Source: Arthrobacter alpinus (GTDB lineage Bacteria; Actinomycetota; Actinomycetes; Actinomycetales; Micrococcaceae). Taken from it: DNA of 64,000 nt. Positions 1 through 64,000 of this stretch are shown here, piece by piece; position 1 is the first letter of the stretch; each line of letters starts with the position of its first letter. The stretch spans positions 2,480,001 through 2,544,000 of the forward strand of contig NZ_CP012677.1 in the NCBI RefSeq assembly GCF_001294625.1, given 5' to 3'. Both the position numbers and the translations under genes were made by a program. The notes beneath the pieces are model-generated. The model was not told the DNA's origin. It ran no database searches and saw only the letters and a program-made list of their open reading frames with translations.

Positions 1-437
1 TGCTCAGCCTGGAGGGTTCGCTGCGCACCGCCGGGCAAAAGTATGAGGCCGTGGCGGCAACCCTCGGCGCCCGGCCCTCGACGGTGCTGCGGCGGATCAC
101 GCTGCCGCTGGTACTGCCGGGCCTAGTCTCCGGTGCCGTACTGGCGTTTGCCCGGAGCCTGGGCGAGTTTGGTGCCACCTTGACCTTTGCCGGGAGCCTG
201 CAGGGCGTCACGCGCACCTTGCCACTGGAGATCTACCTGCAGCGCGAGACCGATCCCGACGCCGCCGTCGCACTGTCCTTCCTGCTGATCGCCATCGCCC
301 TGGTAGTGGTGGCATTGGCCTATAGGAGCCCGCGGTCGCCGCTGCGCACAAGTCTGGACAAGCTCGAGCCACGCAAGCTGGAGCCACGCAGGCCCGATCC
401 ACGCAGGCCCGAGCCGCAGCAGGCGGGCACATCATGA
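1..437 (+). CDS. modB: Molybdate ABC transporter permease ModB, C-terminal part (5' end outside window)
   Basis: The reading frame is open from base 3 and ends at TGA 435-437. It carries the EAA cytoplasmic loop typical of ABC permeases ([20 protein letters not shown]), which docks on the ATPase, followed by two hydrophobic segments. The family role is the membrane channel of the high-affinity molybdate importer. The next gene, modC, overlaps by 4 nt (ATGA), so the two are translationally coupled. The last about 30 residues are a charged Pro/Arg/Glu-rich tail built from a 15-bp tandem repeat, which is unusual for ModB. The N-terminal half lies outside the window. Assignment to molybdate rather than sulfate relies on the neighbouring ATPase having a ModC-like TOBE end. 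Confidence 0.85.
360..419 (+). repeat. Four 15-bp tandem repeats encoding the ModB tail
   Basis: Four consecutive 15-bp units start at 360, 375, 390 and 405 and differ at a few positions. They encode the pentapeptide series [20 protein letters not shown]. The unit length is a multiple of three, so copy-number change leaves the frame intact. It lies after the last membrane segment, so it should affect only a cytoplasmic tail. Confidence 0.8.
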
Positions 438-1501
438 CCTTGGAGCTCAGTGCCGCCATCACCGCCCGCGACCTTGACGTGGCCCTGAGCGTGGGCGCCG
501 CCGAAACCGTAGCCCTCATGGGGCCCAACGGCGCCGGCAAGTCCTCCGTGCTCCAGTCCCTCTCCGGGTTGGTGAGGCCCGACGCCGGCCACGCTCTCTT
601 GGGCGGGCGGGCCCTGTTCCGCTCGGGTGCCGGCGGGGTGTGGCTGCCACCGCACGAACGCGGGGTTGGGACCCTGGCGCAGGAACCGCTGCTGTTCCCG
701 CACCTGAGCGTGCTGGACAACGTGGCGTTCGGACCACGCAGCCGCGGCGCCACCAAGGCGGCGGCCGCCGAGACGTCCCGACACTGGCTACGCGAGGTTG
801 ATGCGCTTGAACTCGCTGGCCGCAAGCCTGCCCAGCTGTCCGGCGGGCAGGCCCAACGGGTCGCCCTGGCCCGCGCGCTCGCCACGGACCCGGAATTGCT
901 CCTGCTCGATGAGCCCATGGCCGCCCTGGACGTGAACACCGCCCCGTTCCTGCGCAGCCTGCTCAAACGTGTCCTGGCCGGCCGCAGCGCCATCATCGTC
1001 ACCCACGACGTCCTGGACGCGCTCATGCTCGCGGACCGGATCGTGGTCGTGGAGCATGGCCGGATCGTGGAGTCCGGTCCCACGGCGTCTGTGCTCAGCC
1101 ACCCCCGCAGCACCTTTGCTGCCTCGCTGGCCGGGTTGAACGTGCTGACGGGAACCTTGCGCGGAGCCTCGGTCCTGACGGACGACGCCGGTCCTGTCGC
1201 CGGGCGCTTGGCTGTCGCCTCGGCTGAGCTTCCCCCCGGCGCGGCTGGGCCGGACGGGCTGGCCGCGTTCCCGCCGTCGGCCGTGTCAGTGTTCCTGGCG
1301 CCACCCCAGGGCAGCCCGCGCAACTGCTTCGCCGTGACCGTGACCGAGTTGGAGCCGCACGGGGACCACATCCGTGTGCGGGCCGGACGCCTGGCCGCCG
1401 ACATCTCCCCCGCAGCCACCGCGGATTTGAAGCTGCTGCCGGGTTCGCACGCGTTCTTCGTGGTGAAGGCCGCGGAAGTGGTGATCTACCCGGCCAGCTG
1501 A
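434..1501 (+). CDS. modC: Molybdate ABC transporter ATP-binding protein ModC
   Basis: This 355-residue ATPase powers molybdate import with ModB. Walker A is GPNGAGKSS (residues 30-38), the ABC signature is LSGGQ (135-139) and Walker B is LLLLDEP (155-161). The C-terminal third is a TOBE-like molybdate-binding extension, and the total length is normal for ModC. The ATG overlaps the modB stop by 4 nt. Molybdate supply would matter to molybdenum enzymes, but none is encoded in this window. The segment from about 1113 through the end of the gene and 60 bp beyond is the source of a diverged, internally deleted copy at 21602-21776 on the far side of the catabolic island. Confidence 0.93.
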
Positions 1502-1564
1502 GCTCCCACCCCCAGACGCTGCATCACCAAACACCGTGTTTTCGCCAACGCTTCTGCACTATCC
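1113..1564 (+). repeat. Left border repeat of catabolic island (modC 3' end plus downstream element)
   Basis: Bases 1113-1237 (inside modC) and 1509-1564 (end of modC spacer) match 21602-21725 and 21721-21776 respectively, in the same orientation. I count about nine mismatches over the first 125 bp, most at third codon positions of the modC frame. The right copy lacks about 276 bp (1238-1513), joined at a run of C. The match stops at the sequence ctatcc, which also supplies the stop codon of the following leftward gene. See the findings for interpretation. Confidence 0.88.
1514..1564. repeat. Dispersed intergenic repeat, copy A
   Basis: A two-part element: a GACGCT...TCACC block, an 18-bp T-rich centre, then an AACGCT...CACT block. 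The same architecture occurs at 21726-21776, at 44072-44115 (minus strand) and at 52985-53037, with a partial form near 38650-38672 (minus strand). It sits just after the modC stop, and the island junction lies at its right end. I recall similar elements scattered in Arthrobacter genomes, but I could not check this. Confidence 0.55.
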
Positions 1565-3976
1565 AAACACCGATGACTCTGCACTGACTTCCACCATGGC
1601 CGGCACGGAAACCGGTACTGGCTTCCAACGAAGGTGCGCATCCACCCCTTCGGATTCCGGTTCCTTCAGCAATGACAACCGCGGACGCACTGCGTCAGTA
1701 CGGGCACTTGGTGGCCTGCGGTTGCCAGCTTGGAAGGGCTGTACCCACGCCGCTGAGTCGCCCCTGAATTCCTGTTCGGCAGCGGCATGGAGTGTCCACT
1801 GGGGGTCGTAGAGGTGCGCCCTGCCCAGGGCAACGAGGTCAGCGCGCCCTGCCAGCAGGATCGAGTTGACGTCGTCGTAGGAGGAAATGGCACCGACCGC
1901 GATCACTGCTGCACCGGCGGGGACGCCGACTTCCTGGCGGATCCTGTCCGCGAAAGGAGTTTGGTAGCTGCGCCCGTACGCTGGCTTTTCTTCCTTGCTG
2001 ACCTGACCGGTGGAGACGTCGATTCCGGCGGCCCCGCGGCTCACGAACGCGCGGGCTATCTCAACGGCGTCGTCAATCATGTTCCCGCCCTCGCACCAAT
2101 CTGTGGCGGAGATCCGCACGGTCAGGGGCTTGTGCGCGGGCCAGGCTGCGCGGACGGCGGCGAACACCTCCAAGGGGTAGCGGAGGCGGTTCTCCAAGCT
2201 GCCGCCGAATTCGTCCGAGCGCTTGTTGGCCAGCGGCGAAAGGAACGCGGAGAGCAGGTAGCCATGGGCGGCATGCACTTCGAGGAGATCGAATCCGGCC
2301 GCGTCGGCTCGGTGTGCGGCGGCAACGAACTCTTCACGCACCTCGTCCATTTCGGCACGGCTAATTTCCCGTGGAAGCTGATTGCCCGGGCCGTAGGCGA
2401 CGGCGGACGGGCCGGCGACTTCCCAGTTTCCGTCGGCCAGCGGCTCGTCGATGCCTTCCCACATGAGCTTGGTGGAACCCTTGCGGCCGGAGTGGCCAAT
2501 CTGGGCGCCGATCTTGGCAGTTGATTGGGTGTGGACAAAGTCCACAATCTCCGACCAACTTTCGCGCTGGGCTTCGGTGTACAGGCCGCTACATCCGGGG
2601 GTGATGCGGCCCTCGGCGGAGACGCACACCATTTCCGTCATGACCAGTCCCGCCCCGCCCATGGCCTTGCTCCCTAGATGGACCAGGTGGAAGCTGCCGG
2701 GTATGCCGTCGACCGCCGAATACATGTCCATCGGTGAGACAACAATGCGGTTCTTCAGCTCCAGTGCCCCGATCCGGAATGGCTGGAACATGGCCGGGGC
2801 CACCTGGGCCAGCCCCTGGGAGGAGGCGAAGCCCGCGTCCACGTGGTGGGCAAAATCGGGGTCACGCAGTTTCAGGTTGTCATAGGTGATGCGGCGGCTG
2901 CGGGTGAGCAGATTGAAGCAGAACTGGGTCGGGTCCTGGTCCTTGTACTGGCCGATGTTCTCAAACCATTCCAAGGAAGCCTGGGCAGCGCGCTGGGTCG
3001 ATTCAACGACGGGACGGCGCTCGGCCTCGTACGCTGCCAGGGCCTGCCCTAGGTCACCGTATTCGTGGAGGCAGGCGGCCAGGGACAGGGCGTCCTCCAT
3101 GGCCAGCTTGGTGCCGGAACCGATCGAGAAGTGGGCGGTGTGGGCCGCGTCGCCCAGCAGCACCACATTGCCGCGCCGCCAGTTTTCGTTGCGGACAGTG
3201 GTGAAATTCAGCCACTTTGAATTGTTGGTCAGGACCTGATGCCCCCCAAGCTCGTCGGCGAAGATGGCTCGGATTTTTGCCACCGCCTTTTCATCGGAAA
3301 CACCGGGGGCGAAGACGTCGTTGGCAGTCTCGTCAAAGCCGGCCGCCTGCCAGACCTCCGGGGACATTTCGACAATGAAGGTGGACCCTTCATCAGAATA
3401 GGGGTAGCCGTGGATCTGCATCACGCCCCATTCGGTTTCCTTGACGAAGAACTTGAACGCCTCAAACACCTGGTCGGTGCCCAGCCACATGAATTTGTTG
3501 GATCGCGGGTCCAGGTTCGGGTGGAAAGTCTCCGCGTACTTGGCGCGGATCTGGGAGTTGATGCCGTCGGAGGCAAGCACCAGGTCGTAGTTGGCTTCCA
3601 GTACCTCCACAGGCGGTGCCATGGTGCTGAACCGGACGTCCACGCCCAGTTCGGCGCAGCGGCGCTGGAGCAGTTCCAGCAATTCCTTGCGACTCATGGC
3701 GGCAAAGCCCTGCCCACCAATGGTGTTCACCTGGTCTTTGAAGTGGATGTCGATGTCGGACCAGCGGGCGAACCGGCGGCTCATATAGTCGGCCACCACG
3801 GGGTCGGCGTTGCCGATCCCGCCGAGTGTTTCATCGGAGAAGACGACGCCGAAACCGAAGGTGTCGGAGGCGGCATTGCGTTCCCACAGGGTGATCTGGT
3901 GGGAGGGGTCCAGCTGCTTCATCAGTGCCGCGAAGTACAGGCCTCCGGGGCCCCCGCCAACAATTGCGATCTTCAT
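1559..3976 (-). CDS. Bifunctional aryl-CoA 5-monooxygenase/reductase (2-aminobenzoyl-CoA or salicyloyl-CoA type)
   Basis: This 805-residue protein is a fusion. The N-terminal half is a class A flavin monooxygenase (GGGPGG at 7-12; FAD/ribityl motif GDAAHTAHF at 275-283). From about residue 396 it is an Old Yellow Enzyme-type flavin reductase (FQPFRIGALELKNRIVVSPM). This arrangement is that of 2-aminobenzoyl-CoA monooxygenase/reductase and of proteins annotated as salicylyl-CoA 5-hydroxylase/oxidoreductase. It hydroxylates C5 of an aryl-CoA and may reduce the ring. The upstream gene ends 10 nt before its start and encodes the matching CoA ligase. The last codons and the stop lie in the island-border repeat, so the C-terminus (after about residue 770) is probably not ancestral. 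Substrate (anthranilate or salicylate) cannot be read from sequence alone. Confidence 0.85.
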   Translation of the reverse strand: MKIAIVGGGPGGLYFAALMKQLDPSHQITLWERNAASDTFGFGVVFSDETLGGIGNADPVVADYMSRRFARWSDIDIHFKDQVNTIGGQGFAAMSRKELLELLQRRCAELGVDVRFSTMAPPVEVLEANYDLVLASDGINSQIRAKYAETFHPNLDPRSNKFMWLGTDQVFEAFKFFVKETEWGVMQIHGYPYSDEGSTFIVEMSPEVWQAAGFDETANDVFAPGVSDEKAVAKIRAIFADELGGHQVLTNNSKWLNFTTVRNENWRRGNVVLLGDAAHTAHFSIGSGTKLAMEDALSLAACLHEYGDLGQALAAYEAERRPVVESTQRAAQASLEWFENIGQYKDQDPTQFCFNLLTRSRRITYDNLKLRDPDFAHHVDAGFASSQGLAQVAPAMFQPFRIGALELKNRIVVSPMDMYSAVDGIPGSFHLVHLGSKAMGGAGLVMTEMVCVSAEGRITPGCSGLYTEAQRESWSEIVDFVHTQSTAKIGAQIGHSGRKGSTKLMWEGIDEPLADGNWEVAGPSAVAYGPGNQLPREISRAEMDEVREEFVAAAHRADAAGFDLLEVHAAHGYLLSAFLSPLANKRSDEFGGSLENRLRYPLEVFAAVRAAWPAHKPLTVRISATDWCEGGNMIDDAVEIARAFVSRGAAGIDVSTGQVSKEEKPAYGRSYQTPFADRIRQEVGVPAGAAVIAVGAISSYDDVNSILLAGRADLVALGRAHLYDPQWTLHAAAEQEFRGDSAAWVQPFQAGNRRPPSARTDAVRPRLSLLKEPESEGVDAHLRWKPVPVSVPAMVEVSAESSVFG

Positions 3977-3986
3977 GGTGTGGTTC

Positions 3987-5672
3987 CTATCGGGAGGTAG
4001 TGGTGGCGGGCGTCAGGGCTGGTGTTGCGGAATCAGGCGCGGGGGTGCCGTATTCTTGGGCGATCGCCTCTCGAAGGCGGAAGTGCTGGAGTTTGCCGCT
4101 GGGGTTGTGGGGCAGCTCGGTCACGAATCGTACCTCGCGGGGATATTTGTAAGGCGCGATGCTTGCCTTGACGAAGTCCTGAAGTTCCTTGCGCTTGGCG
4201 GCATCGCCAGCAACCCCGTCACGCAGGACGACGAAGGCGCACACGACGGAGCCGCGTTCCTCGTCCGGGCGGGCGACCACGGCGTTCTCCACCACGTCGG
4301 GGTGTTCGTTGATGGCCGCTTCGACCTCTGGGGCGCCAATGTTGTAGCCGGAGGAGACGATCATGTTATCGGAGCGGGCCTGATACACGAAGTAGCCGTC
4401 GTCGTCCCTCAAGAAGGTGTCGCCGGTGACGTTCCAGCCGTCGTGGACATAGTTGGCCTGCCTCGGGTCATCGAGGTAGCGGCAGCCGGTGGGGCCGATC
4501 ACGGCCAGCCGGCCGGGCTCGTTCGGCCCCGCCTCCATGCCGTTTTCATCCAGGATGGTGGCCCGGTAGCCGGGCACGGCCACCCCGGTGGCGCCCGGGC
4601 GGATATCCTCCCCGGCTGCGGAAATGAACACGTGCAGCATTTCAGTGGCGCCGATCCCGTTGACCAGTTTCAGCCCCGTCTGCTCAAAGATGTGCTGCCA
4701 GGTTTCTTTGGGCAGGTGTTCCCCGGCGGAGACGGCGATGCGCAGCCTGCTCAGCAGCTCCCCCCTCCCCTCCTTCAGGATGGCCCGGTAGGCGGTGGGC
4801 GCCGTGAACAGGATGGAGGCGTTCGCGGCAGCGGCCGCCTCGGCCAGCTCCAGCGGCGTGGCCCGTTCGGTCAGCAGCGCCGAGGCACCGAAACGCAGCG
4901 GGAACACCACCAGCCCGCCGAGCCCAAACGTGAACGCCAGCGGGGGCGAGCCGGCAAAGACGTCCCCGGGCGTGGGCTTGAGCAGATGCCGGGCGAAGGT
5001 GTCCGCATTCGCAAGGATGTCGCGGTGGAAGTGCATCGTCACCTTTGGGGCACCAGTGGTCCCCGAGGTTGGCCCCAACAGGGCCACATCGTCGGCAGCC
5101 GTTGCGACGTTGGCAAACGTGCCACTCTTGCCGGCACAGCGGGCGATGAGGTCGCCGTCGTCGTCCGCGCCGTACGTCATGAACGGCAGTGCCTCCCCGG
5201 CAGCGACGCGCAGGTCCTCAACAAAGCGGTGGTCGGTGATGGCGACGGACGGCTTGGTGAGCTCGATCAGCGTGGTGATTTCGGCCGAACGCAGCATCGG
5301 CATGGTGGTGAGCACCACGGCGCCAGCCTTGAGCACACCCAACCATGCCGCGACGATCCACGGGTTGTTCGGGCCGCGCAACAACACCCGGTTCCCGGGC
5401 ACCACACCGAAATCCTCGGTAAGCACCTGAGCCACCTGGTTGGCGTGCGTGAGCAACTGGCCGTAGCTCCAGGTAGCGCCGTCTGGGGTGTGCAATGCAG
5501 GACGGTCGGCACCAAAGGTGGCGACGGCGTCGTCGATCAGCACGGTGGCGGCGTTCAGCCGGTCCGGGTATTGCAGTTCCGGCAACGTGAATTCAAAGAT
5601 GGGCCAGGACTCCGCCGACGGAAGATGGTCGCGAGTAAAAGTGTCAATATGGGCCGATGTCGACAAGGTCAT
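3987..5672 (-). CDS. Aryl-CoA ligase, probably 2-aminobenzoate (anthranilate) or salicylate CoA ligase
   Basis: The 561-residue protein belongs to the ANL adenylating superfamily, benzoate-CoA ligase branch. The phosphate-binding loop is GPTSGTTGAPK (200-210), followed by MHFHRD. The C-terminal subdomain contains the GYNIGAPEVE hinge region and the PSGKLQ lysine motif. It should form an aryl-adenylate and then the CoA thioester used by the adjacent monooxygenase/reductase. The start chosen is ATG 5670-5672, preceded by AAAGGA. An open frame upstream of it has no family similarity. It is part of a leftward operon with 10-52 nt gaps. Lack of a fatty-acid gate region and the neighbourhood argue against a fatty-acid ligase. 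Confidence 0.85.
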   Translation of the reverse strand: MTLSTSAHIDTFTRDHLPSAESWPIFEFTLPELQYPDRLNAATVLIDDAVATFGADRPALHTPDGATWSYGQLLTHANQVAQVLTEDFGVVPGNRVLLRGPNNPWIVAAWLGVLKAGAVVLTTMPMLRSAEITTLIELTKPSVAITDHRFVEDLRVAAGEALPFMTYGADDDGDLIARCAGKSGTFANVATAADDVALLGPTSGTTGAPKVTMHFHRDILANADTFARHLLKPTPGDVFAGSPPLAFTFGLGGLVVFPLRFGASALLTERATPLELAEAAAAANASILFTAPTAYRAILKEGRGELLSRLRIAVSAGEHLPKETWQHIFEQTGLKLVNGIGATEMLHVFISAAGEDIRPGATGVAVPGYRATILDENGMEAGPNEPGRLAVIGPTGCRYLDDPRQANYVHDGWNVTGDTFLRDDDGYFVYQARSDNMIVSSGYNIGAPEVEAAINEHPDVVENAVVARPDEERGSVVCAFVVLRDGVAGDAAKRKELQDFVKASIAPYKYPREVRFVTELPHNPSGKLQHFRLREAIAQEYGTPAPDSATPALTPATTTSR

Positions 5673-5724
5673 GGCCTGTCCTTTCGCTTGCAATGCAATG
5701 GAGGGGGAAGGCTGGTGCGCCGGC

Positions 5725-6612
5725 TCAGGCACCGCCGCGGACCATGCCCTCTTGCGCGACGGTGGCCAGCAAGAGGCCTTCACGTGAGAAGAACCGGCCC
5801 ATGGCCAGGCCCCGGTTGTGCTGGCCGGAGACTGCTTCTTGGGTGTAGAGCACCCAGTCGTCGGCCCGGCCGTCGCGGTGGAACCAGATGGAATGATCCA
5901 GGCTGGCCGTGGTGAGCCCGGGGGCGGACCAGTTGAGACCGTTGACGCGCAGCAGCGGCTCGAGAATGGTGTAATCACAGACATAGGCCAGGGCGGTCCG
6001 GTGCAGATTGGGGCCGTCCGGCAGACGGTCGAAGGCCTTCACCCAAATCGCCTGCGTCGGTGCAGCTTCACCCTCCACCTGGATGTACACCGGGCCGGGA
6101 ATGTGGCGCATGTCGAAGCTGCGTCCGTGGGCCCAGTATTCGGCGGCAGGGCCGGGGACGCCGTCGAGCACCTGCGCCGCGCTGCGCAGAGACTCCGGAT
6201 CCACCGTGGCCGGCATGGCCGATTGGAATTCTGGACCGCTTTCGGGGACATGGAAGGAGCCCATGGCCGCAAATACAGTTTTCCCGTTCTGGTGGCCGCG
6301 AACACTACGGGTGGAGTAGCCGCGCCCGTCGCGCAGGATCTCCACTTCGTAGCGCACGACGGCGCCGATGTCGACAGGGCGCATGAAGTAGCTGTGCATG
6401 GAGTGCAGCGCGCGGTCCGCACCCACCGATTGCATCATGGCGGCCGCGGCCTGGGCCACCATGTCGCCGCCGTAGGACTTGGGCCACGGCACATATTGGG
6501 TGACGGCTTCGAACGCCAGGTCATGGATTTGTGGGTCCACCGGGGTAAGCTCGATGGCCTTCAGGAACGTTTCCGAGGTGCCGGCCTCGATGATCGTGGA
6601 TTCGCGGTGCAT
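5725..6612 (-). CDS. Acyl-CoA thioesterase II (TesB family)
   Basis: The 295-residue protein has the double hotdog arrangement of TesB. The C-terminal half carries LDHSIWFH, with the catalytic Asp, and SGQHNRGLAMG, with the Ser/Gln region. It hydrolyses acyl-CoA to free acid and CoA. Between an aryl-CoA ligase and a cupin it could release 5-hydroxyanthranilate or gentisate from the hydroxylated CoA ester, or unload CoA from dead-end thioesters. The start is ATG 6610-6612, five bases after the cupin stop, so the genes are almost certainly co-transcribed. The family assignment is firm and the substrate is inferred from context. Confidence 0.85.
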   Translation of the reverse strand: MHRESTIIEAGTSETFLKAIELTPVDPQIHDLAFEAVTQYVPWPKSYGGDMVAQAAAAMMQSVGADRALHSMHSYFMRPVDIGAVVRYEVEILRDGRGYSTRSVRGHQNGKTVFAAMGSFHVPESGPEFQSAMPATVDPESLRSAAQVLDGVPGPAAEYWAHGRSFDMRHIPGPVYIQVEGEAAPTQAIWVKAFDRLPDGPNLHRTALAYVCDYTILEPLLRVNGLNWSAPGLTTASLDHSIWFHRDGRADDWVLYTQEAVSGQHNRGLAMGRFFSREGLLLATVAQEGMVRGGA

Positions 6613-6616
6613 GGGC

Positions 6617-7096
6617 TCATGCCCTCCGGTAGTCGGCGAGGGTTTCGTCCGGGACGTCCTCGAGGTTGATGACCAGGTTTTCCGGTGTGCGGGCGGTGAG
6701 CCAGACCAGGTCCTCGGTGACGGACATGTTCGCCTCAACGTGCGGCATGAACGGCGGGACGAACACCCAGTCGCCGGTTTTCATGTCCAGGAAATCACAG
6801 TAGTTCTCGCCAAAGTAGATGCGGCCGTGGCCCCGCAGCACGTAACCGCCGGTCTCTGCCTCGCCGTGGTGGTGCGGCAGCGAGCGGTAGCCGGGGGTGT
6901 TGGATACCTGCCCGAACCAGATCTTCGTGGCTGGTGTGTGCTGGATGGAGACGCCGGAGACACGGACGCAGTCGCCGGACTGGGCCGTGTTGGTGTCCTC
7001 TTCGCCGGCGCGGGTCACGACGGGCACCACGGCGCCTTCGGCGTTCGCGTAAATGGAGTTGTCGCCCTCGGTGCGGTACGTAATGGTTTCGCTCAT
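6617..7096 (-). CDS. Small metal-binding cupin, candidate ring-cleavage dioxygenase
   Basis: The 159-residue single-domain cupin has both metal motifs: LPHHHGEAETGGYVLRG (residues 74-90; His triplet 75-77, Glu 79 and 81) and GDWVFVPPFMPHVEAN (108-123; His 119). The residues expected to bind a divalent metal are therefore present. Gentisate 1,2-dioxygenases are usually about 350-residue two-cupin proteins, so this is not a standard one. Its size is closer to 3-hydroxyanthranilate 3,4-dioxygenase. In an operon with an aryl-CoA hydroxylase and an FAH hydrolase it is the only visible candidate for ring opening. Start ATG 7094-7096 follows an AGGAG. It could instead be an isomerase or regulatory cupin. 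Confidence 0.75.
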   Translation of the reverse strand: MSETITYRTEGDNSIYANAEGAVVPVVTRAGEEDTNTAQSGDCVRVSGVSIQHTPATKIWFGQVSNTPGYRSLPHHHGEAETGGYVLRGHGRIYFGENYCDFLDMKTGDWVFVPPFMPHVEANMSVTEDLVWLTARTPENLVINLEDVPDETLADYRRA

Positions 7097-7127
7097 GATT
7101 TTCACTCCTATTGGGTTTGTCGTGTGC

Positions 7128-8000
7128 TTAGCGGGCGGCGTTGGCGCCCTGGTGGATCCGGACCCTGTTTTCCAACCGGCCGATCCCGTCTATTTCGGTA
7201 CTTAGTACGTCGCCATCTTTGAGGAAGCGCGGCGGGTTCATACCCATGCCCACTCCCCCGGGCGTGCCAGTCAAGACCACATCGCCCGGGCGCAGGGTGG
7301 TGAACTGGGAGATGTAGGACAACAGCTTGGCCGGGCCAAAGACCAGCGTGGCGGTGTTACCGTACTGGACAAGCTCGCCGTTGACGCGGCCACTGACCGC
7401 GAAGCCGTGGCCCGCCGGGAACTCGTCCGCTGTGACCATGACCGGGCCCAGTGGAGTGGTCTCGTCGAAGGCCTTGCCCTGGAACCACTGCAGGGTGCGG
7501 TTTTGCCAGTCCCGCATGGAGACGTCGTTGGCCACGGCGTAACCGGCAATGCCCGCTTCGGCCTCGTCCTCCCCGGCCCGGGTTAGCCGTGCCCCGACCA
7601 CGACAGCGAGCTCGGCTTCCCAGTCGACCCGTTCGCTGCCGTGCACCTTGATGGTGTCCGACGCGCCAATGAGCGTGTCGGCATATTTGGCGAACAACGT
7701 GGGGTATTCGGGCAGTTCGCGGCCCATCTCTTGGATGTGGTCCGCGTAGTTAAGGCCGCAGCAAATCACCTTGCCGGCTGTGGGCAGCAGCGGCGCCAGA
7801 TTCGCCTGGTGGGCGGGGACGACGCCGGCCCCCTCGCCTGCCGTCGCTTGGGCGAGTGCCGTTGCCACGAGCTCTTTCCAGCCACTTCGGGCCAGTAACT
7901 CCCCAACGTTGCGTGCCGGCAGGGGCAGGTAACCTTCCAAGCCCCGAGCAAGTGCCGCCGTCGTACCCTGTTCCCTGGTTCGCAAGGTGGCAAGTTTCAT
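7128..8000 (-). CDS. Fumarylacetoacetate hydrolase family protein (fumarylpyruvate/acylpyruvate hydrolase-like)
   Basis: The 290-residue protein carries the FAH-fold metal ligands: Glu128 and Glu130 in DWEAELAVVV and Asp159 in YAVANDVSMRD. The C-terminal GDVVLTGTPGGVG is also typical. The family cleaves C-C bonds of acylpyruvates, and fumarylpyruvate -> fumarate + pyruvate is the last step of gentisate-type ring degradation. It is the first gene of the leftward operon. The start ATG 7998-8000 has AAAGGA upstream, and the divergent promoter region to the RidA-like gene follows. This gene makes a ring-cleavage (rather than pure beta-oxidation) route more likely for the operon. Confidence 0.85.
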   Translation of the reverse strand: MKLATLRTREQGTTAALARGLEGYLPLPARNVGELLARSGWKELVATALAQATAGEGAGVVPAHQANLAPLLPTAGKVICCGLNYADHIQEMGRELPEYPTLFAKYADTLIGASDTIKVHGSERVDWEAELAVVVGARLTRAGEDEAEAGIAGYAVANDVSMRDWQNRTLQWFQGKAFDETTPLGPVMVTADEFPAGHGFAVSGRVNGELVQYGNTATLVFGPAKLLSYISQFTTLRPGDVVLTGTPGGVGMGMNPPRFLKDGDVLSTEIDGIGRLENRVRIHQGANAAR

Positions 8001-8023
8001 GGAGGCTGTCCTTTCAAAAAGAG

Positions 8024-8052
8024 TATGTCGACTTTTTTACGACCGTCGCATA
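8024..8052. promoter_or_regulatory. Candidate operator in the FAH/RidA divergent promoter region
   Basis: An imperfect inverted repeat, TATG(T)CGAC at 8024-8032 and GTCGCATA at 8045-8052, is separated by 12 bases. It lies in the 133-bp intergenic space between two divergent catabolic genes. A TATGTCGGCTT sequence resembling the left arm occurs just upstream of the thioesterase/paaX pair (near 9872-9884). The PaaX-family regulator encoded alongside is the obvious candidate ligand-responsive protein. This is inference from position. Confidence 0.4.
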
Positions 8053-8133
8053 AGCTCAATGTAGCATCGTTTGAGAGTTGTGTCACAGGATTTTTTGACG
8101 AATTTCTTTCCGCACCGAACAGAAGGAACCACC

Positions 8134-8526
8134 ATGCCAAACATGACGATCAACCCGTCCAGCCTGCCCAAGCCCAAGGGATACGCCCACGGGATCCTGG
8201 CGGGGAGCACCGTCTATCTGGGAGGGCAAACGGCACTGGATGCGGACATGCAGATTGTCCCGGGGGGCATTGTGGCCCAGTTCAAGCAGGCCTTTGGCAA
8301 CGTCCTAGCAACTCTGGCCGAGGCCGGCGGCCGCCCAAATGACTTGGTCAGCGTGACCATCTACCTAACGGATGTGGACGACTACCTGGCCAACGGGAGT
8401 GAAATTGGCCGACTCTGGCGTGAAATGGCCGGGTCGGAGTATCCGGCGATGGCGGGAATCGGCGTGAGCCGGTTGTGGCAAAAGGAGGCCCTGATCGAAA
8501 TTCAGGGGGTTGCCGTCATCCAATAA
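8134..8526 (+). CDS. RidA/YjgF family protein, candidate enamine/aminomuconate-type deaminase
   Basis: The 130-residue protein has the RidA fold signature (YAHGILAGSTVYLGGQTALD near residue 20, IEIQGVAV at the C-terminus). Start ATG 8134 follows AGAAGGA. In classical RidA an Arg in a PARSxV segment binds the imine acid. Here the aligned segment reads PAMAGIGV, so that Arg is replaced by Met and general 2-aminoacrylate deaminase activity is unlikely. Known family members include 2-aminomuconate deaminase, which fits a pathway whose ring-cleavage product would still carry the amino group of anthranilate. It is divergent from the aryl-CoA operon and overlaps the convergent paaX gene by 11 bp. 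Confidence 0.8.
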   Translation: MPNMTINPSSLPKPKGYAHGILAGSTVYLGGQTALDADMQIVPGGIVAQFKQAFGNVLATLAEAGGRPNDLVSVTIYLTDVDDYLANGSEIGRLWREMAGSEYPAMAGIGVSRLWQKEALIEIQGVAVIQ

Positions 8527-9406
8527 AACCGGACGGGAGGGCCCGGGCTTTGGTCATCAGCGCCCGGGCGTGGGCCGCGGCAAGGGGCGCGAGCAACCGG
8601 TGGGCTTCCAGGAAGGTGGCCCGGGCCGCCTGCCCTTTCCAGTCTTTGGGCAGATATTCTGGGGCGAGGCCGGGATCCTTGTAGGGAAACCGGCGCCAAT
8701 TGGTCAGCATTGGGATGTAGCAGCGGAACGCGTCCCGCCTCAGCTCAGCCGTTGACTCGGCAAGTACACGTTCCGGATCGGCGCCAACCTTGGCCGTCCA
8801 TTTCACCACGTCGTCTGCATACAAGGCCAGGAACTCGGCAAATTGCTCATCCAGTGAGGCCAGGTGCCACCATTGGGCAACTTTGGCGGGCAAGTCGCCG
8901 TTGGCCACGTGCTCACCTTCAAAGAAGTCGACGAACTGGTCAAGTTCCAGGGCCCGGAGCCGCTCTTTTGTCCGCTCCAGCGCGGACGCCGGCGCCACCC
9001 ACACTCCCGAGGTTATCGACCCAAAACCGAACCCGGACAAGACAGTACGCAGTTGATGGCGGCGATTGCGCAGTGCTTCGGGAACGGAAAAGATGGCCAG
9101 TACCCAGCCGCGGGCGGCGTTCGTTGGTTCAGCGGAGAAGATCCGTTCGTCGCCTTCCAGGAATAGCTCGGCCACCATCGAGGACAATTCATACTTGGCG
9201 ACGTTGCCGTCCTTCACACTCCTTAACACCCCTTTGGCCTTCAAGCGTGACACTGCAGAGCGCACCCCCGAGTGGTCATAGCCCAAATCCCCGAGCATGT
9301 CGATGAGCACTGAAACCGGCATTGCCTGCCCGGCTCCCCGGCAATAGAGGCCGTAGATGGTGATGATCAGTTGATGGTGCCGGATCGCCGACTCCTTCGC
9401 GCTCAA
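8516..9406 (-). CDS. PaaX-family transcriptional regulator
   Basis: The roughly 296-residue protein has an N-terminal winged helix (SGVRSAVSRLKAKGVLRSVK) and the C-terminal PaaX domain (PLAPxYLPKDWxG-like region). The best-known member represses phenylacetate genes and is released by phenylacetyl-CoA, so an aryl-CoA effector from this pathway is plausible. The start appears to be TTG 9404-9406, which overlaps the thioesterase stop (TTGA). No good ribosome-binding site is visible, so translation probably depends on coupling. A longer in-frame open stretch upstream is antisense noise over the thioesterase gene. Confidence 0.85.
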   Translation of the reverse strand: MSAKESAIRHHQLIITIYGLYCRGAGQAMPVSVLIDMLGDLGYDHSGVRSAVSRLKAKGVLRSVKDGNVAKYELSSMVAELFLEGDERIFSAEPTNAARGWVLAIFSVPEALRNRRHQLRTVLSGFGFGSITSGVWVAPASALERTKERLRALELDQFVDFFEGEHVANGDLPAKVAQWWHLASLDEQFAEFLALYADDVVKWTAKVGADPERVLAESTAELRRDAFRCYIPMLTNWRRFPYKDPGLAPEYLPKDWKGQAARATFLEAHRLLAPLAAAHARALMTKARALPSGFIG

Positions 9407-9861
9407 CGAGGATTCGCCGCCGTGATTGCGGAACGGAAGCGCTCGGGCCAGGGCACCGAAACGTCCCCACCGGCGGGGACATGTGCTGCGACCACCTTGC
9501 CATCGGCGGCGATCCCGCCGGGCCGCTGACCTATGGGCCGGGCATGGACTTCGAAGCCGAAGGTCACGGATGTGGAGCCAAGCGCCTGCACCCAGATCGT
9601 CGTGATGACGCCTTGGCCAAACCACAGCTTGGCCCGGAAGTTGACGGATTGGTGCACGCGCGGCGCGGACGGAAAGTAGTCAGGAAGGGCCAGCTGACGA
9701 AACAGTTCCGCTTCCGCCGATTCAACCCAGCGGATGATCGTGGAATTGTGTTGATGCCCCGATGCATCGGTGTCGACCCATTCGACCGTGTGCTCCACAA
9801 CGGCCGCGGAAGCCCCCGCCCATGGCGTAGCCGGGCCCGCTTCAGAGTGGTGTTCGCGCAT
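9403..9861 (-). CDS. Single-hotdog acyl-CoA thioesterase (4-hydroxybenzoyl-CoA thioesterase/FadM-like)
   Basis: The 152-residue protein has the 4HBT motif VEWVDTDASGHQHNSTIIRW, with the Asp that acts in thioester hydrolysis. It is the second thioesterase of the cluster and is translationally coupled to paaX (TTGA overlap). It may hydrolyse the hydroxylated aryl-CoA, or lower the level of the CoA ester that PaaX senses. Start ATG 9859-9861. Thioesterase function is likely and the substrate is unknown. Confidence 0.8.
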   Translation of the reverse strand: MREHHSEAGPATPWAGASAAVVEHTVEWVDTDASGHQHNSTIIRWVESAEAELFRQLALPDYFPSAPRVHQSVNFRAKLWFGQGVITTIWVQALGSTSVTFGFEVHARPIGQRPGGIAADGKVVAAHVPAGGDVSVPWPERFRSAITAANPR

Positions 9862-10206
9862 ACAGTCAAGTCTATGTCGGCTTGATGCCGTTCGTCGGCA
9901 AAGCGGGAGGACAGCCGCGTGGCGAGTGTGCCGGCGTGCACGTGGATGGACACTGCAGCTGTAAGGGATGTGTAGCTTTGGTGAAGTGTTGGCTCATCAT
10001 CATGGCCGTCCCTGATCCTCCGTACTGTCAGCAAGCCTCCCGACAGTTGCCAAACCGACCGCGTCGTTGTTGTTGGCCAGGATAAAGACGCCACCCCATC
10101 GCTCCTGAAACGATGCATGACATGTGCTGATGGGCTGGCCCGGGCAGGGTTCACCACGGATTGGATTAAGTCCGGACCCATCCGGCGCCGCGTGGGCGAA
10201 TCTCGT
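9862..10206. other. 345-bp region without a recognisable gene
   Basis: There is no convincing reading frame on either strand. Short open stretches exist on the minus strand, but their translations match no family I know and they overlap the thioesterase gene antisense. Given the broken genes immediately to the right, this is probably decayed DNA plus the promoter of the thioesterase/paaX pair. Confidence 0.5.
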
Positions 10207-10759
10207 TCATCGGGCGCCATCGGGCCTTCCCGACATCGTCTGCAGGCGGGAGACGGGTTGCATGTGCTCAAAGATGAGTGTTGTCTGGGTGCTGACGAAC
10301 GCCTTATTACTGCCTAGATTGGCTGCGACGAAATCCCGCAGCTCGGCGTTGTTGGCGCACGCGACGTGGAGGAGCGTCTCATGCTCTCCGCCCAGGACAA
10401 ACACATTGAGCGTTTGCGGCAGATCCCGCAACTCCCGGGCCAGCTCGAGCATGTTCTGGCGGGCCTACCCATGGACGTCGATGGAAATCAACGCGAAGAT
10501 GTACAAAGCCCAGGCTGCCTAGGTCAATATCTGCATGGAAACCGCGAATGATGCCAGCTTCGCGCAATGCGCGAACCCGGTTCAGGCACGTGGAGGGTGC
10601 CAGCCCGGTTCGGCGGGCCAACAAATTGTTGGGGGTGCGCGCATCCTGCGAGAGCTCTCGCAGGATTACCATATCCGCCTCATCCAAGTGAATTGGATTC
10701 GATGACGGCGGGCTGATGCATATTCTAGTCCGTGAGCTGAGACACGGCTTGTCAGCCAA
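10207..10759 (-). pseudogene. Broken Lrp/AsnC-family regulator (KynR-like position)
   Basis: The N-terminal helix-turn-helix (DEADMVILRELSQDARTPNN and LAPSTCLNRVRALREAG) is read in one frame. The ligand-binding half (VLGGEHETLLHVACANNAEL, ending in TTLIFEHMQP) is read in another. The frame change lies at about 10505-10515. An additional in-frame TAG at 10465-10467 interrupts the join (SIDVHG*ARQNM). The gene is therefore doubly inactivated. It faces away from a kynureninase remnant. In pseudomonads an Lrp-type regulator (KynR) controls kynurenine genes, so this was probably the local regulator of tryptophan/kynurenine use. Confidence 0.8.
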
Positions 10760-10795
10760 GTTAGCGCGCAGCTTTCAGTAATTCAGAAGACCTTA

Positions 10796-11610
10796 GTGAC
10801 CACCACCGCCCATCCCTTGGACCTCATCACCCGTGACGCATGCACTGGGGTCGACGCCGCGGATTCGCTGGCACCGTTTCGGAACCGTTTCATCTTGCCC
10901 GAAGGGGTTATCTACCTTGACGGCAACTCTCTCGGAGCGCGCCCGGTGGGCGCCGTGGAACGTGCACAGCAGCTCATCGCCGAAGAGTGGGGCGAAGGAC
11001 TGATCCGCAGTTGGAACACGGCAGGCTGGTTTGAGTTGCCGAGACGTCTTGGCGACAAGTTGGCCAAGCTCATTGGCGGGCGCGACGGTGAGACGGTAGT
11101 CATCGTCACCGAGCGCGATATCTTCCCGACTGACATTTACCTCGCAGAGGGCGTCACCGATTTCCTCAACTCGGTTGCAGCGGAAACGGGTGTCCGGTAC
11201 GAGGTGCCTCTGATCGATGAAGAATTGCCACTGGATGCTGCTCTGGACAGCTCGACAGCAGTTCTGGCGCTCTCGCATGTCAACTATCGCACCGGCGCCA
11301 TGTGGGACATGTCCGCGGTCACGGCTCACCGGCATTCATCTGGGTCAATGCCCGCCACCAGGAACGGTTTTGGCAGTCTCTTGCCGGCTGGTGGTCGCAC
11401 GCCAAGCCGTTCGACATGGCTGACGCCTATGCCCCGGCCAACAACATCAACCGCTTCCTGTGCGGAACCCAGCCCATCACCTCCCTCGCAATGGTTGAAG
11501 CCGGCCTGGATGTCACCCTGGACGCCGACTTTACCGCCGTACGCGCAAAGTCCCTGGCGCTCACCGACCTTTTCATCCGCCTTGTCGAGCAGCGCTGTGG
11601 CAACCATCCG
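10796..11610 (+). pseudogene. Kynureninase remnant with internal deletions and frameshift
   Basis: The first part is clearly kynureninase ([48 protein letters not shown]). Two pieces are missing compared with the family: the phosphate-binding TDSTSVNLF region between GETVV and IVTERD, and the block from the PLP-interacting Asp to the catalytic Lys (YKYLNGGPG). The sequence jumps at about 11325 from DMSAVTAH to [12 protein letters not shown] in a different frame. The third part ([20 protein letters not shown]) continues to about 11605 and then runs into a permease fragment. With the catalytic lysine gone, it cannot be an active kynureninase. Confidence 0.85.
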
Positions 11611-11612
11611 CA

Positions 11613-12044
11613 AGAATGGCTCACTCGTCAAACGCTCTCCTGCTGTGTAGCGCCGGCATAGCCGTAGCCACCTGCGTCTACGTGCTGAACCTGGAATCAG
11701 GCTTCACCTTCATGATGGCCCTTTCCATGTTCGGCGCCATGGCCACCTGGTTCATGATCTTCTTGACCCACTTGGCGTTCCGCAAGGCTACGAAGCGCGA
11801 CGGCACGGCATTGAGCTACAAACTGCGGTTCTACCCGATGGCATCCGTCATCGGGGCCGTCATGATGATTGCCCTGCTCGTTACCACACTCTTCATCGAC
11901 GCGTTTCAAATGACCTTGATCTTTGGTGTCCCGTTTGTGGCTGTGGTTGTTGTCATCTACTACATCTTGAAACGAAGTTGCACCACCACTCCCCCTGTCG
12001 AGGCCGCCGTATCATCGGAAGAAGTTCCAGCGAAACAGGTTTAG
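11613..12044 (+). pseudogene. Amino-acid permease C-terminal remnant
   Basis: About 142 codons match the C-terminal third of APC-superfamily amino-acid permeases of the GabP/AnsP type (SAGIAVATCVYVLN; ALSMFGAMATWFMIFLTHLA), with three to four hydrophobic segments. All earlier transmembrane segments are absent. The join [14 protein letters not shown] appears to lack about 15 residues usually present. It follows the kynureninase remnant directly, which suggests deletion of the region between the two genes. It probably once imported tryptophan or a related amino acid. It cannot be a complete transporter. Confidence 0.75.
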
Positions 12045-12210
12045 GCATTTCGAGCCTGAACGTGAGCTGGCTGCTGGTCGCCGGAATCTGGATCGCTATT
12101 GGACACGAAGCCAACGTCAACGTGACCCCAGTCTTCCCTATAACCGTGGGTCAGAAAATCGTCCCCAACAACCGGCCTTTCGTGAACAGATGCCACCAAA
12201 CGGTTCAGCA

Positions 12211-13230
12211 TTAGACCGGCCCCGGACCGCGCAGGGTCTGTGAGGGCGAGAACCCGAATTGCTGCCGATAGGCCTGGGCAAACCGCCCCAAATGTCCAAA
12301 ACCGCAGCGTTGGGCAATATCAGTCACGCTGTCAATCCGGGAGTCCCCCGCGCTCAACATTTGATGGGCCCTGCGCACCCGTGCCTCACGGAGCATATGG
12401 GAGGGAGTGCTGCCGAGTTCCCTGGCAAGCGCTGCCTGAAGCGTACGCACCGAAACACCCAAGGCCTCAGCCAGGTCTCCCACGCTGAGATCCTCTCCAC
12501 AGTGGGTAAGGAGGAGATCCTGAAAATCGGCAACCAAGGCCGAGGGGTGCGGTCCCTGCGGTGCAGTGCACTCCTGTCCCAGTGCGGTGGTGAAATTGGA
12601 TTTCACTGCCAAAAGCCACCGGGCAAGGACCATCTCTTCATGGAGCCGACGTACATAAGGCGTCGGTGCATTCTCCGGTACGTTGAGTAGATCGTGATAG
12701 TCGAAGACTGAGCGGATGAATAGTTTCCCCTCTGGCGCAGCCACATTCATACTGTCGGCCAACTGCAACGGCGCATCAAGCGTCGCCCCGAACAGCGCAG
12801 TGGCCGCGTTGCCCAAGGCTTCCCTGGGCACAGTAACGATCAATTGGGGAGTTCCCGCCTCCCACACCATGGAGAAATCCTGGTCGATGGGCGGGATGGA
12901 GGCAAGGGCCGGGGTCGAGTCAACAGTAGAATTCGGGCTGCACAGCCGGGCCCTGCCCGAAAGTGGCACCTGAACCATAAAGAACGTTTTCAATGCATCT
13001 GGTTCTATGCGGACCGCGGCCCCGTAATCCAGCAGATGCACACCGAAACCCTCGCCGGTTGAGCGCAGATTCAACTTCACCGAGCCCCGGGCCGAAAGCG
13101 GCCGCAATTCGTGCCGACAGAAAAGCTCACTCACCCGCTCCTGTGCCTCACCCGGATCCCGCGTTCTGAGCGTCGGCAACCCGTCAAGGACGCTGCTGGC
13201 ATCAGGAGCAGCTAGCTGCTGGATCAGCAT
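12211..13230 (-). CDS. AraC-family transcriptional regulator of the indole operon
   Basis: The 339-residue protein has a C-terminal AraC double helix-turn-helix (LAEALGVSVRTLQAALAREL and DIAQRCGFGHLGRFAQAYRQ) and an N-terminal effector domain of the FeaR-like AraC_binding_2 kind. It is divergent from the SDR-StyA1-StyA2B operon, with a 176-bp intergenic region holding both promoters. AraC regulators beside indole and styrene oxygenase genes commonly activate them in response to the substrate or a product. It is therefore the likely local activator. Start ATG 13228-13230. Confidence 0.88.
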   Translation of the reverse strand: MLIQQLAAPDASSVLDGLPTLRTRDPGEAQERVSELFCRHELRPLSARGSVKLNLRSTGEGFGVHLLDYGAAVRIEPDALKTFFMVQVPLSGRARLCSPNSTVDSTPALASIPPIDQDFSMVWEAGTPQLIVTVPREALGNAATALFGATLDAPLQLADSMNVAAPEGKLFIRSVFDYHDLLNVPENAPTPYVRRLHEEMVLARWLLAVKSNFTTALGQECTAPQGPHPSALVADFQDLLLTHCGEDLSVGDLAEALGVSVRTLQAALARELGSTPSHMLREARVRRAHQMLSAGDSRIDSVTDIAQRCGFGHLGRFAQAYRQQFGFSPSQTLRGPGPV

Positions 13231-13406
13231 GTGAACGCTCCTTGGTAGTTACCGGGGATGGGGCTTGCCGACGGGCGCCGTCGGCCTGCGCGAATTGGAT
13301 GAGACCTGCGCGAAGCGGATAGTTACGGGCCGGTGGTGCAGATAGATTTCTCTTCAGGTCATTCATTATGACATGGATCACACCTTATTGTGTCGGAAGG
13401 AATCTC

Positions 13407-14204
13407 ATGAAACCACTCCAGGACCGCGTTGTCCTGCTCACAGGAGGCGCAACCAAAGTGGGCGCCGGTGTTGCCCAGTCACTCCTGGCGTCCGGGGCCA
13501 AGGTTATCGTCGCGGACATCGATACTGAGGGCGGCGCGGAGCTGGCGGCCCAGCACCCCGGCGTTGAATTCCATGCGCTGGACATCACCGACGACGCAGG
13601 GCTGGAATCCCTCATCGCCCACATCGGCGACACACACGGGCGGCTGGACGGCCTGGTGAACCTGGCTTGCAGCTACCTTGACGAGGGGATCGGATCCGGC
13701 AGGGCAGACTGGCTGACAGCACTAAACATCAACGTGGTCAGTGCCGTCATGCTGACCCGCTTGGCCCGCCCCCTCCTGGCCGCCTCCGGTCACGGTGCGG
13801 TGGTCAACTTCACCTCAATTTCAAGCAGCGTTTCCCAAACCGGACGCTGGCTCTACCCCGCCAGCAAGGCAACCCTGGTACAGGTGACCCGTTCCATGGC
13901 CGCAGACCTGGCCGGTGACGGCATCCGAGTGAACTCGGTCAGCCCCGGATGGACCTGGTCCAAGATCATGGACACGCTCAGCGGTGGGGACCTGGCCAAG
14001 ACCGACGCCGTGGCCGCACCTTTCCATTTGCTGGGCCGTGTGGGGCGTCCCGAGGAAGTGGGCAATGTGGTGGCTTTCCTGCTCTCGGACCAGGCCTCCT
14101 TTGTGACCGGCGCCGATTGGGCGGTCGACGGCGGCTACTCGGCTCTTGGCCCCGAACGCAACGAACCCGCAATTGAACTGCTGGCGGCTCCGGCAACGCA
14201 CTAG
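13407..14204 (+). CDS. SDR-family dehydrogenase of the indole operon
   Basis: The 265-residue classical short-chain dehydrogenase has the NAD(P)-binding TGGATKVGAG (12-21) and the active site Ser with YPASK (Tyr/Lys). Start ATG 13407 follows GGAAGGA. In the characterised Acinetobacter indole pathway an SDR oxidises the indole-2,3-dihydrodiol made after oxygenation. This gene occupies the same place, directly before the monooxygenase genes. It is therefore the best candidate for oxidising the product of StyA1/StyA2B towards 3-hydroxyindolin-2-one or isatin. The exact substrate is inference. Confidence 0.85.
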   Translation: MKPLQDRVVLLTGGATKVGAGVAQSLLASGAKVIVADIDTEGGAELAAQHPGVEFHALDITDDAGLESLIAHIGDTHGRLDGLVNLACSYLDEGIGSGRADWLTALNINVVSAVMLTRLARPLLAASGHGAVVNFTSISSSVSQTGRWLYPASKATLVQVTRSMAADLAGDGIRVNSVSPGWTWSKIMDTLSGGDLAKTDAVAAPFHLLGRVGRPEEVGNVVAFLLSDQASFVTGADWAVDGGYSALGPERNEPAIELLAAPATH

Positions 14205-14255
14205 TTTTTCCTCCCTTCTCACAAGCACACGCATTAGGACTAAGGAACAAAAACC

Positions 14256-15491
14256 ATGAATTCACGAACCATCACCATCGTCGGTGCCGGGCAGTCCGGC
14301 CTCCAGCTCGGAATCGGCCTGCTCGACGCCGGATACAGCGTCACGCTTATTTCGAACCGAACCCCGGATCAAATCCGCGACGGTTCCATCGCCTCCAGCC
14401 AGTGCATGTTTGACCAAGCCCTGGGCCACGAACGCGCGCTCGGCATCGACCTGTGGCCCGATGCACCGCCGGTGGAAGGTATCTCCTTTACGGTCGCCCC
14501 ACCAGAGGCGCCGTGCGTCAAAGCAATGAGCTGGTCGCACAGGCTCGACGCCCCGGCACAGTCCATAGACCAGCGAGTAAAGTTCCCGGCATTGATGGAG
14601 GTGTTCGAGGCCCGCGGGGGCAAGCTGGTCATTGAGGAGGCCGGCGTCGAGGACCTTGAACGGTATGCGAGTGCCAGCGACTTGGTCATTGTGGCCGCCG
14701 GCAAGGGAGAGATCGCGGGCCTCTTTGAACGCGACGCCGAACGCAGCCACTATGCGGCACCGCAGCGTGCCCTGGCCCTGAGCTATGTGAACGGAATGAA
14801 GCCGCGCCCGGAATATTCGGCAGTGAACTTCAACCTGATCCCCGGAGTCGGTGAGTACTTTGTTTTCCCGGCGCTAACCGTGACCGGTCCCTGCGAAATC
14901 ATGGTTTTTGAAGGGCTGCCAGGCTCCGACATGGACTCGTGGAAGGGTTTGAGCCCGCAGGAGCACCTGGAAAATTCGCAACGTATCCTGCGCACCTACC
15001 TACCATGGGAGGCCGACCGCTGCACAGAAGTTGAACTCACCGACCCCAACGGCATCCTGCAGGGACGCTTCCCACCAACCGTCCGGCACCCGCTGGCCAC
15101 CCTGCCCTCCGGCAAGACGGTGCTGGGCATGGCCGACGTCGTAGTCCTCAACGATCCGATCACCGGGCAAGGTTCCAACAACGCCGCAAAGTGCGCGGCC
15201 GCCTACCTCTCAGGCATCCTGGAACACGGCGACGGCGCCTTTGACGACACTTTCAAGCAAGGCTTGTTTGAAAGCTACTGGCAGTACGCCCGGCACGTTG
15301 CGGATTGGACCAATGCGATGCTGGCTCCGCCGCCCCCGCACGCACTGCAAGTCCTGGGTGCCGCACAGGAAAACACGCAGATCGCTAAGCGTTTCGCCAA
15401 CGGATTCAACTACCCGCCGGACTTTACGCAGTGGTTCATGAGCCCGGAGGCCGCAACCGGTTATCTTGACTCTTTCCAAGCAGCGCGCTAA
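14256..15491 (+). CDS. styA1: Styrene/indole monooxygenase large subunit, StyA1 type
   Basis: The 411-residue FAD-dependent group E flavoprotein monooxygenase has GAGQSG at residues 10-15 and a C-terminal PITGQGSNNAAKCA FAD motif. It epoxidises styrene or the C2-C3 bond of indole with reduced FAD supplied by a partner reductase. There is no separate StyB. The next gene, 47 nt downstream, is StyA2B, which carries a fused reductase and probably feeds this protein. Start ATG 14256 has AAGGAA upstream. The pairing StyA1/StyA2B is the arrangement first described in Rhodococcus opacus 1CP. Indole rather than styrene is favoured by the later genes. Confidence 0.88.
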   Translation: MNSRTITIVGAGQSGLQLGIGLLDAGYSVTLISNRTPDQIRDGSIASSQCMFDQALGHERALGIDLWPDAPPVEGISFTVAPPEAPCVKAMSWSHRLDAPAQSIDQRVKFPALMEVFEARGGKLVIEEAGVEDLERYASASDLVIVAAGKGEIAGLFERDAERSHYAAPQRALALSYVNGMKPRPEYSAVNFNLIPGVGEYFVFPALTVTGPCEIMVFEGLPGSDMDSWKGLSPQEHLENSQRILRTYLPWEADRCTEVELTDPNGILQGRFPPTVRHPLATLPSGKTVLGMADVVVLNDPITGQGSNNAAKCAAAYLSGILEHGDGAFDDTFKQGLFESYWQYARHVADWTNAMLAPPPPHALQVLGAAQENTQIAKRFANGFNYPPDFTQWFMSPEAATGYLDSFQAAR

Positions 15492-15538
15492 TTCCGTCAA
15501 ACGCTTGCCTCCCCCTTCACACCCATCTGGAGCATTCA

Positions 15539-17296
15539 ATGCGTACCATCGCCATCGTCGGGGCCGGAGAATCTGGCGCCCAGCTTGCCCTCGCACTGCA
15601 ACGTTCAGGGCACAACGTCACCTTGTTCTCCGACCGTTCCGCCCAGCAGATTCGCAGCGGATCGATCACCTCCAGCCAATGCGTCTTTTCCTCTGCGCTT
15701 CGAGTCCAGCAGCCGCTGGACATCCCTGAGGCAAACACCCAGGAGCTGGGCATCGTCGGATTGCACCTGAACATCTCCGGGGGCAACATCTCCGGGAACG
15801 CAGGGGATTCCGGCCGCGAAGCCATCGACTGGCAGGGAACCCTGGACCGCCCCGCCCTCTCGGTGGACCAACGCGTCAAGTCAGCTCATTGGGTTGAAAC
15901 CTTCATCACCCGCGGAGGCGACTTCCGTATTGAAAAGCTCTCGGTGCGCCGTCTTGAGGAAGTCGCCGCACTCTTTGACCTGGTGGTAGTGGGGACCGGG
16001 AAAGGCGAACTGGGGCAGATCTTTGCCACAGACCGCGCAAAGTCCCCGTTCGACCGGCCTCAGCGGGCAGTGGCAGTCACCTATGTGGTGCCAGCCCACG
16101 GCACCAGCGAGGAGACAGACTCTCGGCACATTCGCATGAACATGGTGCCGGGGGTAGGCGAGTTCTTCACCTTCCCCGGACTCAGCACCCAAGGCCCCTG
16201 CCAGATGATGGTCTTCGAAGGGCTTCCCGGTGGACCCATGGACTGCTGGGATAGCGTCAACACCCCGGACGAGCACCTTGAAACCTCGTTGGGTATACTG
16301 CGCGAACACTTCCCCCACGAATACCCACGCTTCGCCGGCTCCGTACTGAATGATCCAGGCGCAGCGTTACGCGGACGCATCAACCCGGTGGTCCGCTCGG
16401 CCGTGGGGACCCTGCCAGGAGGCCGGATCATCATGGGGCTGGGGGACGCGATCATGCTCAACGACTCGCTCACGGGACAGGGATCTAATAACGCAACCCT
16501 GGCCGCCGACCACTACGCCCGCGCCATCGATGCCCATGGCGAGGAGGTCTTCGACGAGCAGTGGATGCTGCGGACCTTCGACGAATTCTGGCGTGGCTGG
16601 GGCCAGTTCTCCACGGTATGGACCAACTCCATGCTGCGCGAACGCAAAGACTGGCAGCTGAAAGTGCTGGCCAAGGCCCAACACCACGACGCGCTCGCAA
16701 CAGCGTTGACCAACGGTTTTGACGATCCGCGCACCTTGTTCCCCTGGTGGTTTGAACCGGAGGAAGCTCAAGCATTCATGGAGCGCGCCGTTGCGGAGGA
16801 AAGCGCAATCTTTGACCTCCGTGACTTCCGTTCCACACTGGGCCAATTCGCCACGGGCGTTACGGTGGTAACGACCCGCACCCCGCAGGGACACAAGGTT
16901 GGCATGACCGCCAACTCTTTTACCTCAGTGTCCATGGATCCGCCGCTGGTGCTCTGGTGCCCCAGCAAGTTTGCCCCGTCACTGGATGATTTCGAAGCCT
17001 CCACGCACTTTGCCATCAATGTGCTCGAATCCTCCCAGCACGTACTCTCACGTCAATTCGCCACCCCGGCGGAAGACAAGTTCGCCGGGGTGGATACTGT
17101 GGAGGGGGTCGCCGGGGTACCTTTGCTGACCGGTGCCGTTGCCACCTTCCAGTGCCGCACTGTGGCCAGGCACCAGGCAGGCGATCATGTGATCTACGTG
17201 GGCGAGGTGGAAAAATACACGCGGACAGAGGGCGACCCCCTGGTATTCCACGCTGGCGCCTACCACCGCACAGCTTTACACCCCGATTTCAGCTAA
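15539..17296 (+). CDS. styA2B: StyA2B: fused indole/styrene monooxygenase and flavin reductase
   Basis: The 585-residue fusion has StyA-like residues 1 to about 415 (GAGESG near the N-terminus; LTGQGSNNATLAAD). From about residue 424 it has a flavin-reductase domain of the HpaC/StyB type (LGQFATGVTVVTT; GMTANSFTSVSMDPPLVLW). One chain therefore can reduce FAD with NADH and use it for oxygenation. In the Rhodococcus pair, StyA2B is a poor oxygenase that mainly supplies reduced FAD to StyA1. It lies 47 nt after styA1, with TGGAG upstream of the ATG. No truncation or missing cofactor motif is seen. Confidence 0.93.
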   Translation: MRTIAIVGAGESGAQLALALQRSGHNVTLFSDRSAQQIRSGSITSSQCVFSSALRVQQPLDIPEANTQELGIVGLHLNISGGNISGNAGDSGREAIDWQGTLDRPALSVDQRVKSAHWVETFITRGGDFRIEKLSVRRLEEVAALFDLVVVGTGKGELGQIFATDRAKSPFDRPQRAVAVTYVVPAHGTSEETDSRHIRMNMVPGVGEFFTFPGLSTQGPCQMMVFEGLPGGPMDCWDSVNTPDEHLETSLGILREHFPHEYPRFAGSVLNDPGAALRGRINPVVRSAVGTLPGGRIIMGLGDAIMLNDSLTGQGSNNATLAADHYARAIDAHGEEVFDEQWMLRTFDEFWRGWGQFSTVWTNSMLRERKDWQLKVLAKAQHHDALATALTNGFDDPRTLFPWWFEPEEAQAFMERAVAEESAIFDLRDFRSTLGQFATGVTVVTTRTPQGHKVGMTANSFTSVSMDPPLVLWCPSKFAPSLDDFEASTHFAINVLESSQHVLSRQFATPAEDKFAGVDTVEGVAGVPLLTGAVATFQCRTVARHQAGDHVIYVGEVEKYTRTEGDPLVFHAGAYHRTALHPDFS

Positions 17297-17348
17297 GTGC
17301 CTAGCCAACCCAGAAAAGCCCCTGATATGCCCCTGACGAGGAGAGAAC

Positions 17349-18971
17349 ATGGAAAGCGATTACGTGGTGATTGGATCGGGAATCAATTCCCTCGTGGCAG
17401 CCGCCGAGTTGGCACGATCGGGGGCAACCGTAACCCTTTTGGAGGAAAAGGACAGGCTTGGCGGGTTTATCGATTCGGGCAAGCTGACGGTACCTGGGTT
17501 CATCCATGACACGTTTTCCTCCTGGCACCCGCTGTTCATGGCCGGTGCGGCCTACGCCGAACTCGGGCCAGAGCTGCACCGCCACGGTTTGCGCTATCTA
17601 AATACCGACGATGCGGGCACACCATGGGTGTGCGGCAGCGTGGGATCAGATACCAAGGGAAAAACCAGTGTGGTATTGGCCCTACGCGACCCTGTGGAAA
17701 CTGCCCAAGCCTTTGAACACGCGGCAGACCGGGAAGCTTATGCGGTGATGCTCCAGGAATTTGGCGCGCAAGCACCTGTCATTTTTGGGTTCATGGGCAG
17801 CGAGATGGACCTGCCGAACGCGGCAAAACTTGGATTCAAGGCCCTCCGCATGGGATTAACCAAGGTTCAGGCGCTGGTGCGTCAGGGAATGATGAGCGGG
17901 CGGAACTTGACCCGCAGCCGCTTTGTTGGCACCGAGGTGGACCAGCTGTGGGCGCCTTGGCTCTTGCATGCCGGGCTGGGCCCCGACCAGGTCAGCGGCG
18001 CGGTGATGCTCCCGGTGATGGCGGCAAGCATGCACCAATTCGGTTTGCCCATTGTTAAGGGCGGGGCAAGCGGGTTCATCGCTGCCTTTGAATCTCTGCT
18101 GCGAGAAAATGGGGTGAGAATCCACACGGGCGCCAAGGCTGATTCGATCCTCGTCAGGGACGGCCGGGCGGCGGCGGTAAAAACGGCGTCCGGAACGTTT
18201 GAGGCCAGCCACGGTATTCTGGCCTCAGTGTCGGTGCCGCAGCTCTACAATGAATTGCTGGATGCGGCCGCAGTCCCGCCCCGGAGCAGAGACCAAGCCC
18301 GTGAATACCAGCCGGGCCGCGCCGCCATGCAAATCCACGTGGCGCTCGATGCGCCGGTCCCCTGGATTGATGAACGGCTCGCCCAAACACCGTTGATTCA
18401 TCTTTCCACTGGCTCCAATTCGACGGCGATCGCCTGCGCCCAAGCTGAAGCGGGCCTGCTTCCGGCCAACCCCACCATTGTCATCGGCCAGCAATGCGTG
18501 TTGGATCCTTCGCGTGCACCGGCCGGCAAGGCAACACTGTGGCTGCAACTTCAGGAACTTCCCTTCGAACCCGTCGGGGATGCAGCTGGCGCATTGGATA
18601 TCAGTGACGGCTGGGATGAAAAACTTGTCACCGCATTCACCCAACGGGTGCTGGGGCAGATCGAGCAGTACGCCCCGGGCCTGGGGCAGTTGGTGCTAGG
18701 AATCAAGGCGATCAGCCCCCGCGAATTGAGTCAATCGAACCGCAATGCAGTGGGAGGAGACCCGTACGGCGGCTCGGCTGAGCTGTACCAAAACCTGTTG
18801 TGGCGTCCGCTGCCGCAGCTGGGCAAAGGCCGTTCGCCAATAAAAGGGCTGTGGCATATTGGCGCAGCCACGCATCCAGGCCCCGGGCTCGGCGGCGGAT
18901 CCGGACATTTAGCGGCCCAACAACTCATCCGCCGAAGCAAAAAACGGCGCCACCAAAAATCCAGCACGTGA
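17349..18971 (+). CDS. Phytoene-dehydrogenase-like FAD oxidoreductase of unknown substrate
   Basis: The 540-residue NAD(P)/FAD-dependent oxidoreductase (COG1233-like) has the N-terminal dinucleotide motif VVIGSGINSLVAAAELARSG (residues 6-25) and a C-terminal FAD motif around GLWHIGAATHPGPGLGGGSG. The start ATG 17349 has GAGGAGAG upstream. In this operon it could oxidise an indole-derived intermediate such as dihydroxyindole, indoxyl or 2-aminobenzaldehyde-level compounds. No characterised indole pathway that I know needs such an enzyme. It is the least explained intact member of the operon. Confidence 0.8.
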   Translation: MESDYVVIGSGINSLVAAAELARSGATVTLLEEKDRLGGFIDSGKLTVPGFIHDTFSSWHPLFMAGAAYAELGPELHRHGLRYLNTDDAGTPWVCGSVGSDTKGKTSVVLALRDPVETAQAFEHAADREAYAVMLQEFGAQAPVIFGFMGSEMDLPNAAKLGFKALRMGLTKVQALVRQGMMSGRNLTRSRFVGTEVDQLWAPWLLHAGLGPDQVSGAVMLPVMAASMHQFGLPIVKGGASGFIAAFESLLRENGVRIHTGAKADSILVRDGRAAAVKTASGTFEASHGILASVSVPQLYNELLDAAAVPPRSRDQAREYQPGRAAMQIHVALDAPVPWIDERLAQTPLIHLSTGSNSTAIACAQAEAGLLPANPTIVIGQQCVLDPSRAPAGKATLWLQLQELPFEPVGDAAGALDISDGWDEKLVTAFTQRVLGQIEQYAPGLGQLVLGIKAISPRELSQSNRNAVGGDPYGGSAELYQNLLWRPLPQLGKGRSPIKGLWHIGAATHPGPGLGGGSGHLAAQQLIRRSKKRRHQKSST

Positions 18972-19035
18972 GCAGGTATCTTTTGGGTAAGGAGATACTG
19001 CCTAGTTTGTCACACATCACAAATAAGGAGATTCA

Positions 19036-19809
19036 ATGAGTCCTGTCCATGCAGCCCTCGCAGCCCTGGCATCCGGAACGGTGGAGGTCGTTGACTTGAC
19101 AGCACCCCTGTCAGCGCAAACCCCCACGCTGGTGTTGCCGGAACCCTTCTCCAACCTGATTGATTTCAGCCTGGAGGAAGTCTCCGCGTACAACGAGCCG
19201 GGCCCGTATTGGAAGCACCACAACATCCATACCGGCGAACATATCGGCACGCACATTGATGCACCCATCCATTGGATCTCCGGTCGGGAGGGCAAGGACG
19301 TCGCCCAGCTGGACCCTGCCCGATTGGTGGGGCCCGCCGTCGTACTGGATTTCACCAAGGAAACAGAAGCGGACCCGGACTTTCTGGTGGATGTGGCCCA
19401 CCTGGTTGCCTGGCAGGAGGAACACGGCGCATTCCCGGCCAACGCCTGGCTGCTCTTCCGCACCGGATGGGACCAATACGGACACGACCAGCACGCCTTC
19501 CTGAATCTGGACGAGAATGGATCGCACACCCCGGGCTTTACCGCAGAATGTGCACAGTGGATGGCGCAGGAACTGGAAATCTCCGGTATCGGCGTGGAAA
19601 CCGTGGGGATCGACGCCGGCAATGCCGCAGCACTGAACCCACCGTTCCCGGTTCACTATTTCCTGCTCGGCGCCGACAAATACGGCATCACCTCGCTGAA
19701 GAACCTGGCCAAGCTGCCCACCCACGGCGCCATGATCGTGGTGGCCCCCTTGCCGATCGTCGGCGGCACGGGTGCCCCTGCCCGCGTCATGGCACTGATC
19801 CAAAAGTAG
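19036..19809 (+). CDS. Cyclase-family metal hydrolase, isatin-hydrolase-like
   Basis: The 257-residue protein of the KynB/isatin hydrolase superfamily has the metal-binding motif HIGTHIDAPIH at residues 69-79 (form HxGTHxDxPxH). Members hydrolyse cyclic or formyl amides: N-formylkynurenine to kynurenine, isatin to isatinate. Next to an indole oxygenase, opening of isatin to isatinate is the natural proposal. A kynurenine formamidase role is less likely because the nearby kynureninase is dead. Start ATG 19036 follows AAGGAGAT. Family is firm; the substrate is inferred. Confidence 0.85.
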   Translation: MSPVHAALAALASGTVEVVDLTAPLSAQTPTLVLPEPFSNLIDFSLEEVSAYNEPGPYWKHHNIHTGEHIGTHIDAPIHWISGREGKDVAQLDPARLVGPAVVLDFTKETEADPDFLVDVAHLVAWQEEHGAFPANAWLLFRTGWDQYGHDQHAFLNLDENGSHTPGFTAECAQWMAQELEISGIGVETVGIDAGNAAALNPPFPVHYFLLGADKYGITSLKNLAKLPTHGAMIVVAPLPIVGGTGAPARVMALIQK

Positions 19810-19905
19810 CGGCCGACCCTCCATGGCGGGCAGGCAGAAATGCCCGGCTCATCCCTGGAGAACCTCAACCCAGTCCTGGCCAACCCAGCATCGAAGGAAG
19901 TTTTC

Positions 19906-21564
19906 ATGAACGTCGCTCAACTTGTCGGCAAGACCCTAGCCCAGCTTGGCGTAGGACATTGCTTTGGGGTGGTCGGCTCGGGGAACTTCACCATCACGAA
20001 CACCTTGATGGAGCATGGGGTCCCGTTTACGGCGGCCCGCCATGAGGGCGGGGCTGCGACAATGGCTGACGCCTTTGCTCGAACCAGCGGGCAGGTGGCG
20101 CTACTTTCGGTGCACCAGGGGTGTGGGCTCACCAACGCGGCTACAGGAATCGGGGAGGCCGCCAAGTCTCGTACCCCGATGATCGTGCTGGCCGCTGAGG
20201 CTGCGCCAAGCGCCGTGTATTCGAACTTCGCTATGGACCAAGAAGGTTTCGCCGCCTCTGTCTACGCTGTCTCCGAGCGTGTGCACAGCGCTCAAACGGC
20301 GGTCGCAGACACCATCCGGGCTTATCGCCGGGCAGTGAATGACCGCCGCACGGTGGTGCTGAACTTGCCGCTGAACGTCCAGGCCCAGGAAGTGCCAGAC
20401 GGCGCCGGTCAGCCCCCGGCGGAAATCTCCCTAGCCGAAACAATCCGCCCCTCGCGGGCCGCCGTTGCTGCACTGACCGAGTTGATCCAAAATGCCCAAC
20501 GCCCGATCTTTGTGGCTGGGCGCGGTGGTCGCGGAGCCAAGACGGAGATCCTTGAACTGGCCAGGCAGACAGGGGCCCTTGTCGCAACTTCCGCCGTCGC
20601 CAAGGGCCTTTTTAACGAAGATCACTTCAACCTTGGTATTTCCGGCGGTTTCTCATCGCCGCTGGCCGCCGAGCTGATCACCGGCGCCGACTTGATCGTG
20701 GGTTTCGGCTGTGCCCTGAACATGTGGACAATGCGCCACGGTCATTTGATAAGTGCGGACACCAAGGTGGTCCAGATCGACCTCGAGGATCAGGCGCTGG
20801 GCGCCAACAGGCCCATCAATCTGGGTGTGCTGGGTGATTCGGGCGAATGCGCCACCGATGTCCTCGCTGAAATTAGACGCCAGGGGTACCCGCCGCGTGA
20901 GGGTTACCGTAGCGCCGAGGTTGCCGCCCGCATCAGGGGTTCGGTTCAATGGCAGCAAGTTCCGTTCGAGGATCTTTGCGATCCACAGCGGATCGATCCT
21001 CGCACGTTGACCAAACGGCTGGATGAGCTGCTGCCAACCGAGCGTATTGTCAGCGTGGATTCTGGGAACTTTATGGGCTACCCGAGCCAATACCTTTCTG
21101 TACCGGACGAGTTCGGCTTCTGTTTCACCCAGGCCTTTCAATCCATTGGGTTGGGGTTGTACACGGCTATTGGTGCGGCCCTCGCCCAGCCGCAGCGCCT
21201 GCCTGTCCTGGGGACAGGGGACGGCGGATTCCACATGGCCATAGCGGAACTGGACACGGCCGTGCGCCTGAACATGCCCTTGGTGTGCATCGTCTACAAC
21301 GACGCCGCCTATGGTGCTGAAGTGCACCACTTCGCGATCGATAATCCAGATGCGGACATGAGCTCAGTACAATTCCCGGACACCGATTTCGCCGCCATTG
21401 GACGTGGTTTCGGCGCCGATGGCATCACAGTCCGCAGCCTCGCGGACCTCGATGCTGTCAGTGACTGGTTGGATTCAAATCCCAGCCGTCCCCTGGTCAT
21501 CGATGCAAAGATCGCCTCGGATTCCGGTGCGTGGTGGCTCGCCGAGGCATTCAAGGGGCACTAA
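19906..21564 (+). CDS. Thiamin-diphosphate enzyme, benzoylformate decarboxylase-like; candidate isatinate decarboxylase
   Basis: The 552-residue ThDP enzyme has three domains. The catalytic Glu is in HEGGAATMADAF (Glu47). The ThDP/Mg motif starts at GDGG (438-441) and closes with Asn466 (VYNDAAYG). Starting at ATG 19906, preceded by GAAGGAAG, is better than an upstream ATG at 19840, which has no site. The superfamily decarboxylates 2-oxo acids. Isatinate is 2-aminobenzoylformate, a direct amino analogue of the substrate of benzoylformate decarboxylase, so decarboxylation to 2-aminobenzaldehyde (then anthranilate) fits the place after the isatin-hydrolase-like gene. Acetolactate synthase-like chemistry is an alternative. 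Confidence 0.8.
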   Translation: MNVAQLVGKTLAQLGVGHCFGVVGSGNFTITNTLMEHGVPFTAARHEGGAATMADAFARTSGQVALLSVHQGCGLTNAATGIGEAAKSRTPMIVLAAEAAPSAVYSNFAMDQEGFAASVYAVSERVHSAQTAVADTIRAYRRAVNDRRTVVLNLPLNVQAQEVPDGAGQPPAEISLAETIRPSRAAVAALTELIQNAQRPIFVAGRGGRGAKTEILELARQTGALVATSAVAKGLFNEDHFNLGISGGFSSPLAAELITGADLIVGFGCALNMWTMRHGHLISADTKVVQIDLEDQALGANRPINLGVLGDSGECATDVLAEIRRQGYPPREGYRSAEVAARIRGSVQWQQVPFEDLCDPQRIDPRTLTKRLDELLPTERIVSVDSGNFMGYPSQYLSVPDEFGFCFTQAFQSIGLGLYTAIGAALAQPQRLPVLGTGDGGFHMAIAELDTAVRLNMPLVCIVYNDAAYGAEVHHFAIDNPDADMSSVQFPDTDFAAIGRGFGADGITVRSLADLDAVSDWLDSNPSRPLVIDAKIASDSGAWWLAEAFKGH

Positions 21565-21601
21565 GGCTTGATCTGTCGAAGTCGGCGCCAAAGCCGTGCC
21601 T

Positions 21602-21776
21602 CCTTTGCCGCCTCACTGGCCGGGTTGAACGTGCTGACGGGAACCTTACGCGGGGCCTCGGTCCTGTCGGACGACGCCGGTCCTGACGTCGGGCGCTTGG
21701 CTGTCGCCTCGGCTGACCTCCCCCCAGACGCTGCATCACCAAACGCAGTGTTTTCGCCAACGCTTCTGCACTATCC
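21602..21776 (+). pseudogene. modC 3' fragment with internal deletion (right border repeat of the island)
   Basis: About 125 bp resembles modC 1113-1237 at roughly 93% identity. It is fused at a C-run to about 50 bp resembling 1514-1564, with 276 bp missing in between. The translated piece [19 protein letters not shown] is identical to ModC. Most mismatches are at third codon positions, so the two copies diverged while the sequence still coded. It includes a copy of the dispersed intergenic repeat (21726-21776). It ends six bases before the stop of the convergent DUF6434 gene. Confidence 0.9.
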
Positions 21777-21782
21777 GCTCAC

Positions 21783-22361
21783 CTAATTGCCCGTGCCGGA
21801 CGTCGAGGGCCTGAAGTCTTTGGGCAAAGCCCGGTGCCGCTGCCAGCCCGCGTGCATTTCTTCGCGGGTACTGTTGGGATTTTCCGAGCACCATTTGTGG
21901 GTGAATTGGTTGAGCTCGAATTGTTGGCCGAGCACCGTCGGCTCAGCACTTCTTGTGGAGTGCCAGTGGGCCAAAGCGTCGTGCAGTGTGGACGTCCCGT
22001 CCGCATCCGCAAAGAAGCCACGCATATGTGCGTCGAAGTGGAAAGCACCGCCTAGTTGCACTTCAAACCATCCCCGGAGGGGCTGGTTGCAGCGCTGCCC
22101 GCGCGGCACAAGCGTGGTGGCATCCAGCGGCCCCAAGAGTTGCTTCCCCGGCGGGGCCTTGCGGGGAAGTGCCGGTTGCGGCAGCCCGTCCAGGTGGGCG
22201 CGGATCCTGGCGGCGAGGTCTTCCTTTCCGCCTGTGGCAGGGAGTCCGCTGGCCCGGGCAAAGGCGGCCAGTTCGGTTTTCAGCCAGTACCAGCGGTAAA
22301 ACTCGTGCGCAGAAATGTTTGCAGAAAGTGCCGGACGTTGCGGCTGCTCAGTGCCAGTCAC
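21783..22361 (-). CDS. SAP-domain and DUF6434 protein of unknown function
   Basis: The 192-residue protein has an N-terminal SAP-like helix pair (ELAAFARASGLPATGGKEDL), often a nucleic-acid-binding element. The C-terminal DUF6434-like stretch contains FHFDAHMRGFF and DALAHWHSTR. No function is known to me. It was probably the original neighbour of modC before the catabolic island entered, because the border repeat ends next to its stop. The upstream frame near 22370-22440 shows nothing more. The start was taken as ATG 22359-22361. Confidence 0.7.
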   Translation of the reverse strand: MTGTEQPQRPALSANISAHEFYRWYWLKTELAAFARASGLPATGGKEDLAARIRAHLDGLPQPALPRKAPPGKQLLGPLDATTLVPRGQRCNQPLRGWFEVQLGGAFHFDAHMRGFFADADGTSTLHDALAHWHSTRSAEPTVLGQQFELNQFTHKWCSENPNSTREEMHAGWQRHRALPKDFRPSTSGTGN

Positions 22362-22440
22362 CCTTGAAGTTTCGCATGCGGCCGGCTGTGCCGGGGAGCG
22401 CTGGCGCCACCGCGCTGGCGGGAAACGGCCACGAAAACGG

Positions 22441-22470
22441 AAAACCCCCGGCCTAATGGCCGAGGGTTTT
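22441..22470 (-). terminator. Intrinsic terminator of the first initiator tRNA gene
   Basis: On the minus strand a 13-bp stem (AAAACCCTCGGCC / GGCCGGGGGTTTT, loop ATTA) is followed by T-rich sequence. It begins 12 bases after the tRNA 3' end. The A-tract on the opposite strand also makes it usable for the convergent direction. Confidence 0.8.
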
Positions 22471-22481
22471 CCTCATCATAG

Positions 22482-22555
<74 letters not shown>

Positions 22556-22698
22556 TTGCGTCCTCAACAGTACATGCGTTTGGGCCAAACACCAACTCGG
22601 CAGATTTCTAGCAGGTTTCGATAGTGTCAACCACCGCCAACCCAGCCCCGGCGCTGAGCGGAATGGGGGGCTGAGACGGCCGCGGACTGGTCTTTTTT

Positions 22699-22740
22699 CG
22701 TAGGCGATGTCAAGGAGTTCGTAGGCGACCTCAAGGAGAC
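22699..22740. repeat. Imperfect 21-bp tandem duplication in intergenic DNA
   Basis: The 21-mers at 22699-22719 and 22720-22740 share CGTAGGCGA and TCAAGGAG and differ at a few positions. They lie in the 246-bp space between the tRNA and the enoyl-CoA hydratase gene. I see no gene or clear regulatory role here. Confidence 0.6.
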
Positions 22741-22801
22741 CGAGGCCGCCCGCGGCCGATGGTCGGGGAGTCGCCGAGGAAATACCGGCCCGCCGCCGCG
22801 A

Positions 22802-23578
22802 CTACCGGTGCTTGAACTCCGCGGGGCGCTTGTCCATGAACGCCGCCATGCCTTCCTTCTGGTCGTCGGTGGCGAAACAGGCGAAAATGGAGCGTCGTTC
22901 TATCCGGACCCCTTCGGCCAGTGTGGTCTCAAAGGCTGCATTGACGGCTTCCTTGGCGATCATGGTGACCGGCTTGGACATGCCGGCAATCACTGCCGCC
23001 GTGGCCAGCGCGTCCTCCAACAAGGACTCCACGGGCACCACGCGGGCCACCAAGCCTGTCTGCTCCGCCTCCACGGCCCCCATGATGCGCCCGGTCAACA
23101 CCATCTCCATGGCCTTGGCCTTGCCGATGGCCCGGGTCAGCCGCTGCGAACCGCCCATGCCGGGTATGACGCCGAGCTTAATTTCGGGCTGGCCAAACTT
23201 GGCGTTCTCCCCCGCAATGATGAAATCGGCGATCATGGCCAGCTCGCAACCCCCACCCAAGGCATGGCCGGCGACGGCGGCAACCATGGGCGTGCGTACC
23301 CTGGCCAGGGCGTCCCACACGGAGAACCAGTCGGAGATGTACATCTGTACCGAGGACTTCGCCGCCATCTCCTTGATGTCAGCCCCGGCAGCAAAAGCCT
23401 TGGCGGACCCGGTGATGACAATCGCCCCGATCCCCGGGTCCTTGTCAAAGGCCTGGGCCGCGGCCAGGATCTGCTGTCCCATCGCGTCACTGAGGGCGTT
23501 GAGGGCCTCGGGGCGGTTGAGCGTGATCAGCCCCACCCGGCCGTGCTGTTCGGTCAGGATCAAGGAGTTCTCTGTCAT
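22802..23578 (-). CDS. Enoyl-CoA hydratase (short-chain, valine operon)
   Basis: The 258-residue crotonase-fold protein has the oxyanion/CoA motif [11 protein letters not shown] and the catalytic region [12 protein letters not shown] with [16 protein letters not shown] (both Glu residues present). It hydrates 2-enoyl-CoA. Here it is the last gene of a leftward operon with isobutyryl-CoA dehydrogenase, 3-hydroxyisobutyryl-CoA hydrolase and 3-hydroxyisobutyrate dehydrogenase, so hydration of methacrylyl-CoA is the likely job. The gap to mmsB is 76 nt. Start ATG 23576-23578. Confidence 0.88.
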
Positions 23579-23654
23579 GGTTTTGCGGTTCCGTTCGGGT
23601 AGCTGCGGTCAATTCTCAAGGGCGTCAGGAAAGTCACGTGGCTGAGTCGGGCGT

Positions 23655-24590
23655 CTAGTCCGAAGCTGCCCTGATGGTGTTGATAATGGCGGAGAAATCG
23701 GTGCCGGCCCCACCTTCCTGAGCAAAGTTCCGGTAAATTTCCTCGGCCGCACGCCCCATCGAGGCCTGGACCCCGGTGGCATTCAGGGCTTCCACGGCTA
23801 GGCCCAGGTCCTTGGCCATGAGGGCGCCGGCAAAGCCGGGCTGGTAGTCGCGGTTGGCCGGGCTGGCCGGTACCGGTCCCGGCACGGGGCAGTTGGCGGT
23901 CAGCGACCAGCATTGCCCGGAGGCGTTGGCTGCCACGTCAAACAGCGCCTGGTGGGTCAGTCCCAACTTTTCACCCAGCACAAAGGCCTCGCTGACGGCG
24001 ATCATGGACACGCCCAGGATCATGTTGTTGCACACCTTGGCCGCCTGCCCGGCGCCGGGGCCCCCGCAATGCACAATGCGCTTGCCCATCACCTCAAAAA
24101 TTTCGGCGGCGTCGGCAAAGTCATCGGCGGAGCCGCCCACCATGAACGTCAGTGATCCCGCCTCGGCGCCCACCACCCCGCCGGAAACAGGAGCGTCCAG
24201 TCCGCGGTGCCCGGTGGCCAGCACCATCTCATGCGCGATGCGGGCATCCTCCACGGCAATGGTGGAGCATTCAAGGAACAACGAACCCGGCTTGGCCGCG
24301 GCCAGCAACCCACCCCCGGGGCCGTCCCCGTCATACGCGGCAAACACGTGCTTTCCAGCGGGCAGCATGGTGATGACAACATCGGCGCCCGTGGCGGCCT
24401 CCCCCGCGGAGGCAGCCACCACGACCCCCGCCGCATGCGCCGCTTCCAGGGCTGCAGGCACCACGTCGAACCCTGTGACCGTGTATCCGGCCGCCACGAG
24501 GTTGGCAGCCATGGGTCCGCCCATGTGCCCCAATCCGATGAAGCCGATGCTGCGCCGCGTCGCCGCAGTGACCTCGCTTGTTGTGTTCAT
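23655..24590 (-). CDS. mmsB: 3-hydroxyisobutyrate dehydrogenase
   Basis: The 311-residue beta-hydroxyacid dehydrogenase has the N-terminal NAD motif IGFIGLGHMGGPMAANL, the substrate motif DAPVSGGVVGAEAG and the catalytic Lys in GAGQAAKVCNN. It oxidises 3-hydroxyisobutyrate to methylmalonate semialdehyde in valine breakdown. It lies between the hydratase and the hydrolase genes and is 11 nt downstream of the latter. The next enzyme, methylmalonate-semialdehyde dehydrogenase, is not in this window. Length is slightly above average because of a short N-terminal extension. Confidence 0.92.
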   Translation of the reverse strand: MNTTSEVTAATRRSIGFIGLGHMGGPMAANLVAAGYTVTGFDVVPAALEAAHAAGVVVAASAGEAATGADVVITMLPAGKHVFAAYDGDGPGGGLLAAAKPGSLFLECSTIAVEDARIAHEMVLATGHRGLDAPVSGGVVGAEAGSLTFMVGGSADDFADAAEIFEVMGKRIVHCGGPGAGQAAKVCNNMILGVSMIAVSEAFVLGEKLGLTHQALFDVAANASGQCWSLTANCPVPGPVPASPANRDYQPGFAGALMAKDLGLAVEALNATGVQASMGRAAEEIYRNFAQEGGAGTDFSAIINTIRAASD

Positions 24591-24601
24591 TGCCTTGCCA
24601 C

Positions 24602-25729
24602 CTATCCGTTGTTCTCGGGAACTAGGCCCAGTTCCTGCCGGCCCAGGTCTGCAAATGCCTGTGCCACCACATCCGCTGGCACCTCCTCGATCGTTGCCGG
24701 GGTCCAGGACGGGTTGCGGTCCTTGTCCACCAGTTGCGCCCTGATTCCCTCAGCAAAATCGGGCCAGCGCAGCGCCCGCAAGGACACCCGCAGCTCCTGG
24801 TTGAGCACGTCCTCCAGCGTCGGAAGTTCCCGTGCCCGCCGCAGGGCCGCCAACGTCACGGTGATTGCCGTGGGCGACTTCGCCGCAATCGTGGCCGCCG
24901 CCTTCACAGCCCCGGGGTCGCCCACGCGGGCCAACCGCCCAAGGATGGTCCCGGCGTCGTCCGTGGCATAAGCCTCATCGATCCACCAGCGCGCCTCCAT
25001 CAGGGCGGAGTCCGGGGGGACCTCCCCATAACGGGCGACGGCGGCGCTTGCGGCCCGCCCGGCGAGCTCTGCCACCAGCGTGGCCAGGTGGGAGGAGCTA
25101 ACGTAGTGGTCCGCCAGGCCCATGGCGATGGCATCCGCGCCACTGACCATGGCCCCCGTCAGTCCCGCATGGGTGCCCGTTTCGCCGGGGGCGCGGGAGA
25201 GCAGGAAGGTGCCGCCCACGTCGGGGACGAAGCCGATGCCGGTCTCGGGCATCCCGATGCGGGACCGTTCGGTGACGACCCGGTGGGAGGCGTGCGCGGA
25301 AATCCCCACCCCGCCGCCCAGAACTACCCCGTCCATCAACACCACAATGGGTTTGCGGTAGCGGCTGATCCGGGCGTTGAGGTGGTACTCGTCGCGCCAG
25401 AACTGCTCGCTTCCATTTCCGCCGGTGCGGGCGTCATGGTAGATCGAGACGATGTCCCCGCCCGCGCACAAGCCCCGCTCACCGGCACCGGAGATCAGGA
25501 CTGTAGAGACGGCGTCGTCGAATTCCCACGCGTCAAGGGCCGCTGCGACACTCAGGACCATGCCATGGTTCAGCGCGTTCATGGCGGCTGGCCGGTTCAG
25601 GACCAGGTGCCCCAGATGTCCGTCACGCTGGACCAAAACGTCGGGGTTCTGCATATGCCAATCCTTCACTGCCTGGTCTGGAACTGCCTGGTCTGGAACT
25701 GCCTGGTCTGGAACTGCCTGGTTGCTCAA
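24602..25729 (-). CDS. 3-hydroxyisobutyryl-CoA hydrolase
   Basis: The 375-residue crotonase-superfamily hydrolase of the HIBCH type has CAGGDIVSIYHD and MPETGIGFVPDVGGTFLLSR, both characteristic of the family. It releases 3-hydroxyisobutyrate from its CoA ester. The start appears to be TTG at 25727-25729, directly after the stop of the dehydrogenase gene, with GAGGA as ribosome-binding site. The first 25 residues are a QAVPD tandem repeat, and an alternative ATG at 25654 would remove it. It is longer than enoyl-CoA hydratases because of the HIBCH C-terminal helical part. Confidence 0.9.
   Translation of the reverse strand: MSNQAVPDQAVPDQAVPDQAVKDWHMQNPDVLVQRDGHLGHLVLNRPAAMNALNHGMVLSVAAALDAWEFDDAVSTVLISGAGERGLCAGGDIVSIYHDARTGGNGSEQFWRDEYHLNARISRYRKPIVVLMDGVVLGGGVGISAHASHRVVTERSRIGMPETGIGFVPDVGGTFLLSRAPGETGTHAGLTGAMVSGADAIAMGLADHYVSSSHLATLVAELAGRAASAAVARYGEVPPDSALMEARWWIDEAYATDDAGTILGRLARVGDPGAVKAAATIAAKSPTAITVTLAALRRARELPTLEDVLNQELRVSLRALRWPDFAEGIRAQLVDKDRNPSWTPATIEEVPADVVAQAFADLGRQELGLVPENNG
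25661..25720 (-). repeat. Four 15-bp tandem repeats at the HIBCH N-terminus
   Basis: Four 15-bp units encode QAVPD three times and then QAVKD, immediately after the TTG start of the hydrolase gene. The unit is in frame, so expansions or contractions would change only the N-terminal tail. The first three units are nearly identical, so the array is recent. Confidence 0.85.
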
Positions 25730-25732
25730 AGC

Positions 25733-26869
25733 CTAGTCCTCAACGGCAAGGCGGCCCACTATCAGGCGCATGATCTCGTTGCTGCCTTCAAGGATTTGAT
25801 GGACGCGCAAGTCACGGACAATCTTCTCTAGCCCGTACTCGGAAAGATAGCCGTAGCCGCCGTGAAGTTGCAGCGCCTGGTTGGCCACGTGGAAGCCGGC
25901 ATCGGTGGCCACCCGCTTGGCCATGGCACACAGCTTCACGGTGTCCGGGGCCCCACGTTCCAGGGCGTCGGCGGCGCGCAGCAACAAGGTCCTGGCCGTT
26001 TCCAGTTCGGTGTCCATGTCCGCAATTTCAAAGAGCAGATGCTGCTGCTTGATCAGTGGCCCGCCAAAGGCCTGGCGTTCCTTCAGGTAGGCGATGGACT
26101 TTTCCAGCGCCGTCCTGCCCCCGCCCAGCGAGCACGCGCCGATGTTCACTCGCCCACCGTTCAGGCCCTTCATGGCGATCATGAACCCGTCACCCTCGGC
26201 CCCCAGCCGGTTGGTCACGGGGACGCGGACGTTCTCAAAGACGACTTGCCGGGTGGGTTGGGCGCGCCAGCCCATCTTCTTCTCGTTGGCACCAAAGGAC
26301 AGTCCAGGGGTGCCCGCAGGCACCACGATGGCCGAGATGCCGCGGCTGCCAGTGTCCGCCGTCCTGGCCATGACCACATACCATGCCGAGGACCCGGCCC
26401 CGGAGATGAACTGTTTGGTCCCGTTGATGAGGTAATCATCGCCGTCGAGCACTGCCCTGGTGGTGAGAGCGCCAGCATCCGAGCCCACCCCCGGCTCGGT
26501 CAAGCAGTAGCTGCCCAACTCGGTCATGGCGGTCAGACCGGGCAGCCAGGCGGCGCGCTGCGCCTGATCGCCGTGGGCGTCAATCATCCATGCCACCATA
26601 TTGTGGATGGAGATGTAAGCGGCGATGGAGGGATCCGCCGCGGCCAGTTCCTCAAAGATCAGCACCGCATCGGTGCGGCTCAGCCCGGACCCGCCAAACT
26701 CTTCCCGCACGTAGATGCCGCCCATGCCCAGCTCACCGGCCTGTGCCAAGACCTCCAAAGGGAAGTGCTTTTCCTCGTCCCACTCGGCGGCATGCGGGGC
26801 AAGGGCCGTGGTGGCGAAGTCGCGCACCATTTCCACTACCGCCTGTTGGTCATCGCTGAGCTCGTACAT
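25733..26869 (-). CDS. Acyl-CoA dehydrogenase, probably isobutyryl-CoA dehydrogenase
   Basis: The 378-residue dehydrogenase starts at ATG 26867-26869, with AGGAGG nine bases upstream. The open frame extends further 5' but that part has no family similarity. FAD-binding YCLTEPGVGSDAG and the C-terminal LQLHGGYGYLSEYGLEKIVRD are typical of short-chain/branched-chain dehydrogenases. It converts isobutyryl-CoA to methacrylyl-CoA and passes electrons to ETF, whose genes lie 2 kb upstream. It is the first gene of the valine operon. A 2-methylbutyryl-CoA role is also possible. Confidence 0.9.
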   Translation of the reverse strand: MYELSDDQQAVVEMVRDFATTALAPHAAEWDEEKHFPLEVLAQAGELGMGGIYVREEFGGSGLSRTDAVLIFEELAAADPSIAAYISIHNMVAWMIDAHGDQAQRAAWLPGLTAMTELGSYCLTEPGVGSDAGALTTRAVLDGDDYLINGTKQFISGAGSSAWYVVMARTADTGSRGISAIVVPAGTPGLSFGANEKKMGWRAQPTRQVVFENVRVPVTNRLGAEGDGFMIAMKGLNGGRVNIGACSLGGGRTALEKSIAYLKERQAFGGPLIKQQHLLFEIADMDTELETARTLLLRAADALERGAPDTVKLCAMAKRVATDAGFHVANQALQLHGGYGYLSEYGLEKIVRDLRVHQILEGSNEIMRLIVGRLAVED

Positions 26870-26952
26870 GGATGCTGCCTCCTTTGGCAACGGGAGTTGA
26901 TGGTTCAACTCGTCTCTGGGTTCCTCCCGCGCCTTGTGGGCCGGGCAGGAAT

Positions 26953-27906
26953 TTACTTGCTGACCTTCCCGGTCAAGGAGGCGATCGGCCTCAGGAAAAG
27001 TGGCTGGGCCAGGAACCAGGCGCCGGCCATGACCACCAGGGACGCGGCGAAGATGCCGAAGCCCCACCAGTTCACCTCGTTGGAGGAGGCGTACATGTGG
27101 TTGAGGTTGCGCAACGCTCCGGTGGCCAGGACCAGGGTCACGTGGACCACGATGAAGCCCACGAAGTAGAGCATGACCGGGAAGTGCAGGGCGCGGGCCG
27201 CGGTGATGGGGTAGATCTTGTTCAACGTGGTGGCGTTCTTGGGCCAGGCGCCGGACATGCGCAGGCCGGTGGCGATGGCGAGCGGGGCGGCGATGAAGAC
27301 GGTGATGAAGTATGTCAGCAGCTGCAGGCCGTTGTAGTTGACCCAGCCGTCGTCAGTGGGCCAGTCGAGGGAGAGGTATTGCAGGCCGGCCGAGATGGCG
27401 TTGGGGAACACGTCCCAGCTGGTGGGCACGATGCGCAGCCATTGGCCGGTGGCGAACAGGACGACGATGAAGATCGCGCCGTTGAGCACCCAGAGGGCGT
27501 CCAGGCTCAGGTGGAACCAGAGGTCCAGGCTGATCTTGGTGGGGTTGCCCTTCGTCTTGACCAGGCCCTTGTTGTTGCGGATCCAGTGGGCGGCCGGGCG
27601 TTTGGTGGTGCGCACCTGCCAGCCGGAGCGGATGATCAGCAGGATGAAGAACATGTTCAAAAAGTGCTGCCACCCCAGCCAGGCGGGCAGGCCCACGGGT
27701 GCGCCCGCCGGGAGTTCGGACTGTCCCGGGTAGGTGGTCATGAAGTCCTGGACGGCGCCCAAGCTGGTCAGCCAGCGGGCCACGAGGACGGCGATGGCGA
27801 GGAGGATGACCAGGGCGCCGGCGGAGACACCGATTTTGGCCCACAGGCCCAGGCCGTTCCAGCGTTCGGCAAGGCCGGGCGACTGCTTGGTCTTGGGGGT
27901 CGACAT
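26953..27906 (-). CDS. Cytochrome b/b6-domain membrane protein
   Basis: The 317-residue polytopic protein has about six hydrophobic segments, with His residues inside or near membrane helices (WQHFLNMFFILL, FHLSLDALW, ALHFPVMLYFVGFIVVHVTL). This is the pattern of two-haem b-type cytochromes that move electrons between quinones and a soluble oxidoreductase. No molybdopterin or iron-sulfur partner is encoded next to it. Its position between acyl-CoA dehydrogenase and ETF genes suggests a link to respiratory disposal of electrons, but that is only context. Start ATG 27904-27906. Confidence 0.7.
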   Translation of the reverse strand: MSTPKTKQSPGLAERWNGLGLWAKIGVSAGALVILLAIAVLVARWLTSLGAVQDFMTTYPGQSELPAGAPVGLPAWLGWQHFLNMFFILLIIRSGWQVRTTKRPAAHWIRNNKGLVKTKGNPTKISLDLWFHLSLDALWVLNGAIFIVVLFATGQWLRIVPTSWDVFPNAISAGLQYLSLDWPTDDGWVNYNGLQLLTYFITVFIAAPLAIATGLRMSGAWPKNATTLNKIYPITAARALHFPVMLYFVGFIVVHVTLVLATGALRNLNHMYASSNEVNWWGFGIFAASLVVMAGAWFLAQPLFLRPIASLTGKVSK

Positions 27907-28024
27907 GGTCTAAAACCTCTTTCGCGAACTTCCGTGGGAAGCGGGCTGGTGGTGGTGCCGCTTGGCAACAGTCTCTATTTGTAACAGCTTTGGAGTCTTT
28001 TGCCTCCATTGTCCGTCATGGACG

Positions 28025-28051
28025 GCCACCCGGGGGCGCCCCCCGGGTGGC
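28025..28051. terminator. GC-rich hairpin after etfA
   Basis: A perfect 12-bp stem (GCCACCCGGGGG / CCCCCGGGTGGC) with a 3-nt loop starts 14 bases beyond the etfA stop on the minus strand. No T-run follows, so it may act as a Rho-independent terminator without a U-tract or as an mRNA 3' stabiliser. It separates etfBA from the cytochrome b gene. Confidence 0.6.
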
Positions 28052-28064
28052 GGCGCCTGCTTTA

Positions 28065-29039
28065 CTAGTTGTTTCTGGCCGCAAGCGCCTCGATGAGCTG
28101 CGGAACCACTTTGAACACGTCGCCGACAATGCCGAAGTCGGCCACGTCAAAGATGGGCGAGTCCCCGTCCTTGTTGATGGCCACGATGGTCTTGGCGGTC
28201 TGCATGCCGGCCCTGTGCTGGATGGCGCCGGAGATGCCCAGAGCAATATAGAGCTGCGGTGAAACACTGACACCTGTTTGGCCCACCTGTGCGTGCTGGT
28301 CAACGTAGCCTGCGTCGACGGCGGCACGGGAGGCACCAATGGCTGCCCCAAGTGCGTCGGCGAGCTGCTCCACGAGGACAAAGTTCTCCTTGGAGCCCAG
28401 GCCGCGGCCGCCGGAGACCACGGTCTTGGCCGTTCGCAGTTCTGGGCGGCTGCTGGTAGCAGGGGCGTCGTTGACGGCCGCGACCTGGGCTCCGGGAACC
28501 GTGCCGCGCAGGGCCGCCGTGACCAGTTCGACGGCGCCGCCACCTTCGTTGGCGACACCGTCGATGGCGCCCTGCCGGACGGTGATGATGGGCAGGCCGC
28601 CCTCAACGGCTGATTCCACGTCATAGGCGCCACCGAAGATGGAGTGCCCGGACACGATGCGCCCGCCGTCCAACCGAACTGAGACGGCGTCGTTGAGCGT
28701 GGCCCCGCCCACTCGGACGGACAGCCTCGCGGCGACCTCGCGGCCGTCCACCGAGTTCGCCACCAGCACGGCCGCCGGATCGTAAGCGGCAACGGCTGCC
28801 TCCAGGGCCTCCACTGCTGGGCCGGTGAGCACGGATCCGGCCTGGGCGCCGATCCCCTGATAAATCACAGCGGCACCGGCCAGGCCCAATTGGCCCGCCA
28901 CTTCCGGGCTCAGCTCGTTTTCGCTGGCGACAACAGCAATCGGCGTTCCGAGCGTGGCGGCCGCAGCCAGCAGGCCCTTCGCTGAGGCGGCAACTGCACC
29001 GGCGTGGGTCAATTCAATGAGTGTCAGAATATTTGCCAT
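28065..29039 (-). CDS. etfA: Electron transfer flavoprotein alpha subunit
   Basis: The 324-residue subunit has the C-terminal FAD-binding domain ([20 protein letters not shown] and [20 protein letters not shown]), both classic EtfA motifs. It accepts electrons from acyl-CoA dehydrogenases, at least three of which are encoded in this window. It follows etfB by 12 nt. No ETF-quinone oxidoreductase is seen here. Confidence 0.96.
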
Positions 29040-29051
29040 GTTGTTGCCTTC

Positions 29052-29819
29052 CTAGACCAAGCGGTTTTCGATGAGGTAGCCGGCCAGCTGGGTCGCGGCC
29101 GTGCCGTCGTCTTCAATTTTGCGGCCGGCCTCGCGGGCGGGCTTCTCGCTGTGCGTCAGGATCACCGAGTGTGCCGGCGTCGCCGCCACGTTAAGATCGC
29201 TGAGGGAGAGCGTGGTGACGGGCTTGCGCTTGGCTGTCAGGATGCCCTTGAAGTTGGGGAAGCGGGCCTCGGCGCTCCGCTCGGTCATGGTGATCACCGC
29301 AGGCAGCTGTGCGGTGACCTGCAGGGAACCGCTGTCCCCCGAGCGTTCGCCGCTGACTTTTCCGTTGCCAAGTTCGACGGCGTTCAGCCCGCCCACAAGC
29401 GGCAGGCCCAGGTGCTCGGCGATCATGGCCGGAACCACGCCGCCGCGGCCGTCGGTTGATTCGTTGCCGGCCACGATCACGTCGGCATTGGTGCTGCGCA
29501 GGGCTGCGGCGAGCACCGCTGCGGTGCGTGCCGCATCGGAGCCGGCCAGTCCGCCGTCGAGCACGTGAATTCCGGAATCGGCACCCATGGAGAGGGCCTT
29601 GCGGATGCCCTTGGTGACTTCCTCGGGGCCCATGGACAGCACCACAATTTCGGTGGACTTGTCCGCATCCTTCACGCGCAGGGCGACTTCAAGCGCCCGC
29701 TCATTGATCTCGTCGACAAGGTTGTCCGCCGCCTCACGGTCCAGCCAGCCGGTGGCGGAGACGAGCGTGCGCTCCTCCGCCGTGTCAGGCACTTGTTTGA
29801 TAAGTACGACGATCTTCAT
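29052..29819 (-). CDS. etfB: Electron transfer flavoprotein beta subunit
   Basis: The 255-residue subunit starts MKIVVLIKQVPDTAEERTL, typical of EtfB, and contains VIVAGNESTDGRGGVVPAM in the AMP-binding region. It pairs with the downstream EtfA. Its promoter region is shared with a divergent MarR gene and contains phased TACTAG sites. Start ATG 29817-29819. Confidence 0.96.
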   Translation of the reverse strand: MKIVVLIKQVPDTAEERTLVSATGWLDREAADNLVDEINERALEVALRVKDADKSTEIVVLSMGPEEVTKGIRKALSMGADSGIHVLDGGLAGSDAARTAAVLAAALRSTNADVIVAGNESTDGRGGVVPAMIAEHLGLPLVGGLNAVELGNGKVSGERSGDSGSLQVTAQLPAVITMTERSAEARFPNFKGILTAKRKPVTTLSLSDLNVAATPAHSVILTHSEKPAREAGRKIEDDGTAATQLAGYLIENRLV

Positions 29820-29861
29820 TGATTGCCCTCCAGTGTCATGGTGTTGCGTGTATCTCAGCAG

Positions 29862-29889
29862 AATACTAGGTAGTACTAGTATTTACTAG
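29862..29889. promoter_or_regulatory. Phased TACTAG operator between etfB and the MarR gene
   Basis: TACTAG occurs at 29864-29869, 29874-29879 and 29884-29889, exactly 10 bp apart. The outer part also forms an inverted repeat, AATACTAG-N6-CTAGTATT (29862-29883). One-turn phasing puts all sites on the same DNA face. It lies 43 bp upstream of etfB and 66 bp upstream of the MarR gene. The likely binder is that MarR protein. Confidence 0.7.
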
Positions 29890-29954
29890 GGATCCCGAGT
29901 AAATTGTTGTGTCAGCTTGTTGTTGTTGATTTCACCGCCTTGAAAGGACGTCCC

Positions 29955-30491
29955 ATGGCAACCCCCGCCCCGCTGCCCATGGATCCCATTGCCGAAGCAA
30001 AGCGCCAATGGGTTGCCCACGGCTGGGCCGACGCAGCCGACGCCATGGCCGCCTACTCCTCCGTCATGCGGGCCCACCAGCTCATGTACAGCAGGGTCGA
30101 TGCGGTGTTGAAGCCGCTGGGCTTGTCCTATGCCCGGCTGGAACTGCTGCGCCTGCTGTCCTTCACTCGCGACGGCGCCCTGCCGATGGCCAGCGCCAGC
30201 GCCCGCCTGCAGGTGCACCCCACCTCCGTGACGAGCGTCGTCGACCGGCTGGAAAAGGACGGCATGGTCCGGCGCGAGGCGCACCCCACCGACGGGCGCG
30301 CAACCCTGGTCGTGTTGATGCCCGCCGGCCGGGAATTGGTGGAGGGGGCTACCACGGTGCTGAACTCCGAGGTGTTTGCCCAACCCGGGATTCCTGCCGG
30401 GGACCTTCGTACCATGACGGCCATCTTGGCCCGCTTCCGCCGCGAATCCGGTGACTTCACCGATCCGGTCCAATACCCGGACCCCCTCTAA
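29955..30491 (+). CDS. MarR-family transcriptional regulator
   Basis: The 178-residue winged-helix protein has SYARLELLRLLSFT, the recognition region VHPTSVTSVVDRLEKDGMV and the wing REAHPTDGRA. Start ATG 29955 follows GAAAGGACG. It is divergent from etfBA and probably autoregulates and controls ETF expression through the TACTAG sites between them. The effector is unknown. An acyl-CoA or fatty acid would suit the neighbourhood. Confidence 0.9.
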   Translation: MATPAPLPMDPIAEAKRQWVAHGWADAADAMAAYSSVMRAHQLMYSRVDAVLKPLGLSYARLELLRLLSFTRDGALPMASASARLQVHPTSVTSVVDRLEKDGMVRREAHPTDGRATLVVLMPAGRELVEGATTVLNSEVFAQPGIPAGDLRTMTAILARFRRESGDFTDPVQYPDPL

Positions 30492-30521
30492 TTTCCCGTT
30501 GACATGTGGGGCGTGCTGATC

Positions 30522-31577
30522 TCACATCTCAACGGGGGTTGGGGCGCCTCGGGAGACCTGGATGCCCATATCCCTGCCCTGCTCCGCCAGGTACACCAGG
30601 TGGCTAGCGGTTTCTGCGAGCGCCAGCCGCAGTGTGAAGCCGCGCAGGGAGCCGAAGCCGCGCGACCACGTCAGCTCCTTCGACACCTCCCACACGCTGC
30701 CCGCCTGCCCCGCATCCAGCACCGCGATGACCTCCCGCGACCGTTCCAGCGTGTGTTCCTTCAGCTCTGCAGCACGTTCCTGCAACCCACGAAACCGGTA
30801 TTCGTGCCCCGGCAGCACCTCCATGTTGGCGCCGGCACCGAGGATCTCGAGGGAATCAAAGTAGTCGCCCAGAGGGTTCTTGTGGTTCGCCGCTTCCAGG
30901 GAGACGTGCGGGGTGATCTTGGGCAGCACGTGGTCGCCCGTCAGGATCAGCTGGTTGACCTCGTCGATGAGGCAGATGCTGCCCGGCGTGTGCCCGGGAG
31001 TGGACAGCACGCGCACCGCCAACCCGGCGATGGGTAGCAGTTCACCATCAGCCAGGCGCCGCTGCGGGGCGGCAATGCCTGTCATCTGCGCCCAGGTCTG
31101 CTCCTGGAAGCTGACCTCGTCCAGGTACTCATCCGGCACACCCCAGTCGCCAAACTGGGCCCTGTCCTGGGCAACAAACTGCGACGGGTCCCCGCGCCAG
31201 TGCTCCGGCAGCGGCTCGTGCTCCCCCAGTGCCACCCACGCCCCCGACGCCTCCCGGAGCCGCGCCGCCATGCCAAGGTGGTCGGGATGGAAGTGTGTCA
31301 CCACAATTCCCGTGATGTTCGACGGCGCGAGGCCGGCGGTTGCCAGGCCCTCCGTGATCGCCTCCCAGCCTTCATCAGAGTCCCAGCCGGGGTCGACCAG
31401 GGCGGCTTCCCCATCCCCCACCAGCACATAGCACAGCGTGTACCGCATGGGATTGTTGACGAAGGGCACCGGGATTGACCACACCCCGGGCCGGACCTGT
31501 TCCACGGCAGGCATGACCTTTGCCTTCCACGCCTGGAACTGTTCCTGTGCCGTTACCGTAATCAAGATGCCCTCCAA
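30522..31577 (-). CDS. MBL-fold metallo-hydrolase
   Basis: The 351-residue protein of the metallo-beta-lactamase superfamily has the metal motif THFHPDHLG, a later STPGHTPGSI and LTGDHVLP, and a final GHEYRF. A helical C-terminal domain of about 100 residues resembles the LACTB2-type extension. It may hydrolyse a thioester or lactone. It is translationally coupled to the CoA-transferase/racemase gene (start overlaps that stop by 16 nt), so a role in CoA-ester metabolism is likely. The substrate is unknown. Confidence 0.8.
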   Translation of the reverse strand: MEGILITVTAQEQFQAWKAKVMPAVEQVRPGVWSIPVPFVNNPMRYTLCYVLVGDGEAALVDPGWDSDEGWEAITEGLATAGLAPSNITGIVVTHFHPDHLGMAARLREASGAWVALGEHEPLPEHWRGDPSQFVAQDRAQFGDWGVPDEYLDEVSFQEQTWAQMTGIAAPQRRLADGELLPIAGLAVRVLSTPGHTPGSICLIDEVNQLILTGDHVLPKITPHVSLEAANHKNPLGDYFDSLEILGAGANMEVLPGHEYRFRGLQERAAELKEHTLERSREVIAVLDAGQAGSVWEVSKELTWSRGFGSLRGFTLRLALAETASHLVYLAEQGRDMGIQVSRGAPTPVEM

Positions 31578-32647
31578 GAGCTCAATATGGATTCAAAATC
31601 TGTCTCACCCTGCGGTTCCCGCGCCACCGGTGCGGTGCGGGAAAAGCGCGGTGCCGGGGCGGCCACCACATGCCTGCCGCTTCCGGAGAGCGCGCCACGG
31701 GCGGCAATGTGCGTGTTTTCCGCGGCCTCGGCATACGTCAGCACGGGCGTGACGCACGCATCGGTGCCGTCGAATACATCCGCCCAATCGTCCCGGTTCC
31801 TGGCGGCAAAGGCTGCGGTGAGAATCTCCTCAAGGGCCGGCCACTGGCGCGGGTCCTCCCGGTCCGGCAGCTCCGTAAGAGAAAGCCCCAGCCCGTCGAT
31901 GAGCAGCGCATAGAACTGGGGCTCGATGGCACCCACGGCGACGTGTCCGCCGTCGGAGGTTTCATACGTCCGGTAGAAGGGGGCGGCGCCATCCAACAGA
32001 TTCGCGGCCCGGGTGTCGTTCCACATGTTCACGGAGCGTAGTTCGAGGATGATCTGGGACAGTACGCTGATGCCGTCCACCATGGCGGCATCCACCACCT
32101 GGCCCAGTCCGGAGCGTTCCCGTTCCCACAGCGCTGCGAGGATCCCGGTGAGGACAAACATGGAGCCGCCGCCGAAATCGCCCACGAGATTCATGGGCGG
32201 CACGGGCCTGCCGGCCGGGCCGATTGCGTGCAGGGCACCCGTGAGCGCCATGTAGTTGATGTCGTGCCCGGCGTGCCGGGCCAGCGGGCCATCCTGCCCC
32301 CAGCCGGTCATCCGCCCATACACAAGGCGCGGGTTCAAAGCCAGGCACTCCACCGGCCCCAGACCCAGCCGCTCCGTGGTGCCGGGCCGGTACCCCTCAA
32401 GGAAAACATCGGCCGACGCCACCAACCCAAGCACTCCCGCAAGGTCGTCGGGGTCTTTCAGATTCGCCCGGACTGTGGTGCGGCCGCGCTGCAGGTGGGT
32501 GCCGACGTCGTACCCGCCAACCGGTGGGGCGGGACCAACCACCCGGACCACCTGCGCCCCCATGTCCGCCAACATCATGGCGGCATGCGGGGCCGGCCCC
32601 ATGGCGGAAAGCTCCACCACCTTCAATCCCTGCAACGGACCACCCAC
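31562..32647 (-). CDS. Alpha-methylacyl-CoA racemase-like CaiB/BaiF family protein
   Basis: The 361-residue protein of the family III CoA-transferase fold has GHDINYMALTGAL and GDFGGGSMFVLTGIL, which contain the His and Asp catalytic residues of alpha-methylacyl-CoA racemase. These features favour racemase over CoA-transferase. The enzyme epimerises 2-methylacyl-CoA between R and S forms, needed for beta-oxidation of methyl-branched chains such as pristanate. The upstream gene is an acyl-CoA ligase with a 24-nt gap. Confidence 0.85.
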   Translation of the reverse strand: MGGPLQGLKVVELSAMGPAPHAAMMLADMGAQVVRVVGPAPPVGGYDVGTHLQRGRTTVRANLKDPDDLAGVLGLVASADVFLEGYRPGTTERLGLGPVECLALNPRLVYGRMTGWGQDGPLARHAGHDINYMALTGALHAIGPAGRPVPPMNLVGDFGGGSMFVLTGILAALWERERSGLGQVVDAAMVDGISVLSQIILELRSVNMWNDTRAANLLDGAAPFYRTYETSDGGHVAVGAIEPQFYALLIDGLGLSLTELPDREDPRQWPALEEILTAAFAARNRDDWADVFDGTDACVTPVLTYAEAAENTHIAARGALSGSGRHVVAAPAPRFSRTAPVAREPQGETDFESILSSWRAS

Positions 32648-32671
32648 AAATTGCTCCTTTTCAGCGGACGG

Positions 32672-34204
32672 CTAGTTTTGCGCCGCGGCGTAGCTGTCGC
32701 GCAGGTTACGCTTGAGGATCTTGCCGGCACCGGACATCGGCAGCGCCTCCAGGAACTCAAAGCTGCGCGGCACTTTGTACCCGGCAATGTGCTCCTTGCA
32801 ATGGGCCGCCAGTTCCTCCGCCGTTGCGCTATGGTCCGGGGAAAGGACCACGACGGCGTGCACGCGCTCGCCATACTTCTCATCCGGGACGCCAATGACG
32901 GCCGAGGAGGCCACGGCGGGGTGCTTGCTCAGTGCGTTTTCCACCTCGGCGGAGAACACGTTCTCGCCGCCGGTGACGATCATATCCTTGAGCCGGTCCA
33001 CAACGAAGACAAAACCGCCGGCGTCCATGTAGCCCAGGTCGCCGGTGTGCAACCAACCGCCGCGCAACGCCTCGGCGCTTGCCTCGGGGTTGTTCCAGTA
33101 GCCCTGCATGACGTGGGCTCCCTTGGCGCAGATCTCACCGACGTCACCGGGACGCGCCTCCGTGCCGTCCAGATCCAGGATGGCCACCTGGCAGTGCGGG
33201 GCCGGGCGTCCGCCGGAGCGCATGCGATCGCCTACGTGGTCATCGGGCAGCAGCAGTGTGATGACCGGCGCAGCCTCCGTCTGACCATACGCCTGGGTCA
33301 GGCGCACACCAGGGAAGCGTTCCTTGGTGCGGTTGAGCACGCCCTCGGAGATGGAGGAGCCGCCGTAGAGCATGCGCTCCATGGAGGAGAGGTCATAATT
33401 TCCGGCGTCGGGATGGTCCACCAGAACCTGGATCATGGTGGGCACCAGCAGCACGTCAGTGGGTTTGTGTTCCTCAATGGCCTTGAACACGCTGGTGGGT
33501 TCGAAGAACGGCACCATGACGTGTGTGCCGCCCAGGATGGTCAGCCCACACCAGGCCGCGAGGTCTGCCAGGTGGAACATGGGCGCCGCGTGCAGCAGCG
33601 TGGAGCCGGCCTTCAGCAGCTCACCCGAGGCAACGGTACCCAGGCCGGAGGTGACGAAGTTGGTGTGGCTGAGCATGACGCCTTTGGGGAATCCGGTGGT
33701 GCCACCCGTGTAATAGACCCCGGCGAGATCGTCGCCGCTGCGGTACGCATCCGGCACGGGCCCGGAGCCGGCCACCATGTCCTCGTAGGAGAGCAGACCC
33801 TCCGGGGTGGGTCCGTCACCGCAGTGGATCAACGTGGTCAGCCCGGGCGCTTTGTCCCGCAGAAGTGGCACCATGGGCAGGAAGGCATCGTCAATGAGCA
33901 GAACATGCGTCTCCGAGTCCGTCATGGAGTAGGCAATCTCTGCCGGGCTCCAGCGGATGTTGACAGGGTTCACGGCGGCCCCGGCCCACGGCACGGCCAG
34001 CAGGTATTCGGCGAACCTGTCCGTGTTCATGGACAGCATGGCGACCCTGTCCCCCGCCTGCACACCAATCTTTTGCAGTGCCCCGGCAAACCTGGCAATC
34101 CGGTCGGCGTGCTCCCTATAACTCCGCACCCGGTCCTTGTAAATAGTGGCGATGCCATCCGGGTCCGCCTGAAGTGAACGGTGCAATCCTTGGGTTAGGT
34201 ACAT
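32672..34204 (-). CDS. Fatty-acid (acyl) CoA ligase, FadD type
   Basis: The 510-residue ANL-superfamily ligase has the P-loop YYTGGTTGFPKGV, GQTEAAPVIT and the C-terminal SGAGKILKRNLR with the catalytic Lys. It activates an acyl acid as CoA ester for the racemase and the oxidation enzymes encoded around it. It starts at ATG 34202-34204 with GAGGAGTC upstream. Chain-length preference cannot be read from sequence. The downstream racemase suggests methyl-branched acids. Confidence 0.88.
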   Translation of the reverse strand: MYLTQGLHRSLQADPDGIATIYKDRVRSYREHADRIARFAGALQKIGVQAGDRVAMLSMNTDRFAEYLLAVPWAGAAVNPVNIRWSPAEIAYSMTDSETHVLLIDDAFLPMVPLLRDKAPGLTTLIHCGDGPTPEGLLSYEDMVAGSGPVPDAYRSGDDLAGVYYTGGTTGFPKGVMLSHTNFVTSGLGTVASGELLKAGSTLLHAAPMFHLADLAAWCGLTILGGTHVMVPFFEPTSVFKAIEEHKPTDVLLVPTMIQVLVDHPDAGNYDLSSMERMLYGGSSISEGVLNRTKERFPGVRLTQAYGQTEAAPVITLLLPDDHVGDRMRSGGRPAPHCQVAILDLDGTEARPGDVGEICAKGAHVMQGYWNNPEASAEALRGGWLHTGDLGYMDAGGFVFVVDRLKDMIVTGGENVFSAEVENALSKHPAVASSAVIGVPDEKYGERVHAVVVLSPDHSATAEELAAHCKEHIAGYKVPRSFEFLEALPMSGAGKILKRNLRDSYAAAQN

Positions 34205-34276
34205 GGTGACTCCTCGTTATAAAAAATCGACGTTGACTTTCAAACAGGACATTCCAAGCTGGTGCCTCTTGCCTTG

Positions 34277-35197
34277 CTATTTTCCCGTGAACACTCCCGG
34301 ACGGTTCTCCGCCATGGCCTGCACGGCCTCGAGCAAGTCCTCGCTGTGCAAAAACGATGAATTCCACAGCGCCACATGCCGCAGCCCGCGGGCAATGTCC
34401 TCCTCGCGGCCCTCATTCAGCACGGCCTTGGTGCCGGCCACGGCCAGCGGCGAGTTTGCCGCACTTTCCGCGGCCATGGCCAAAGCCGCAGCCATCAGTT
34501 CCGCAGGCTCCGCGTAGACGTCATTGACCAGGCCGATTTTCTCCGCCCGGCTTGCCGGGATGTCCTTGGCCGTGATTGCCAGCTCGCGCAGGTGCCCCTC
34601 GCCGATGATGCCGCGCAGGCGCTGGAGACTTCCGACGTCGGCCACGATCGCCAGCCGCGCCTCCCGGATGCTGAACTTGGCGTCAGCACTGGCCAGGCGG
34701 ACATCGGCGGCGCTGATCAAGTCGACACCGCCGCCAATACACCAGCCGTGCACGGCTGCAATGACAGGCTTCCGGCAGGCGGCCACGGAGGTGATGGCGT
34801 CCTGCAGGCCCCGGATGAGACCCCGCAATTCGGTCCGTGCGGCGGCCTGCGCCGGGGCGCCGGGACCCAGCCTTCCCAGCCACGAGCCCAGCACCTCCTG
34901 CACGTCCAGGCCGGTGCTGAAGTGGTTTCCGGCACCGGCCAGCACCACGGCCCGCACCGTGTCATCGGCATCAAGGGCCCCAAAAACCCGGGGCAGTTCT
35001 TCCCAGAACGCGAGCCCCATCATGTTGCCGCGGCCCGGACCGGTCAGACGCACGACGGCGACTCCCGGGTTGGGTGCCTCTGCCACAGTGAATGCGGTCC
35101 AGGCCTGGGTGAAGGCGGGCCCTTTGGCGGCGGGTCCTGTTGTGGCCCCGGCCTGGCTTCCTGCCTGGTTGGGCCCGGCCGCGGCCGCAGTGTTCAT
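34277..35197 (-). CDS. Enoyl-CoA hydratase/isomerase family protein
   Basis: The 306-residue crotonase-fold protein has FSTGLDVQEVLGSW (oxyanion region) and GWCIGGGVDLISAADVRLA, as in delta3,5-delta2,4-dienoyl-CoA isomerase-like proteins (the Asp after GGGV supports isomerase chemistry). The first about 30 residues are an Ala/Gly-rich extension. Its start overlaps the fadB stop (TGATG), so translation is coupled. It would process unsaturated acyl-CoA intermediates. Confidence 0.8.
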   Translation of the reverse strand: MNTAAAAGPNQAGSQAGATTGPAAKGPAFTQAWTAFTVAEAPNPGVAVVRLTGPGRGNMMGLAFWEELPRVFGALDADDTVRAVVLAGAGNHFSTGLDVQEVLGSWLGRLGPGAPAQAAARTELRGLIRGLQDAITSVAACRKPVIAAVHGWCIGGGVDLISAADVRLASADAKFSIREARLAIVADVGSLQRLRGIIGEGHLRELAITAKDIPASRAEKIGLVNDVYAEPAELMAAALAMAAESAANSPLAVAGTKAVLNEGREEDIARGLRHVALWNSSFLHSEDLLEAVQAMAENRPGVFTGK

Positions 35198-37362
35198 CAG
35201 TACCTCTCCCCCGCTTCAGCCTTGGCAACCAGGGAAGCCGGCGGCAGGAAGTGCTCGCCATACTGGGCCGCCAGCTCGCGGGACCTGTCCACAAAACCTG
35301 CCAGTCCGCCGTCGTACCCGTTCATGTATTGGAGCACGCCACCGGTCCAGGCGGGGAAGCCGATGCCTAGGATGGAGCCGATGTTGGCGTCCTCCACGCT
35401 GCGCAGCACCCCCTCATCCACGCACTTGACGGTTTCCAGGGATTCGGCGAAGAGCATGCGCTCCTTCATGTCCTGGAAGGGGATCTCCACGGTGCCGCCG
35501 TAGGTCTCCTTGAGGCCTTCCCAGAGGCCGGTGCGGTGGCCGTCGGCGTAGTTGTAGAAGCCGGCGCCGGCGAGCTTGCCTTTGCGGTCAAACTTCTCCA
35601 GCATGGTGTCGATGACGTCGTAGCCGGCGTGGTGGCGGTATTTCTGCACACCGTTATCGGCTTCCAGCCCTGACTTGGTCTCCTTCTGGATCTTGGACAT
35701 GAGGGTCAGATTCAGCTCGTCGGCGAGCTGCAGCGGCGGGGCCGGGTAGCCGGCCTGCAGGCCTGCCTGTTCAATGGATGGCGCGGCAATGCCCTCTCCC
35801 AGCATGGCGATGGCCTCATTCATGAAGGTGCCGATCACGCGGGAGGTGAAGAAGCCGCGGGAATCATTGACCACGATGGGGGTCTTCTTGATCTGCTGGG
35901 CGATGTCGAAGGCCTTGGCAAGTGTTTCGTCGGAGGTGTTCGCGCCGGCGATGATTTCCAGCAGCGGCATCTTGTCCACGGGCGAGAAGAAGTGCAGGCC
36001 GATGAAATTCTCCTGTGCCTTCACACCCTCTGCAAGTGTGGTGATGGGCAGCGTTGAAGTGTTTGAGCCCAGCACCGCGTTCTCCCCCAGGAGGTCCTGG
36101 ATTTCGGCGAACGCCTTCTGCTTCACCGCCACGCTTTCAAAGACTGCCTCTATGACAAGATCGGCCCCGGCCAGGTCCGCCGCTTCGGCGGTCGGGGTAA
36201 TCTTGGCGAGAAGCGCATCAGCCTGCTCCTGGGTTTGCTGGCCCCTCTGGACGGCCTTGTCAGTCAGTGTCTTTGAGTAGGCCTTCCCGCGTTCCGCCGC
36301 CTCCAAGGACACGTCCTTGAGCACAACGTCCATGCCGCCGCGGGCACACACATAGGCGATGCCGGCGCCCATCATGCCGGCGCCGAGCACCGCAACCTTC
36401 TTGGCCGTGTACTTCTCGTATCCTGCCGGGCGGCTGCCGCCGGCGCTGATGTGGCCCATGTCGAAGAAGAACGCCTTGATCATATTCGTGGAGACCTGAC
36501 CGGTCACGACTTCCACGAAGTAGCGCGACTCAATTTCCAGTGCCGTGTCGAAATCCACCTGGGTGCTTTCCACTGCGGCGGCGAGGATGGCGCGCGGGGC
36601 CGGATAGTTGGCGCCCTTGAGTTGCTTGCGCAGGTTCGCAGGGAACGCTGGCAAGTTCGCGGCAAACGCCGGGGTGCTGGGGGTGCCGCCGGGGATCCGG
36701 TACTTGGGCACATCCCAGGGCTGCACGGCCTCCGGGTTCGCCTTGATCCACGCCTTGGCTGCGGGTATCAGTTCCTCCACGCTGTCCACGACCTCGTGGA
36801 CCAGCCCGATTTCCAGGGCCTTGCGGGGTTTGTACTTTTGGCCCTGCAACAGCACTTTCATGGTGGCGTCGGCAATGCCCATCAGGCGCACCGTGCGCAC
36901 AATCCCGCCGCCGCCGGGCAGCAGACCCAAGGTGACCTCGGGCAAGCCGATGACCGAGCCGCGCGTGTCCGCGGCGACCCGGTGGTGGGCGGCAAGCGCG
37001 ATTTCCAGCCCGCCGCCCAGTGCCGCACCGTTGATCGCGGCCACCACGGGCTTGCCGAGGGTTTCCAGGATGCGCAGCTGGGCCTTGACCTGCTGGCCCA
37101 GGTCAAAGATCTTTTGGGCGTCCTCCGGGGTGGAGGTGACCAAGTCCTTCAGCTCGCCTCCGGCAAAGAAGGTCTTCTTGGCGGAGACAAGCACGACGCC
37201 GGTGATGCCCGCCTTCTCTGCCGCGAGACGCTCCACGGCAGCCTGCATGGAGGCAATATAGTCGCCGTTCATGGTGTTGGCAGACTGGTTCGGGTCATCC
37301 AGTGTCAGGATGACAACGCCGTCTCCGTCTTGTTCCCAGCGAATGGTGTTTGTGTAGCTCAT
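35197..37362 (-). CDS. fadB: Trifunctional-type 3-hydroxyacyl-CoA dehydrogenase/enoyl-CoA hydratase (FadB/FadJ)
   Basis: The 721-residue fusion has an N-terminal crotonase domain (AALGGGLEIALAAHH, FGLPEV-like EVTLGLLPGGGG). An NAD-binding domain starts around residue 310 (KVAVLGAGMMGAGIAYVCAR), and the C-terminal hydroxyacyl-CoA dehydrogenase domain contains SRGFFTSRV. It performs hydration and the second oxidation of beta-oxidation. Start ATG 37360-37362 lies five bases after the thiolase stop, with GAGAGGG inside the thiolase end as binding site. A TTG 18 bases earlier is less likely. Confidence 0.92.
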   Translation of the reverse strand: MSYTNTIRWEQDGDGVVILTLDDPNQSANTMNGDYIASMQAAVERLAAEKAGITGVVLVSAKKTFFAGGELKDLVTSTPEDAQKIFDLGQQVKAQLRILETLGKPVVAAINGAALGGGLEIALAAHHRVAADTRGSVIGLPEVTLGLLPGGGGIVRTVRLMGIADATMKVLLQGQKYKPRKALEIGLVHEVVDSVEELIPAAKAWIKANPEAVQPWDVPKYRIPGGTPSTPAFAANLPAFPANLRKQLKGANYPAPRAILAAAVESTQVDFDTALEIESRYFVEVVTGQVSTNMIKAFFFDMGHISAGGSRPAGYEKYTAKKVAVLGAGMMGAGIAYVCARGGMDVVLKDVSLEAAERGKAYSKTLTDKAVQRGQQTQEQADALLAKITPTAEAADLAGADLVIEAVFESVAVKQKAFAEIQDLLGENAVLGSNTSTLPITTLAEGVKAQENFIGLHFFSPVDKMPLLEIIAGANTSDETLAKAFDIAQQIKKTPIVVNDSRGFFTSRVIGTFMNEAIAMLGEGIAAPSIEQAGLQAGYPAPPLQLADELNLTLMSKIQKETKSGLEADNGVQKYRHHAGYDVIDTMLEKFDRKGKLAGAGFYNYADGHRTGLWEGLKETYGGTVEIPFQDMKERMLFAESLETVKCVDEGVLRSVEDANIGSILGIGFPAWTGGVLQYMNGYDGGLAGFVDRSRELAAQYGEHFLPPASLVAKAEAGERY

Positions 37363-37366
37363 AGTC

Positions 37367-38584
37367 TTAGACCCTCTCAATCAAAGTTGCCACGCCCATA
37401 CCGCCGCCAATGCACAACGTCACCACGGCCCGGCGCTTGTCGGTGCGCTCCAGCTCGTCCAGCACGGTGCCCAAAATCATGGCGCCTGTTGCCCCGAGCG
37501 GGTGGCCCATAGCGATGGCGCCGCCGTTGACGTTCAGCTTCTCGTCCGGAATGCCCAAGTCCCTCTGGTACTTCAGCACCACGGACGCGAAGGCCTCGTT
37601 GATCTCGAAGAGATCAATATCCGCCACGGTGAGCCCCGCAGTCCTCAGCAGTTTCTCTGTGGCCGGGGTGGGGCCGGTAAGCATGATGGTGGGGTCCGCG
37701 CCCGACGTTGCCGTGGCCACAATCCTGGCCCGCGGTTTCAGTCCCAGATGCTCCCCCACCGCGGCGCTGCCCACCAAAACCAGGGCGGCGCCGTCGACAA
37801 TCCCCGAAGAGTTGGCGGCGGTGTGGACGTGGTCAATCTTCTCCACGGCATGGAACTTTTGCAGTGCGACGGCGTCGAAACCGCCGGCCTCGCCCATGGT
37901 TGCGAAGGCCGGGCGCAGGCCGGCCTGGGATTCCGGGGTGGACTCGGGGCGCATGTGCTCGTCGTGGTCCAGGACCACCAGCCCGTTCTGGTCCTTGACG
38001 GGGATGACCGAGTTGGCGAAGCGGCCCTCCTTCCAGGCACGGGCGGCGAGGCGCTGGGAGCGCACCGCGTACGCGTCAACGTCAACGCGGCTGAAGCCCT
38101 CCATGGTGGCGATGAGGTCGGCACCCACGCCCTGCGGGACAAAGTAGGAGTCGTAGTTGGTGGCGGGGTCCATGGCCCAGGCGCCGCCGTCGGAGCCGAT
38201 GGGCACGCGGGACATGGACTCCACGCCTCCGGCGATGATGAGCTGATCCCAGCCCGAGCGCACCTTCTGCGCGGCGACGTTGACGGCCTCCAAGCCGGAG
38301 GCGCAGAAGCGGTTGAGTTGTACGCCGCCCACAGTGTCCGGCAGGCCGGCGGCAATCACGGCCGTGCGGGCAATCACAGCCCCCTGGTCACCGATCGGGG
38401 AGACGACGCCGAGGATCAGGTCGTCGATCAGGTTTTCGTCCAGGTCCGGGTGGCGTTCGCGCAGGGCGTCGATCAGGCCCACCACGAGGTCGATCGGCTT
38501 GGTCCCGTGCAGCGACCCCTTCTTGCCGCGGCCGCGCGGGGTGCGGATGGCGTCGTAGACAAATGCTTCGGCTTGTTCGCTCAC
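37367..38584 (-). CDS. fadA: Acetyl-CoA C-acyltransferase (thiolase, FadA)
   Basis: The 405-residue thiolase has the nucleophilic Cys in [12 protein letters not shown], the His in [15 protein letters not shown] and the second Cys in [15 protein letters not shown]. It cleaves 3-ketoacyl-CoA as the last step of the cycle. It is directly upstream of fadB in the same operon (AB order reversed relative to E. coli). All catalytic residues are present. Confidence 0.95.
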
Positions 38585-38649
38585 GTGAGCTTTCCTTCCA
38601 TTGTCATCCCTGCCGCTGCGGTGCGGCGGGACGGTTGGTAAAATAGTTC

Positions 38650-38672
38650 ATAACGCAGGTGAGGGAGCGTCT
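38650..38672 (-). repeat. Partial dispersed intergenic repeat
   Basis: On the minus strand the sequence GACGCTCCCTCACC is followed, after a T/A-rich centre, by AACCGT. This resembles the first half of the elements at 1514 and 52985. It lies between the thiolase and the acyl-CoA dehydrogenase genes. The second half is weak, so I treat it as a degenerate copy. Confidence 0.35.
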
Positions 38673-38686
38673 GCGTGGAGCTGCCA

Positions 38687-39844
38687 TTAAAGCGAGCGGG
38701 CAATGAGTTCCTTCATGACCTCATTGGCCCCGGCAAGCACCCGCAGCACGCGGTTGTCTGCGTACATGCCGGCGATGGGGTATTCCATCATGTAGCCGTA
38801 GCCGCCAAAGAGCTGCTGGCAGCGGTCCACCACTTCGGCGGTTCTGTCGGTGATCCAGTACTTGGCCATGGACGCCGTTGCAGCGTCCAACCCGCCGTTG
38901 ACGTGCCGTGTGATGCAGTCGTCGAGGAACACGCGGTTGACCCTGGTGATCGTGGCGCATTCGGCCAGCTCAAAGCGGGTGTTTTGCAGTTCAAAAAGCG
39001 GCTTGCCGAATGCCTCGCGGGTCTTGGTGTACTCGAGCGTGGCCTCTACGGCGGCCTCGCTCATAGCCTGTGCCATGATGGCGGTGATGAGCCTTTCCTG
39101 CGGCAGCTGGTTCATGAGCTGGTAGAAGCCCTTGCCCTCTTCCCCGCCCAGGATGTTGGCGGCCGGGATGCGCAGATTCTCGAAGAACAGCTCCGAGGTG
39201 TCCTGGCCCTTGAGTCCGAGCTTGTCCAGCTTGCGGCCGCGGGAGAAACCCGGGGTGTCATCATTGACCTCGGCGACCAGCAGCGAGATGCCCTTGGCCC
39301 CCAGGCTGGTGTCCGTCTTGGCGGCGATGACCACCAGGTCGCACAGCTGGCCGTTGGAGATGAAGGTTTTCGAGCCGCTCACCAGGTAGTCATCGCCGTC
39401 GCGGACGGCCCGGGTGGTGATGGCCTGCAGGTCGGATCCGGTGCCGGGTTCTGTCATGGCAATGGCACCCACCCATTCGCCGCTGCACATCTTGGCCAGC
39501 CAGCGGACCTTTTGCTCCTCATTGGCGTAGGCCAGCAGGTAATGGGCCACGATGCCCTCGCTGACTGCGAAGCCCAGGCTGCCCGCACCTGCCTTCGTCT
39601 GTTCCTGTAGCAGCAGTGCCAGGTTGGCGAAGGTGCCACCGCCGCCGCCGTATTCCTCAGGGATGGACATGCCGGAGAGACCAAGTTCCCCGGCGCGGGC
39701 ATACAGCGCCTTGTCAGGGGCGCCCTGGGCCTGGAACTTCTCCTCAAGCGGGGCAACCTCCTTAGTAAAAAAGTCTTGCAGAAGGGACTGTACGTCGAGC
39801 AGATCCTCGTCGATCCATGTCGATGTTGACTGAGTTGTTGACAT
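38687..39844 (-). CDS. Acyl-CoA dehydrogenase
   Basis: The 385-residue dehydrogenase has AMTEPGTGSDLQAI (FAD loop), SNGQLCDLVV and the C-terminal LFGGYGYMMEYPIAGMYAD with the terminal helix. It likely serves the FadB/FadA set just downstream, reducing ETF. It is divergent from a crotonase-TetR pair and its promoter overlaps a 21-bp palindrome. Start ATG 39842-39844. The substrate is not evident. The tail with YPIAGMYAD resembles long-chain members. Confidence 0.88.
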   Translation of the reverse strand: MSTTQSTSTWIDEDLLDVQSLLQDFFTKEVAPLEEKFQAQGAPDKALYARAGELGLSGMSIPEEYGGGGGTFANLALLLQEQTKAGAGSLGFAVSEGIVAHYLLAYANEEQKVRWLAKMCSGEWVGAIAMTEPGTGSDLQAITTRAVRDGDDYLVSGSKTFISNGQLCDLVVIAAKTDTSLGAKGISLLVAEVNDDTPGFSRGRKLDKLGLKGQDTSELFFENLRIPAANILGGEEGKGFYQLMNQLPQERLITAIMAQAMSEAAVEATLEYTKTREAFGKPLFELQNTRFELAECATITRVNRVFLDDCITRHVNGGLDAATASMAKYWITDRTAEVVDRCQQLFGGYGYMMEYPIAGMYADNRVLRVLAGANEVMKELIARSL

Positions 39845-39862
39845 ACCGCCAATAGTGCAGGA

Positions 39863-39883
39863 CTATTGACACCGTGTCAATAG
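39863..39883. promoter_or_regulatory. 21-bp palindromic operator, probably for the TetR at 40785
   Basis: CTATTGACAC-C-GTGTCAATAG has 10-bp arms that match exactly around one central base. It sits 19 bp upstream of the acyl-CoA dehydrogenase start and 42 bp upstream of the divergent crotonase gene. Size and symmetry are typical of TetR-dimer operators, and the crotonase gene is coupled to a TetR gene. Confidence 0.85.
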
Positions 39884-39924
39884 ATTGCGCAAGTCTTTAC
39901 TTTCCATTCATGAAAGCGACGGCC

Positions 39925-40788
39925 ATGACTGCTGAAACCACCACTGCTTACACGGCCATTGTCTACGCCGTTGCCGACCGCATCGCGACGGTTTCCCTGA
40001 ACCGTCCCGAGGCGCGAAACGGTTACACACTGACCATGGCGCACGAGCTCGAGCACGCCTTTCTGGCTGCCGACGCCGACCCCACCGTTCAGGTTGTGGT
40101 GTTCACGTGCGTAGGCAAAGATTTTTCGGTGGGTGCGGATCTCAGCGGCGGAGGCTTTGACGTCTCCGGCACCGATCCCGACGCAGATTGGCAGGAACCG
40201 GCGGGACGCTGCTCCAAGACCATCTATGGCATGAACAAGCCGGTCATCGCGGCCCTGCGCGGGGTTTCCGTGGGCGGCGGAATGACCATCACGCTCTCCT
40301 GCGACTTCCGCCTCGCCTCCACCGACTCCCGTTTTTCCTTCCCGTTCAGCCGCCGCGGCATTTTCCCCGAGGGAGCCTCGGTCTGGTATCTGCCGCGCCT
40401 GGTGGGCATTTCCAAGGCCACTGACTGGATGCTCACCGGCCGCCTCTTTGGCGCCAGTGAAGCGCTCGACGCCGGATTGGTCACCTCGGTGCACGAGCCG
40501 GAAGCCGTGCTGGGCGCCGCTTATGAACTGGCCCGGGACATCATTGCCAACACCTCGGAGGTGTCCACGGCCGTGATCAAGCAAATGTTGAACCGGCTCA
40601 GCGGGCTTGACTCCCCCATCCCCGTGCATGCTATCGACTCCCGGCTCATTGCAGGGCTGAGCCGGCACAGCGACGCGGTTGAGGGCGTAAAGTCCTTCCT
40701 GGAGAAACGGCCGCCGGCCTTCCCCATGACGGTGCCGGGCGACCTGCCGCAGTTGCTTCCCTGGATAGAGACAGACCAAACACCGTGA
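39925..40788 (+). CDS. Enoyl-CoA hydratase family protein
   Basis: The 287-residue crotonase has VGADLSGGGFDVSG near the oxyanion site, GVSVGGGMTITLSCDFRLA and FPFSRRGIFPEGASVWYLPR. The start chosen is ATG 39925, with GAAAG upstream. Earlier ATG/GTG codons in frame fall in or near the operator palindrome and lack a binding site. It overlaps the downstream TetR gene by 4 nt (GTGA), so the two are one unit. It may hydrate the product of the divergent dehydrogenase. Confidence 0.85.
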   Translation: MTAETTTAYTAIVYAVADRIATVSLNRPEARNGYTLTMAHELEHAFLAADADPTVQVVVFTCVGKDFSVGADLSGGGFDVSGTDPDADWQEPAGRCSKTIYGMNKPVIAALRGVSVGGGMTITLSCDFRLASTDSRFSFPFSRRGIFPEGASVWYLPRLVGISKATDWMLTGRLFGASEALDAGLVTSVHEPEAVLGAAYELARDIIANTSEVSTAVIKQMLNRLSGLDSPIPVHAIDSRLIAGLSRHSDAVEGVKSFLEKRPPAFPMTVPGDLPQLLPWIETDQTP

Positions 40789-41393
40789 CACTTCCCAGCC
40801 CTGCCCCGATCCGGCAGCGACTCAACCCCGACGAACGCCGCCAACAGATTCTTGTGTGCGCGCAGAAGCTGTTTAGCGAGCGGGCCTACGAGGATGTTTC
40901 CGCGACGGACATTGCAGCGTCGGCGGGGGTGGCCCGCGGGCTGATCAACCACTATTTCGGCAACAAGCGCGAGCTGTACCTGGAGGTCATCAAGGTCAGT
41001 TCCACGGTGTCGAAGGTGGCTGTGGCCACGTTACCTATGGGTTCCCTGGAGGAACGGATCGACTTGGCGGTGGCCTGGTTCCTCGATTCTCTGGAGAAGT
41101 CCGGCGGCATGTGGCTGTCCTTCGGCGGCGGATTGGGGCGCGATCCGGACCTGGAGAAGATCCTGATCGCGGCTGAGAACGAGTCCATTGAGCTGCTGAT
41201 TGAGGCCTGCGGACTGTCCGGGCGGACCGCAGGGCTCGAACAGATCCGGGCAATGTTCCGAGTTTATGCGCAACTGGCCCGCAGCGGTGCCCGTGAATGG
41301 CTGTTGCGCAAGACGCTGACCCGCCCACAGGTTCATGCGCTGTTGGCCAGCACTCTGAGGGTCATAGCCGAAGAAGCAGTCGCCGCCATCTAA
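40785..41393 (+). CDS. TetR-family transcriptional regulator
   Basis: The 202-residue protein has an N-terminal helix-turn-helix (DERRQQILVCAQKLF; ATDIAASAGVARGLINHYF). The C-terminal domain resembles TetR_C regulators of lipid genes. Its GTG start overlaps the crotonase stop. It most likely binds the palindrome at 39863-39883 and represses both divergent units until an acyl-CoA ligand appears. Similar to FadR-type TetR repressors in function, by inference. Confidence 0.9.
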   Translation: MTLPSPAPIRQRLNPDERRQQILVCAQKLFSERAYEDVSATDIAASAGVARGLINHYFGNKRELYLEVIKVSSTVSKVAVATLPMGSLEERIDLAVAWFLDSLEKSGGMWLSFGGGLGRDPDLEKILIAAENESIELLIEACGLSGRTAGLEQIRAMFRVYAQLARSGAREWLLRKTLTRPQVHALLASTLRVIAEEAVAAI

Positions 41394-41488
41394 CCCCTCG
41401 CCCTCCCTTTGACTCGGTTTCACCTTTGGTCGGTTATTCGCAATCGGACCAAAGCTGATACCTCGTCGGAAGTGGTGGGATGGAGAGG

Positions 41489-42406
41489 CTACTGGTCCAC
41501 GTAGAGGTCGATCATCAGCTCCACCGACGGGTCCACGGCGTAGCCGGAGAAGTCCTCCATGCCGCGGGCACGCAGTAGCTCCTCGTCGATGATGGCCTGG
41601 CCCGTCAGTTCCCGGCTGTTGGTGGTGAGGATCGCGTGCGCGGCGTCGGCCATGATGGCGGCCGTGCGCGATCGCCGGATCATCTCGTCCCCGCCCAGGA
41701 TGTTCGCCACGGCGGCAGTTGCAATCGTGGTGCGCGGCCACAGCGCATTCGAAGCAACCCCCTGGGCCGCAAACTCGGCCGCAAAGCCCAGCGCCGTCAG
41801 CGTCATGCCGTACTTCGCCAGGGTGTAGGCCGGATTCATGCCGAGCCACTTCTGTGACAAGTTCAGCGGCGGGCATAGCGAAAGGATGTGCGGATTCTCC
41901 GCCTCCAATAGAAAAGGCAGCGCCGCCTTGGACAGCATGAAGGTGCCTCGCACGTTCACATCCTGCATGAGATCGTATCGCTTGGGTGAAACCTTCAGCG
42001 TGCCGTCCAGGGAGATCACGGAGGCGTTGTTCACCACGATGTCGATCCCGCCGAACGTCGCCACAGCCTGCACCACGGCGGAGGCGATCGTCTCGTCGTC
42101 GCGGACATCGCCGACCACGGCCAGCACCTTCCCGCCAGCGGCCTCAATCGCTGCAGCTGAGGTGTGGATGGTGCCTTCCAGCCGGGGGTCCGGGGTGTCC
42201 GTCTTGGCGATCAGGACCACATTGGCCCCGTCGCGGGCGGCGCGCACGGCGATGGCCAGCCCGATCCCGCGCGAGCCGCCCGACATCAGCAGGGTTTTTC
42301 CGCCCAGGTTCCCCATCCCAGACGGGGCACAGGCACCCAAGCCGCCATCCGGCGTCGTGCTTCCCCCACTGCCAGTGCTGCCCAAATCCCTAGATGTTCC
42401 GGTCAT
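41489..42406 (-). CDS. HSDL2-like SDR-family oxidoreductase
   Basis: The 305-residue protein has an NAD(P)-binding MSGGSRGIGLAIA and the Tyr/Lys pair in AYTLAKYGMT. The region CPPLNLSQKW and NALWPRTTIAT match the human HSDL2-like branch rather than fatty-acid reductases, with Ser replaced around the CPP. The start ATG 42404-42406 has GGAGGGG upstream and lies 17 nt inside the FadD gene, so the first 30 Gly/Ser/Thr-rich residues are real. It is probably co-transcribed with the ligase and acts on an acyl or ketone intermediate. Confidence 0.8.
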   Translation of the reverse strand: MTGTSRDLGSTGSGGSTTPDGGLGACAPSGMGNLGGKTLLMSGGSRGIGLAIAVRAARDGANVVLIAKTDTPDPRLEGTIHTSAAAIEAAGGKVLAVVGDVRDDETIASAVVQAVATFGGIDIVVNNASVISLDGTLKVSPKRYDLMQDVNVRGTFMLSKAALPFLLEAENPHILSLCPPLNLSQKWLGMNPAYTLAKYGMTLTALGFAAEFAAQGVASNALWPRTTIATAAVANILGGDEMIRRSRTAAIMADAAHAILTTNSRELTGQAIIDEELLRARGMEDFSGYAVDPSVELMIDLYVDQ

Positions 42407-44006
42407 GACCCCTCCAATATGGTTCGCGCAGATCGCGCTTCAAAATTTTCCCCGTCGCATTGCGCGGCAGTTCCTCCACAAAATCCACCGAGGTGGGGCA
42501 CTGGTAGTGGGCCAGTCGCTCACGGCAGAAGGCGATGAGGTCCGCTTCGCCCACTGTACTGCCCTCGTTGCGAACCACTACAGCCTTGACGGTCTCGACC
42601 CATTTGGGGTGCGGGACGCCCATAACAATCCCCTCGTTGACATCCGGGTGGGCCATGAGCACGTTCTCCACCTCGGGGCAGTAGACGTTCTCGCCGCCAG
42701 AGATGATCATGTCCTTGAGACGGTCCACCATGTACAGGTAGCCGTCCTCATCCATGTGCCCGATGTCCCCGGAGCACAGGAATCCGTCAGCTGTGAACGC
42801 GTTGGCGGTGTCCTCGGGGCGGTTCAGGTAGCCTCTCATGGTCAGCCGGCCGCGGACCTGAATCTCGCCGTTGACGCCGGCGGGCAGGACCTCGTGCGTG
42901 AAGGGCTCCGCGATCCGGATCTCCAGCCCCGGCAGCGCACGCCCCACCGATTGCAGCACCTCCGGCCGCGGCGGATTCCGGTGGTCCGTGTCTTGGAGCA
43001 TGGAGGCGATGCCGGAGAGCTCGGTCATGCCGAACACGTGCGCCAGTTCCGTGTCCGGCCAGGTTTTGAGGGTCTTGGCCAGAAGCGGCAACGGCATGGG
43101 CGAGGAGCCGTACGCGATCTTCTTCAGCGAGGAAAAAGCGGCCGCAGCCTGCTCCCCCGCACCGAGGACGGCGTGGATGACGGCCGGAACCAGGAACGCG
43201 AACCGGGCCCCCTGGGCAATCGCCTTCATGAGCGAGGGCCCGGAGGGGTCACGCAGGTAAATGGTGCTCGCACCCGCGTAAATCCCCACCTGGAGATAGC
43301 AGGAACCACCCACGTGGAACATCGGCATGCCAACCATGTTCACGTCGCCCGGCACCATGCGGAAGCCCTCATTGGCCATGACGGAGTGTGCGTTGACCGA
43401 CGTGTGCGTCAGCTCCACGCCCTTGGGCCGGCCCGTGCTGCCCGAGGTGTAGACGACCAGGACCGTGTCGTTCGGGTCAATCTCTTCACGTACGACGCCG
43501 TTGCCTCCTTCCGAATTTTCGGCGGCTTCCATGCCTTCCGGGGCTTGGGCGCCGCCGGCAAGGAACGGCTCATATTCGTCGTTTTCTCCTCCGATGGCGA
43601 CGGTGCGGGGCGGCTTAGTTTCACTCTCGGCTGCGGCTGCCTGCAGCACGCCCTGGAACTCGGCGCCGTAAAACACTATTTTCGGGGTCGAGTCTTCAAG
43701 GATGTAGGCCAGCTGGCCGGGGGCCAGGCGGAAGTTGCCCACCACCGTGCCGGCGCCGAGTGCTGCTGCGGCAAAGGTCAGTTCAACGATGGCCATGTGG
43801 TTCATGTCGAAGGTGAGGATGCGGTCCCCCCGCCTGATGGCGGCCCTCCGCAGGGCCTCTGTCAGCGCGAGGATCCGGGGCCGCCACTGGGCCCAGGTGT
43901 AATTGACGTCGCCGCAGATGACGGCGTTTTCATCGGGCCTTTCCTTGGCCCAGTGGTCCAGCCGGTCCTGCAGAAACACCGGCGTCGCAAGGGTGTCAAG
44001 CGTCAT
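42390..44006 (-). CDS. Acyl-CoA ligase, FadD type
   Basis: The 538-residue ANL-superfamily ligase has VVYTSGSTGRPKGVEL, FGMTELSGIAS and the C-terminal NATGKILKRDLRE. A low-complexity, acidic insertion before the P-loop (around GGAQAPEGMEAAEN) is unusual. The start ATG 44004-44006 has AAAGG upstream. It ends inside the SDR gene, so the two are coupled. Located downstream of the carboxylase operon, it likely supplies the CoA ester for that pathway. Confidence 0.87.
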   Translation of the reverse strand: MTLDTLATPVFLQDRLDHWAKERPDENAVICGDVNYTWAQWRPRILALTEALRRAAIRRGDRILTFDMNHMAIVELTFAAAALGAGTVVGNFRLAPGQLAYILEDSTPKIVFYGAEFQGVLQAAAAESETKPPRTVAIGGENDEYEPFLAGGAQAPEGMEAAENSEGGNGVVREEIDPNDTVLVVYTSGSTGRPKGVELTHTSVNAHSVMANEGFRMVPGDVNMVGMPMFHVGGSCYLQVGIYAGASTIYLRDPSGPSLMKAIAQGARFAFLVPAVIHAVLGAGEQAAAAFSSLKKIAYGSSPMPLPLLAKTLKTWPDTELAHVFGMTELSGIASMLQDTDHRNPPRPEVLQSVGRALPGLEIRIAEPFTHEVLPAGVNGEIQVRGRLTMRGYLNRPEDTANAFTADGFLCSGDIGHMDEDGYLYMVDRLKDMIISGGENVYCPEVENVLMAHPDVNEGIVMGVPHPKWVETVKAVVVRNEGSTVGEADLIAFCRERLAHYQCPTSVDFVEELPRNATGKILKRDLREPYWRGHDRNI

Positions 44007-44071
44007 GTCTAACCTTTCTGTTGCGCCGGCGTCATTGCCGGGGGTTGGTACACGAGGGTTGGAGAGGGCTG

Positions 44072-44115
44072 AGGTGATGCAGGGTTCATGAAAAACCTGC
44101 CAAAGGTGATGCAGC
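44072..44115 (-). repeat. Dispersed intergenic repeat, copy B
   Basis: On the minus strand: AACGCTGCATCACC, an 18-bp centre containing GGTTTTTC, then AACCCTGCATCACC. Same block order and spacing as the elements after modC and at 52985. It lies in the 120-bp gap between the crotonase and FadD genes. Confidence 0.55.
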
Positions 44116-44126
44116 GTTGGGGCGGG

Positions 44127-44903
44127 TCAGGGGGCGGGGAGGCTCCAGGACGGCTTGCGGCGTTCCAGGAACGCGGCCATGCCCTCCTTTGCCTCCGGTG
44201 TGGTGAAGAGCCGGGACGACAGTTCAACCATCTGCCCGGCACCTTCATTGAGGGCGGCGAGCATGGTGGCGGCGGCCATCTTCTTGCTCACTGCCAGGCC
44301 CTGGGGGGAACCCTGCCGGATGCCGGCCAGGATGGGTTCCAGGGCGGCATCCACGTCGTCCACCGCGAGTGTGATGAGTCCGCAGTCCTGCGCCTTTGCG
44401 GCGTCGAACGACTCCCCGGTCAGGTAGTAGCGGGACACGGCCCGGCTGCTCATCCGCGGCAGCGTGGTCAGCGAGATGATGGCCGGGCCCAGCCCGATCC
44501 GCACCTCGGAAAAGGCGAAGGTGGCGGAAGAGGCCGCCACGACTATGTCGCACGCACCCAGCATGCCCAGCCCGCCTGCCCGGGCCACGCCGCGAACCAG
44601 GGCAATGACGGGCACGGACACCGTGAGGATGGTGCGCAGGATCGTGACCAGATCCTGCGCGCCGGCCTCGACGCCGTGGGCGCCGGCCTCCTTGAGGTCC
44701 GCCCCTGCGCAGAACACGCTGCCGGTGTGTGTGAGCAGAATCCCGCGGACCTGTCCGGCGCCGGCTGCGAGCGCGGCCCGTTCCAGCCCGGCAACGAGCT
44801 CGCCCACCAGCTGGCGGGACAGCGCGTTGCGGTTGCCGGGCGAGTCCAGGGTGATCGTGGCGATGCCACCCGAAACGGCGTAGCGGACCAGTTCAGCAGT
44901 CAC
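44127..44903 (-). CDS. Enoyl-CoA hydratase family protein (carboxylase operon)
   Basis: The 258-residue crotonase has FCAGADLKEAGAHG (oxyanion region) and GGLGMLGACDIVVAASSATF. It starts at ATG 44901-44903, three bases after the dehydrogenase stop. In the operon with an acyl-CoA carboxylase and AtuA it occupies the place of the hydratase for 3-methylglutaconyl- or isohexenylglutaconyl-type CoA. The typical Glu of the second catalytic position is in SEVRIGLGP. Confidence 0.85.
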   Translation of the reverse strand: MTAELVRYAVSGGIATITLDSPGNRNALSRQLVGELVAGLERAALAAGAGQVRGILLTHTGSVFCAGADLKEAGAHGVEAGAQDLVTILRTILTVSVPVIALVRGVARAGGLGMLGACDIVVAASSATFAFSEVRIGLGPAIISLTTLPRMSSRAVSRYYLTGESFDAAKAQDCGLITLAVDDVDAALEPILAGIRQGSPQGLAVSKKMAAATMLAALNEGAGQMVELSSRLFTTPEAKEGMAAFLERRKPSWSLPAP

Positions 44904-44906
44904 GGG

Positions 44907-46064
44907 TCAGTAGCTCTTCGGCAGGCCGAGCGAGTGCTGGGCAATGAAGTTCAGCACCATCTCACGGCTGACCGGCGCCACCCGGCCAATACGGGCCAAG
45001 CCCAGCATTTGTGCCAGGCCGTATTCCTTGCTCAGGCCGTTGCCGCCCATGGACTGGATGGCCACATCCAGGGCGTTGATGCTGGCCTCGGCACCGGAGT
45101 ACTTGGCCATGTTGGCTGCCTCGCCGGCGGCCTTGTCTTCCCCTGCGTCGTAGAGCGCTGCGGCCCGGAGCATCATGAGCCGGCTCAGTTCCACCTCGAT
45201 GTGTGCCTTGGCCAGTGGGTGGGCGATTCCCTGGTGTGCACCGATGGGCTGGCCCCAGACCTCGCGTTCCTTCACGTAGTCCACGGCCTTGTTGATGGCG
45301 TAGCGGCCCGTGCCCACCGCGATGGCGGAGGCCATGATGCGTTCCGGGTTCAGCCCGGCAAACAGGGCTTCCAGGGGTGCGTCGGCGCCGCCCACCAAAG
45401 CAGAAGACGGGAGGCGGACGTCGTCCAGGAACAGCAGGTACTGCTTCTCCGATTCGATAATGTCCATCTCCACCTCCCGGTATTCAAAGCCGGGGGTTTC
45501 CCGTGGCAGCACGAACATGGCCGGGCGCAGGCGGCCATTGCGCTCATCCACGGTGCGCGCCACGATCAGCACGTAGTCGGCGTTGTTGACGCCGGTGACA
45601 TAGATCTTGCGGCCGTTGAGCACCCAGTCGTCGCCGTCGCGGCGGGCCACGGTGGAGATGTTGTGCGAGTTGGAGCCGGCGTCGGGCTCGGTGATGCCGA
45701 AGGCCATGACGATGGAGCCGTCGGCAAATCCTGGCAGCCACTCCTGCTTCTGTTCGTCCGTGCCGTATCTGGCGATGATCGTGCCGCAGATGGCCGGGGA
45801 CACTACCATCATGATCATCGATGCACCCAAGGCGGAGGACTCCTCCAGCACGGCGGCGAGTTCGTAGATGCCCGCCCCGCCGCCGCCGTATTCCTCCGGC
45901 ACCGAGACGCCCAGGAAGCCGGCTTCGCCGAGCTCCTGCCACATTTCCGTCATAGATTCCCCGGCGCGCGCGTGCTTGGTGGCGTATTCGTGACCGTAGC
46001 GGCCCACGATGTCCCGCACCGCCGCTCGCAGGGCCTGCTGTTCTTCAGTTTCAACAATGCTCAT
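44907..46064 (-). CDS. Acyl-CoA dehydrogenase (carboxylase operon)
   Basis: The 385-residue dehydrogenase starts at ATG 46062-46064 with GAGGAG upstream. The frame extends further 5' without similarity. FAD loop FGITEPDAGSNSHNI and C-terminal QSMGGNGLSKEYGLAQMLG are visible. The latter differs from the QLHGG of short-chain enzymes and matches citronellyl-/long-chain-branched types. It probably introduces the double bond that the carboxylase requires. Confidence 0.88.
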   Translation of the reverse strand: MSIVETEEQQALRAAVRDIVGRYGHEYATKHARAGESMTEMWQELGEAGFLGVSVPEEYGGGGAGIYELAAVLEESSALGASMIMMVVSPAICGTIIARYGTDEQKQEWLPGFADGSIVMAFGITEPDAGSNSHNISTVARRDGDDWVLNGRKIYVTGVNNADYVLIVARTVDERNGRLRPAMFVLPRETPGFEYREVEMDIIESEKQYLLFLDDVRLPSSALVGGADAPLEALFAGLNPERIMASAIAVGTGRYAINKAVDYVKEREVWGQPIGAHQGIAHPLAKAHIEVELSRLMMLRAAALYDAGEDKAAGEAANMAKYSGAEASINALDVAIQSMGGNGLSKEYGLAQMLGLARIGRVAPVSREMVLNFIAQHSLGLPKSY

Positions 46065-46104
46065 CTGCTTCTCCTCGTTGAGTTTCCAAGTCATTGAATT
46101 CTTC

Positions 46105-48138
46105 TTATTTGACGGCGGAGTCGGCGGCGTTGACCACGGCCAGCACCATGCCCACGTCCACGTTCTGCCCCACCGTGACCGGCAGCTCGGCCACCACCCC
46201 GTCCACCGGGGCACCGATGGTGTGCAACATCTTCATGGCCTCCAACACCAGCAGCGGCTGGCCCGCGGTGACCGCATCACCCGCCTGCACGTGCACGCTG
46301 ACCACGGCGCCGGGCATGGGGGCGGTGAGTGAGCCCTCCGCCACGGCCAGGGACGGGTCGGGGAAGCGCTCCACCTCGGTGAAGGTGACGGAGCCGCCGT
46401 CGCCATCCACCTCAATCACCGTCGCGGCATTCGTTGCGTAGTGGGCCAGGTGCCACGTGCGCACCAGCCCGTCCACGTCCAAGCTCACCTGCTCGGCGCT
46501 CAGATGCACGACGCCGGTCCCCCCGAATCCCTCCGCCTTCAGTCCGCGGCGGGTCAGGGCATACCGGATGGGGTGCTCCCCTGCCGGACCGGCAAAGGTG
46601 GTGGTGTGCTGCATGGAGGGAAGGTTCCGCCAGCCGCTGGGCAGCCCGCCCAGCACCCCATTGCTGCGGGCCTGGTCCCTGCGCAGTGCGGCACCGGCCA
46701 GGGCTGCTGCGAGCGCGGCCAACTTTTCCTCCGCAGGTCCGGCCACCGGTGCCGCCAGGGTTTCCAGCCCGTGGGTGGACAGGAACGCGGTGTCTGTCTC
46801 CCCCGCCAGGAACGCTTTGTGGCGCAGGATGTGCACGAGCAAATCCCGGTTGGTGCGCACACCGTGGATGCGGGCTGTGGCCAGGGCCTTGGCCAGGGTG
46901 CGTGCGGCCTCGGTGCGGGTGGGGGCCCAGGCGATGAGTTTGGCCAGCATGGGGTCGTAGTGGATGGAGACGGTGGAACCGGCCTCCACGGAGGAGTCCA
47001 GGCGCAGCCCGCGCTCGCGGGCCGGGAGCGCAAAATCCGCAGCCAGCCCGTCGACCTCGAAGCGCTGGATGGTCCCGGTCTGTGGCGCCCAGCCCGCAGC
47101 CGGGTCCTCGGCATAAAGACGCACCTCAATGGCTGCCCCACCCACCATGCCGGCACGTGGGGACGGCTGCCTCTCAGGCAGCTTCCCGCCCGCGGCCACC
47201 TCCAGCTGCAGCGCCACCAGGTCCAGGCCCGTGGTGCATTCGGTGACGGGGTGTTCCACCTGCAGGCGGGTGTTCATCTCCAGGAAGTAGAAGCGCCCGG
47301 CCTCGTCTGCCAGGAACTCCACGGTTCCGGCGCCCACATAGTCAACGGCCCTCGCCGCGGCCACGGCCGCCGCAAAGAGCTTCTCGCGCATGCCAGGAGT
47401 GCGTTCCACCAGGGGCGACGGCGCCTCCTCCACCACTTTTTGGTGGCGTCGCTGGATGGAGCATTCGCGCTCCCCCACGGCCCACACCGTCCCGTGGGCA
47501 TCTGCCATGATCTGGACTTCCACGTGATGGCCCGTTTCCAGGTACGGCTCGCAAAATACGGTCCCATCGCCGAAGGCGCTCGCAGCCTCCGTGCTGGCGG
47601 CCTCCAATTCAGCGGGAAGGTCGGCCACGGCCCGGACGATGCGCATGCCGCGCCCACCGCCACCAGCGGACGCCTTGATCAGCACGGGCAGCTGGCTCTC
47701 CGTGACAGTGGCCGGGTCCAGTTCGGTCAGGACCGGCACGCCGCCGGCGGCCACCAGCAGCTTTGACTCAATCTTTGAGCCCATGGAATCGATCGCCGCC
47801 GGTGAGGGGCCGATCCAGGTCAAGCCCGCCGCCTCCACGGCCCGGGCAAAACCGGCGTTCTCGGATAGGAAGCCGTAACCGGGGTGGATGGCATCGGCCC
47901 CGGCCCTCAACGCTGCAGCAATGATCACCTCCGCGCGCAGGTACGTATCGGAGGCGGCCGTCCCGGGCAGGTGCACCGCGGTGTCCGCGTCCAGGACAAA
48001 GGGGGCTCCGGCGTCGGGCGTGGAAAAGACAGCCACGGTGGAGATGCCGCGCTCCCGGCAGGAGTGGAAGACTCGGCGGGCGATCTCGCCGCGGTTGGCG
48101 ACGAGAACGCAGGTGATGGGTTGGTTCATGGTGGTCAT
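46105..48138 (-). CDS. Acyl-CoA carboxylase alpha subunit (biotin carboxylase and biotin carrier)
   Basis: The 677-residue protein has a biotin-carboxylase ATP-grasp domain (VANRGEIARRVF; GGGGRGMRIV; EMNTRLQVEHPVTE) and ends in a biotinyl domain with EAMKM around residue 643. It carboxylates biotin with bicarbonate and ATP for the beta subunit encoded upstream. The length matches 3-methylcrotonyl-/geranyl-CoA carboxylase alpha subunits. A second ATG nine bases downstream could be the actual start. Six bases separate it from the beta-subunit stop. Confidence 0.93.
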   Translation of the reverse strand: MTTMNQPITCVLVANRGEIARRVFHSCRERGISTVAVFSTPDAGAPFVLDADTAVHLPGTAASDTYLRAEVIIAAALRAGADAIHPGYGFLSENAGFARAVEAAGLTWIGPSPAAIDSMGSKIESKLLVAAGGVPVLTELDPATVTESQLPVLIKASAGGGGRGMRIVRAVADLPAELEAASTEAASAFGDGTVFCEPYLETGHHVEVQIMADAHGTVWAVGERECSIQRRHQKVVEEAPSPLVERTPGMREKLFAAAVAAARAVDYVGAGTVEFLADEAGRFYFLEMNTRLQVEHPVTECTTGLDLVALQLEVAAGGKLPERQPSPRAGMVGGAAIEVRLYAEDPAAGWAPQTGTIQRFEVDGLAADFALPARERGLRLDSSVEAGSTVSIHYDPMLAKLIAWAPTRTEAARTLAKALATARIHGVRTNRDLLVHILRHKAFLAGETDTAFLSTHGLETLAAPVAGPAEEKLAALAAALAGAALRRDQARSNGVLGGLPSGWRNLPSMQHTTTFAGPAGEHPIRYALTRRGLKAEGFGGTGVVHLSAEQVSLDVDGLVRTWHLAHYATNAATVIEVDGDGGSVTFTEVERFPDPSLAVAEGSLTAPMPGAVVSVHVQAGDAVTAGQPLLVLEAMKMLHTIGAPVDGVVAELPVTVGQNVDVGMVLAVVNAADSAVK

Positions 48139-48144
48139 TTTGGC

Positions 48145-49740
48145 TCACATCCGGAAGACGCCGAAGCCCTCGGCGCCCTTGATTTCGGTGGTGGCGATGG
48201 CCGAGAGTGCCATTCCCAGCACGGTGCGGGTGTCGCGGGGGTCGATGATGCCGTCGTCGTAGAGCTTTCCGGAGAGGAAGGTGGGCAGCGATTCGGCCTC
48301 GATCTGGGCCTCGACGACGGCGCGCATCATGGCGTCTGCGTCCTCGTCGAAGTCGCGCCCCGTGGAGGCTGCTGCGGCGCGGCCCACGATCGACATGACG
48401 CCTGCCAGCTGCGCTGCCCCCATGACTGAGGAGCGGGCGGAGGGCCAGGAGAACAGGAAGCGGGGGTCAAAGGCGCGCCCGCACATGCCGTAGTGGCCCG
48501 CACCAAAGGAGGCCCCCAGAAGCACGGAGAGGTGCGGGACGGTGGAGTTGGAGACGGCGTTGATCATCATGGAGCCGTGTTTGATGATGCCGGCCTGCTC
48601 GTATTCCTTGCCCACCATGTATCCGGTCGTGTTGTGCAGGAACAGCAGGGGTGTGTTGGAGGCGTTGGCGAGCTGGATGAACTGGGCCGCCTTTTGCGCC
48701 TCGGCGGAGAACAGCACGCCGCGGGCGTTGGCCAGGATGCCCACTGGGTGGCCGTGGATGCGGGCCCAGCCGGTGACCAGGGAGGTGCCGTAGAGGGCCT
48801 TGAACTCGTCAAAGTCGCTGCCGTCCACCACGCGGGCGATGACCTCGCGGGGGTCGAAGGGTACCTTGAGGTCGGAGGGGACGATGCCCAGGAGCTCCTG
48901 CTCATCCATCAGCGGCTCCACGGCGGGCGCCGGGGCCGGACCTTTTTTAACCCAGTTGAGCCGGGCCACGATTCGGCGACCGATCCGAAGCGCGTCCATC
49001 TCATCGAGCGCGTAGTAGTCGGCGAGGCCGGAGACGCGGGCATGCATGTCGGCACCGCCCAGGGACTCGTCGTCGGACTCCTCCCCCGTGGCCATCTTTA
49101 CCAGCGGCGGGCCAGCCAAAAACACCTTGGAGCGTTCCTTGATCATGACGATGTGATCGCTCATACCGGGGACATATGCGCCGCCGGCCGTGGAGTTGCC
49201 AAACACGAGCGCAATGGTGGGGATGCCTGCAGCGGAGAGCCGCGTGAGGTCGCGGAACAGCTTACCGCCGGGGATGAAGATTTCGCTTTGGGTGGGCAGG
49301 TCGGCACCGCCGGATTCCACCAGGGAAATGACGGGCAGCCGGTTTTCCCGGGCGATGTCCATGGCACGGAAGATCTTTTTGATCGTGTAGGGGTTGGACG
49401 TGCCGCCCTTGACGGTGGGTTCATGGGCCACGATCAGGCACTCAACGCCTTCCACGACGCCGATGCCGGTGACGGCGCTGGCGCCCACATGGAATGTGGT
49501 GCCCCATGCGGCCAGCGGTGAGAGTTCCAGGAACGGGGAGTCCCTGTCCAGGAGCATTTCCACCCGCTCTCGCGCCAGCAGCTTGCCGCGTTTGCGGTGC
49601 CGTTCCACGGCCTTGTCCCCGCCGGCCGCCAGGACCTTGGCGTATTCGCCGTCCAGCTCGGCCAGCTTTTCCTCCATGGCGCCTTTGTTGGCCATGAACT
49701 CCGCGCTGTGCGGGTCAATCAGGGTGCGTATAGCTGTCAC
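48145..49740 (-). CDS. Acyl-CoA carboxylase beta subunit (carboxyltransferase)
   Basis: The 531-residue carboxyltransferase starts at GTG 49738-49740, overlapping the AtuA stop (GTGA). Upstream frame is meaningless. Motifs GKLLARERVEMLLD, NSTAGGAYVPGMSDH and LGASFGAGHYGMCGRAFDPR match the 3-methylcrotonyl/geranyl-CoA carboxylase branch rather than propionyl-CoA carboxylase. With AtuA next to it, a geranyl- or related isoprenoid-CoA substrate is possible. Which of the two cannot be determined without structure-based comparison. Confidence 0.92.
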   Translation of the reverse strand: MTAIRTLIDPHSAEFMANKGAMEEKLAELDGEYAKVLAAGGDKAVERHRKRGKLLARERVEMLLDRDSPFLELSPLAAWGTTFHVGASAVTGIGVVEGVECLIVAHEPTVKGGTSNPYTIKKIFRAMDIARENRLPVISLVESGGADLPTQSEIFIPGGKLFRDLTRLSAAGIPTIALVFGNSTAGGAYVPGMSDHIVMIKERSKVFLAGPPLVKMATGEESDDESLGGADMHARVSGLADYYALDEMDALRIGRRIVARLNWVKKGPAPAPAVEPLMDEQELLGIVPSDLKVPFDPREVIARVVDGSDFDEFKALYGTSLVTGWARIHGHPVGILANARGVLFSAEAQKAAQFIQLANASNTPLLFLHNTTGYMVGKEYEQAGIIKHGSMMINAVSNSTVPHLSVLLGASFGAGHYGMCGRAFDPRFLFSWPSARSSVMGAAQLAGVMSIVGRAAAASTGRDFDEDADAMMRAVVEAQIEAESLPTFLSGKLYDDGIIDPRDTRTVLGMALSAIATTEIKGAEGFGVFRM

Positions 49741-51443
49741 AGGAATTCCTCCGGGATCTCGAGGTGGCGGGCACGGAGCCATTCGCCCAAAGCCTTGGCC
49801 TGCGCGTCGAAGCGGGCGTTGGACGCCACGCCTTCCCCGAGCAGGCCGCGGATGACAAAGTTCACGGCGTGCAGTTTCGGGAACACATGCCGCTCCACCT
49901 CCATCGTTTTGGTATCGGGCAGCAGCTCCTTTAGCGCCTCCACCGTGAGGGTGTGCACCAGCCAGGGCCAGGCGTCGTCGCGCTCCACCCACACGCCGAC
50001 GTTTGCGTCCCCGCCCTTGTCACCGCTGCGGGCCGCCGCGACCCGCCCGAGCGGGGCACGCGCCGTCGTGCTAGGGCTGGGTAGGGGTGGGAGAGTTGGT
50101 TCCTCCACAGGGGCAAGGGCGACGGCGGATGGGACCGTCCCGGGGTGGGGCGGGACCTCCTCCGTGGTGCCGTCGGGCAACGTGACCAGGTGACGGACCT
50201 GGGTGGCGCGGACCCAGCCGGGCGTGTAGACGCCGTAGGGGGCGGCGTCGCCGGGCGGGGCGGTCAGATGGAAGCCGGGGTAGCTGGCCAGGCCGATCTG
50301 CACGGCGGCATTGGAGAAGGCACGGCCCACGAGCTTTTGGTCCTGTCCGCGGGCCACGCAGTGCAGCATGGCGCTGGCTTGCTCTTCCGTGGCGGCGTCG
50401 TCGTGGTCGGTGCGGGCCAGAGTCCAGGTGGTGCCCTCCGGGACTTGCTGCCCGATCTGGCTTTGGATCAGGGCCGCCTTTTTCTCGATGTCCAGGCCGG
50501 TGAGGACGAATGTGACCTCGTTGCGGAAGCCGCCGAGGGCGTTGATGGAGACCTTCAGCGTGTCCGGCGGGGCCTCACCCTGGATGCCGGAGAGGCGGAC
50601 GCGGTCGGGGCCGGTTTCCTCGAGGTTGATGGAGTCCAGGCGCAGGATGGCGTCCGGGCCGGCGTAGCGGGCGCCGGTGATTTCGTAGACGAGCTGGGCT
50701 GTGACGGTGCCTGCTGTGACGGCGCCGCCGGTGCCGGGGTGCTTGGTGATGGTACTGGAGCCGTCCACTTCGATTTCCGCGATGGGGAAGCCCGGGCGGT
50801 GCATGTCCTCGAACGAGTCGAAAAAGGCGTAGTTGCCGCCGGTGGCCTGAGTGCCGCATTCAATGACGTGGCCGGCCGCCATGGCGCCGGCGATTTCGTT
50901 GTAGTCTGTCTCTTTCCAGCCGAAGTGGTGTGCGGCGGCGCCCACCACGAGCGAGGCGTCGGTGACGCGGCCGGTGACCACAATGTCTGCTCCGGCCCTG
51001 AGTGCTGCGGCGATGCCCCAGCCGCCCAGGTAGGCGTTGGCCGAGAGCGGTGTGCCGTTGCTGGTTGTCAGGCCGAGTTCTTCTGCGCGGTCGATGAGGT
51101 CGTCGCCGTGGACGTGGGCGATTTTTGTCTTGACGTTGAAGGTTTCAGCCAGTTGCGTGAGCTTGTCCGCCAGGCCTTTGGGGTTCAGTCCGCCGGCGTT
51201 GACCACGATCTTCACACCCCTGTCCATGGCCAAGGCCAGGCTCTGCTGCATTTCGGCCAGGAAGGTTTTCGCGTAGCCGGTGGAGGGGTCCTTGGACCTG
51301 TCCCGGGCCAGGATCAACATGGTCAGCTCGGCTAGGTAGTCGCCGGTGATGACGTCAACGGGGCCGCCCTCCAGCATTTCCTGGAAGGCGCCGGCGCGGT
51401 CGCCGTAGAAGCCGGAGGCGTTCGCGATGCGAAGCACGCTCAT
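49737..51443 (-). CDS. Acyclic terpene utilisation AtuA family protein (DUF1446)
   Basis: The 568-residue protein has the N-terminal IANASGFYGDRAGAF and VVNAGGLNPKGLADKL, and GADIVVTGRVTDASLVVG, all characteristic of the AtuA/DUF1446 family. A C-terminal domain (ARSGDKGGDANVGVW) completes the long form. AtuA is encoded in the Pseudomonas citronellol/geraniol operon, but its enzymatic role is not settled. It is coupled by overlapping start/stop to both neighbours. Confidence 0.9.
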   Translation of the reverse strand: MSVLRIANASGFYGDRAGAFQEMLEGGPVDVITGDYLAELTMLILARDRSKDPSTGYAKTFLAEMQQSLALAMDRGVKIVVNAGGLNPKGLADKLTQLAETFNVKTKIAHVHGDDLIDRAEELGLTTSNGTPLSANAYLGGWGIAAALRAGADIVVTGRVTDASLVVGAAAHHFGWKETDYNEIAGAMAAGHVIECGTQATGGNYAFFDSFEDMHRPGFPIAEIEVDGSSTITKHPGTGGAVTAGTVTAQLVYEITGARYAGPDAILRLDSINLEETGPDRVRLSGIQGEAPPDTLKVSINALGGFRNEVTFVLTGLDIEKKAALIQSQIGQQVPEGTTWTLARTDHDDAATEEQASAMLHCVARGQDQKLVGRAFSNAAVQIGLASYPGFHLTAPPGDAAPYGVYTPGWVRATQVRHLVTLPDGTTEEVPPHPGTVPSAVALAPVEEPTLPPLPSPSTTARAPLGRVAAARSGDKGGDANVGVWVERDDAWPWLVHTLTVEALKELLPDTKTMEVERHVFPKLHAVNFVIRGLLGEGVASNARFDAQAKALGEWLRARHLEIPEEFL

Positions 51444-52258
51444 GCGGGGGTTCCTATCTCCCCGGCAGCAACCGGTTTGCGCCCTTCACCGGGCGGGCCG
51501 GCGAAGGCCTGCACAATGTCCAGCCACTTGTCCGCGTTGGGGCCGCTGGCGCTCAGGGCCAGATCGTCGCGGTGCCGGCGGCGGGTGGCCAGCAGGCAAA
51601 AGTCCTCGGCCGATCCGCTGACTTTTTCGGCGGCGTCTTCGGGGCCCCAGGCCCAGTTCTCCCCCGCGGCTCCGGACAGTTCCACGCGGAACTCTTCCTC
51701 CGGCGGGGTCAGCTTGTTTGCTTTGAAGGCAAAGTTACGGGTGCGCACGGCCAGGTGGGCAATGTGGCGCAGCCTGTTGGTGGGTTCGCGGGTGGCGCCG
51801 AGGGCGTCGGCAATGTCCTGCCCGTGCGCCCACGTTTCCATGATGCGCGCCGTCGCCATGGAGGTGGGACTCATGGGCGGGCCAAACCAAGGCAGGCGGG
51901 CACCCTCGGCGACCTCTCGCAGGGAAGCCGCCATCCGGCGTCGTCCCTCCCTCCACTGCACCAACAGCTGGGCAGGAGGCAGTGCGGCCAACTCGGCTGC
52001 GGCGCCGTCAATCGTGATGGCGCCGGACTGGAAAGCGATCCGCAGAGCGGCGAAGGCGTCCGTGTCACCATTGGCTGCGGCTGCGGCATCGATGACGACG
52101 GCGTCCGTCCAAGCCAGGTGGCCAATCTGGTGGGCGATGGACCAACCGGGCGACGCCGTGGCCTGCGCCCAGCCGCTATCGGGAAGCCGCGCCACCAGGG
52201 CGTCAAGAACCTCCGACTCGGCCTCAAAATCTGCCAGGACAGTTGCCACGTCCACCAT
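51440..52258 (-). CDS. TIGR03084-family metal-binding protein (DinB/MDMPI-like)
   Basis: The 272-residue protein has the N-terminal four-helix MDMPI/DinB-like fold (SPGWSIAHQIGHLAWTD with metal-ligand His, ETWAHGQDIADALG). It is of the TIGR03084 family, of unknown catalytic role, usually found with AtuA-carboxylase operons in actinobacteria. First gene of the operon. It overlaps atuA by 4 nt (ATGA). Confidence 0.85.
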   Translation of the reverse strand: MVDVATVLADFEAESEVLDALVARLPDSGWAQATASPGWSIAHQIGHLAWTDAVVIDAAAAANGDTDAFAALRIAFQSGAITIDGAAAELAALPPAQLLVQWREGRRRMAASLREVAEGARLPWFGPPMSPTSMATARIMETWAHGQDIADALGATREPTNRLRHIAHLAVRTRNFAFKANKLTPPEEEFRVELSGAAGENWAWGPEDAAEKVSGSAEDFCLLATRRRHRDDLALSASGPNADKWLDIVQAFAGPPGEGRKPVAAGEIGTPA

Positions 52259-52284
52259 GCTTGAACTCCTTCATTACTGCTCAG

Positions 52285-52298
52285 TAGGTATGCACCTA
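52285..52298. promoter_or_regulatory. Weak inverted repeat between the AtuA operon and a TetR gene
   Basis: TAGGT-ATGC-ACCTA lies 27 bp upstream of the TIGR03084 gene. It may be part of the operator for the divergent TetR protein, but the arms are only 5 bp, so this is tentative. Confidence 0.3.
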
Positions 52299-52367
52299 AG
52301 TATGTGATGCACTTCATAAAAAAGCAAGCATGATTGATTGTTTCCCTTTTGTGCTAGCGTCCTGTTG

Positions 52368-52985
52368 GTGAGTAGAACAGCCATTGAACCCAGACAGGAC
52401 CGCAGCCGCGCCACGCGGGAACGGCTGCTGGAGAGCGCCGTGACGTTGCTGTCCGAGACCGGCTGGACCAACACCACTGTCACCACGGTGGCGGCCCACG
52501 CAGGCGTGTCCCGCGGTGCCACGCAACACCACTTCCCCACCAGGGACGACCTCTTCACGGCCGCCATTGAGTACATGACCGTGGCGCGTGTGGACGAACT
52601 CAAAACCACACTCGCCGCCCATTCCGACGGCCCGGCGCCCGTGCGCGATGTCCTGGAATCCATCGTGGGACTGTACACCGGCCCCCTGTTCAAGGCGGCC
52701 CTGCAGGTGTGGACGGCGGCCGCCGTCGACCCCGTTGTGCGTGAACACATCATCCCGCTGGAGCAGACGGTGGCGCGCGAGGCGTTCCGGCTGGCGTCCA
52801 CCCTGCTGAACATCAACCGGGAGAACCCACGGCTGCGCGCCATCGTGGCCGCCACCTTGGACCTGGGCCGCGGCCTGGGCCTGGCCAACATCCTGACGGA
52901 CGACGCCGGCCGCCGCACCTGGGTGCTCGACGCCTGGTCCGCGGAACTGGAAGCGATCATCGCCGCCGAATCCCCCACCCCCTAG
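52368..52985 (+). CDS. TetR-family transcriptional regulator
   Basis: The 205-residue protein has a helix-turn-helix with RATRERLLESAVTLL and TVAAHAGVSRGATQHHF. The probable start is GTG 52368 (VSRTAIEPRQDRS). An earlier in-frame ATG gives an unlikely leader. It is divergent from the TIGR03084-AtuA-carboxylase operon and is its likely repressor. Its 3' end is followed by a dispersed repeat. Confidence 0.88.
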   Translation: MSRTAIEPRQDRSRATRERLLESAVTLLSETGWTNTTVTTVAAHAGVSRGATQHHFPTRDDLFTAAIEYMTVARVDELKTTLAAHSDGPAPVRDVLESIVGLYTGPLFKAALQVWTAAAVDPVVREHIIPLEQTVAREAFRLASTLLNINRENPRLRAIVAATLDLGRGLGLANILTDDAGRRTWVLDAWSAELEAIIAAESPTP

Positions 52986-53037
52986 CGACGCTCCCTCACT
53001 TTCTGGGGTTCTCCCTAGCGACGCGCTATCACCTCTG
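52985..53037 (+). repeat. Dispersed intergenic repeat, copy C
   Basis: GACGCTCCCTCACT, a 19-bp centre containing GGGGTTCT, then GACGCGCTATCACC. It fits the block pattern of copies A and B. A 12-bp direct repeat CCCTAGCGACGC (52980-52991 and 53013-53024) overlaps it. It lies just after a TetR gene. Confidence 0.5.
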
Positions 53038-53104
53038 CACAGCGCGACGGATAAGATCAGTCCAGTGCCATTGGGGCATTTGGGTGGCATCAGTGAAACG
53101 TTAG

Positions 53105-53716
53105 ATTCATGGGACCAGCAGGCGCAAACACAAATTCTCAAAAGAGCGCCAGCGGCTCCTGGCCTCCGGCATCCCGCCGCTGCTGGCAGGAATGACCACC
53201 ACCTTGTCCGTCTACGCCATGATTGGCGCACTGGTGGCCTCGCTGTTGGTGTCAGCCGTCCAGTTGACCAGGCTGCTGCCGCAGTTTGCCCCACAGATCG
53301 CTGAACTGCGCGCCGACCTGCGGGTCCTGTTCGACACCGCCTTCAACCTGCTCGGCAGTGCCATGAATGTGGGCTCGGGCCTGGTGTTCGTGCTCCAGTT
53401 GGTGATGCTCATGAGCATTGACGCCGCCTACTTCCCCACGATCCTGGCCGCGGTCAAGCAAAAGTGGGCCCTCGCGGTGGAAGCGCTGGGCAACTCCGCC
53501 AAGTTGAACCGATCCTTCATGATCATGACCGCCATCTTTGGCACCATCGTCGCGACGCTGAATCTGGCCCGCTTGTTGATCCTGGGCGTTCCGGGCGCGG
53601 GATTGTGGGCGCTGCTGTCTTTCGTCAGCGGATTCATCGCGTTCATCGGCGACATCAGTGAATCCAAGGCAATGCTTGCGACCCAGTGCGCGAAAGCAAG
53701 GCAGGGCCACAACTGA
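53105..53716 (+). pseudogene. AI-2E-like membrane transporter fragment
   Basis: The frame is open from 53105 (after a TAG at 53102). It contains GIPPLLAGMTTTLSVYAMIG, LLPQFAPQIAELRADL and AIFGTIVATLNLARLLILGV, which resemble the middle and C-terminal part of AI-2E/UPF0118 exporters. About four hydrophobic segments are present. The family's N-terminal half is missing, and the C-terminal after FIGDIS diverges. ATG 53192 could start a 174-residue protein. I judge it a truncated gene. If it is not AI-2E, it is an orphan membrane protein. Confidence 0.5.
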
Positions 53717-53734
53717 GGGAAGTTTTTCGAAGAG

Positions 53735-55206
53735 CTATTGCAGGTTGGAGGTCAGGCGCGCCGCACTGTCCCAGAACTTCTCCCCGGCAGGGCGCTTGAC
53801 CCAGTCGGCCAGTTCCAGTTCCCGGCTATTGGCCCGGTAGCCGTCCTCCACTGCACGCATCTGCGTCACGAAGTCGGCGCTGTGGACCAGGACGGAGATC
53901 TCCATGTTCAGCGAGAAGGACCGGATGTCCATGTTGGAGGAACCAATGACAGCAACGTCGGAATCTATGCTGAAGTGCTTGGAGTGCAGCACCTCCGGGG
54001 ACTTATAGAGATAGATCCTGACCCCGGCCCGCAGCAACGCCTCGTAGTAGGAACGCTGGGCGTGGTAGACCATCGCCTGGTCGCCAACCTCGGAAACGAA
54101 CAGCTCAACGGAGAGCCCGCGCCCTGCGGCGGTGATGATGGCCAGCAGCACCGAGTCCTCGGGCACAAAGTACGGGCTGGTGATGCTGACCCGTTCGGTG
54201 GCCTGGTGAATCATGGACACAAAGAGCTTGAGGCTGTTGTCATTTTCAAAGCTCGGCCCGCTGGGCACCACCTGCATGTCCACCAAGTGCGTGGCCGGGT
54301 CCAGGACCACCGGGGAGGTGTCCAATTCCAACAGCACATCACTTTCGCTGAACCAGTCGGTGACAAAGACGGCGTCGAGTTCGCGCACCACGGGTCCGTG
54401 GACACGCATCATCAGCTCGTGCCAGCGCAGCCCGCGTGCAATGTTCTTCTTCTTGTTGTAGCTCTCATGGACCAGGTTTTGGGATCCGGCGAAGCCCACC
54501 TTCCCGTCCACCACCACCAGTTTGCGGTGGTTTCGCAGGTCGATCCGCTGCCACTGCCAGCGCCACGGCCGCAGCGGCAGCATGGCGTGGTATTCGGCGC
54601 CCATGGCCTTCAGCGCGGCAAGTGTTTCCTTACGCCCGGGGTTAATCACAGACGCCAGGTGGTCGCTGAGGACGCGCACTTTCACCCCGCGCTGGCGGGC
54701 CCGTTCCAGCGCGTCAAAGAACGGTTGCGTGGCCGAATCGAGCACCAGGATGTAAAACTCCACGTGGACATAGTGCACGGCGTCGTCAATTTCCTTGGCC
54801 ATGGCGGCAATGGAGCCGTGGTAATCGGGGAGAAGTTCGACCCCGTTGCCCCCACCATGGGCAGCGCGCCCAAGTTGTTGTTGAGGGTGACAAGAGTGGC
54901 CAGCCCGTGCGGCCAGTGATCCCGGTGACTGAGCTGGCCCAGCCCCTCGGTGCGCTCCAAGATCAACTCGTTGACATGCTTTTGCTTGTCGCGGCGGGCC
55001 TTGGGCAGGCGGTTGTAGCCCACCAGGAAGAAAGCGATGATGCCGATGTAGGGGATGAAGATGATGGTCAGCATCCAGGCGATGGCTGTTGCGGGCCGGC
55101 GTCGTGCGGAAATGTAGGCAACCGCCACGGCGCCCAGGAATACATGCAGGCCCAGCAGCACCCAGGCCAGATGGCCCGCGTCAATGAACCAGTTGAAGAT
55201 GCTCAC
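53735..55206 (-). pseudogene. cls: Cardiolipin synthase with one frameshift
   Basis: Two overlapping frames together encode a full-length (about 490-residue) cardiolipin synthase. The N-terminal part (start ATG 55204-55206) has two membrane helices (WVLLGLHVFLGAVAVAYI; IAWMLTIIFIPYIGIIAFF). The second frame has the phospholipase D domain, with two HxKxxxxD-type motifs (HRKLVVVDGK and HSKHFSIDSD). The change of frame is at a run of five C at 54849-54853. One more G in the coding strand would restore GGNGVELLPDYHGSIAAM. This is either a real indel in a homopolymer or a sequencing error. The enzyme makes cardiolipin from phosphatidylglycerol. Confidence 0.88.
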
Positions 55207-55234
55207 TAAAAGTTCTCTCCCTTGTGAAAAACAG

Positions 55235-55266
55235 GCGACGGCGGACTCATCCGAGTCCGCCGTCGC
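55235..55266 (-). terminator. Intrinsic terminator upstream of cls
   Basis: On the minus strand a perfect 14-bp stem (GCGACGGCGGACTC / GAGTCCGCCGTCGC, loop GGAT) is followed by CTGTTTTT. It would end transcription coming from the aminopeptidase remnant, 34 bases after its last stop and just before cls. Confidence 0.85.
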
Positions 55267-55300
55267 GTCGCCTGACCATTGCCAGTCTAGGGCCGAAGAC

Positions 55301-56254
55301 TCAGGAAACTTTGGTGAAGTTCACAATCAGGTCACTGAGCAGGCGTGTGCCGTACCCGGTGGCACGTTGGGGCGTCAGGAGTCCTCGGTGTCGCTCTTCA
55401 TGGTCCCGGCTGTGGTCCCGCCCACGTCGGAGATGTCCGCAATATCCGAATCGAGCTGCTTGAGGTAGCGGTTCTCCAGCGGCAGCTGCCAGGCAGACTC
55501 ACCTGTCGCGGCCGCCGCAGCCGTGACCTGGTCCACCAGTTCCTGGTTGTTGCCGATGGTGGCCCCCACCAGGGTGACGGGTGCGGCCATGGCCGCACCC
55601 GTCAGGGTGGCGATGTCCACGATGGCATCCCGGGATTCCTCCATGGCCAGGCACAGGGCGTCCATCATGACCAGCCGTCCCCCGGCGTCGGTGTTCTCAC
55701 CCTCAACGGTCTTGCCGTTACGGGCCCGCAGCACATCGCCGAGTTTCGTGGCGGTGCCGGAGGGCATGTTGTCGGTGCACATCAGCCAGGCGCTGACCTC
55801 GGCGTTGGCGCCGAGGTCGCGTAGCCTCGTCATGGCGGCCAACACTGCCGCGGAGCCTGCCATATCCATCTTCATGGCCAGGTGCATGAGGTCCCAGGGT
55901 TTCAAGCTGATACCGCCGGAGTCGTACATGATGCCCTTGCCCACCAATGCCAGGTGCGCCGTGGGAACACCCTCCGGCTTGTAACGCAGCACGATCATGC
56001 GCGGTTCTTCGTAGCTGCCGGCATTCACGCCCAGCAGGCCACCGCAACCAAGCTCGATCAGTGCCGCCAGGCCGTACGTTGCCACCGTGAGCCCAAACGA
56101 CGGTCCCTGTTCGGTGGCAAAGTCGCCATATTCGGTGGCTATCAGGTGCCCGAGAGGGTTGTTGGCCAGGTCGCGGGCCAGCAGGGCGCCCTCCACAGCA
56201 ACTTGAGCGGCCAGGCCCCAGCTGTGGCGCAGTAGTTGCTCAAGTGCTGGTGGG
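55301..56254 (-). pseudogene. M17 leucyl aminopeptidase remnant
   Basis: The segment from about 56254 to 55375 matches the catalytic part of PepA-type peptidases (GKGIMYDSGGISLKP; NTDAGGRLVMMDAL; QLDSDIADISDVGG). The N-terminal domain (about 180 residues) is missing, and no start codon is seen before VSPPALEQLLRHSW, which abuts the tRNA terminator. At the 3' end the normal block after DVGG is absent. The terminal peptide (ATGYGTRLLSDLIVNF) is in a different frame and ends at TGA 55301-55303. Metal ligands remain, but the C-terminal region is deleted, so the protein is probably inactive. Confidence 0.8.
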
Positions 56255-56260
56255 GATACG

Positions 56261-56291
56261 AAAAACCCCCAGCATAATGGCTGGGGGTTTT
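56261..56291 (-). terminator. Intrinsic terminator of the second initiator tRNA gene
   Basis: On the minus strand a stem AAAACCCCCAGC/GCTGGGGGTTTT is followed by T residues. It begins 12 bases after the tRNA 3' end, the same distance as at the first copy. The stem sequence differs from that of copy 1. Confidence 0.85.
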
Positions 56292-56302
56292 CCTCAACAT
56301 GG

Positions 56303-56376
<74 letters not shown>

Positions 56377-56387
56377 ATGTGATCTTT

Positions 56388-56417
56388 ACTTTACGCGGAG
56401 GCGGGGCCGGAGGGCAA
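56388..56417 (-). promoter_or_regulatory. Candidate promoter of initiator tRNA copy 2
   Basis: On the minus strand TTGCCC (56412-56417) and TAAAGT (56388-56393) are separated by 18 bp. This resembles a sigma-70 type promoter a short distance before the tRNA 5' end. No other evidence. Confidence 0.4.
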
Positions 56418-56513
56418 ACTGGAGGCGGGTGACCTTCGTCTCCTCCGGCTCAGCCCAGGCCAGTACCCCTGAACACCACACGTGATCGCCCCCGGCGTCA
56501 GGCGTTAAATGCC

Positions 56514-56551
56514 GGGAGCTTGCGCAGACGTTGCCGTCTGCGCAAGCTCCC
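56514..56551 (-). terminator. 17-bp perfect hairpin after the UPF0182 gene
   Basis: GGGAGCTTGCGCAGACG pairs exactly with CGTCTGCGCAAGCTCCC around a TTGC loop. It lies 23 bp beyond the stop of the leftward UPF0182 gene. Only a weak T-rich sequence follows. It probably ends or stabilises that transcript. Confidence 0.6.
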
Positions 56552-56574
56552 GTCATGCGTGGGACGACCTAACG

Positions 56575-59553
56575 CTAAGGCGCAGGGGTGGGTGTTGGGC
56601 TAGGTGTTGCCGCGGCCGCGGCGGCACCTTCGGCCGCAATGGCCGCCGTGATGGCATCCTGGAGTGCTTTCTGCGCCACACCGTAGGCGGCAAAATCGCC
56701 CTTGGCCAGCGCTGACTGCCCGTCCTTCAATGCCTGGTTGGCGTCGTTAAGCGCCTTGGCCAGGGCCGGGTTGGTGCTTGCCGGAGCGCCGGGTTCGGTG
56801 GAACTGCCACTTGCGCCGGGGTCCTTTTGGACACCCGCATCCCCGGCCTGGGCTCCGGAGTCCCCGCCGAAGAGCTGGTCAAGGGCGTCATTGAGGGTCG
56901 CAGCATATCCAATCTTGTTACCGAACGCGACCAGCACGCGCTGCAACGTCGGGTACGAGGTGGAACCCGTGGACTTCACATACACGGGCTGGACGTACAG
57001 CACGCCGCCACCCATGGGGAGCGTGAGCAAGTTGCCGTTGATGACATCCGACTGGCCCAATTTCAACACGTTCAGCTGTTCGGAAACTGAAGGGTCGGAC
57101 TGGAACGTGTTTTGCACCTGACCGGGGCCGGGCACCTGTGTGGCGTCGGGTAGCTCCAGCAACTGCAGCTTGCCGTAGTTGGGGCTCTTCACGCCCTTCA
57201 CATTGCCGGCGTCGCCATTGGCGGCCATGAAGCCGTAGAGGATGTTGCGTGAATCGGTGTTCTTCACCTGCTGCGGAATGAAGTCGGTGGTCAGCGAGAA
57301 CGCCGTCTTGTCCTTACCGGGCATCTTCAGGGACTGGTAGTACGGCGGCTGCTTGTCAACGGCCTTGGTGGTGGGATCGTCTGGAACGCTCCAAGCCAGG
57401 GTGTTGTTGTAGAACTTTCCTGGGTCGGTCACGTGGTACTGGCCCATCAACTCCCGCTGGACCTTGAACAGGTCCTCTGGGTAGCGCACATGGGACATCA
57501 CGTCGGCAGACATGTCCGTGAAGGGCTTGATGCTGGTGGGGAAGATCTTTTCCCAGGCCTTCAGGATGGGATCCTGCGTGTCCCACGCGTAAAGGTCAAC
57601 GGAGCCGTCATAGGCGTCCACCGTGGCCTTGACCGAGTTGCGGATGTAGTTCACCGACGCCGCGGGAAGCGCACCGGCGCCGCTGGCTGCTGTCAACGAG
57701 TCGGTGGTGGCCTCCTGCAACTGCTGCTGCTGGGAGTAAGGGTAGTAGGAGCTGGTGGTGTAACCGTCCACGATCCACTTAACCTTGCCATCGACGATGG
57801 CGGGGTACGGGTTGCCGTCGATGGTCAGGTACGGGGCAACCTTGGCAACGCGCTCCTCCGGGGTGCGGTCATAGAGGATCTGGGACTTTTCATTCACTCC
57901 GTTGGTCAGCAACAGGTCCGAGGACTGGAACTTCATGGCGTACATGATCCTGTTGAACCAGTTACCCAGGGACGGGCCGCCGTTACCGGTGAAGGTTGTC
58001 AACGATTCACCCGAAGCGTCGGTGCTGGCGGTTGTACCCTGAGGTCGGTCAAGCTCAACGTTGGGGGTTCCCTCCGGGGCTCCGACAATCGAGTACTCCG
58101 ACGTCGACTGGCCGAAGTAGATGCGCGGCTGGTAGCTGGTGTCGGTACCCAACAATCCCGTGGACGGGACGCCAGACTGGATGAAGTCGGGCTTACCGTC
58201 TGAGGTGACAGTGTTTGCCTTGGCGGCGACGACGCCGTATCCGTGGGTGTAGACCAGGTGCTGGTTGTACCAACTTTGCTGGTCCGGGTTGATGCCCTGC
58301 GGGTTCAGTTCGCGCACGGCAATCACGGTGTCCTGGACCTTGCCGTCAACAGTGTAACGGTCCACGTTCAGTGTCTTGGGGAACTCGTAGTAGGGCCGGA
58401 ACTGCTCCAGCTGGGCAAAGGTGGAGGACACCAAGTTTGGATCTAGCAGGCGGATGTTGGCCGTGGTGTCGGCGTCCGCACGCAGGGCCCCGGGGGTCGC
58501 CGTCGTGGTGGCGTTGTAAGGGGTGACCTCCATGCCGCTGAGCCCGTAGGCGTCCCGGGTCATGTCGATGTTGCGGCCAATGAACTGCGATTCCAGGCTC
58601 TGCTGGGACGGCACAACCTGCAATTGCTGGATGGCCCACGGGTAGATACCGCCGGCCACAATGGCCGTAATGACCAGCATGCCGGTGCCGATCAGCGGCA
58701 GCTTCCACTTGCCAATGAACGCGGCCACGATGAACAAGATGGCAACGATGATGGCGGCCACGGCCAGGATGGCCTTGGTGGGGATCACAGCGTTCACGTC
58801 GGTAAACATGGCGCCGGCGCGGTAACCGCCGTTGTTCTGCAAGGTGGCGTAGCGGTCAAGCCAGAAATTGACGCCGAGCAGGATCAGGAACACAGCAGCC
58901 AGTACGGCCAAGTGGATTTGTGCCTGGCGTGAGGTGAAGATGCCCCGTTCGGTGAGCCGGATGGCGCCGTACAGGTAGTGGGTCATTAGCCCGACGATGA
59001 ACGCGATGACGGTGACACTGATCAGCAGGCCCATCACGAAACCCAGGAACGGCAGGGTATTGGTGTAGAAACTGATGTCTAGGCCAAATTGCGGATCCGC
59101 CTGCCCAAAGGGCACCCGGTAGATGAACAACAGCACCTTTTCCCACTGCGCCATCGCGGCCGTGCCGGCAAACAAGCCAAAGACCACAGGGATGCCCAGC
59201 ATCACTAAGCGCCGGACAGGCTCCAGCTGTACTTGGTAGCGGTTGAGGTTGTCATCGTGCTGGTTGTCCGGCGCATAAACGGGACGGGCACGGTAGGCGA
59301 CACGGATGGAGAAGTACACGCTGGCCGCCATCACCGCGAAGGCGGAGGCGAAGATCAGCAGTTTGGCAAGCTTCTCACGCAGAAAAACTTCGGAGTAGCC
59401 CAGCTGGTTGAACCAGAGGAAGTCTGTGTAAATTCCGGAGAAAATAACCAGGGCAATCACGAGCACGGCCACCACGATGATGGTCGGCAGTAAGGCGCCG
59501 CGGCGCCTGGTTGGGGCGGGATTATTGGGCGAAGGGGCTGGGCGCGATGTCAC
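56575..59553 (-). CDS. UPF0182 family integral membrane protein
   Basis: The 992-residue protein has about seven membrane helices in the first 330 residues (first near [20 protein letters not shown]). A large extracytoplasmic domain follows, ending in a low-complexity Ala/Pro tail (PSPTPTPAP). The size and order match COG1615/UPF0182, widespread in actinobacteria and without known function. Start GTG 59551-59553 follows AGAGG. It is next to a PDZ-Lon protease, with which it is usually found. Confidence 0.93.
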
Positions 59554-59643
59554 TCTTACCTCTGTTTGCTGGTGCTGTTGTCTTCAGTGTCCTACTGGAG
59601 CCACGAATGGCGGCAGGGCTAAGTTCCTGATGATGCTCAATTG

Positions 59644-60717
59644 TTACTTACACGTAGGAAGTGCTGAGCTGTCTTTGCCGGCGCCAATATCGGACACCGC
59701 CTCATAGGCTTCTTTCAGAGTAGCCACTTTTATCACCTGAAGCCCATTGGGGACATGCCCGACGACGTCTGAACAGTTGGCCGCCGGTGCCAGGAAATAC
59801 TGTGCACCGTTCTGCCGCGCCCCGACCATCTTTTGGGCGATGCCGCCGATGGCGCCCACATTGCCTTGGGGATCGATGGTTCCTGTCCCGGCAAAGTGCT
59901 TGCCACCGCTCAGATCCCCTTCCGTCAAGGTGTCCATGATGCCCAGTGCAAAGATCATCCCGGCGCTGGGCCCTCCGATGTTGCTCAGCGAAATTTTCAC
60001 ATCGAAGGGAAAGGTGAACCGGTCCTGCAACGTGATACCCAGGAAAAATTTACCGTCGGCACCCTTGCGGGGTGTGATCGAAACGCTCGTGTTGACGCCG
60101 TCGCGCAGCAATTGAACACTCACAGGGGCGCCTGGCTCCTTTGCAAGTACACCCTGAATCACAGAAATCCCGGTGACGTCCTGGCCGTCGATGGTGAGCA
60201 CAACGTCGTCGGGCTTGATGATTCCGGAGGAGGCCCCGTCGGTGACAACCGAGGCGACTGCCACCACGGTTTTGAAGTCAATGCTCAGGGCAGTCAACGC
60301 CGCGGCCGTCGCATTTTCCTGCGAGGAGGTCATGGCGGCCGAATTTTCGCTGTTCACCGCTTGCTGGCTGATCCCGGGGGCGTAGATGAGCTCGGAGGGG
60401 TAAAGCGAATCTGAAGGAGTGAGCCAGGCACGCATGGCGTCAAAAAAATTGATCTGGCTGTCCGGCAAACCGCCGCGCATGTGCACCGTGGTCAAATCCA
60501 GACTGCCGGTCTTGGCAGGGAAGCTCTGGGTGCCCGACACGGCGATCACGGGCTGGTTGTTGATCTGGCCAATGGTGTTAATGGCAGGGCCCGGAGATTC
60601 CACAACATAAGGTACCGGGATACTCACGGCGGCGACAGCGAGGACTAGCGCCACGACGCCAGAGACCATCATGAAAGAAACTCGACGCTCACGGGCAACG
60701 GTGGGCGGCACTGCCAC
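59644..60717 (-). CDS. Membrane-anchored PDZ-Lon (YlbL-type) protease
   Basis: The 357-residue protein has an N-terminal membrane anchor (MMVSGVVALVLAVAAVSIPV), a PDZ domain (GIIKPDDVVLTIDGQDV) and a C-terminal Lon-type (S16) proteolytic domain. The Ser is in NIGGPSAGMIFALG and the Lys in GIAQKMVGA, so the catalytic dyad is intact. The start GTG 60715-60717 has AGGAG upstream. Longer in-frame extension upstream overlaps the divergent gene's promoter and is non-coding. Substrate unknown; YlbL-type proteases act at the cell surface in checkpoint or quality control. Confidence 0.9.
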   Translation of the reverse strand: MAVPPTVARERRVSFMMVSGVVALVLAVAAVSIPVPYVVESPGPAINTIGQINNQPVIAVSGTQSFPAKTGSLDLTTVHMRGGLPDSQINFFDAMRAWLTPSDSLYPSELIYAPGISQQAVNSENSAAMTSSQENATAAALTALSIDFKTVVAVASVVTDGASSGIIKPDDVVLTIDGQDVTGISVIQGVLAKEPGAPVSVQLLRDGVNTSVSITPRKGADGKFFLGITLQDRFTFPFDVKISLSNIGGPSAGMIFALGIMDTLTEGDLSGGKHFAGTGTIDPQGNVGAIGGIAQKMVGARQNGAQYFLAPAANCSDVVGHVPNGLQVIKVATLKEAYEAVSDIGAGKDSSALPTCK

Positions 60718-60975
60718 GTCCTGGTTCTCCTGGCTCAATACTCTATTTACCTTTCCAAGAATTCCAAAGACGGGGGGCGGGGCGCATGAATCGCAAAAGC
60801 CTCCCCCTACACTACTGTGTTGACCCGAGTGCAAGCTGAGAGGAGGCAGGGAACTATCCGGGGCGTAAGGAGCACATTTGCCGGTAGCGAACAGGGGGCG
60901 CCCATGGGGCGACAAGCAGGCGAGACGGCGGTAACGTGAAGCTACGTTTTGATCCCCTGCAACGATTGGCCCACC

Positions 60976-62388
60976 ATGTCTTCCACACCAGCCAACAACG
61001 ACGACGACGCCCCCCAGGATCCTCTCTCGGAGATGCTGGCCAACCTCATGGGTGGCCAGGGAATGGAAGGCTTTGATGCTGCCGCGCTGGCCAAGGCTGC
61101 TGGGCTGCCGTCCGATCCGAACGCACTGTCCCAAATGTTCGCCCAGGTTCAGGCCATGATGAGCGGCTCCTCGGACACCCCTGTCAACTGGGACCTTGCC
61201 CACGATGCTGCCCGGAAGGCTGCGGCCGGGGATGACCCCTCCGTCACCCCCGCCCAGTCAAAGGCCGTCGACGATGCCCTGCGTTTAGCCGAGATGTGGC
61301 TTGACCCGTTCACCGATCTGGCGGCCACGGCGATCGTGGGCAGCGCCTGGTCACGGGCCGAATGGGTTGAGGAAACCCTGGGGACGTGGCGTCGGCTCAC
61401 GGAGCCGGTGGCCAACAGCATTGCGTTCGCCATCTCCACCGCCATGAACGAGCAGTTGCCGGAGGAAATGAAGTCAGTGATGGGCGGGGCGGCTTCCATG
61501 ATGCAAAACATGGGCGGGGCCCTATTCGGGCTCCAGCTCGGGGCAGCCGTCGGGGCGTTGTCAAAGGAAGTGCTGGGCTCCACCGACATCGGGATCCCGT
61601 TGGCCGACCTCCAAATGGCCTTGTTGCCGGCGAACATCAAGGCGTTTGGTGAGGGGTTGGAGGTTCCCGAGCAAGAGATCCTGTTGTTCCTTGCCCTGCG
61701 TGAGGCTGCGCATGCGCGCCTGTTTGTCCAGGTGCCGTGGCTTCGCGGTCATCTGCTGGGCGCCATCGAGTCCTACGCACGCGGCATCCACATCGACATG
61801 TCCCGGATCGAGGATCTGGCGGCGAACCTTGACCCCAGCAACCCTGAAGCCATGCAGGCGGTCCTCTCCGAGGGCGTGTTCATGCCTGCGCGCACCCCCG
61901 AGCAGGAGGTGGCGCTAGCAAAGCTTGAGACGGCGCTGGCCCTGGTTGAGGGCTGGGTTGACGAGGTCACCTTCGCCGCGGCGGCGAACCTGCCTGCAGC
62001 AGGAGCCATCCGCGAAACCATCCGACGCCGCCGTGCCACCGGAGGCCCGGCAGAGCACGCGTTTGGTTCCCTTGTCGGTTTGGAACTGCGCCCCCGCCGG
62101 CTCCGCGAAGCATCTGCGTTGTGGTCCTCCCTGAAGGAACAGCGCGGCGTTGCCGGGCGTGACGCCATTTGGGCGCACCCGGATCTCCTGCCGACCTCCG
62201 CCGACCTGGACGACGCAGCAGGCTTTGGGGCACGCCGCTCGGCAGCAGACGCCTCCGAGTCCGACGTCGACGCGGCCCTGACCAAGCTCCTCGAGGGCGG
62301 GTTCGACGACCTTCCCCCGACGGGCGAGGACACTGGCCCTGGGACCACCGAGGGTGAGTCCGACGGAGGGCCGTCGACCGACAAATAG
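60976..62388 (+). CDS. Zinc-dependent metalloprotease family (DUF2342/TIGR03624)
   Basis: The 470-residue protein has an LREAAHARLF motif around residue 240 that corresponds to the family's metal-binding His region, plus GFDAAALAKAAGLP near the N-terminus. The ATG at 60976 gives the family's usual MSxxP start. An earlier ATG (60949) is possible but has a poor leader. The C-terminus is acidic/Gly/Ser-rich (EDTGPGTTEGE). Activity is unproven for the family. Divergent from the PDZ-Lon gene, in a conserved actinobacterial group. Confidence 0.85.
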   Translation: MSSTPANNDDDAPQDPLSEMLANLMGGQGMEGFDAAALAKAAGLPSDPNALSQMFAQVQAMMSGSSDTPVNWDLAHDAARKAAAGDDPSVTPAQSKAVDDALRLAEMWLDPFTDLAATAIVGSAWSRAEWVEETLGTWRRLTEPVANSIAFAISTAMNEQLPEEMKSVMGGAASMMQNMGGALFGLQLGAAVGALSKEVLGSTDIGIPLADLQMALLPANIKAFGEGLEVPEQEILLFLALREAAHARLFVQVPWLRGHLLGAIESYARGIHIDMSRIEDLAANLDPSNPEAMQAVLSEGVFMPARTPEQEVALAKLETALALVEGWVDEVTFAAAANLPAAGAIRETIRRRRATGGPAEHAFGSLVGLELRPRRLREASALWSSLKEQRGVAGRDAIWAHPDLLPTSADLDDAAGFGARRSAADASESDVDAALTKLLEGGFDDLPPTGEDTGPGTTEGESDGGPSTDK

Positions 62389-62406
62389 CCGGTTACCGGG
62401 GCCGTA

Positions 62407-63093
62407 TCAAAACAACTGCCCCGGCGGGCCCCCGTCTGGTGTGTCGCCGTCGACGTCGGTGCCCATGCCCTGGATATTGCGGGCCGAGGCAAAGGAGGCA
62501 CCCTCCAGGAACGCCTCGGCACGTTTTAGGTGCGGATAGCAGGCAAGCTCGGCCCAGAACGCTGCGCTGTGGTTTGGGTGGATCAGGTGGGCCAGCTCGT
62601 GGAGCAGCACATAGTCAACCACCCATTCCGGCATGCCCTGGACATGGTGGGAGATCCTGATCGACTTGTGCGCGTTGGTGGCCGAACCCCACCGCCCGGT
62701 CTGGTTGCTCACCCAGCGCACAGACTCCGGCACCGCCCGTGAACCCAGGTAGCTTGCGGAGAGAAACTCACACCGTTGCAGCAACGCCGCGTCACTGGGC
62801 GGAACCCGGCGACGGCGGCCACCGGCTTTGGCCCGACTGTCCGCTTCCAGCCGTGACACCATGTGCGGCACCCAGTACTGCTCATCCTCAACGCTCATAC
62901 GGGCGGGAACGGCAATGACGGCGCGTCCTTCTTCCCAAAACGCCGCCACACCGGTCTTTCGCCTCCGGGTGCGCCGCACCACCACCTGAGCGCCGTTGCC
63001 TGCCACATGCGCGGAAAGGGAATCGCCGATGGGGCCCGGGGTTCCCCTCCCAATGGGGTTGCGCCGGGGGTCAACCGGGGCCGGATCTTTCAT
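62407..63093 (-). CDS. YgjP-type metallopeptidase (M48-related, DUF45)
   Basis: The 228-residue protein has LLHELAHLIHPNHSAAFW with the HExxH zinc motif and a third His, and NQTGRWGSA, as in YgjP/SprT-like proteins. The probable start is ATG 63091-63093. ATG 63100-63102 is nine bases earlier and equally possible, neither having a clear binding site. A long open frame further upstream is antisense to the ThiF-like gene. Convergent with DUF2342. Physiological substrate unknown. Confidence 0.85.
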   Translation of the reverse strand: MKDPAPVDPRRNPIGRGTPGPIGDSLSAHVAGNGAQVVVRRTRRRKTGVAAFWEEGRAVIAVPARMSVEDEQYWVPHMVSRLEADSRAKAGGRRRRVPPSDAALLQRCEFLSASYLGSRAVPESVRWVSNQTGRWGSATNAHKSIRISHHVQGMPEWVVDYVLLHELAHLIHPNHSAAFWAELACYPHLKRAEAFLEGASFASARNIQGMGTDVDGDTPDGGPPGQLF

Positions 63094-63267
63094 TGTTGCC
63101 ATGATTCGACGGTACATCGATGGCCCGGCAGAAATCGAGCCGGGAGCAGTACATAGTGGACAACTTCTCCCTGTGGATAACTTTAAGCGGGGTTCAGCGA
63201 GCTGTGCCATGATCGCAAGTGAGGCCCACCAGGAGTTGGTGGCCACTGCTGCGAACGGAGTTCTGCG

Positions 63268-64000
63268 ATGACCGCTATCAACCCCGGGCTTCGCATGGTC
63301 CAGCGCGATGCGAACAGCATCCAAATCGGGGTGGGACCCGGTGGCCTGATCATCGAGGGACTCCAAAGAGCTGATCTTGCGTTTGTTCGGGCGCTCCGGG
63401 CCGGAATCCCCGATGCCCAGGTGGCAAAGACCGCCCTTTCCCTGGGTGTGAGCCAGGCCCGAACCCAGGAAATCTGTGCCAGCCTCGACCACCTGCTGTT
63501 TGGCGATGAGGAACTGCTGGCGCGGGGGTTTCGCGCGGAGCGGCTCCTGCCCGAACAAGCATCCCTGCAGGGAGTTCATCAGGCACCGTGCCGGGAGTAC
63601 ATGGCCCGCCGGGAGCATGGGGTCGTCCACATCATGGGGCTGGGACGGACGGGCGCAGCGCTGGCGCTTGTCCTTGTCAGTGCGGGAGTTGGGACCCTCT
63701 TCCTAGAAGATGACAGGGCCGTCACAGCCGTTGACGTGGCGGCCGGATCATACAAGCTCGCCGATATTGGGTTGATGCGCTCCATTGCCGTGCGCAGACA
63801 GGCATTGGCGCTTGACCCGGGAACCCATGCCCACGTGCTCCATGCCAACGGCGTCGGCGCCCCCGATACCCGATGCCTGGATCTGGCCATTGTGGTCGCC
63901 CATGACGCGCTCAGCGCCGAGACTGCCGGTAGGTTAATGGGTTCGGATCGGCCACACCTGTTGGTGCTGGTGCGTGAGCAGGACGGCGCCGTAGGGCCGC
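63268..64000 (+). CDS. ThiF/E1-like protein, 5' part (continues beyond the window)
   Basis: Open from ATG 63268 (CGGAG eight bases upstream) to the window end, 244 complete codons. After an N-terminal region (GLIIEGLQRADLAFVRALRA, ending near EYMARREHG) there is a Rossmann-type nucleotide site GLGRTGAALALVLVSAGVG. The following LFLEDDRAVTAVDV resembles the ThiF/HesA/MoeB adenylating fold (Asp after the second strand). The Cys or zinc sites would lie beyond the window. Family members in actinobacteria are of unknown function. Confidence 0.75.
   Translation, partial: MTAINPGLRMVQRDANSIQIGVGPGGLIIEGLQRADLAFVRALRAGIPDAQVAKTALSLGVSQARTQEICASLDHLLFGDEELLARGFRAERLLPEQASLQGVHQAPCREYMARREHGVVHIMGLGRTGAALALVLVSAGVGTLFLEDDRAVTAVDVAAGSYKLADIGLMRSIAVRRQALALDPGTHAHVLHANGVGAPDTRCLDLAIVVAHDALSAETAGRLMGSDRPHLLVLVREQDGAVGP

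Follow-up and report, generated by a model that had tools for sequence, protein, structure and literature searches.

A candidate two-operon locus for indole catabolism through isatin and anthraniloyl-CoA in Arthrobacter alpinus

Analysis of a 64,000-nt stretch of the genome of the soil bacterium Arthrobacter alpinus (hereafter, the window) showed two gene sets lying side by side at 1559-21564, an indole-type front end and an anthraniloyl-CoA-type back end. We consider it likely that they form a two-operon catabolic locus taking indole, a signalling molecule, to anthraniloyl-CoA and beyond, and the route that best fits the genes would run from indole via dioxindole, isatin, isatinate, (2-aminobenzaldehyde) and anthranilate to anthraniloyl-CoA. 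The genes named in an earlier note on this DNA were all recovered as present, open and correctly located by ORF, domain and family scans. The observations made here concern which genes are present, their homology and conserved residues, how often the halves occur together and cluster, and an operator kept among relatives; all substrates and reactions given below for this strain are deduced from these.

On the forward strand, the front end starts with an SDR dehydrogenase recognized by domain scan (13404-14204, the likely start at 13404 lying within an ORF of 13368-14204), presumably an indole-2,3-dihydrodiol dehydrogenase, whose counterpart in relatives is typically found directly upstream of StyA1. 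StyA1 itself (14256-15491, +; domain scan), an IndA1-type indole monooxygenase, has its best PDB match in 7z4x (E 7e-159), which we take to be the indole monooxygenase VpIndA1, and it adjoins a protein with StyA plus flavin-reductase domains, StyA2B/IndA2B (15539-17296, +). Such a StyA-like protein beside a StyA-flavin-reductase fusion is the E2-type IndA1/IndA2B arrangement, for which indole oxidation is predicted. StyA1 would epoxidise indole using reduced FAD from StyA2B, and the SDR would oxidise the diol to 3-hydroxyindolin-2-one (dioxindole). In the excerpts consulted, indole monooxygenases are characterized by the fingerprint S46-Q48-M50-V/I73-I76-A96 (PMC13101512); in a local alignment with 7z4x, read by eye, S47, Q49, M51, V73 and I76 of the window's StyA1 fit five of the six residues, the position of A96 being uncertain. 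This argues against a front end that acts on some indolic or aryl substrate other than indole, such as skatole, substituted indoles or styrene-like compounds, with a hydrolase that opens another cyclic amide; we judge that reading improbable. The same source, as excerpted, places a skatole enzyme at 27.7-35.1% identity to indole monooxygenases and without the indole fingerprint (PMC13101512), and the Rhodococcus opacus 1CP pair is described, in the part seen, as indole monooxygenases that are not styrene-induced (PMC13101518). However, group E monooxygenases are reported in excerpts to take several substrates (PMC13101512, PMC6017014), and both isatin-specific motifs of the hydrolase are altered, as described below.

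Next on the same strand lies a CrtO-like FAD oxidoreductase (17349-18971, +; far below the cut-off of the CrtO model), which presumably takes the position held in the iif pathway by the ring-cleaving IifA and would convert dioxindole to isatin; this step and that of the ThDP enzyme are the least certain of the scheme. A CrtO-like gene is present in 44 of 80 StyA1 loci, alongside an IifA-like gene in two of them. These loci are the best 80 of 455 relatives and, since their flanks span at most 10 kb, distant partners are missed; gene calls in the fetched loci came from a simple codon-usage script and are false in some (e.g., over StyA1 in L114, L128, L136, and L140). IifA was taken to be the dienelactone-hydrolase-family gene of a Burkholderia pyrrocinia relative, where it occurs with AraC, SDR, oxygenase and reductase genes. 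A Pfam scan of the window's first 24 kb (20 ORFs) finds no IifA-like dienelactone-hydrolase domain, and the flank of a close relative (L083) holds no IifA-like gene.

The isatin-hydrolase-like cyclase-family protein (19036-19809, +) would open isatin to isatinate. Its best PDB matches are isatin hydrolases (E 4e-72), and it keeps the HxG[T/A]HxDxPxH metal motif together with the catalytic His207 and Asp193. An aromatic pocket motif, WXW/FXW, and GLQC/GLAS have been proposed as isatin-hydrolase signatures (PMC6117287), and both are absent from the window's protein, which has WxH and GITS instead. Among 75 hydrolase rows from the window and the loci, a set that counts some genomes twice, WxW occurs in 32, including those of Paenarthrobacter/Arthrobacter, Rhodococcus, Hoyosella, and Streptomyces, and QC or AS in none. 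Since neither signature is present, we use the name isatin-hydrolase-like. Because of this departure, the hydrolase might open dioxindole instead of isatin. The product would then be 2-aminomandelate, which the FAD enzyme would convert to isatinate, with decarboxylation following as in the mandelate pathway and no free isatin being formed. Excerpts on iad, a pathway of auxin degradation, report that a compound with dioxindole's formula, C8H7NO2, builds up without the amidase IadI, which acts after it; C8H7NO3 and C7H7NO, which would match isatinate and 2-aminobenzaldehyde, come next, ahead of anthranilate (PMC12633357). The last two formulas also support the ThDP step of the route through isatin. 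Although the iad observations suit the alternative order, the nearest solved relatives of the hydrolase open isatin (PMC6117287) and Paenarthrobacter/Arthrobacter hydrolases of the same operon retain WxW, and we think it unlikely, if the strongest of the competing readings.

In the route through isatin, isatinate would be decarboxylated by the ThDP enzyme (19840-21564, +; domain scan, PDB matches), most simply to 2-aminobenzaldehyde, and a dehydrogenase encoded elsewhere would oxidise this to anthranilate. Alignment with 1bfd showed that Ser26, Glu47, and His70 of benzoylformate decarboxylase, presumably its catalytic residues, are conserved. Its His281, which we take to be the second catalytic histidine, is not kept: a threonine stands in register, and a histidine lies three residues further on in nine of the ten closest rows. 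By this comparison, the enzyme is not classed as a benzoylformate decarboxylase. The ThDP gene adjoins the hydrolase gene in many relatives. Among the 80 StyA1 loci, the ThDP enzyme (27 loci) and an indolepyruvate-oxidoreductase-like pair (5 loci) never occur together, and one of the two thiamine enzymes is present in 31 of the 35 loci that carry the hydrolase. In Rhodococcus-type loci the indolepyruvate-oxidoreductase-like enzyme replaces the window's ThDP enzyme, a substitution pointing to isatinate as the substrate. Leucobacter loci have the hydrolase and, in the 21 kb seen, neither thiamine enzyme, except that L124 has, at a distance, a TPP enzyme of 28% identity. An aldehyde dehydrogenase occurs near the hydrolase/ThDP pair in R. 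erythropolis pLRE138; none lies beside the ThDP gene among the window ORFs scanned or in the three adjoining genes of L040. The earlier note's word "complete" for the island thus appears too strong, both for want of this enzyme, which would act on the decarboxylase product, and with regard to the proposed ring opening after the monooxygenase/reductase.

The back end comprises a 4HBT-like thioesterase (9403-9861, -; below the model cut-off, 81% identical to that of Arthrobacter ERGS1:01), a PaaX-family regulator (8516 to about 9400, start approximate, -; domain/family scan), a RidA-family protein (8134-8526, +; 80%), an FAH-family hydrolase (7128-8000, -; 72%), a cupin protein (6617-7096, -; 83%), a TesB-like acyl-CoA thioesterase (5725 to about 6612, start approximate, -; 69%), a candidate anthranilate-CoA (AMP) ligase (likely 3987-5672, -, shorter than its full 665-aa ORF; 78% over 540 residues), and a 2-aminobenzoyl-CoA monooxygenase/reductase-like fusion (1559-3976, -; 79%), where the percentages from RidA onward are identities to plasmid pAL1. 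From PaaX, RidA, FAH, cupin, and thioesterase to ligase and monooxygenase/reductase, the genes are collinear with pAL1. Anthranilate would be converted by the ligase to its CoA ester, which the monooxygenase/reductase would hydroxylate and dearomatise; RidA, by presumed enamine/imine hydrolysis, would release ammonia, and the ring would then be opened. The 2-aminobenzoate genes of Azoarcus evansii are a further known system akin to this back end. The fusion has the architecture of a 2-aminobenzoyl-CoA monooxygenase/reductase, an FAD monooxygenase (FAD_binding_3) joined to an old-yellow-enzyme domain and adjoining a ligase, and it also matches the NCBIfam salicylyl-CoA 5-hydroxylase/oxidoreductase above cut-off, so that sequence alone does not fix its substrate. 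Salicylate, suggested by that family name, is made unlikely as the back-end substrate by the 78% identity of the window's ligase to that of pAL1, which makes anthraniloyl-CoA and was assayed, according to the excerpts seen, with anthranilate (PMC3534580). For the same reason a ligase acting on salicylate only, an example that the earlier note had named as telling against its reading, is unlikely. A gentisate-type dioxygenase role for the cupin was rejected, no significant PDB relative being found (best E 0.04).

Between the halves, at 10237-11978, we observed gene remnants that the earlier note had missed: an Lrp/AsnC regulator in two frames (10237-10711, -; an annotated relative is in L166), a kynureninase in two frames that lacks its last 82 residues (10796-11625, +; residues 1-213 and 221-350 of 432), and, by sequence comparison, an amino-acid permease (11526-11978, +; residues 302-449 of 470). 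The kynU-Lrp-back-end locus of Arthrobacter ERGS1:01 (L166) has an entire kynureninase, above the family cut-off, beside a related back end; kynureninase being an anthranilate producer, this is evidence for an anthranilate-using back end. Genes beside the back end of L035 and L071 were considered as further kynureninases and rejected, the L035 protein being a cysteine-desulfurase-like class V protein that falls below the kynureninase cut-off. Loss of the entire kynurenine route was likewise rejected, as another kynureninase and tryptophan-dioxygenase matches occur elsewhere in the genome.

An AraC-family regulator (12211-13230, -; weakly AndR-like, E 1.6e-37, below the cut-off of the AndR model) diverges from the front end and would turn it on via a tandem operator of two TGCGCNNNNCGGATA-like half-sites 20 bp apart (13287-13321, +), which at 20/22 is the best-scoring AraC-type site in the window. 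Of 63 regions upstream of SDR genes, the window's among them, 52 score at least 16, vs. 11 of 2368 control windows, the pattern having been derived from, and then counted on, one and the same set of upstream regions; the Alloyangia locus L167, outside that set, also scores 20/22. AraC control of the back end was rejected, a scan of the window having found no second operator upstream of it. With an AraC-type operator before the front end and PaaX in the back end, there is no visible sign that the halves form a single regulon.

To determine how the halves associate, we searched 395 family genomes, sampled evenly from a larger family. A StyA1 ortholog is present in 25 (second rows, at 47% identity and below, were left out), and none of these lacks the ThDP enzyme or the monooxygenase/reductase (Fisher 3e-20, a type of value that overstates independence since the genomes are related to one another). 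StyA1 and the ThDP gene share a contig in 23 genomes and are then always within 8.5 kb. In 12 of the 25, which include at least one genome from each of the five genera, no more than 25 kb separates StyA1 from the monooxygenase/reductase; in the remainder the latter is megabases away by contig coordinates (6 genomes) or on a separate contig (7). Related bacteria have joined the same two gene sets in different arrangements: the arrangement differs among L024, L026, L028, L034, L069, L070, and L073, and further pairings occur in Leucobacter (L123, L124, L129, and L148), Nocardia (L119), and an Alloyangia plasmid (L167; no ligase seen in the stretch). Rhodococcus L116, L118, and L120 have only the ligase of the back end. 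The association is therefore far above chance and not random and, with the ligase identity, it supports the earlier note's proposal that both halves serve one pathway. Two independent islands, neighbors by chance, with the back end a former kynurenine branch untied to indole, would fit the separate regulators, the match of the decayed kynureninase and Lrp genes to the ERGS1:01 locus, and the distance or lack of linkage in 13 of the 25 genomes. Nevertheless, the repeated linkage in five family genera and beyond, and the back-end enzyme in every StyA1 genome, make this highly improbable.

The ThDP enzyme, counted at 60% identity or more, is far commoner than StyA1 (111 vs. 25 of the 395 genomes; of 17 weaker or second ThDP rows, one, G148, a partial match at 66%, is included in the 111), and the hydrolase/ThDP pair occurs in 23 fetched loci without StyA1 in the stretch, suggesting that the pair has other uses or suppliers. 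Conceivably it serves the back end by opening the ring once the monooxygenase/reductase has made it non-aromatic, in the manner of a ThDP-dependent cyclohexanedione hydrolase. The pair adjoins the back end in loci without StyA1 in the stretch, a Deinococcus gene run joins it with ligase, hydratase, dehydrogenase, and RidA genes, and the PDB matches of the ThDP enzyme include cyclohexane-1,2-dione hydrolase, although at 88 bits vs. 148 for the best match. However, the ThDP ortholog is missing from 11 of 76 genomes with the monooxygenase/reductase, and the latter from 46 of the 111 ThDP genomes; the pAL1 back end has no pair in the 30 kb read; and 16 of the 80 StyA1 loci have the pair after StyA1 but no back-end gene (10-kb flank, thresholds used), including L086, whose back end lies just past the flank (L071). 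We regard this role as quite unlikely, and indole to anthraniloyl-CoA through isatin as the better reading.

We give roughly even chances to a broader proposal, taken as a whole: that Actinobacteria possess a distinct isatin/isatinate branch of aerobic indole breakdown in which IifA gives way to a CrtO-like FAD oxidase plus an isatin-hydrolase-like enzyme; that isatinate is decarboxylated either by a stand-alone decarboxylase or by an unrelated indolepyruvate-oxidoreductase-like complex, which could yield anthraniloyl-CoA directly; that the hydrolase/decarboxylase pair acts as a hub, supplied by indole here and elsewhere perhaps by side-chain indoles such as auxin; and that its linkage to the anthraniloyl-CoA pathway arose several times, with an AraC-type operator common to Actinobacteria and Proteobacteria. 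A 2018 review, as excerpted, asks whether isatin is a true intermediate, which cluster degrades anthranilate, and how indole genes are regulated (PMC6221969); the locus and its relatives supply concrete genes for all three questions, in the form of an isatin-type branch and an anthraniloyl-CoA back end together with a conserved operator. The two candidate thiamine enzymes would also bear on the iad pathway, for which the excerpts seen name no gene for the conversion of isatinate. That nine iad genes, none of them named as a thiamine enzyme, restored anthranilate (PMC12633357) counts against the proposed scheme. Indigo production, too, can make use of isatin-opening enzymes; the same review, as excerpted, connects isatin with the by-product indirubin (PMC6221969).

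The earlier note knew of no single locus uniting the two halves. Cupriavidus sp. SHE had already been credited with the overall route from indole via anthranilate to 2-aminobenzoyl-CoA (Qu 2017, via the excerpted review PMC6221969); for the linked isatin branch, we recognized no describing paper in the open-licence PubMed Central literature, subscription papers being outside the search. The iif/ind clusters of Acinetobacter O153, Cupriavidus SHE, and Burkholderia IDO3, as excerpted (PMC6221969, PMC12538310), share an SDR, a StyA-type oxygenase with flavin reductase, and anthranilate as product, whereas the island has the FAD oxidase, isatin-hydrolase-like and thiamine enzymes, and an attached back end instead. 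The iad pathway of Variovorax and Bradyrhizobium, in the excerpts seen, resembles the proposed route in reaching anthranilate via dioxindole, isatin, and isatinic acid and in its formamidase-like amidase (PMC9613470, PMC12633357). However, it starts at indole-3-acetate with the Rieske-type IadCDE, and those excerpts, in which its early steps are revised by a 2025 preprint, do not mention a StyA-type oxygenase; by Pfam, the 20 ORFs of the window's first 24 kb hold no Rieske domain. IndA1/IndA2B of R. opacus 1CP are, by description in the excerpt, a like pair of split and fused group E oxygenases (PMC13101518), and R. opacus ATCC 51881 (L120) carries indolepyruvate-oxidoreductase-like genes and an IifA-like gene. 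The pAL1/Rue61a cluster has the same back-end genes in the same order but is described, in the part of the source seen, for anthranilate derived from quinaldine, not indole (PMC3534580).

Every gene listed in the earlier note was present in the window (G000:C1:2480001-2544000, within a single-contig genome of 4.05 Mb), with open reading frames and in the order given. The front end (SDR, StyA1, StyA2B, a CrtO-like FAD oxidase, an isatin-hydrolase-like protein and a ThDP enzyme) occupies 13404-21564, all on one strand, with the AraC gene divergent, and the back end of anthraniloyl-CoA genes covers 9861 down to 1559, its RidA gene lying on the opposite strand. By StyA1, the genome is closest, among named relatives, to Arthrobacter cryoconiti (96%) and to Arthrobacter sp. 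GMC3 (92%). Immediately adjoining the back end is a TOBE-domain ABC transporter ATPase (434-1501), by its architecture a putative part of a molybdate-type importer. Elsewhere in the window, tRNA-Met (CAT) genes at 22481-22555 and 56300-56376 are identical across the 74 bases compared and sit in a 137-nt direct repeat whose copies are 89% identical and 33.8 kb apart. Between the repeats lie genes of acyl-CoA catabolism, among them AtuA and a biotin-dependent carboxylase pair, which look like genes of acyclic terpene utilisation.

The earlier note had joined the two halves into one pathway, and a search of 395 genomes of the family showed that they do go together. Using an ortholog cut-off of at least 60% identity for StyA1 and the ThDP enzyme, we found StyA1 in 25 genomes, the ThDP enzyme in 111 and the monooxygenase/reductase in 76. 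All 25 StyA1 genomes also carried the other two (Fisher p with StyA1, 3e-20 for the monooxygenase/reductase and 2e-15 for the ThDP enzyme). StyA1 and the ThDP enzyme shared a contig in 23 of the 25, every time no more than 8.5 kb apart, while StyA1 and the monooxygenase/reductase shared one in 18 and lay within 25 kb in 12, these including at least one from each of the five StyA1-bearing genera. The monooxygenase/reductase was more than 2 Mb away in six genomes of a single genus (by contig coordinates, ignoring circularity) and on a separate contig in seven; one of the 25, G200, held a StyA1 relative without the remainder of the operon (L064).

The form of the linkage varies. In the window and in GMC3 (L073) the back end is found upstream of AraC; it faces the ThDP gene in relatives such as L024, L026, L028 and L034 and, among named records, in Paeniglutamicibacter and Glutamicibacter (L084, L085, L087), and in other Arthrobacter (L069, L070) it follows the ThDP gene. 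From a genome-wide StyA1 search we retained the best 80 of 455 relatives, with flanks of up to 10 kb, and 18 of these loci held the monooxygenase/reductase, the ligase or at least two other back-end genes at the thresholds used. Among the 18 were four loci from Leucobacter (L123, L124, L129, L148), one from Nocardia arthritidis (L119) and three from Rhodococcus in which the ligase was the sole back-end gene found (L116, L118, L120). In the alphaproteobacterium Alloyangia pacifica, 8.4 kb of a plasmid hold AraC, SDR, oxygenase, reductase, two thioesterases, monooxygenase/reductase and RidA, with FAH and cupin nearby; the ligase was absent from the stretch fetched. A Deinococcus psychrotolerans plasmid (L163) carries monooxygenase/reductase, ligase, hydrolase, ThDP enzyme and RidA in a single run, together with three further catabolic genes and a MarR gene. 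L163 and the R. erythropolis R138 plasmid pLRE138 (L164) place the hydrolase/ThDP pair on large plasmids outside the family. In L035 (11145-12326) and L071 (4587-5789), a class V aminotransferase-like gene stands between pair and back end; cysteine desulfurase models are closest to the L035 protein, below their cut-offs, and the L071 protein is ~50% identical to it. A separate StyA1/FAD-oxidase cluster type occurs in Amycolatopsis, Haloechinothrix, Streptomyces, Thermocrispum, Kibdelosporangium and Nocardioides (L111, L113, L115, L127, L128, L131, L134), with a molybdenum hydroxylase, an Ldh_2-type dehydrogenase and an FAD monooxygenase, and in L128 also a ChrR-type cupin; no anthraniloyl-CoA genes were found in its flanks at the thresholds used.

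The back end belongs to a type of gene cluster already described. PaaX, RidA, FAH, cupin, thioesterase, ligase and monooxygenase/reductase follow an identical order in the window and on plasmid pAL1 (Arthrobacter sp. Rue61a); the six genes from RidA through monooxygenase/reductase are 69-83% identical (ligase, 78% across 540 residues), PaaX only ~43%. The pAL1 ligase showed anthranilate-CoA ligase activity in E. coli extracts, anthraniloyl-CoA was detected in Rue61a cells grown on anthranilate, and anthranilate breakdown was concluded to run via CoA thioesters (PMC3534580). The automatic name of the window monooxygenase/reductase, salicylyl-CoA 5-hydroxylase, is no argument for salicylate, since the pAL1 protein bears the same name.

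Decayed genes between the halves point the same way. A kynureninase remnant matches in two frames and lacks its final 82 residues, an Lrp regulator remnant likewise gives a two-frame match, and of a permease only residues 302-449 of 470 are left; an earlier anthranilate source has decayed here. Since kynureninase yields anthranilate, its position beside the back end argues that the latter is anthranilate-fed. In Arthrobacter sp. ERGS1:01 the annotated order is kynU, Lrp, thioesterase, PaaX, RidA, cupin, ligase and monooxygenase/reductase, and the kynureninase is full-length and scores above the model cut-off. On this ERGS1:01 plasmid (L166), no gene is annotated for FAH or for the TesB-like thioesterase, and both match in pieces only, as does PaaX, so that this back end may itself be decaying. 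Elsewhere, the A. alpinus genome retains a second kynureninase, along with matches to tryptophan dioxygenase.

In the known indole (iif) pathway, IifA converts 3-hydroxyindolin-2-one to anthranilate (PMC6221969, PMC12538310); from the gene order of a Burkholderia relative, we infer that IifA is a dienelactone-hydrolase-family protein. Of the 80 StyA1 loci, 13 had an IifA-like gene, 44 the FAD oxidase, two both (L119, L120) and 25 neither, a distribution that fits a putative role for the FAD oxidase where IifA is absent. The oxidase occurred with the hydrolase in 33 loci and without it in 11, and the hydrolase without the oxidase in two. Isatin hydrolases are the top PDB matches of the window hydrolase, which retains all six metal-binding and catalytic residues, His69, His73, Asp75, His79, Asp193 and His207 (PMC6117287). 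It departs from both proposed signatures (PMC6117287), with WxH for WxW and GITS for GLQC/GLAS, and is therefore called isatin-hydrolase-like; relatives from Paenarthrobacter and Arthrobacter whose indole operons are complete retain WxW, though in the second motif they too read TS. In the auxin (iad) pathway, C8H7NO2, the formula of dioxindole, builds up when the amidase IadI is missing (PMC12633357). If the window hydrolase opened dioxindole too, the FAD enzyme would take the following step, an order like that of the mandelate pathway.

The ThDP enzyme, whose closest solved relatives are other ThDP enzymes, keeps Ser26, Glu47 and His70 of benzoylformate decarboxylase and not His281. It occurs in 27 of the 80 StyA1 loci, never together with a pair of indolepyruvate-oxidoreductase-type genes found in five others (Rhodococcus L116, L118, L120; Hoyosella L125; Streptomyces L114). 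This pair encodes a TPP-domain and a POR-domain protein, as demonstrated for L120 and assigned by similarity in the other four, and adjoins the hydrolase in four of the five loci; in L118 no hydrolase was seen on the 18-kb contig. Either enzyme type would be expected to decarboxylate a 2-keto acid, the class to which isatinate belongs; their replacement of one another is the chief argument for isatinate as the ThDP substrate. Beside the hydrolase of the four Leucobacter loci neither type was found, and the window showed no recognisable aldehyde dehydrogenase in the vicinity of its hydrolase/ThDP pair. The iad study places C8H7NO3 and C7H7NO between the amidase product and anthranilate (PMC12633357), formulas that fit isatinate and 2-aminobenzaldehyde. 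Nine iad genes sufficed there, though, with no thiamine enzyme named among them (PMC12633357); iorA and iorB appear among the auxin-degradation loci compared in a figure whose legend leaves the loci unspecified (PMC9613470).

Upstream of SDR lies a tandem repeat, TGCGC-N4-CGGATA twice in 20-bp steps (13287-13321; 20 of 22 positions). At a score of at least 16, this putative operator was present in 52 of 63 SDR-upstream regions of 220 bp, the window included, vs 11 of 2368 control windows, and in 30 of 33 regions outside Micrococcaceae (L111 onward); the Alloyangia site scored 20. Farther upstream, eight of the 11 regions without a hit carry a site scoring 18 or 19 (L088, L091, L104-L109). Since no such tandem site was found before the back-end operon of the window, which has a PaaX gene of its own, the halves are probably induced in series rather than by a single regulator.

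The hydrolase/ThDP pair is commoner in the family than StyA1, and this wider distribution speaks against a simple account of the island, as do the two altered hydrolase motifs, the genomes with unlinked halves and the lack of a recognised aldehyde dehydrogenase. Among the family stretches fetched, 23 contain the pair but show no StyA1 (L068, overlapping L067, was omitted), two from genomes with StyA1 elsewhere (G200, L031; G216, L038). The pair has an acyl-CoA ligase gene and a thiolase-like gene in its neighbourhood in four of the 23 (L029, L037, L056, L058) and on pLRE138, where an aldehyde dehydrogenase gene is also near. In L038, L041 and L081 an LLM-type flavin monooxygenase is nearby instead, whose substrate could be an aldehyde or an oxindole. 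Such a gene stands between hydrolase and ThDP genes in L028, L034 (RutA/SfnG-like), L085 and L087. A second AraC gene accompanies it in all seven, a flavin-reductase-like gene in L034, L028 and L038, and operator-like sites in L085, L087 and L041. These neighbourhoods suggest that the pair may act as a hub fed by several suppliers.

In the literature searched we found no description of a linked isatin-type branch with FAD and thiamine enzymes, nor of two alternative thiamine solutions or recurrent joining to anthraniloyl-CoA genes. Taken singly, the oxygenase, the hydrolase family and the back end have all been described before, and the overall route from indole through anthranilate to 2-aminobenzoyl-CoA has been reported in Cupriavidus sp. 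SHE (Qu 2017, via PMC6221969). The ligase and thiolase-like genes near the pair resemble iadF and iadG, the side-chain-removing part of the auxin pathway, which are thought to take off the acetyl side chain (PMC12633357).
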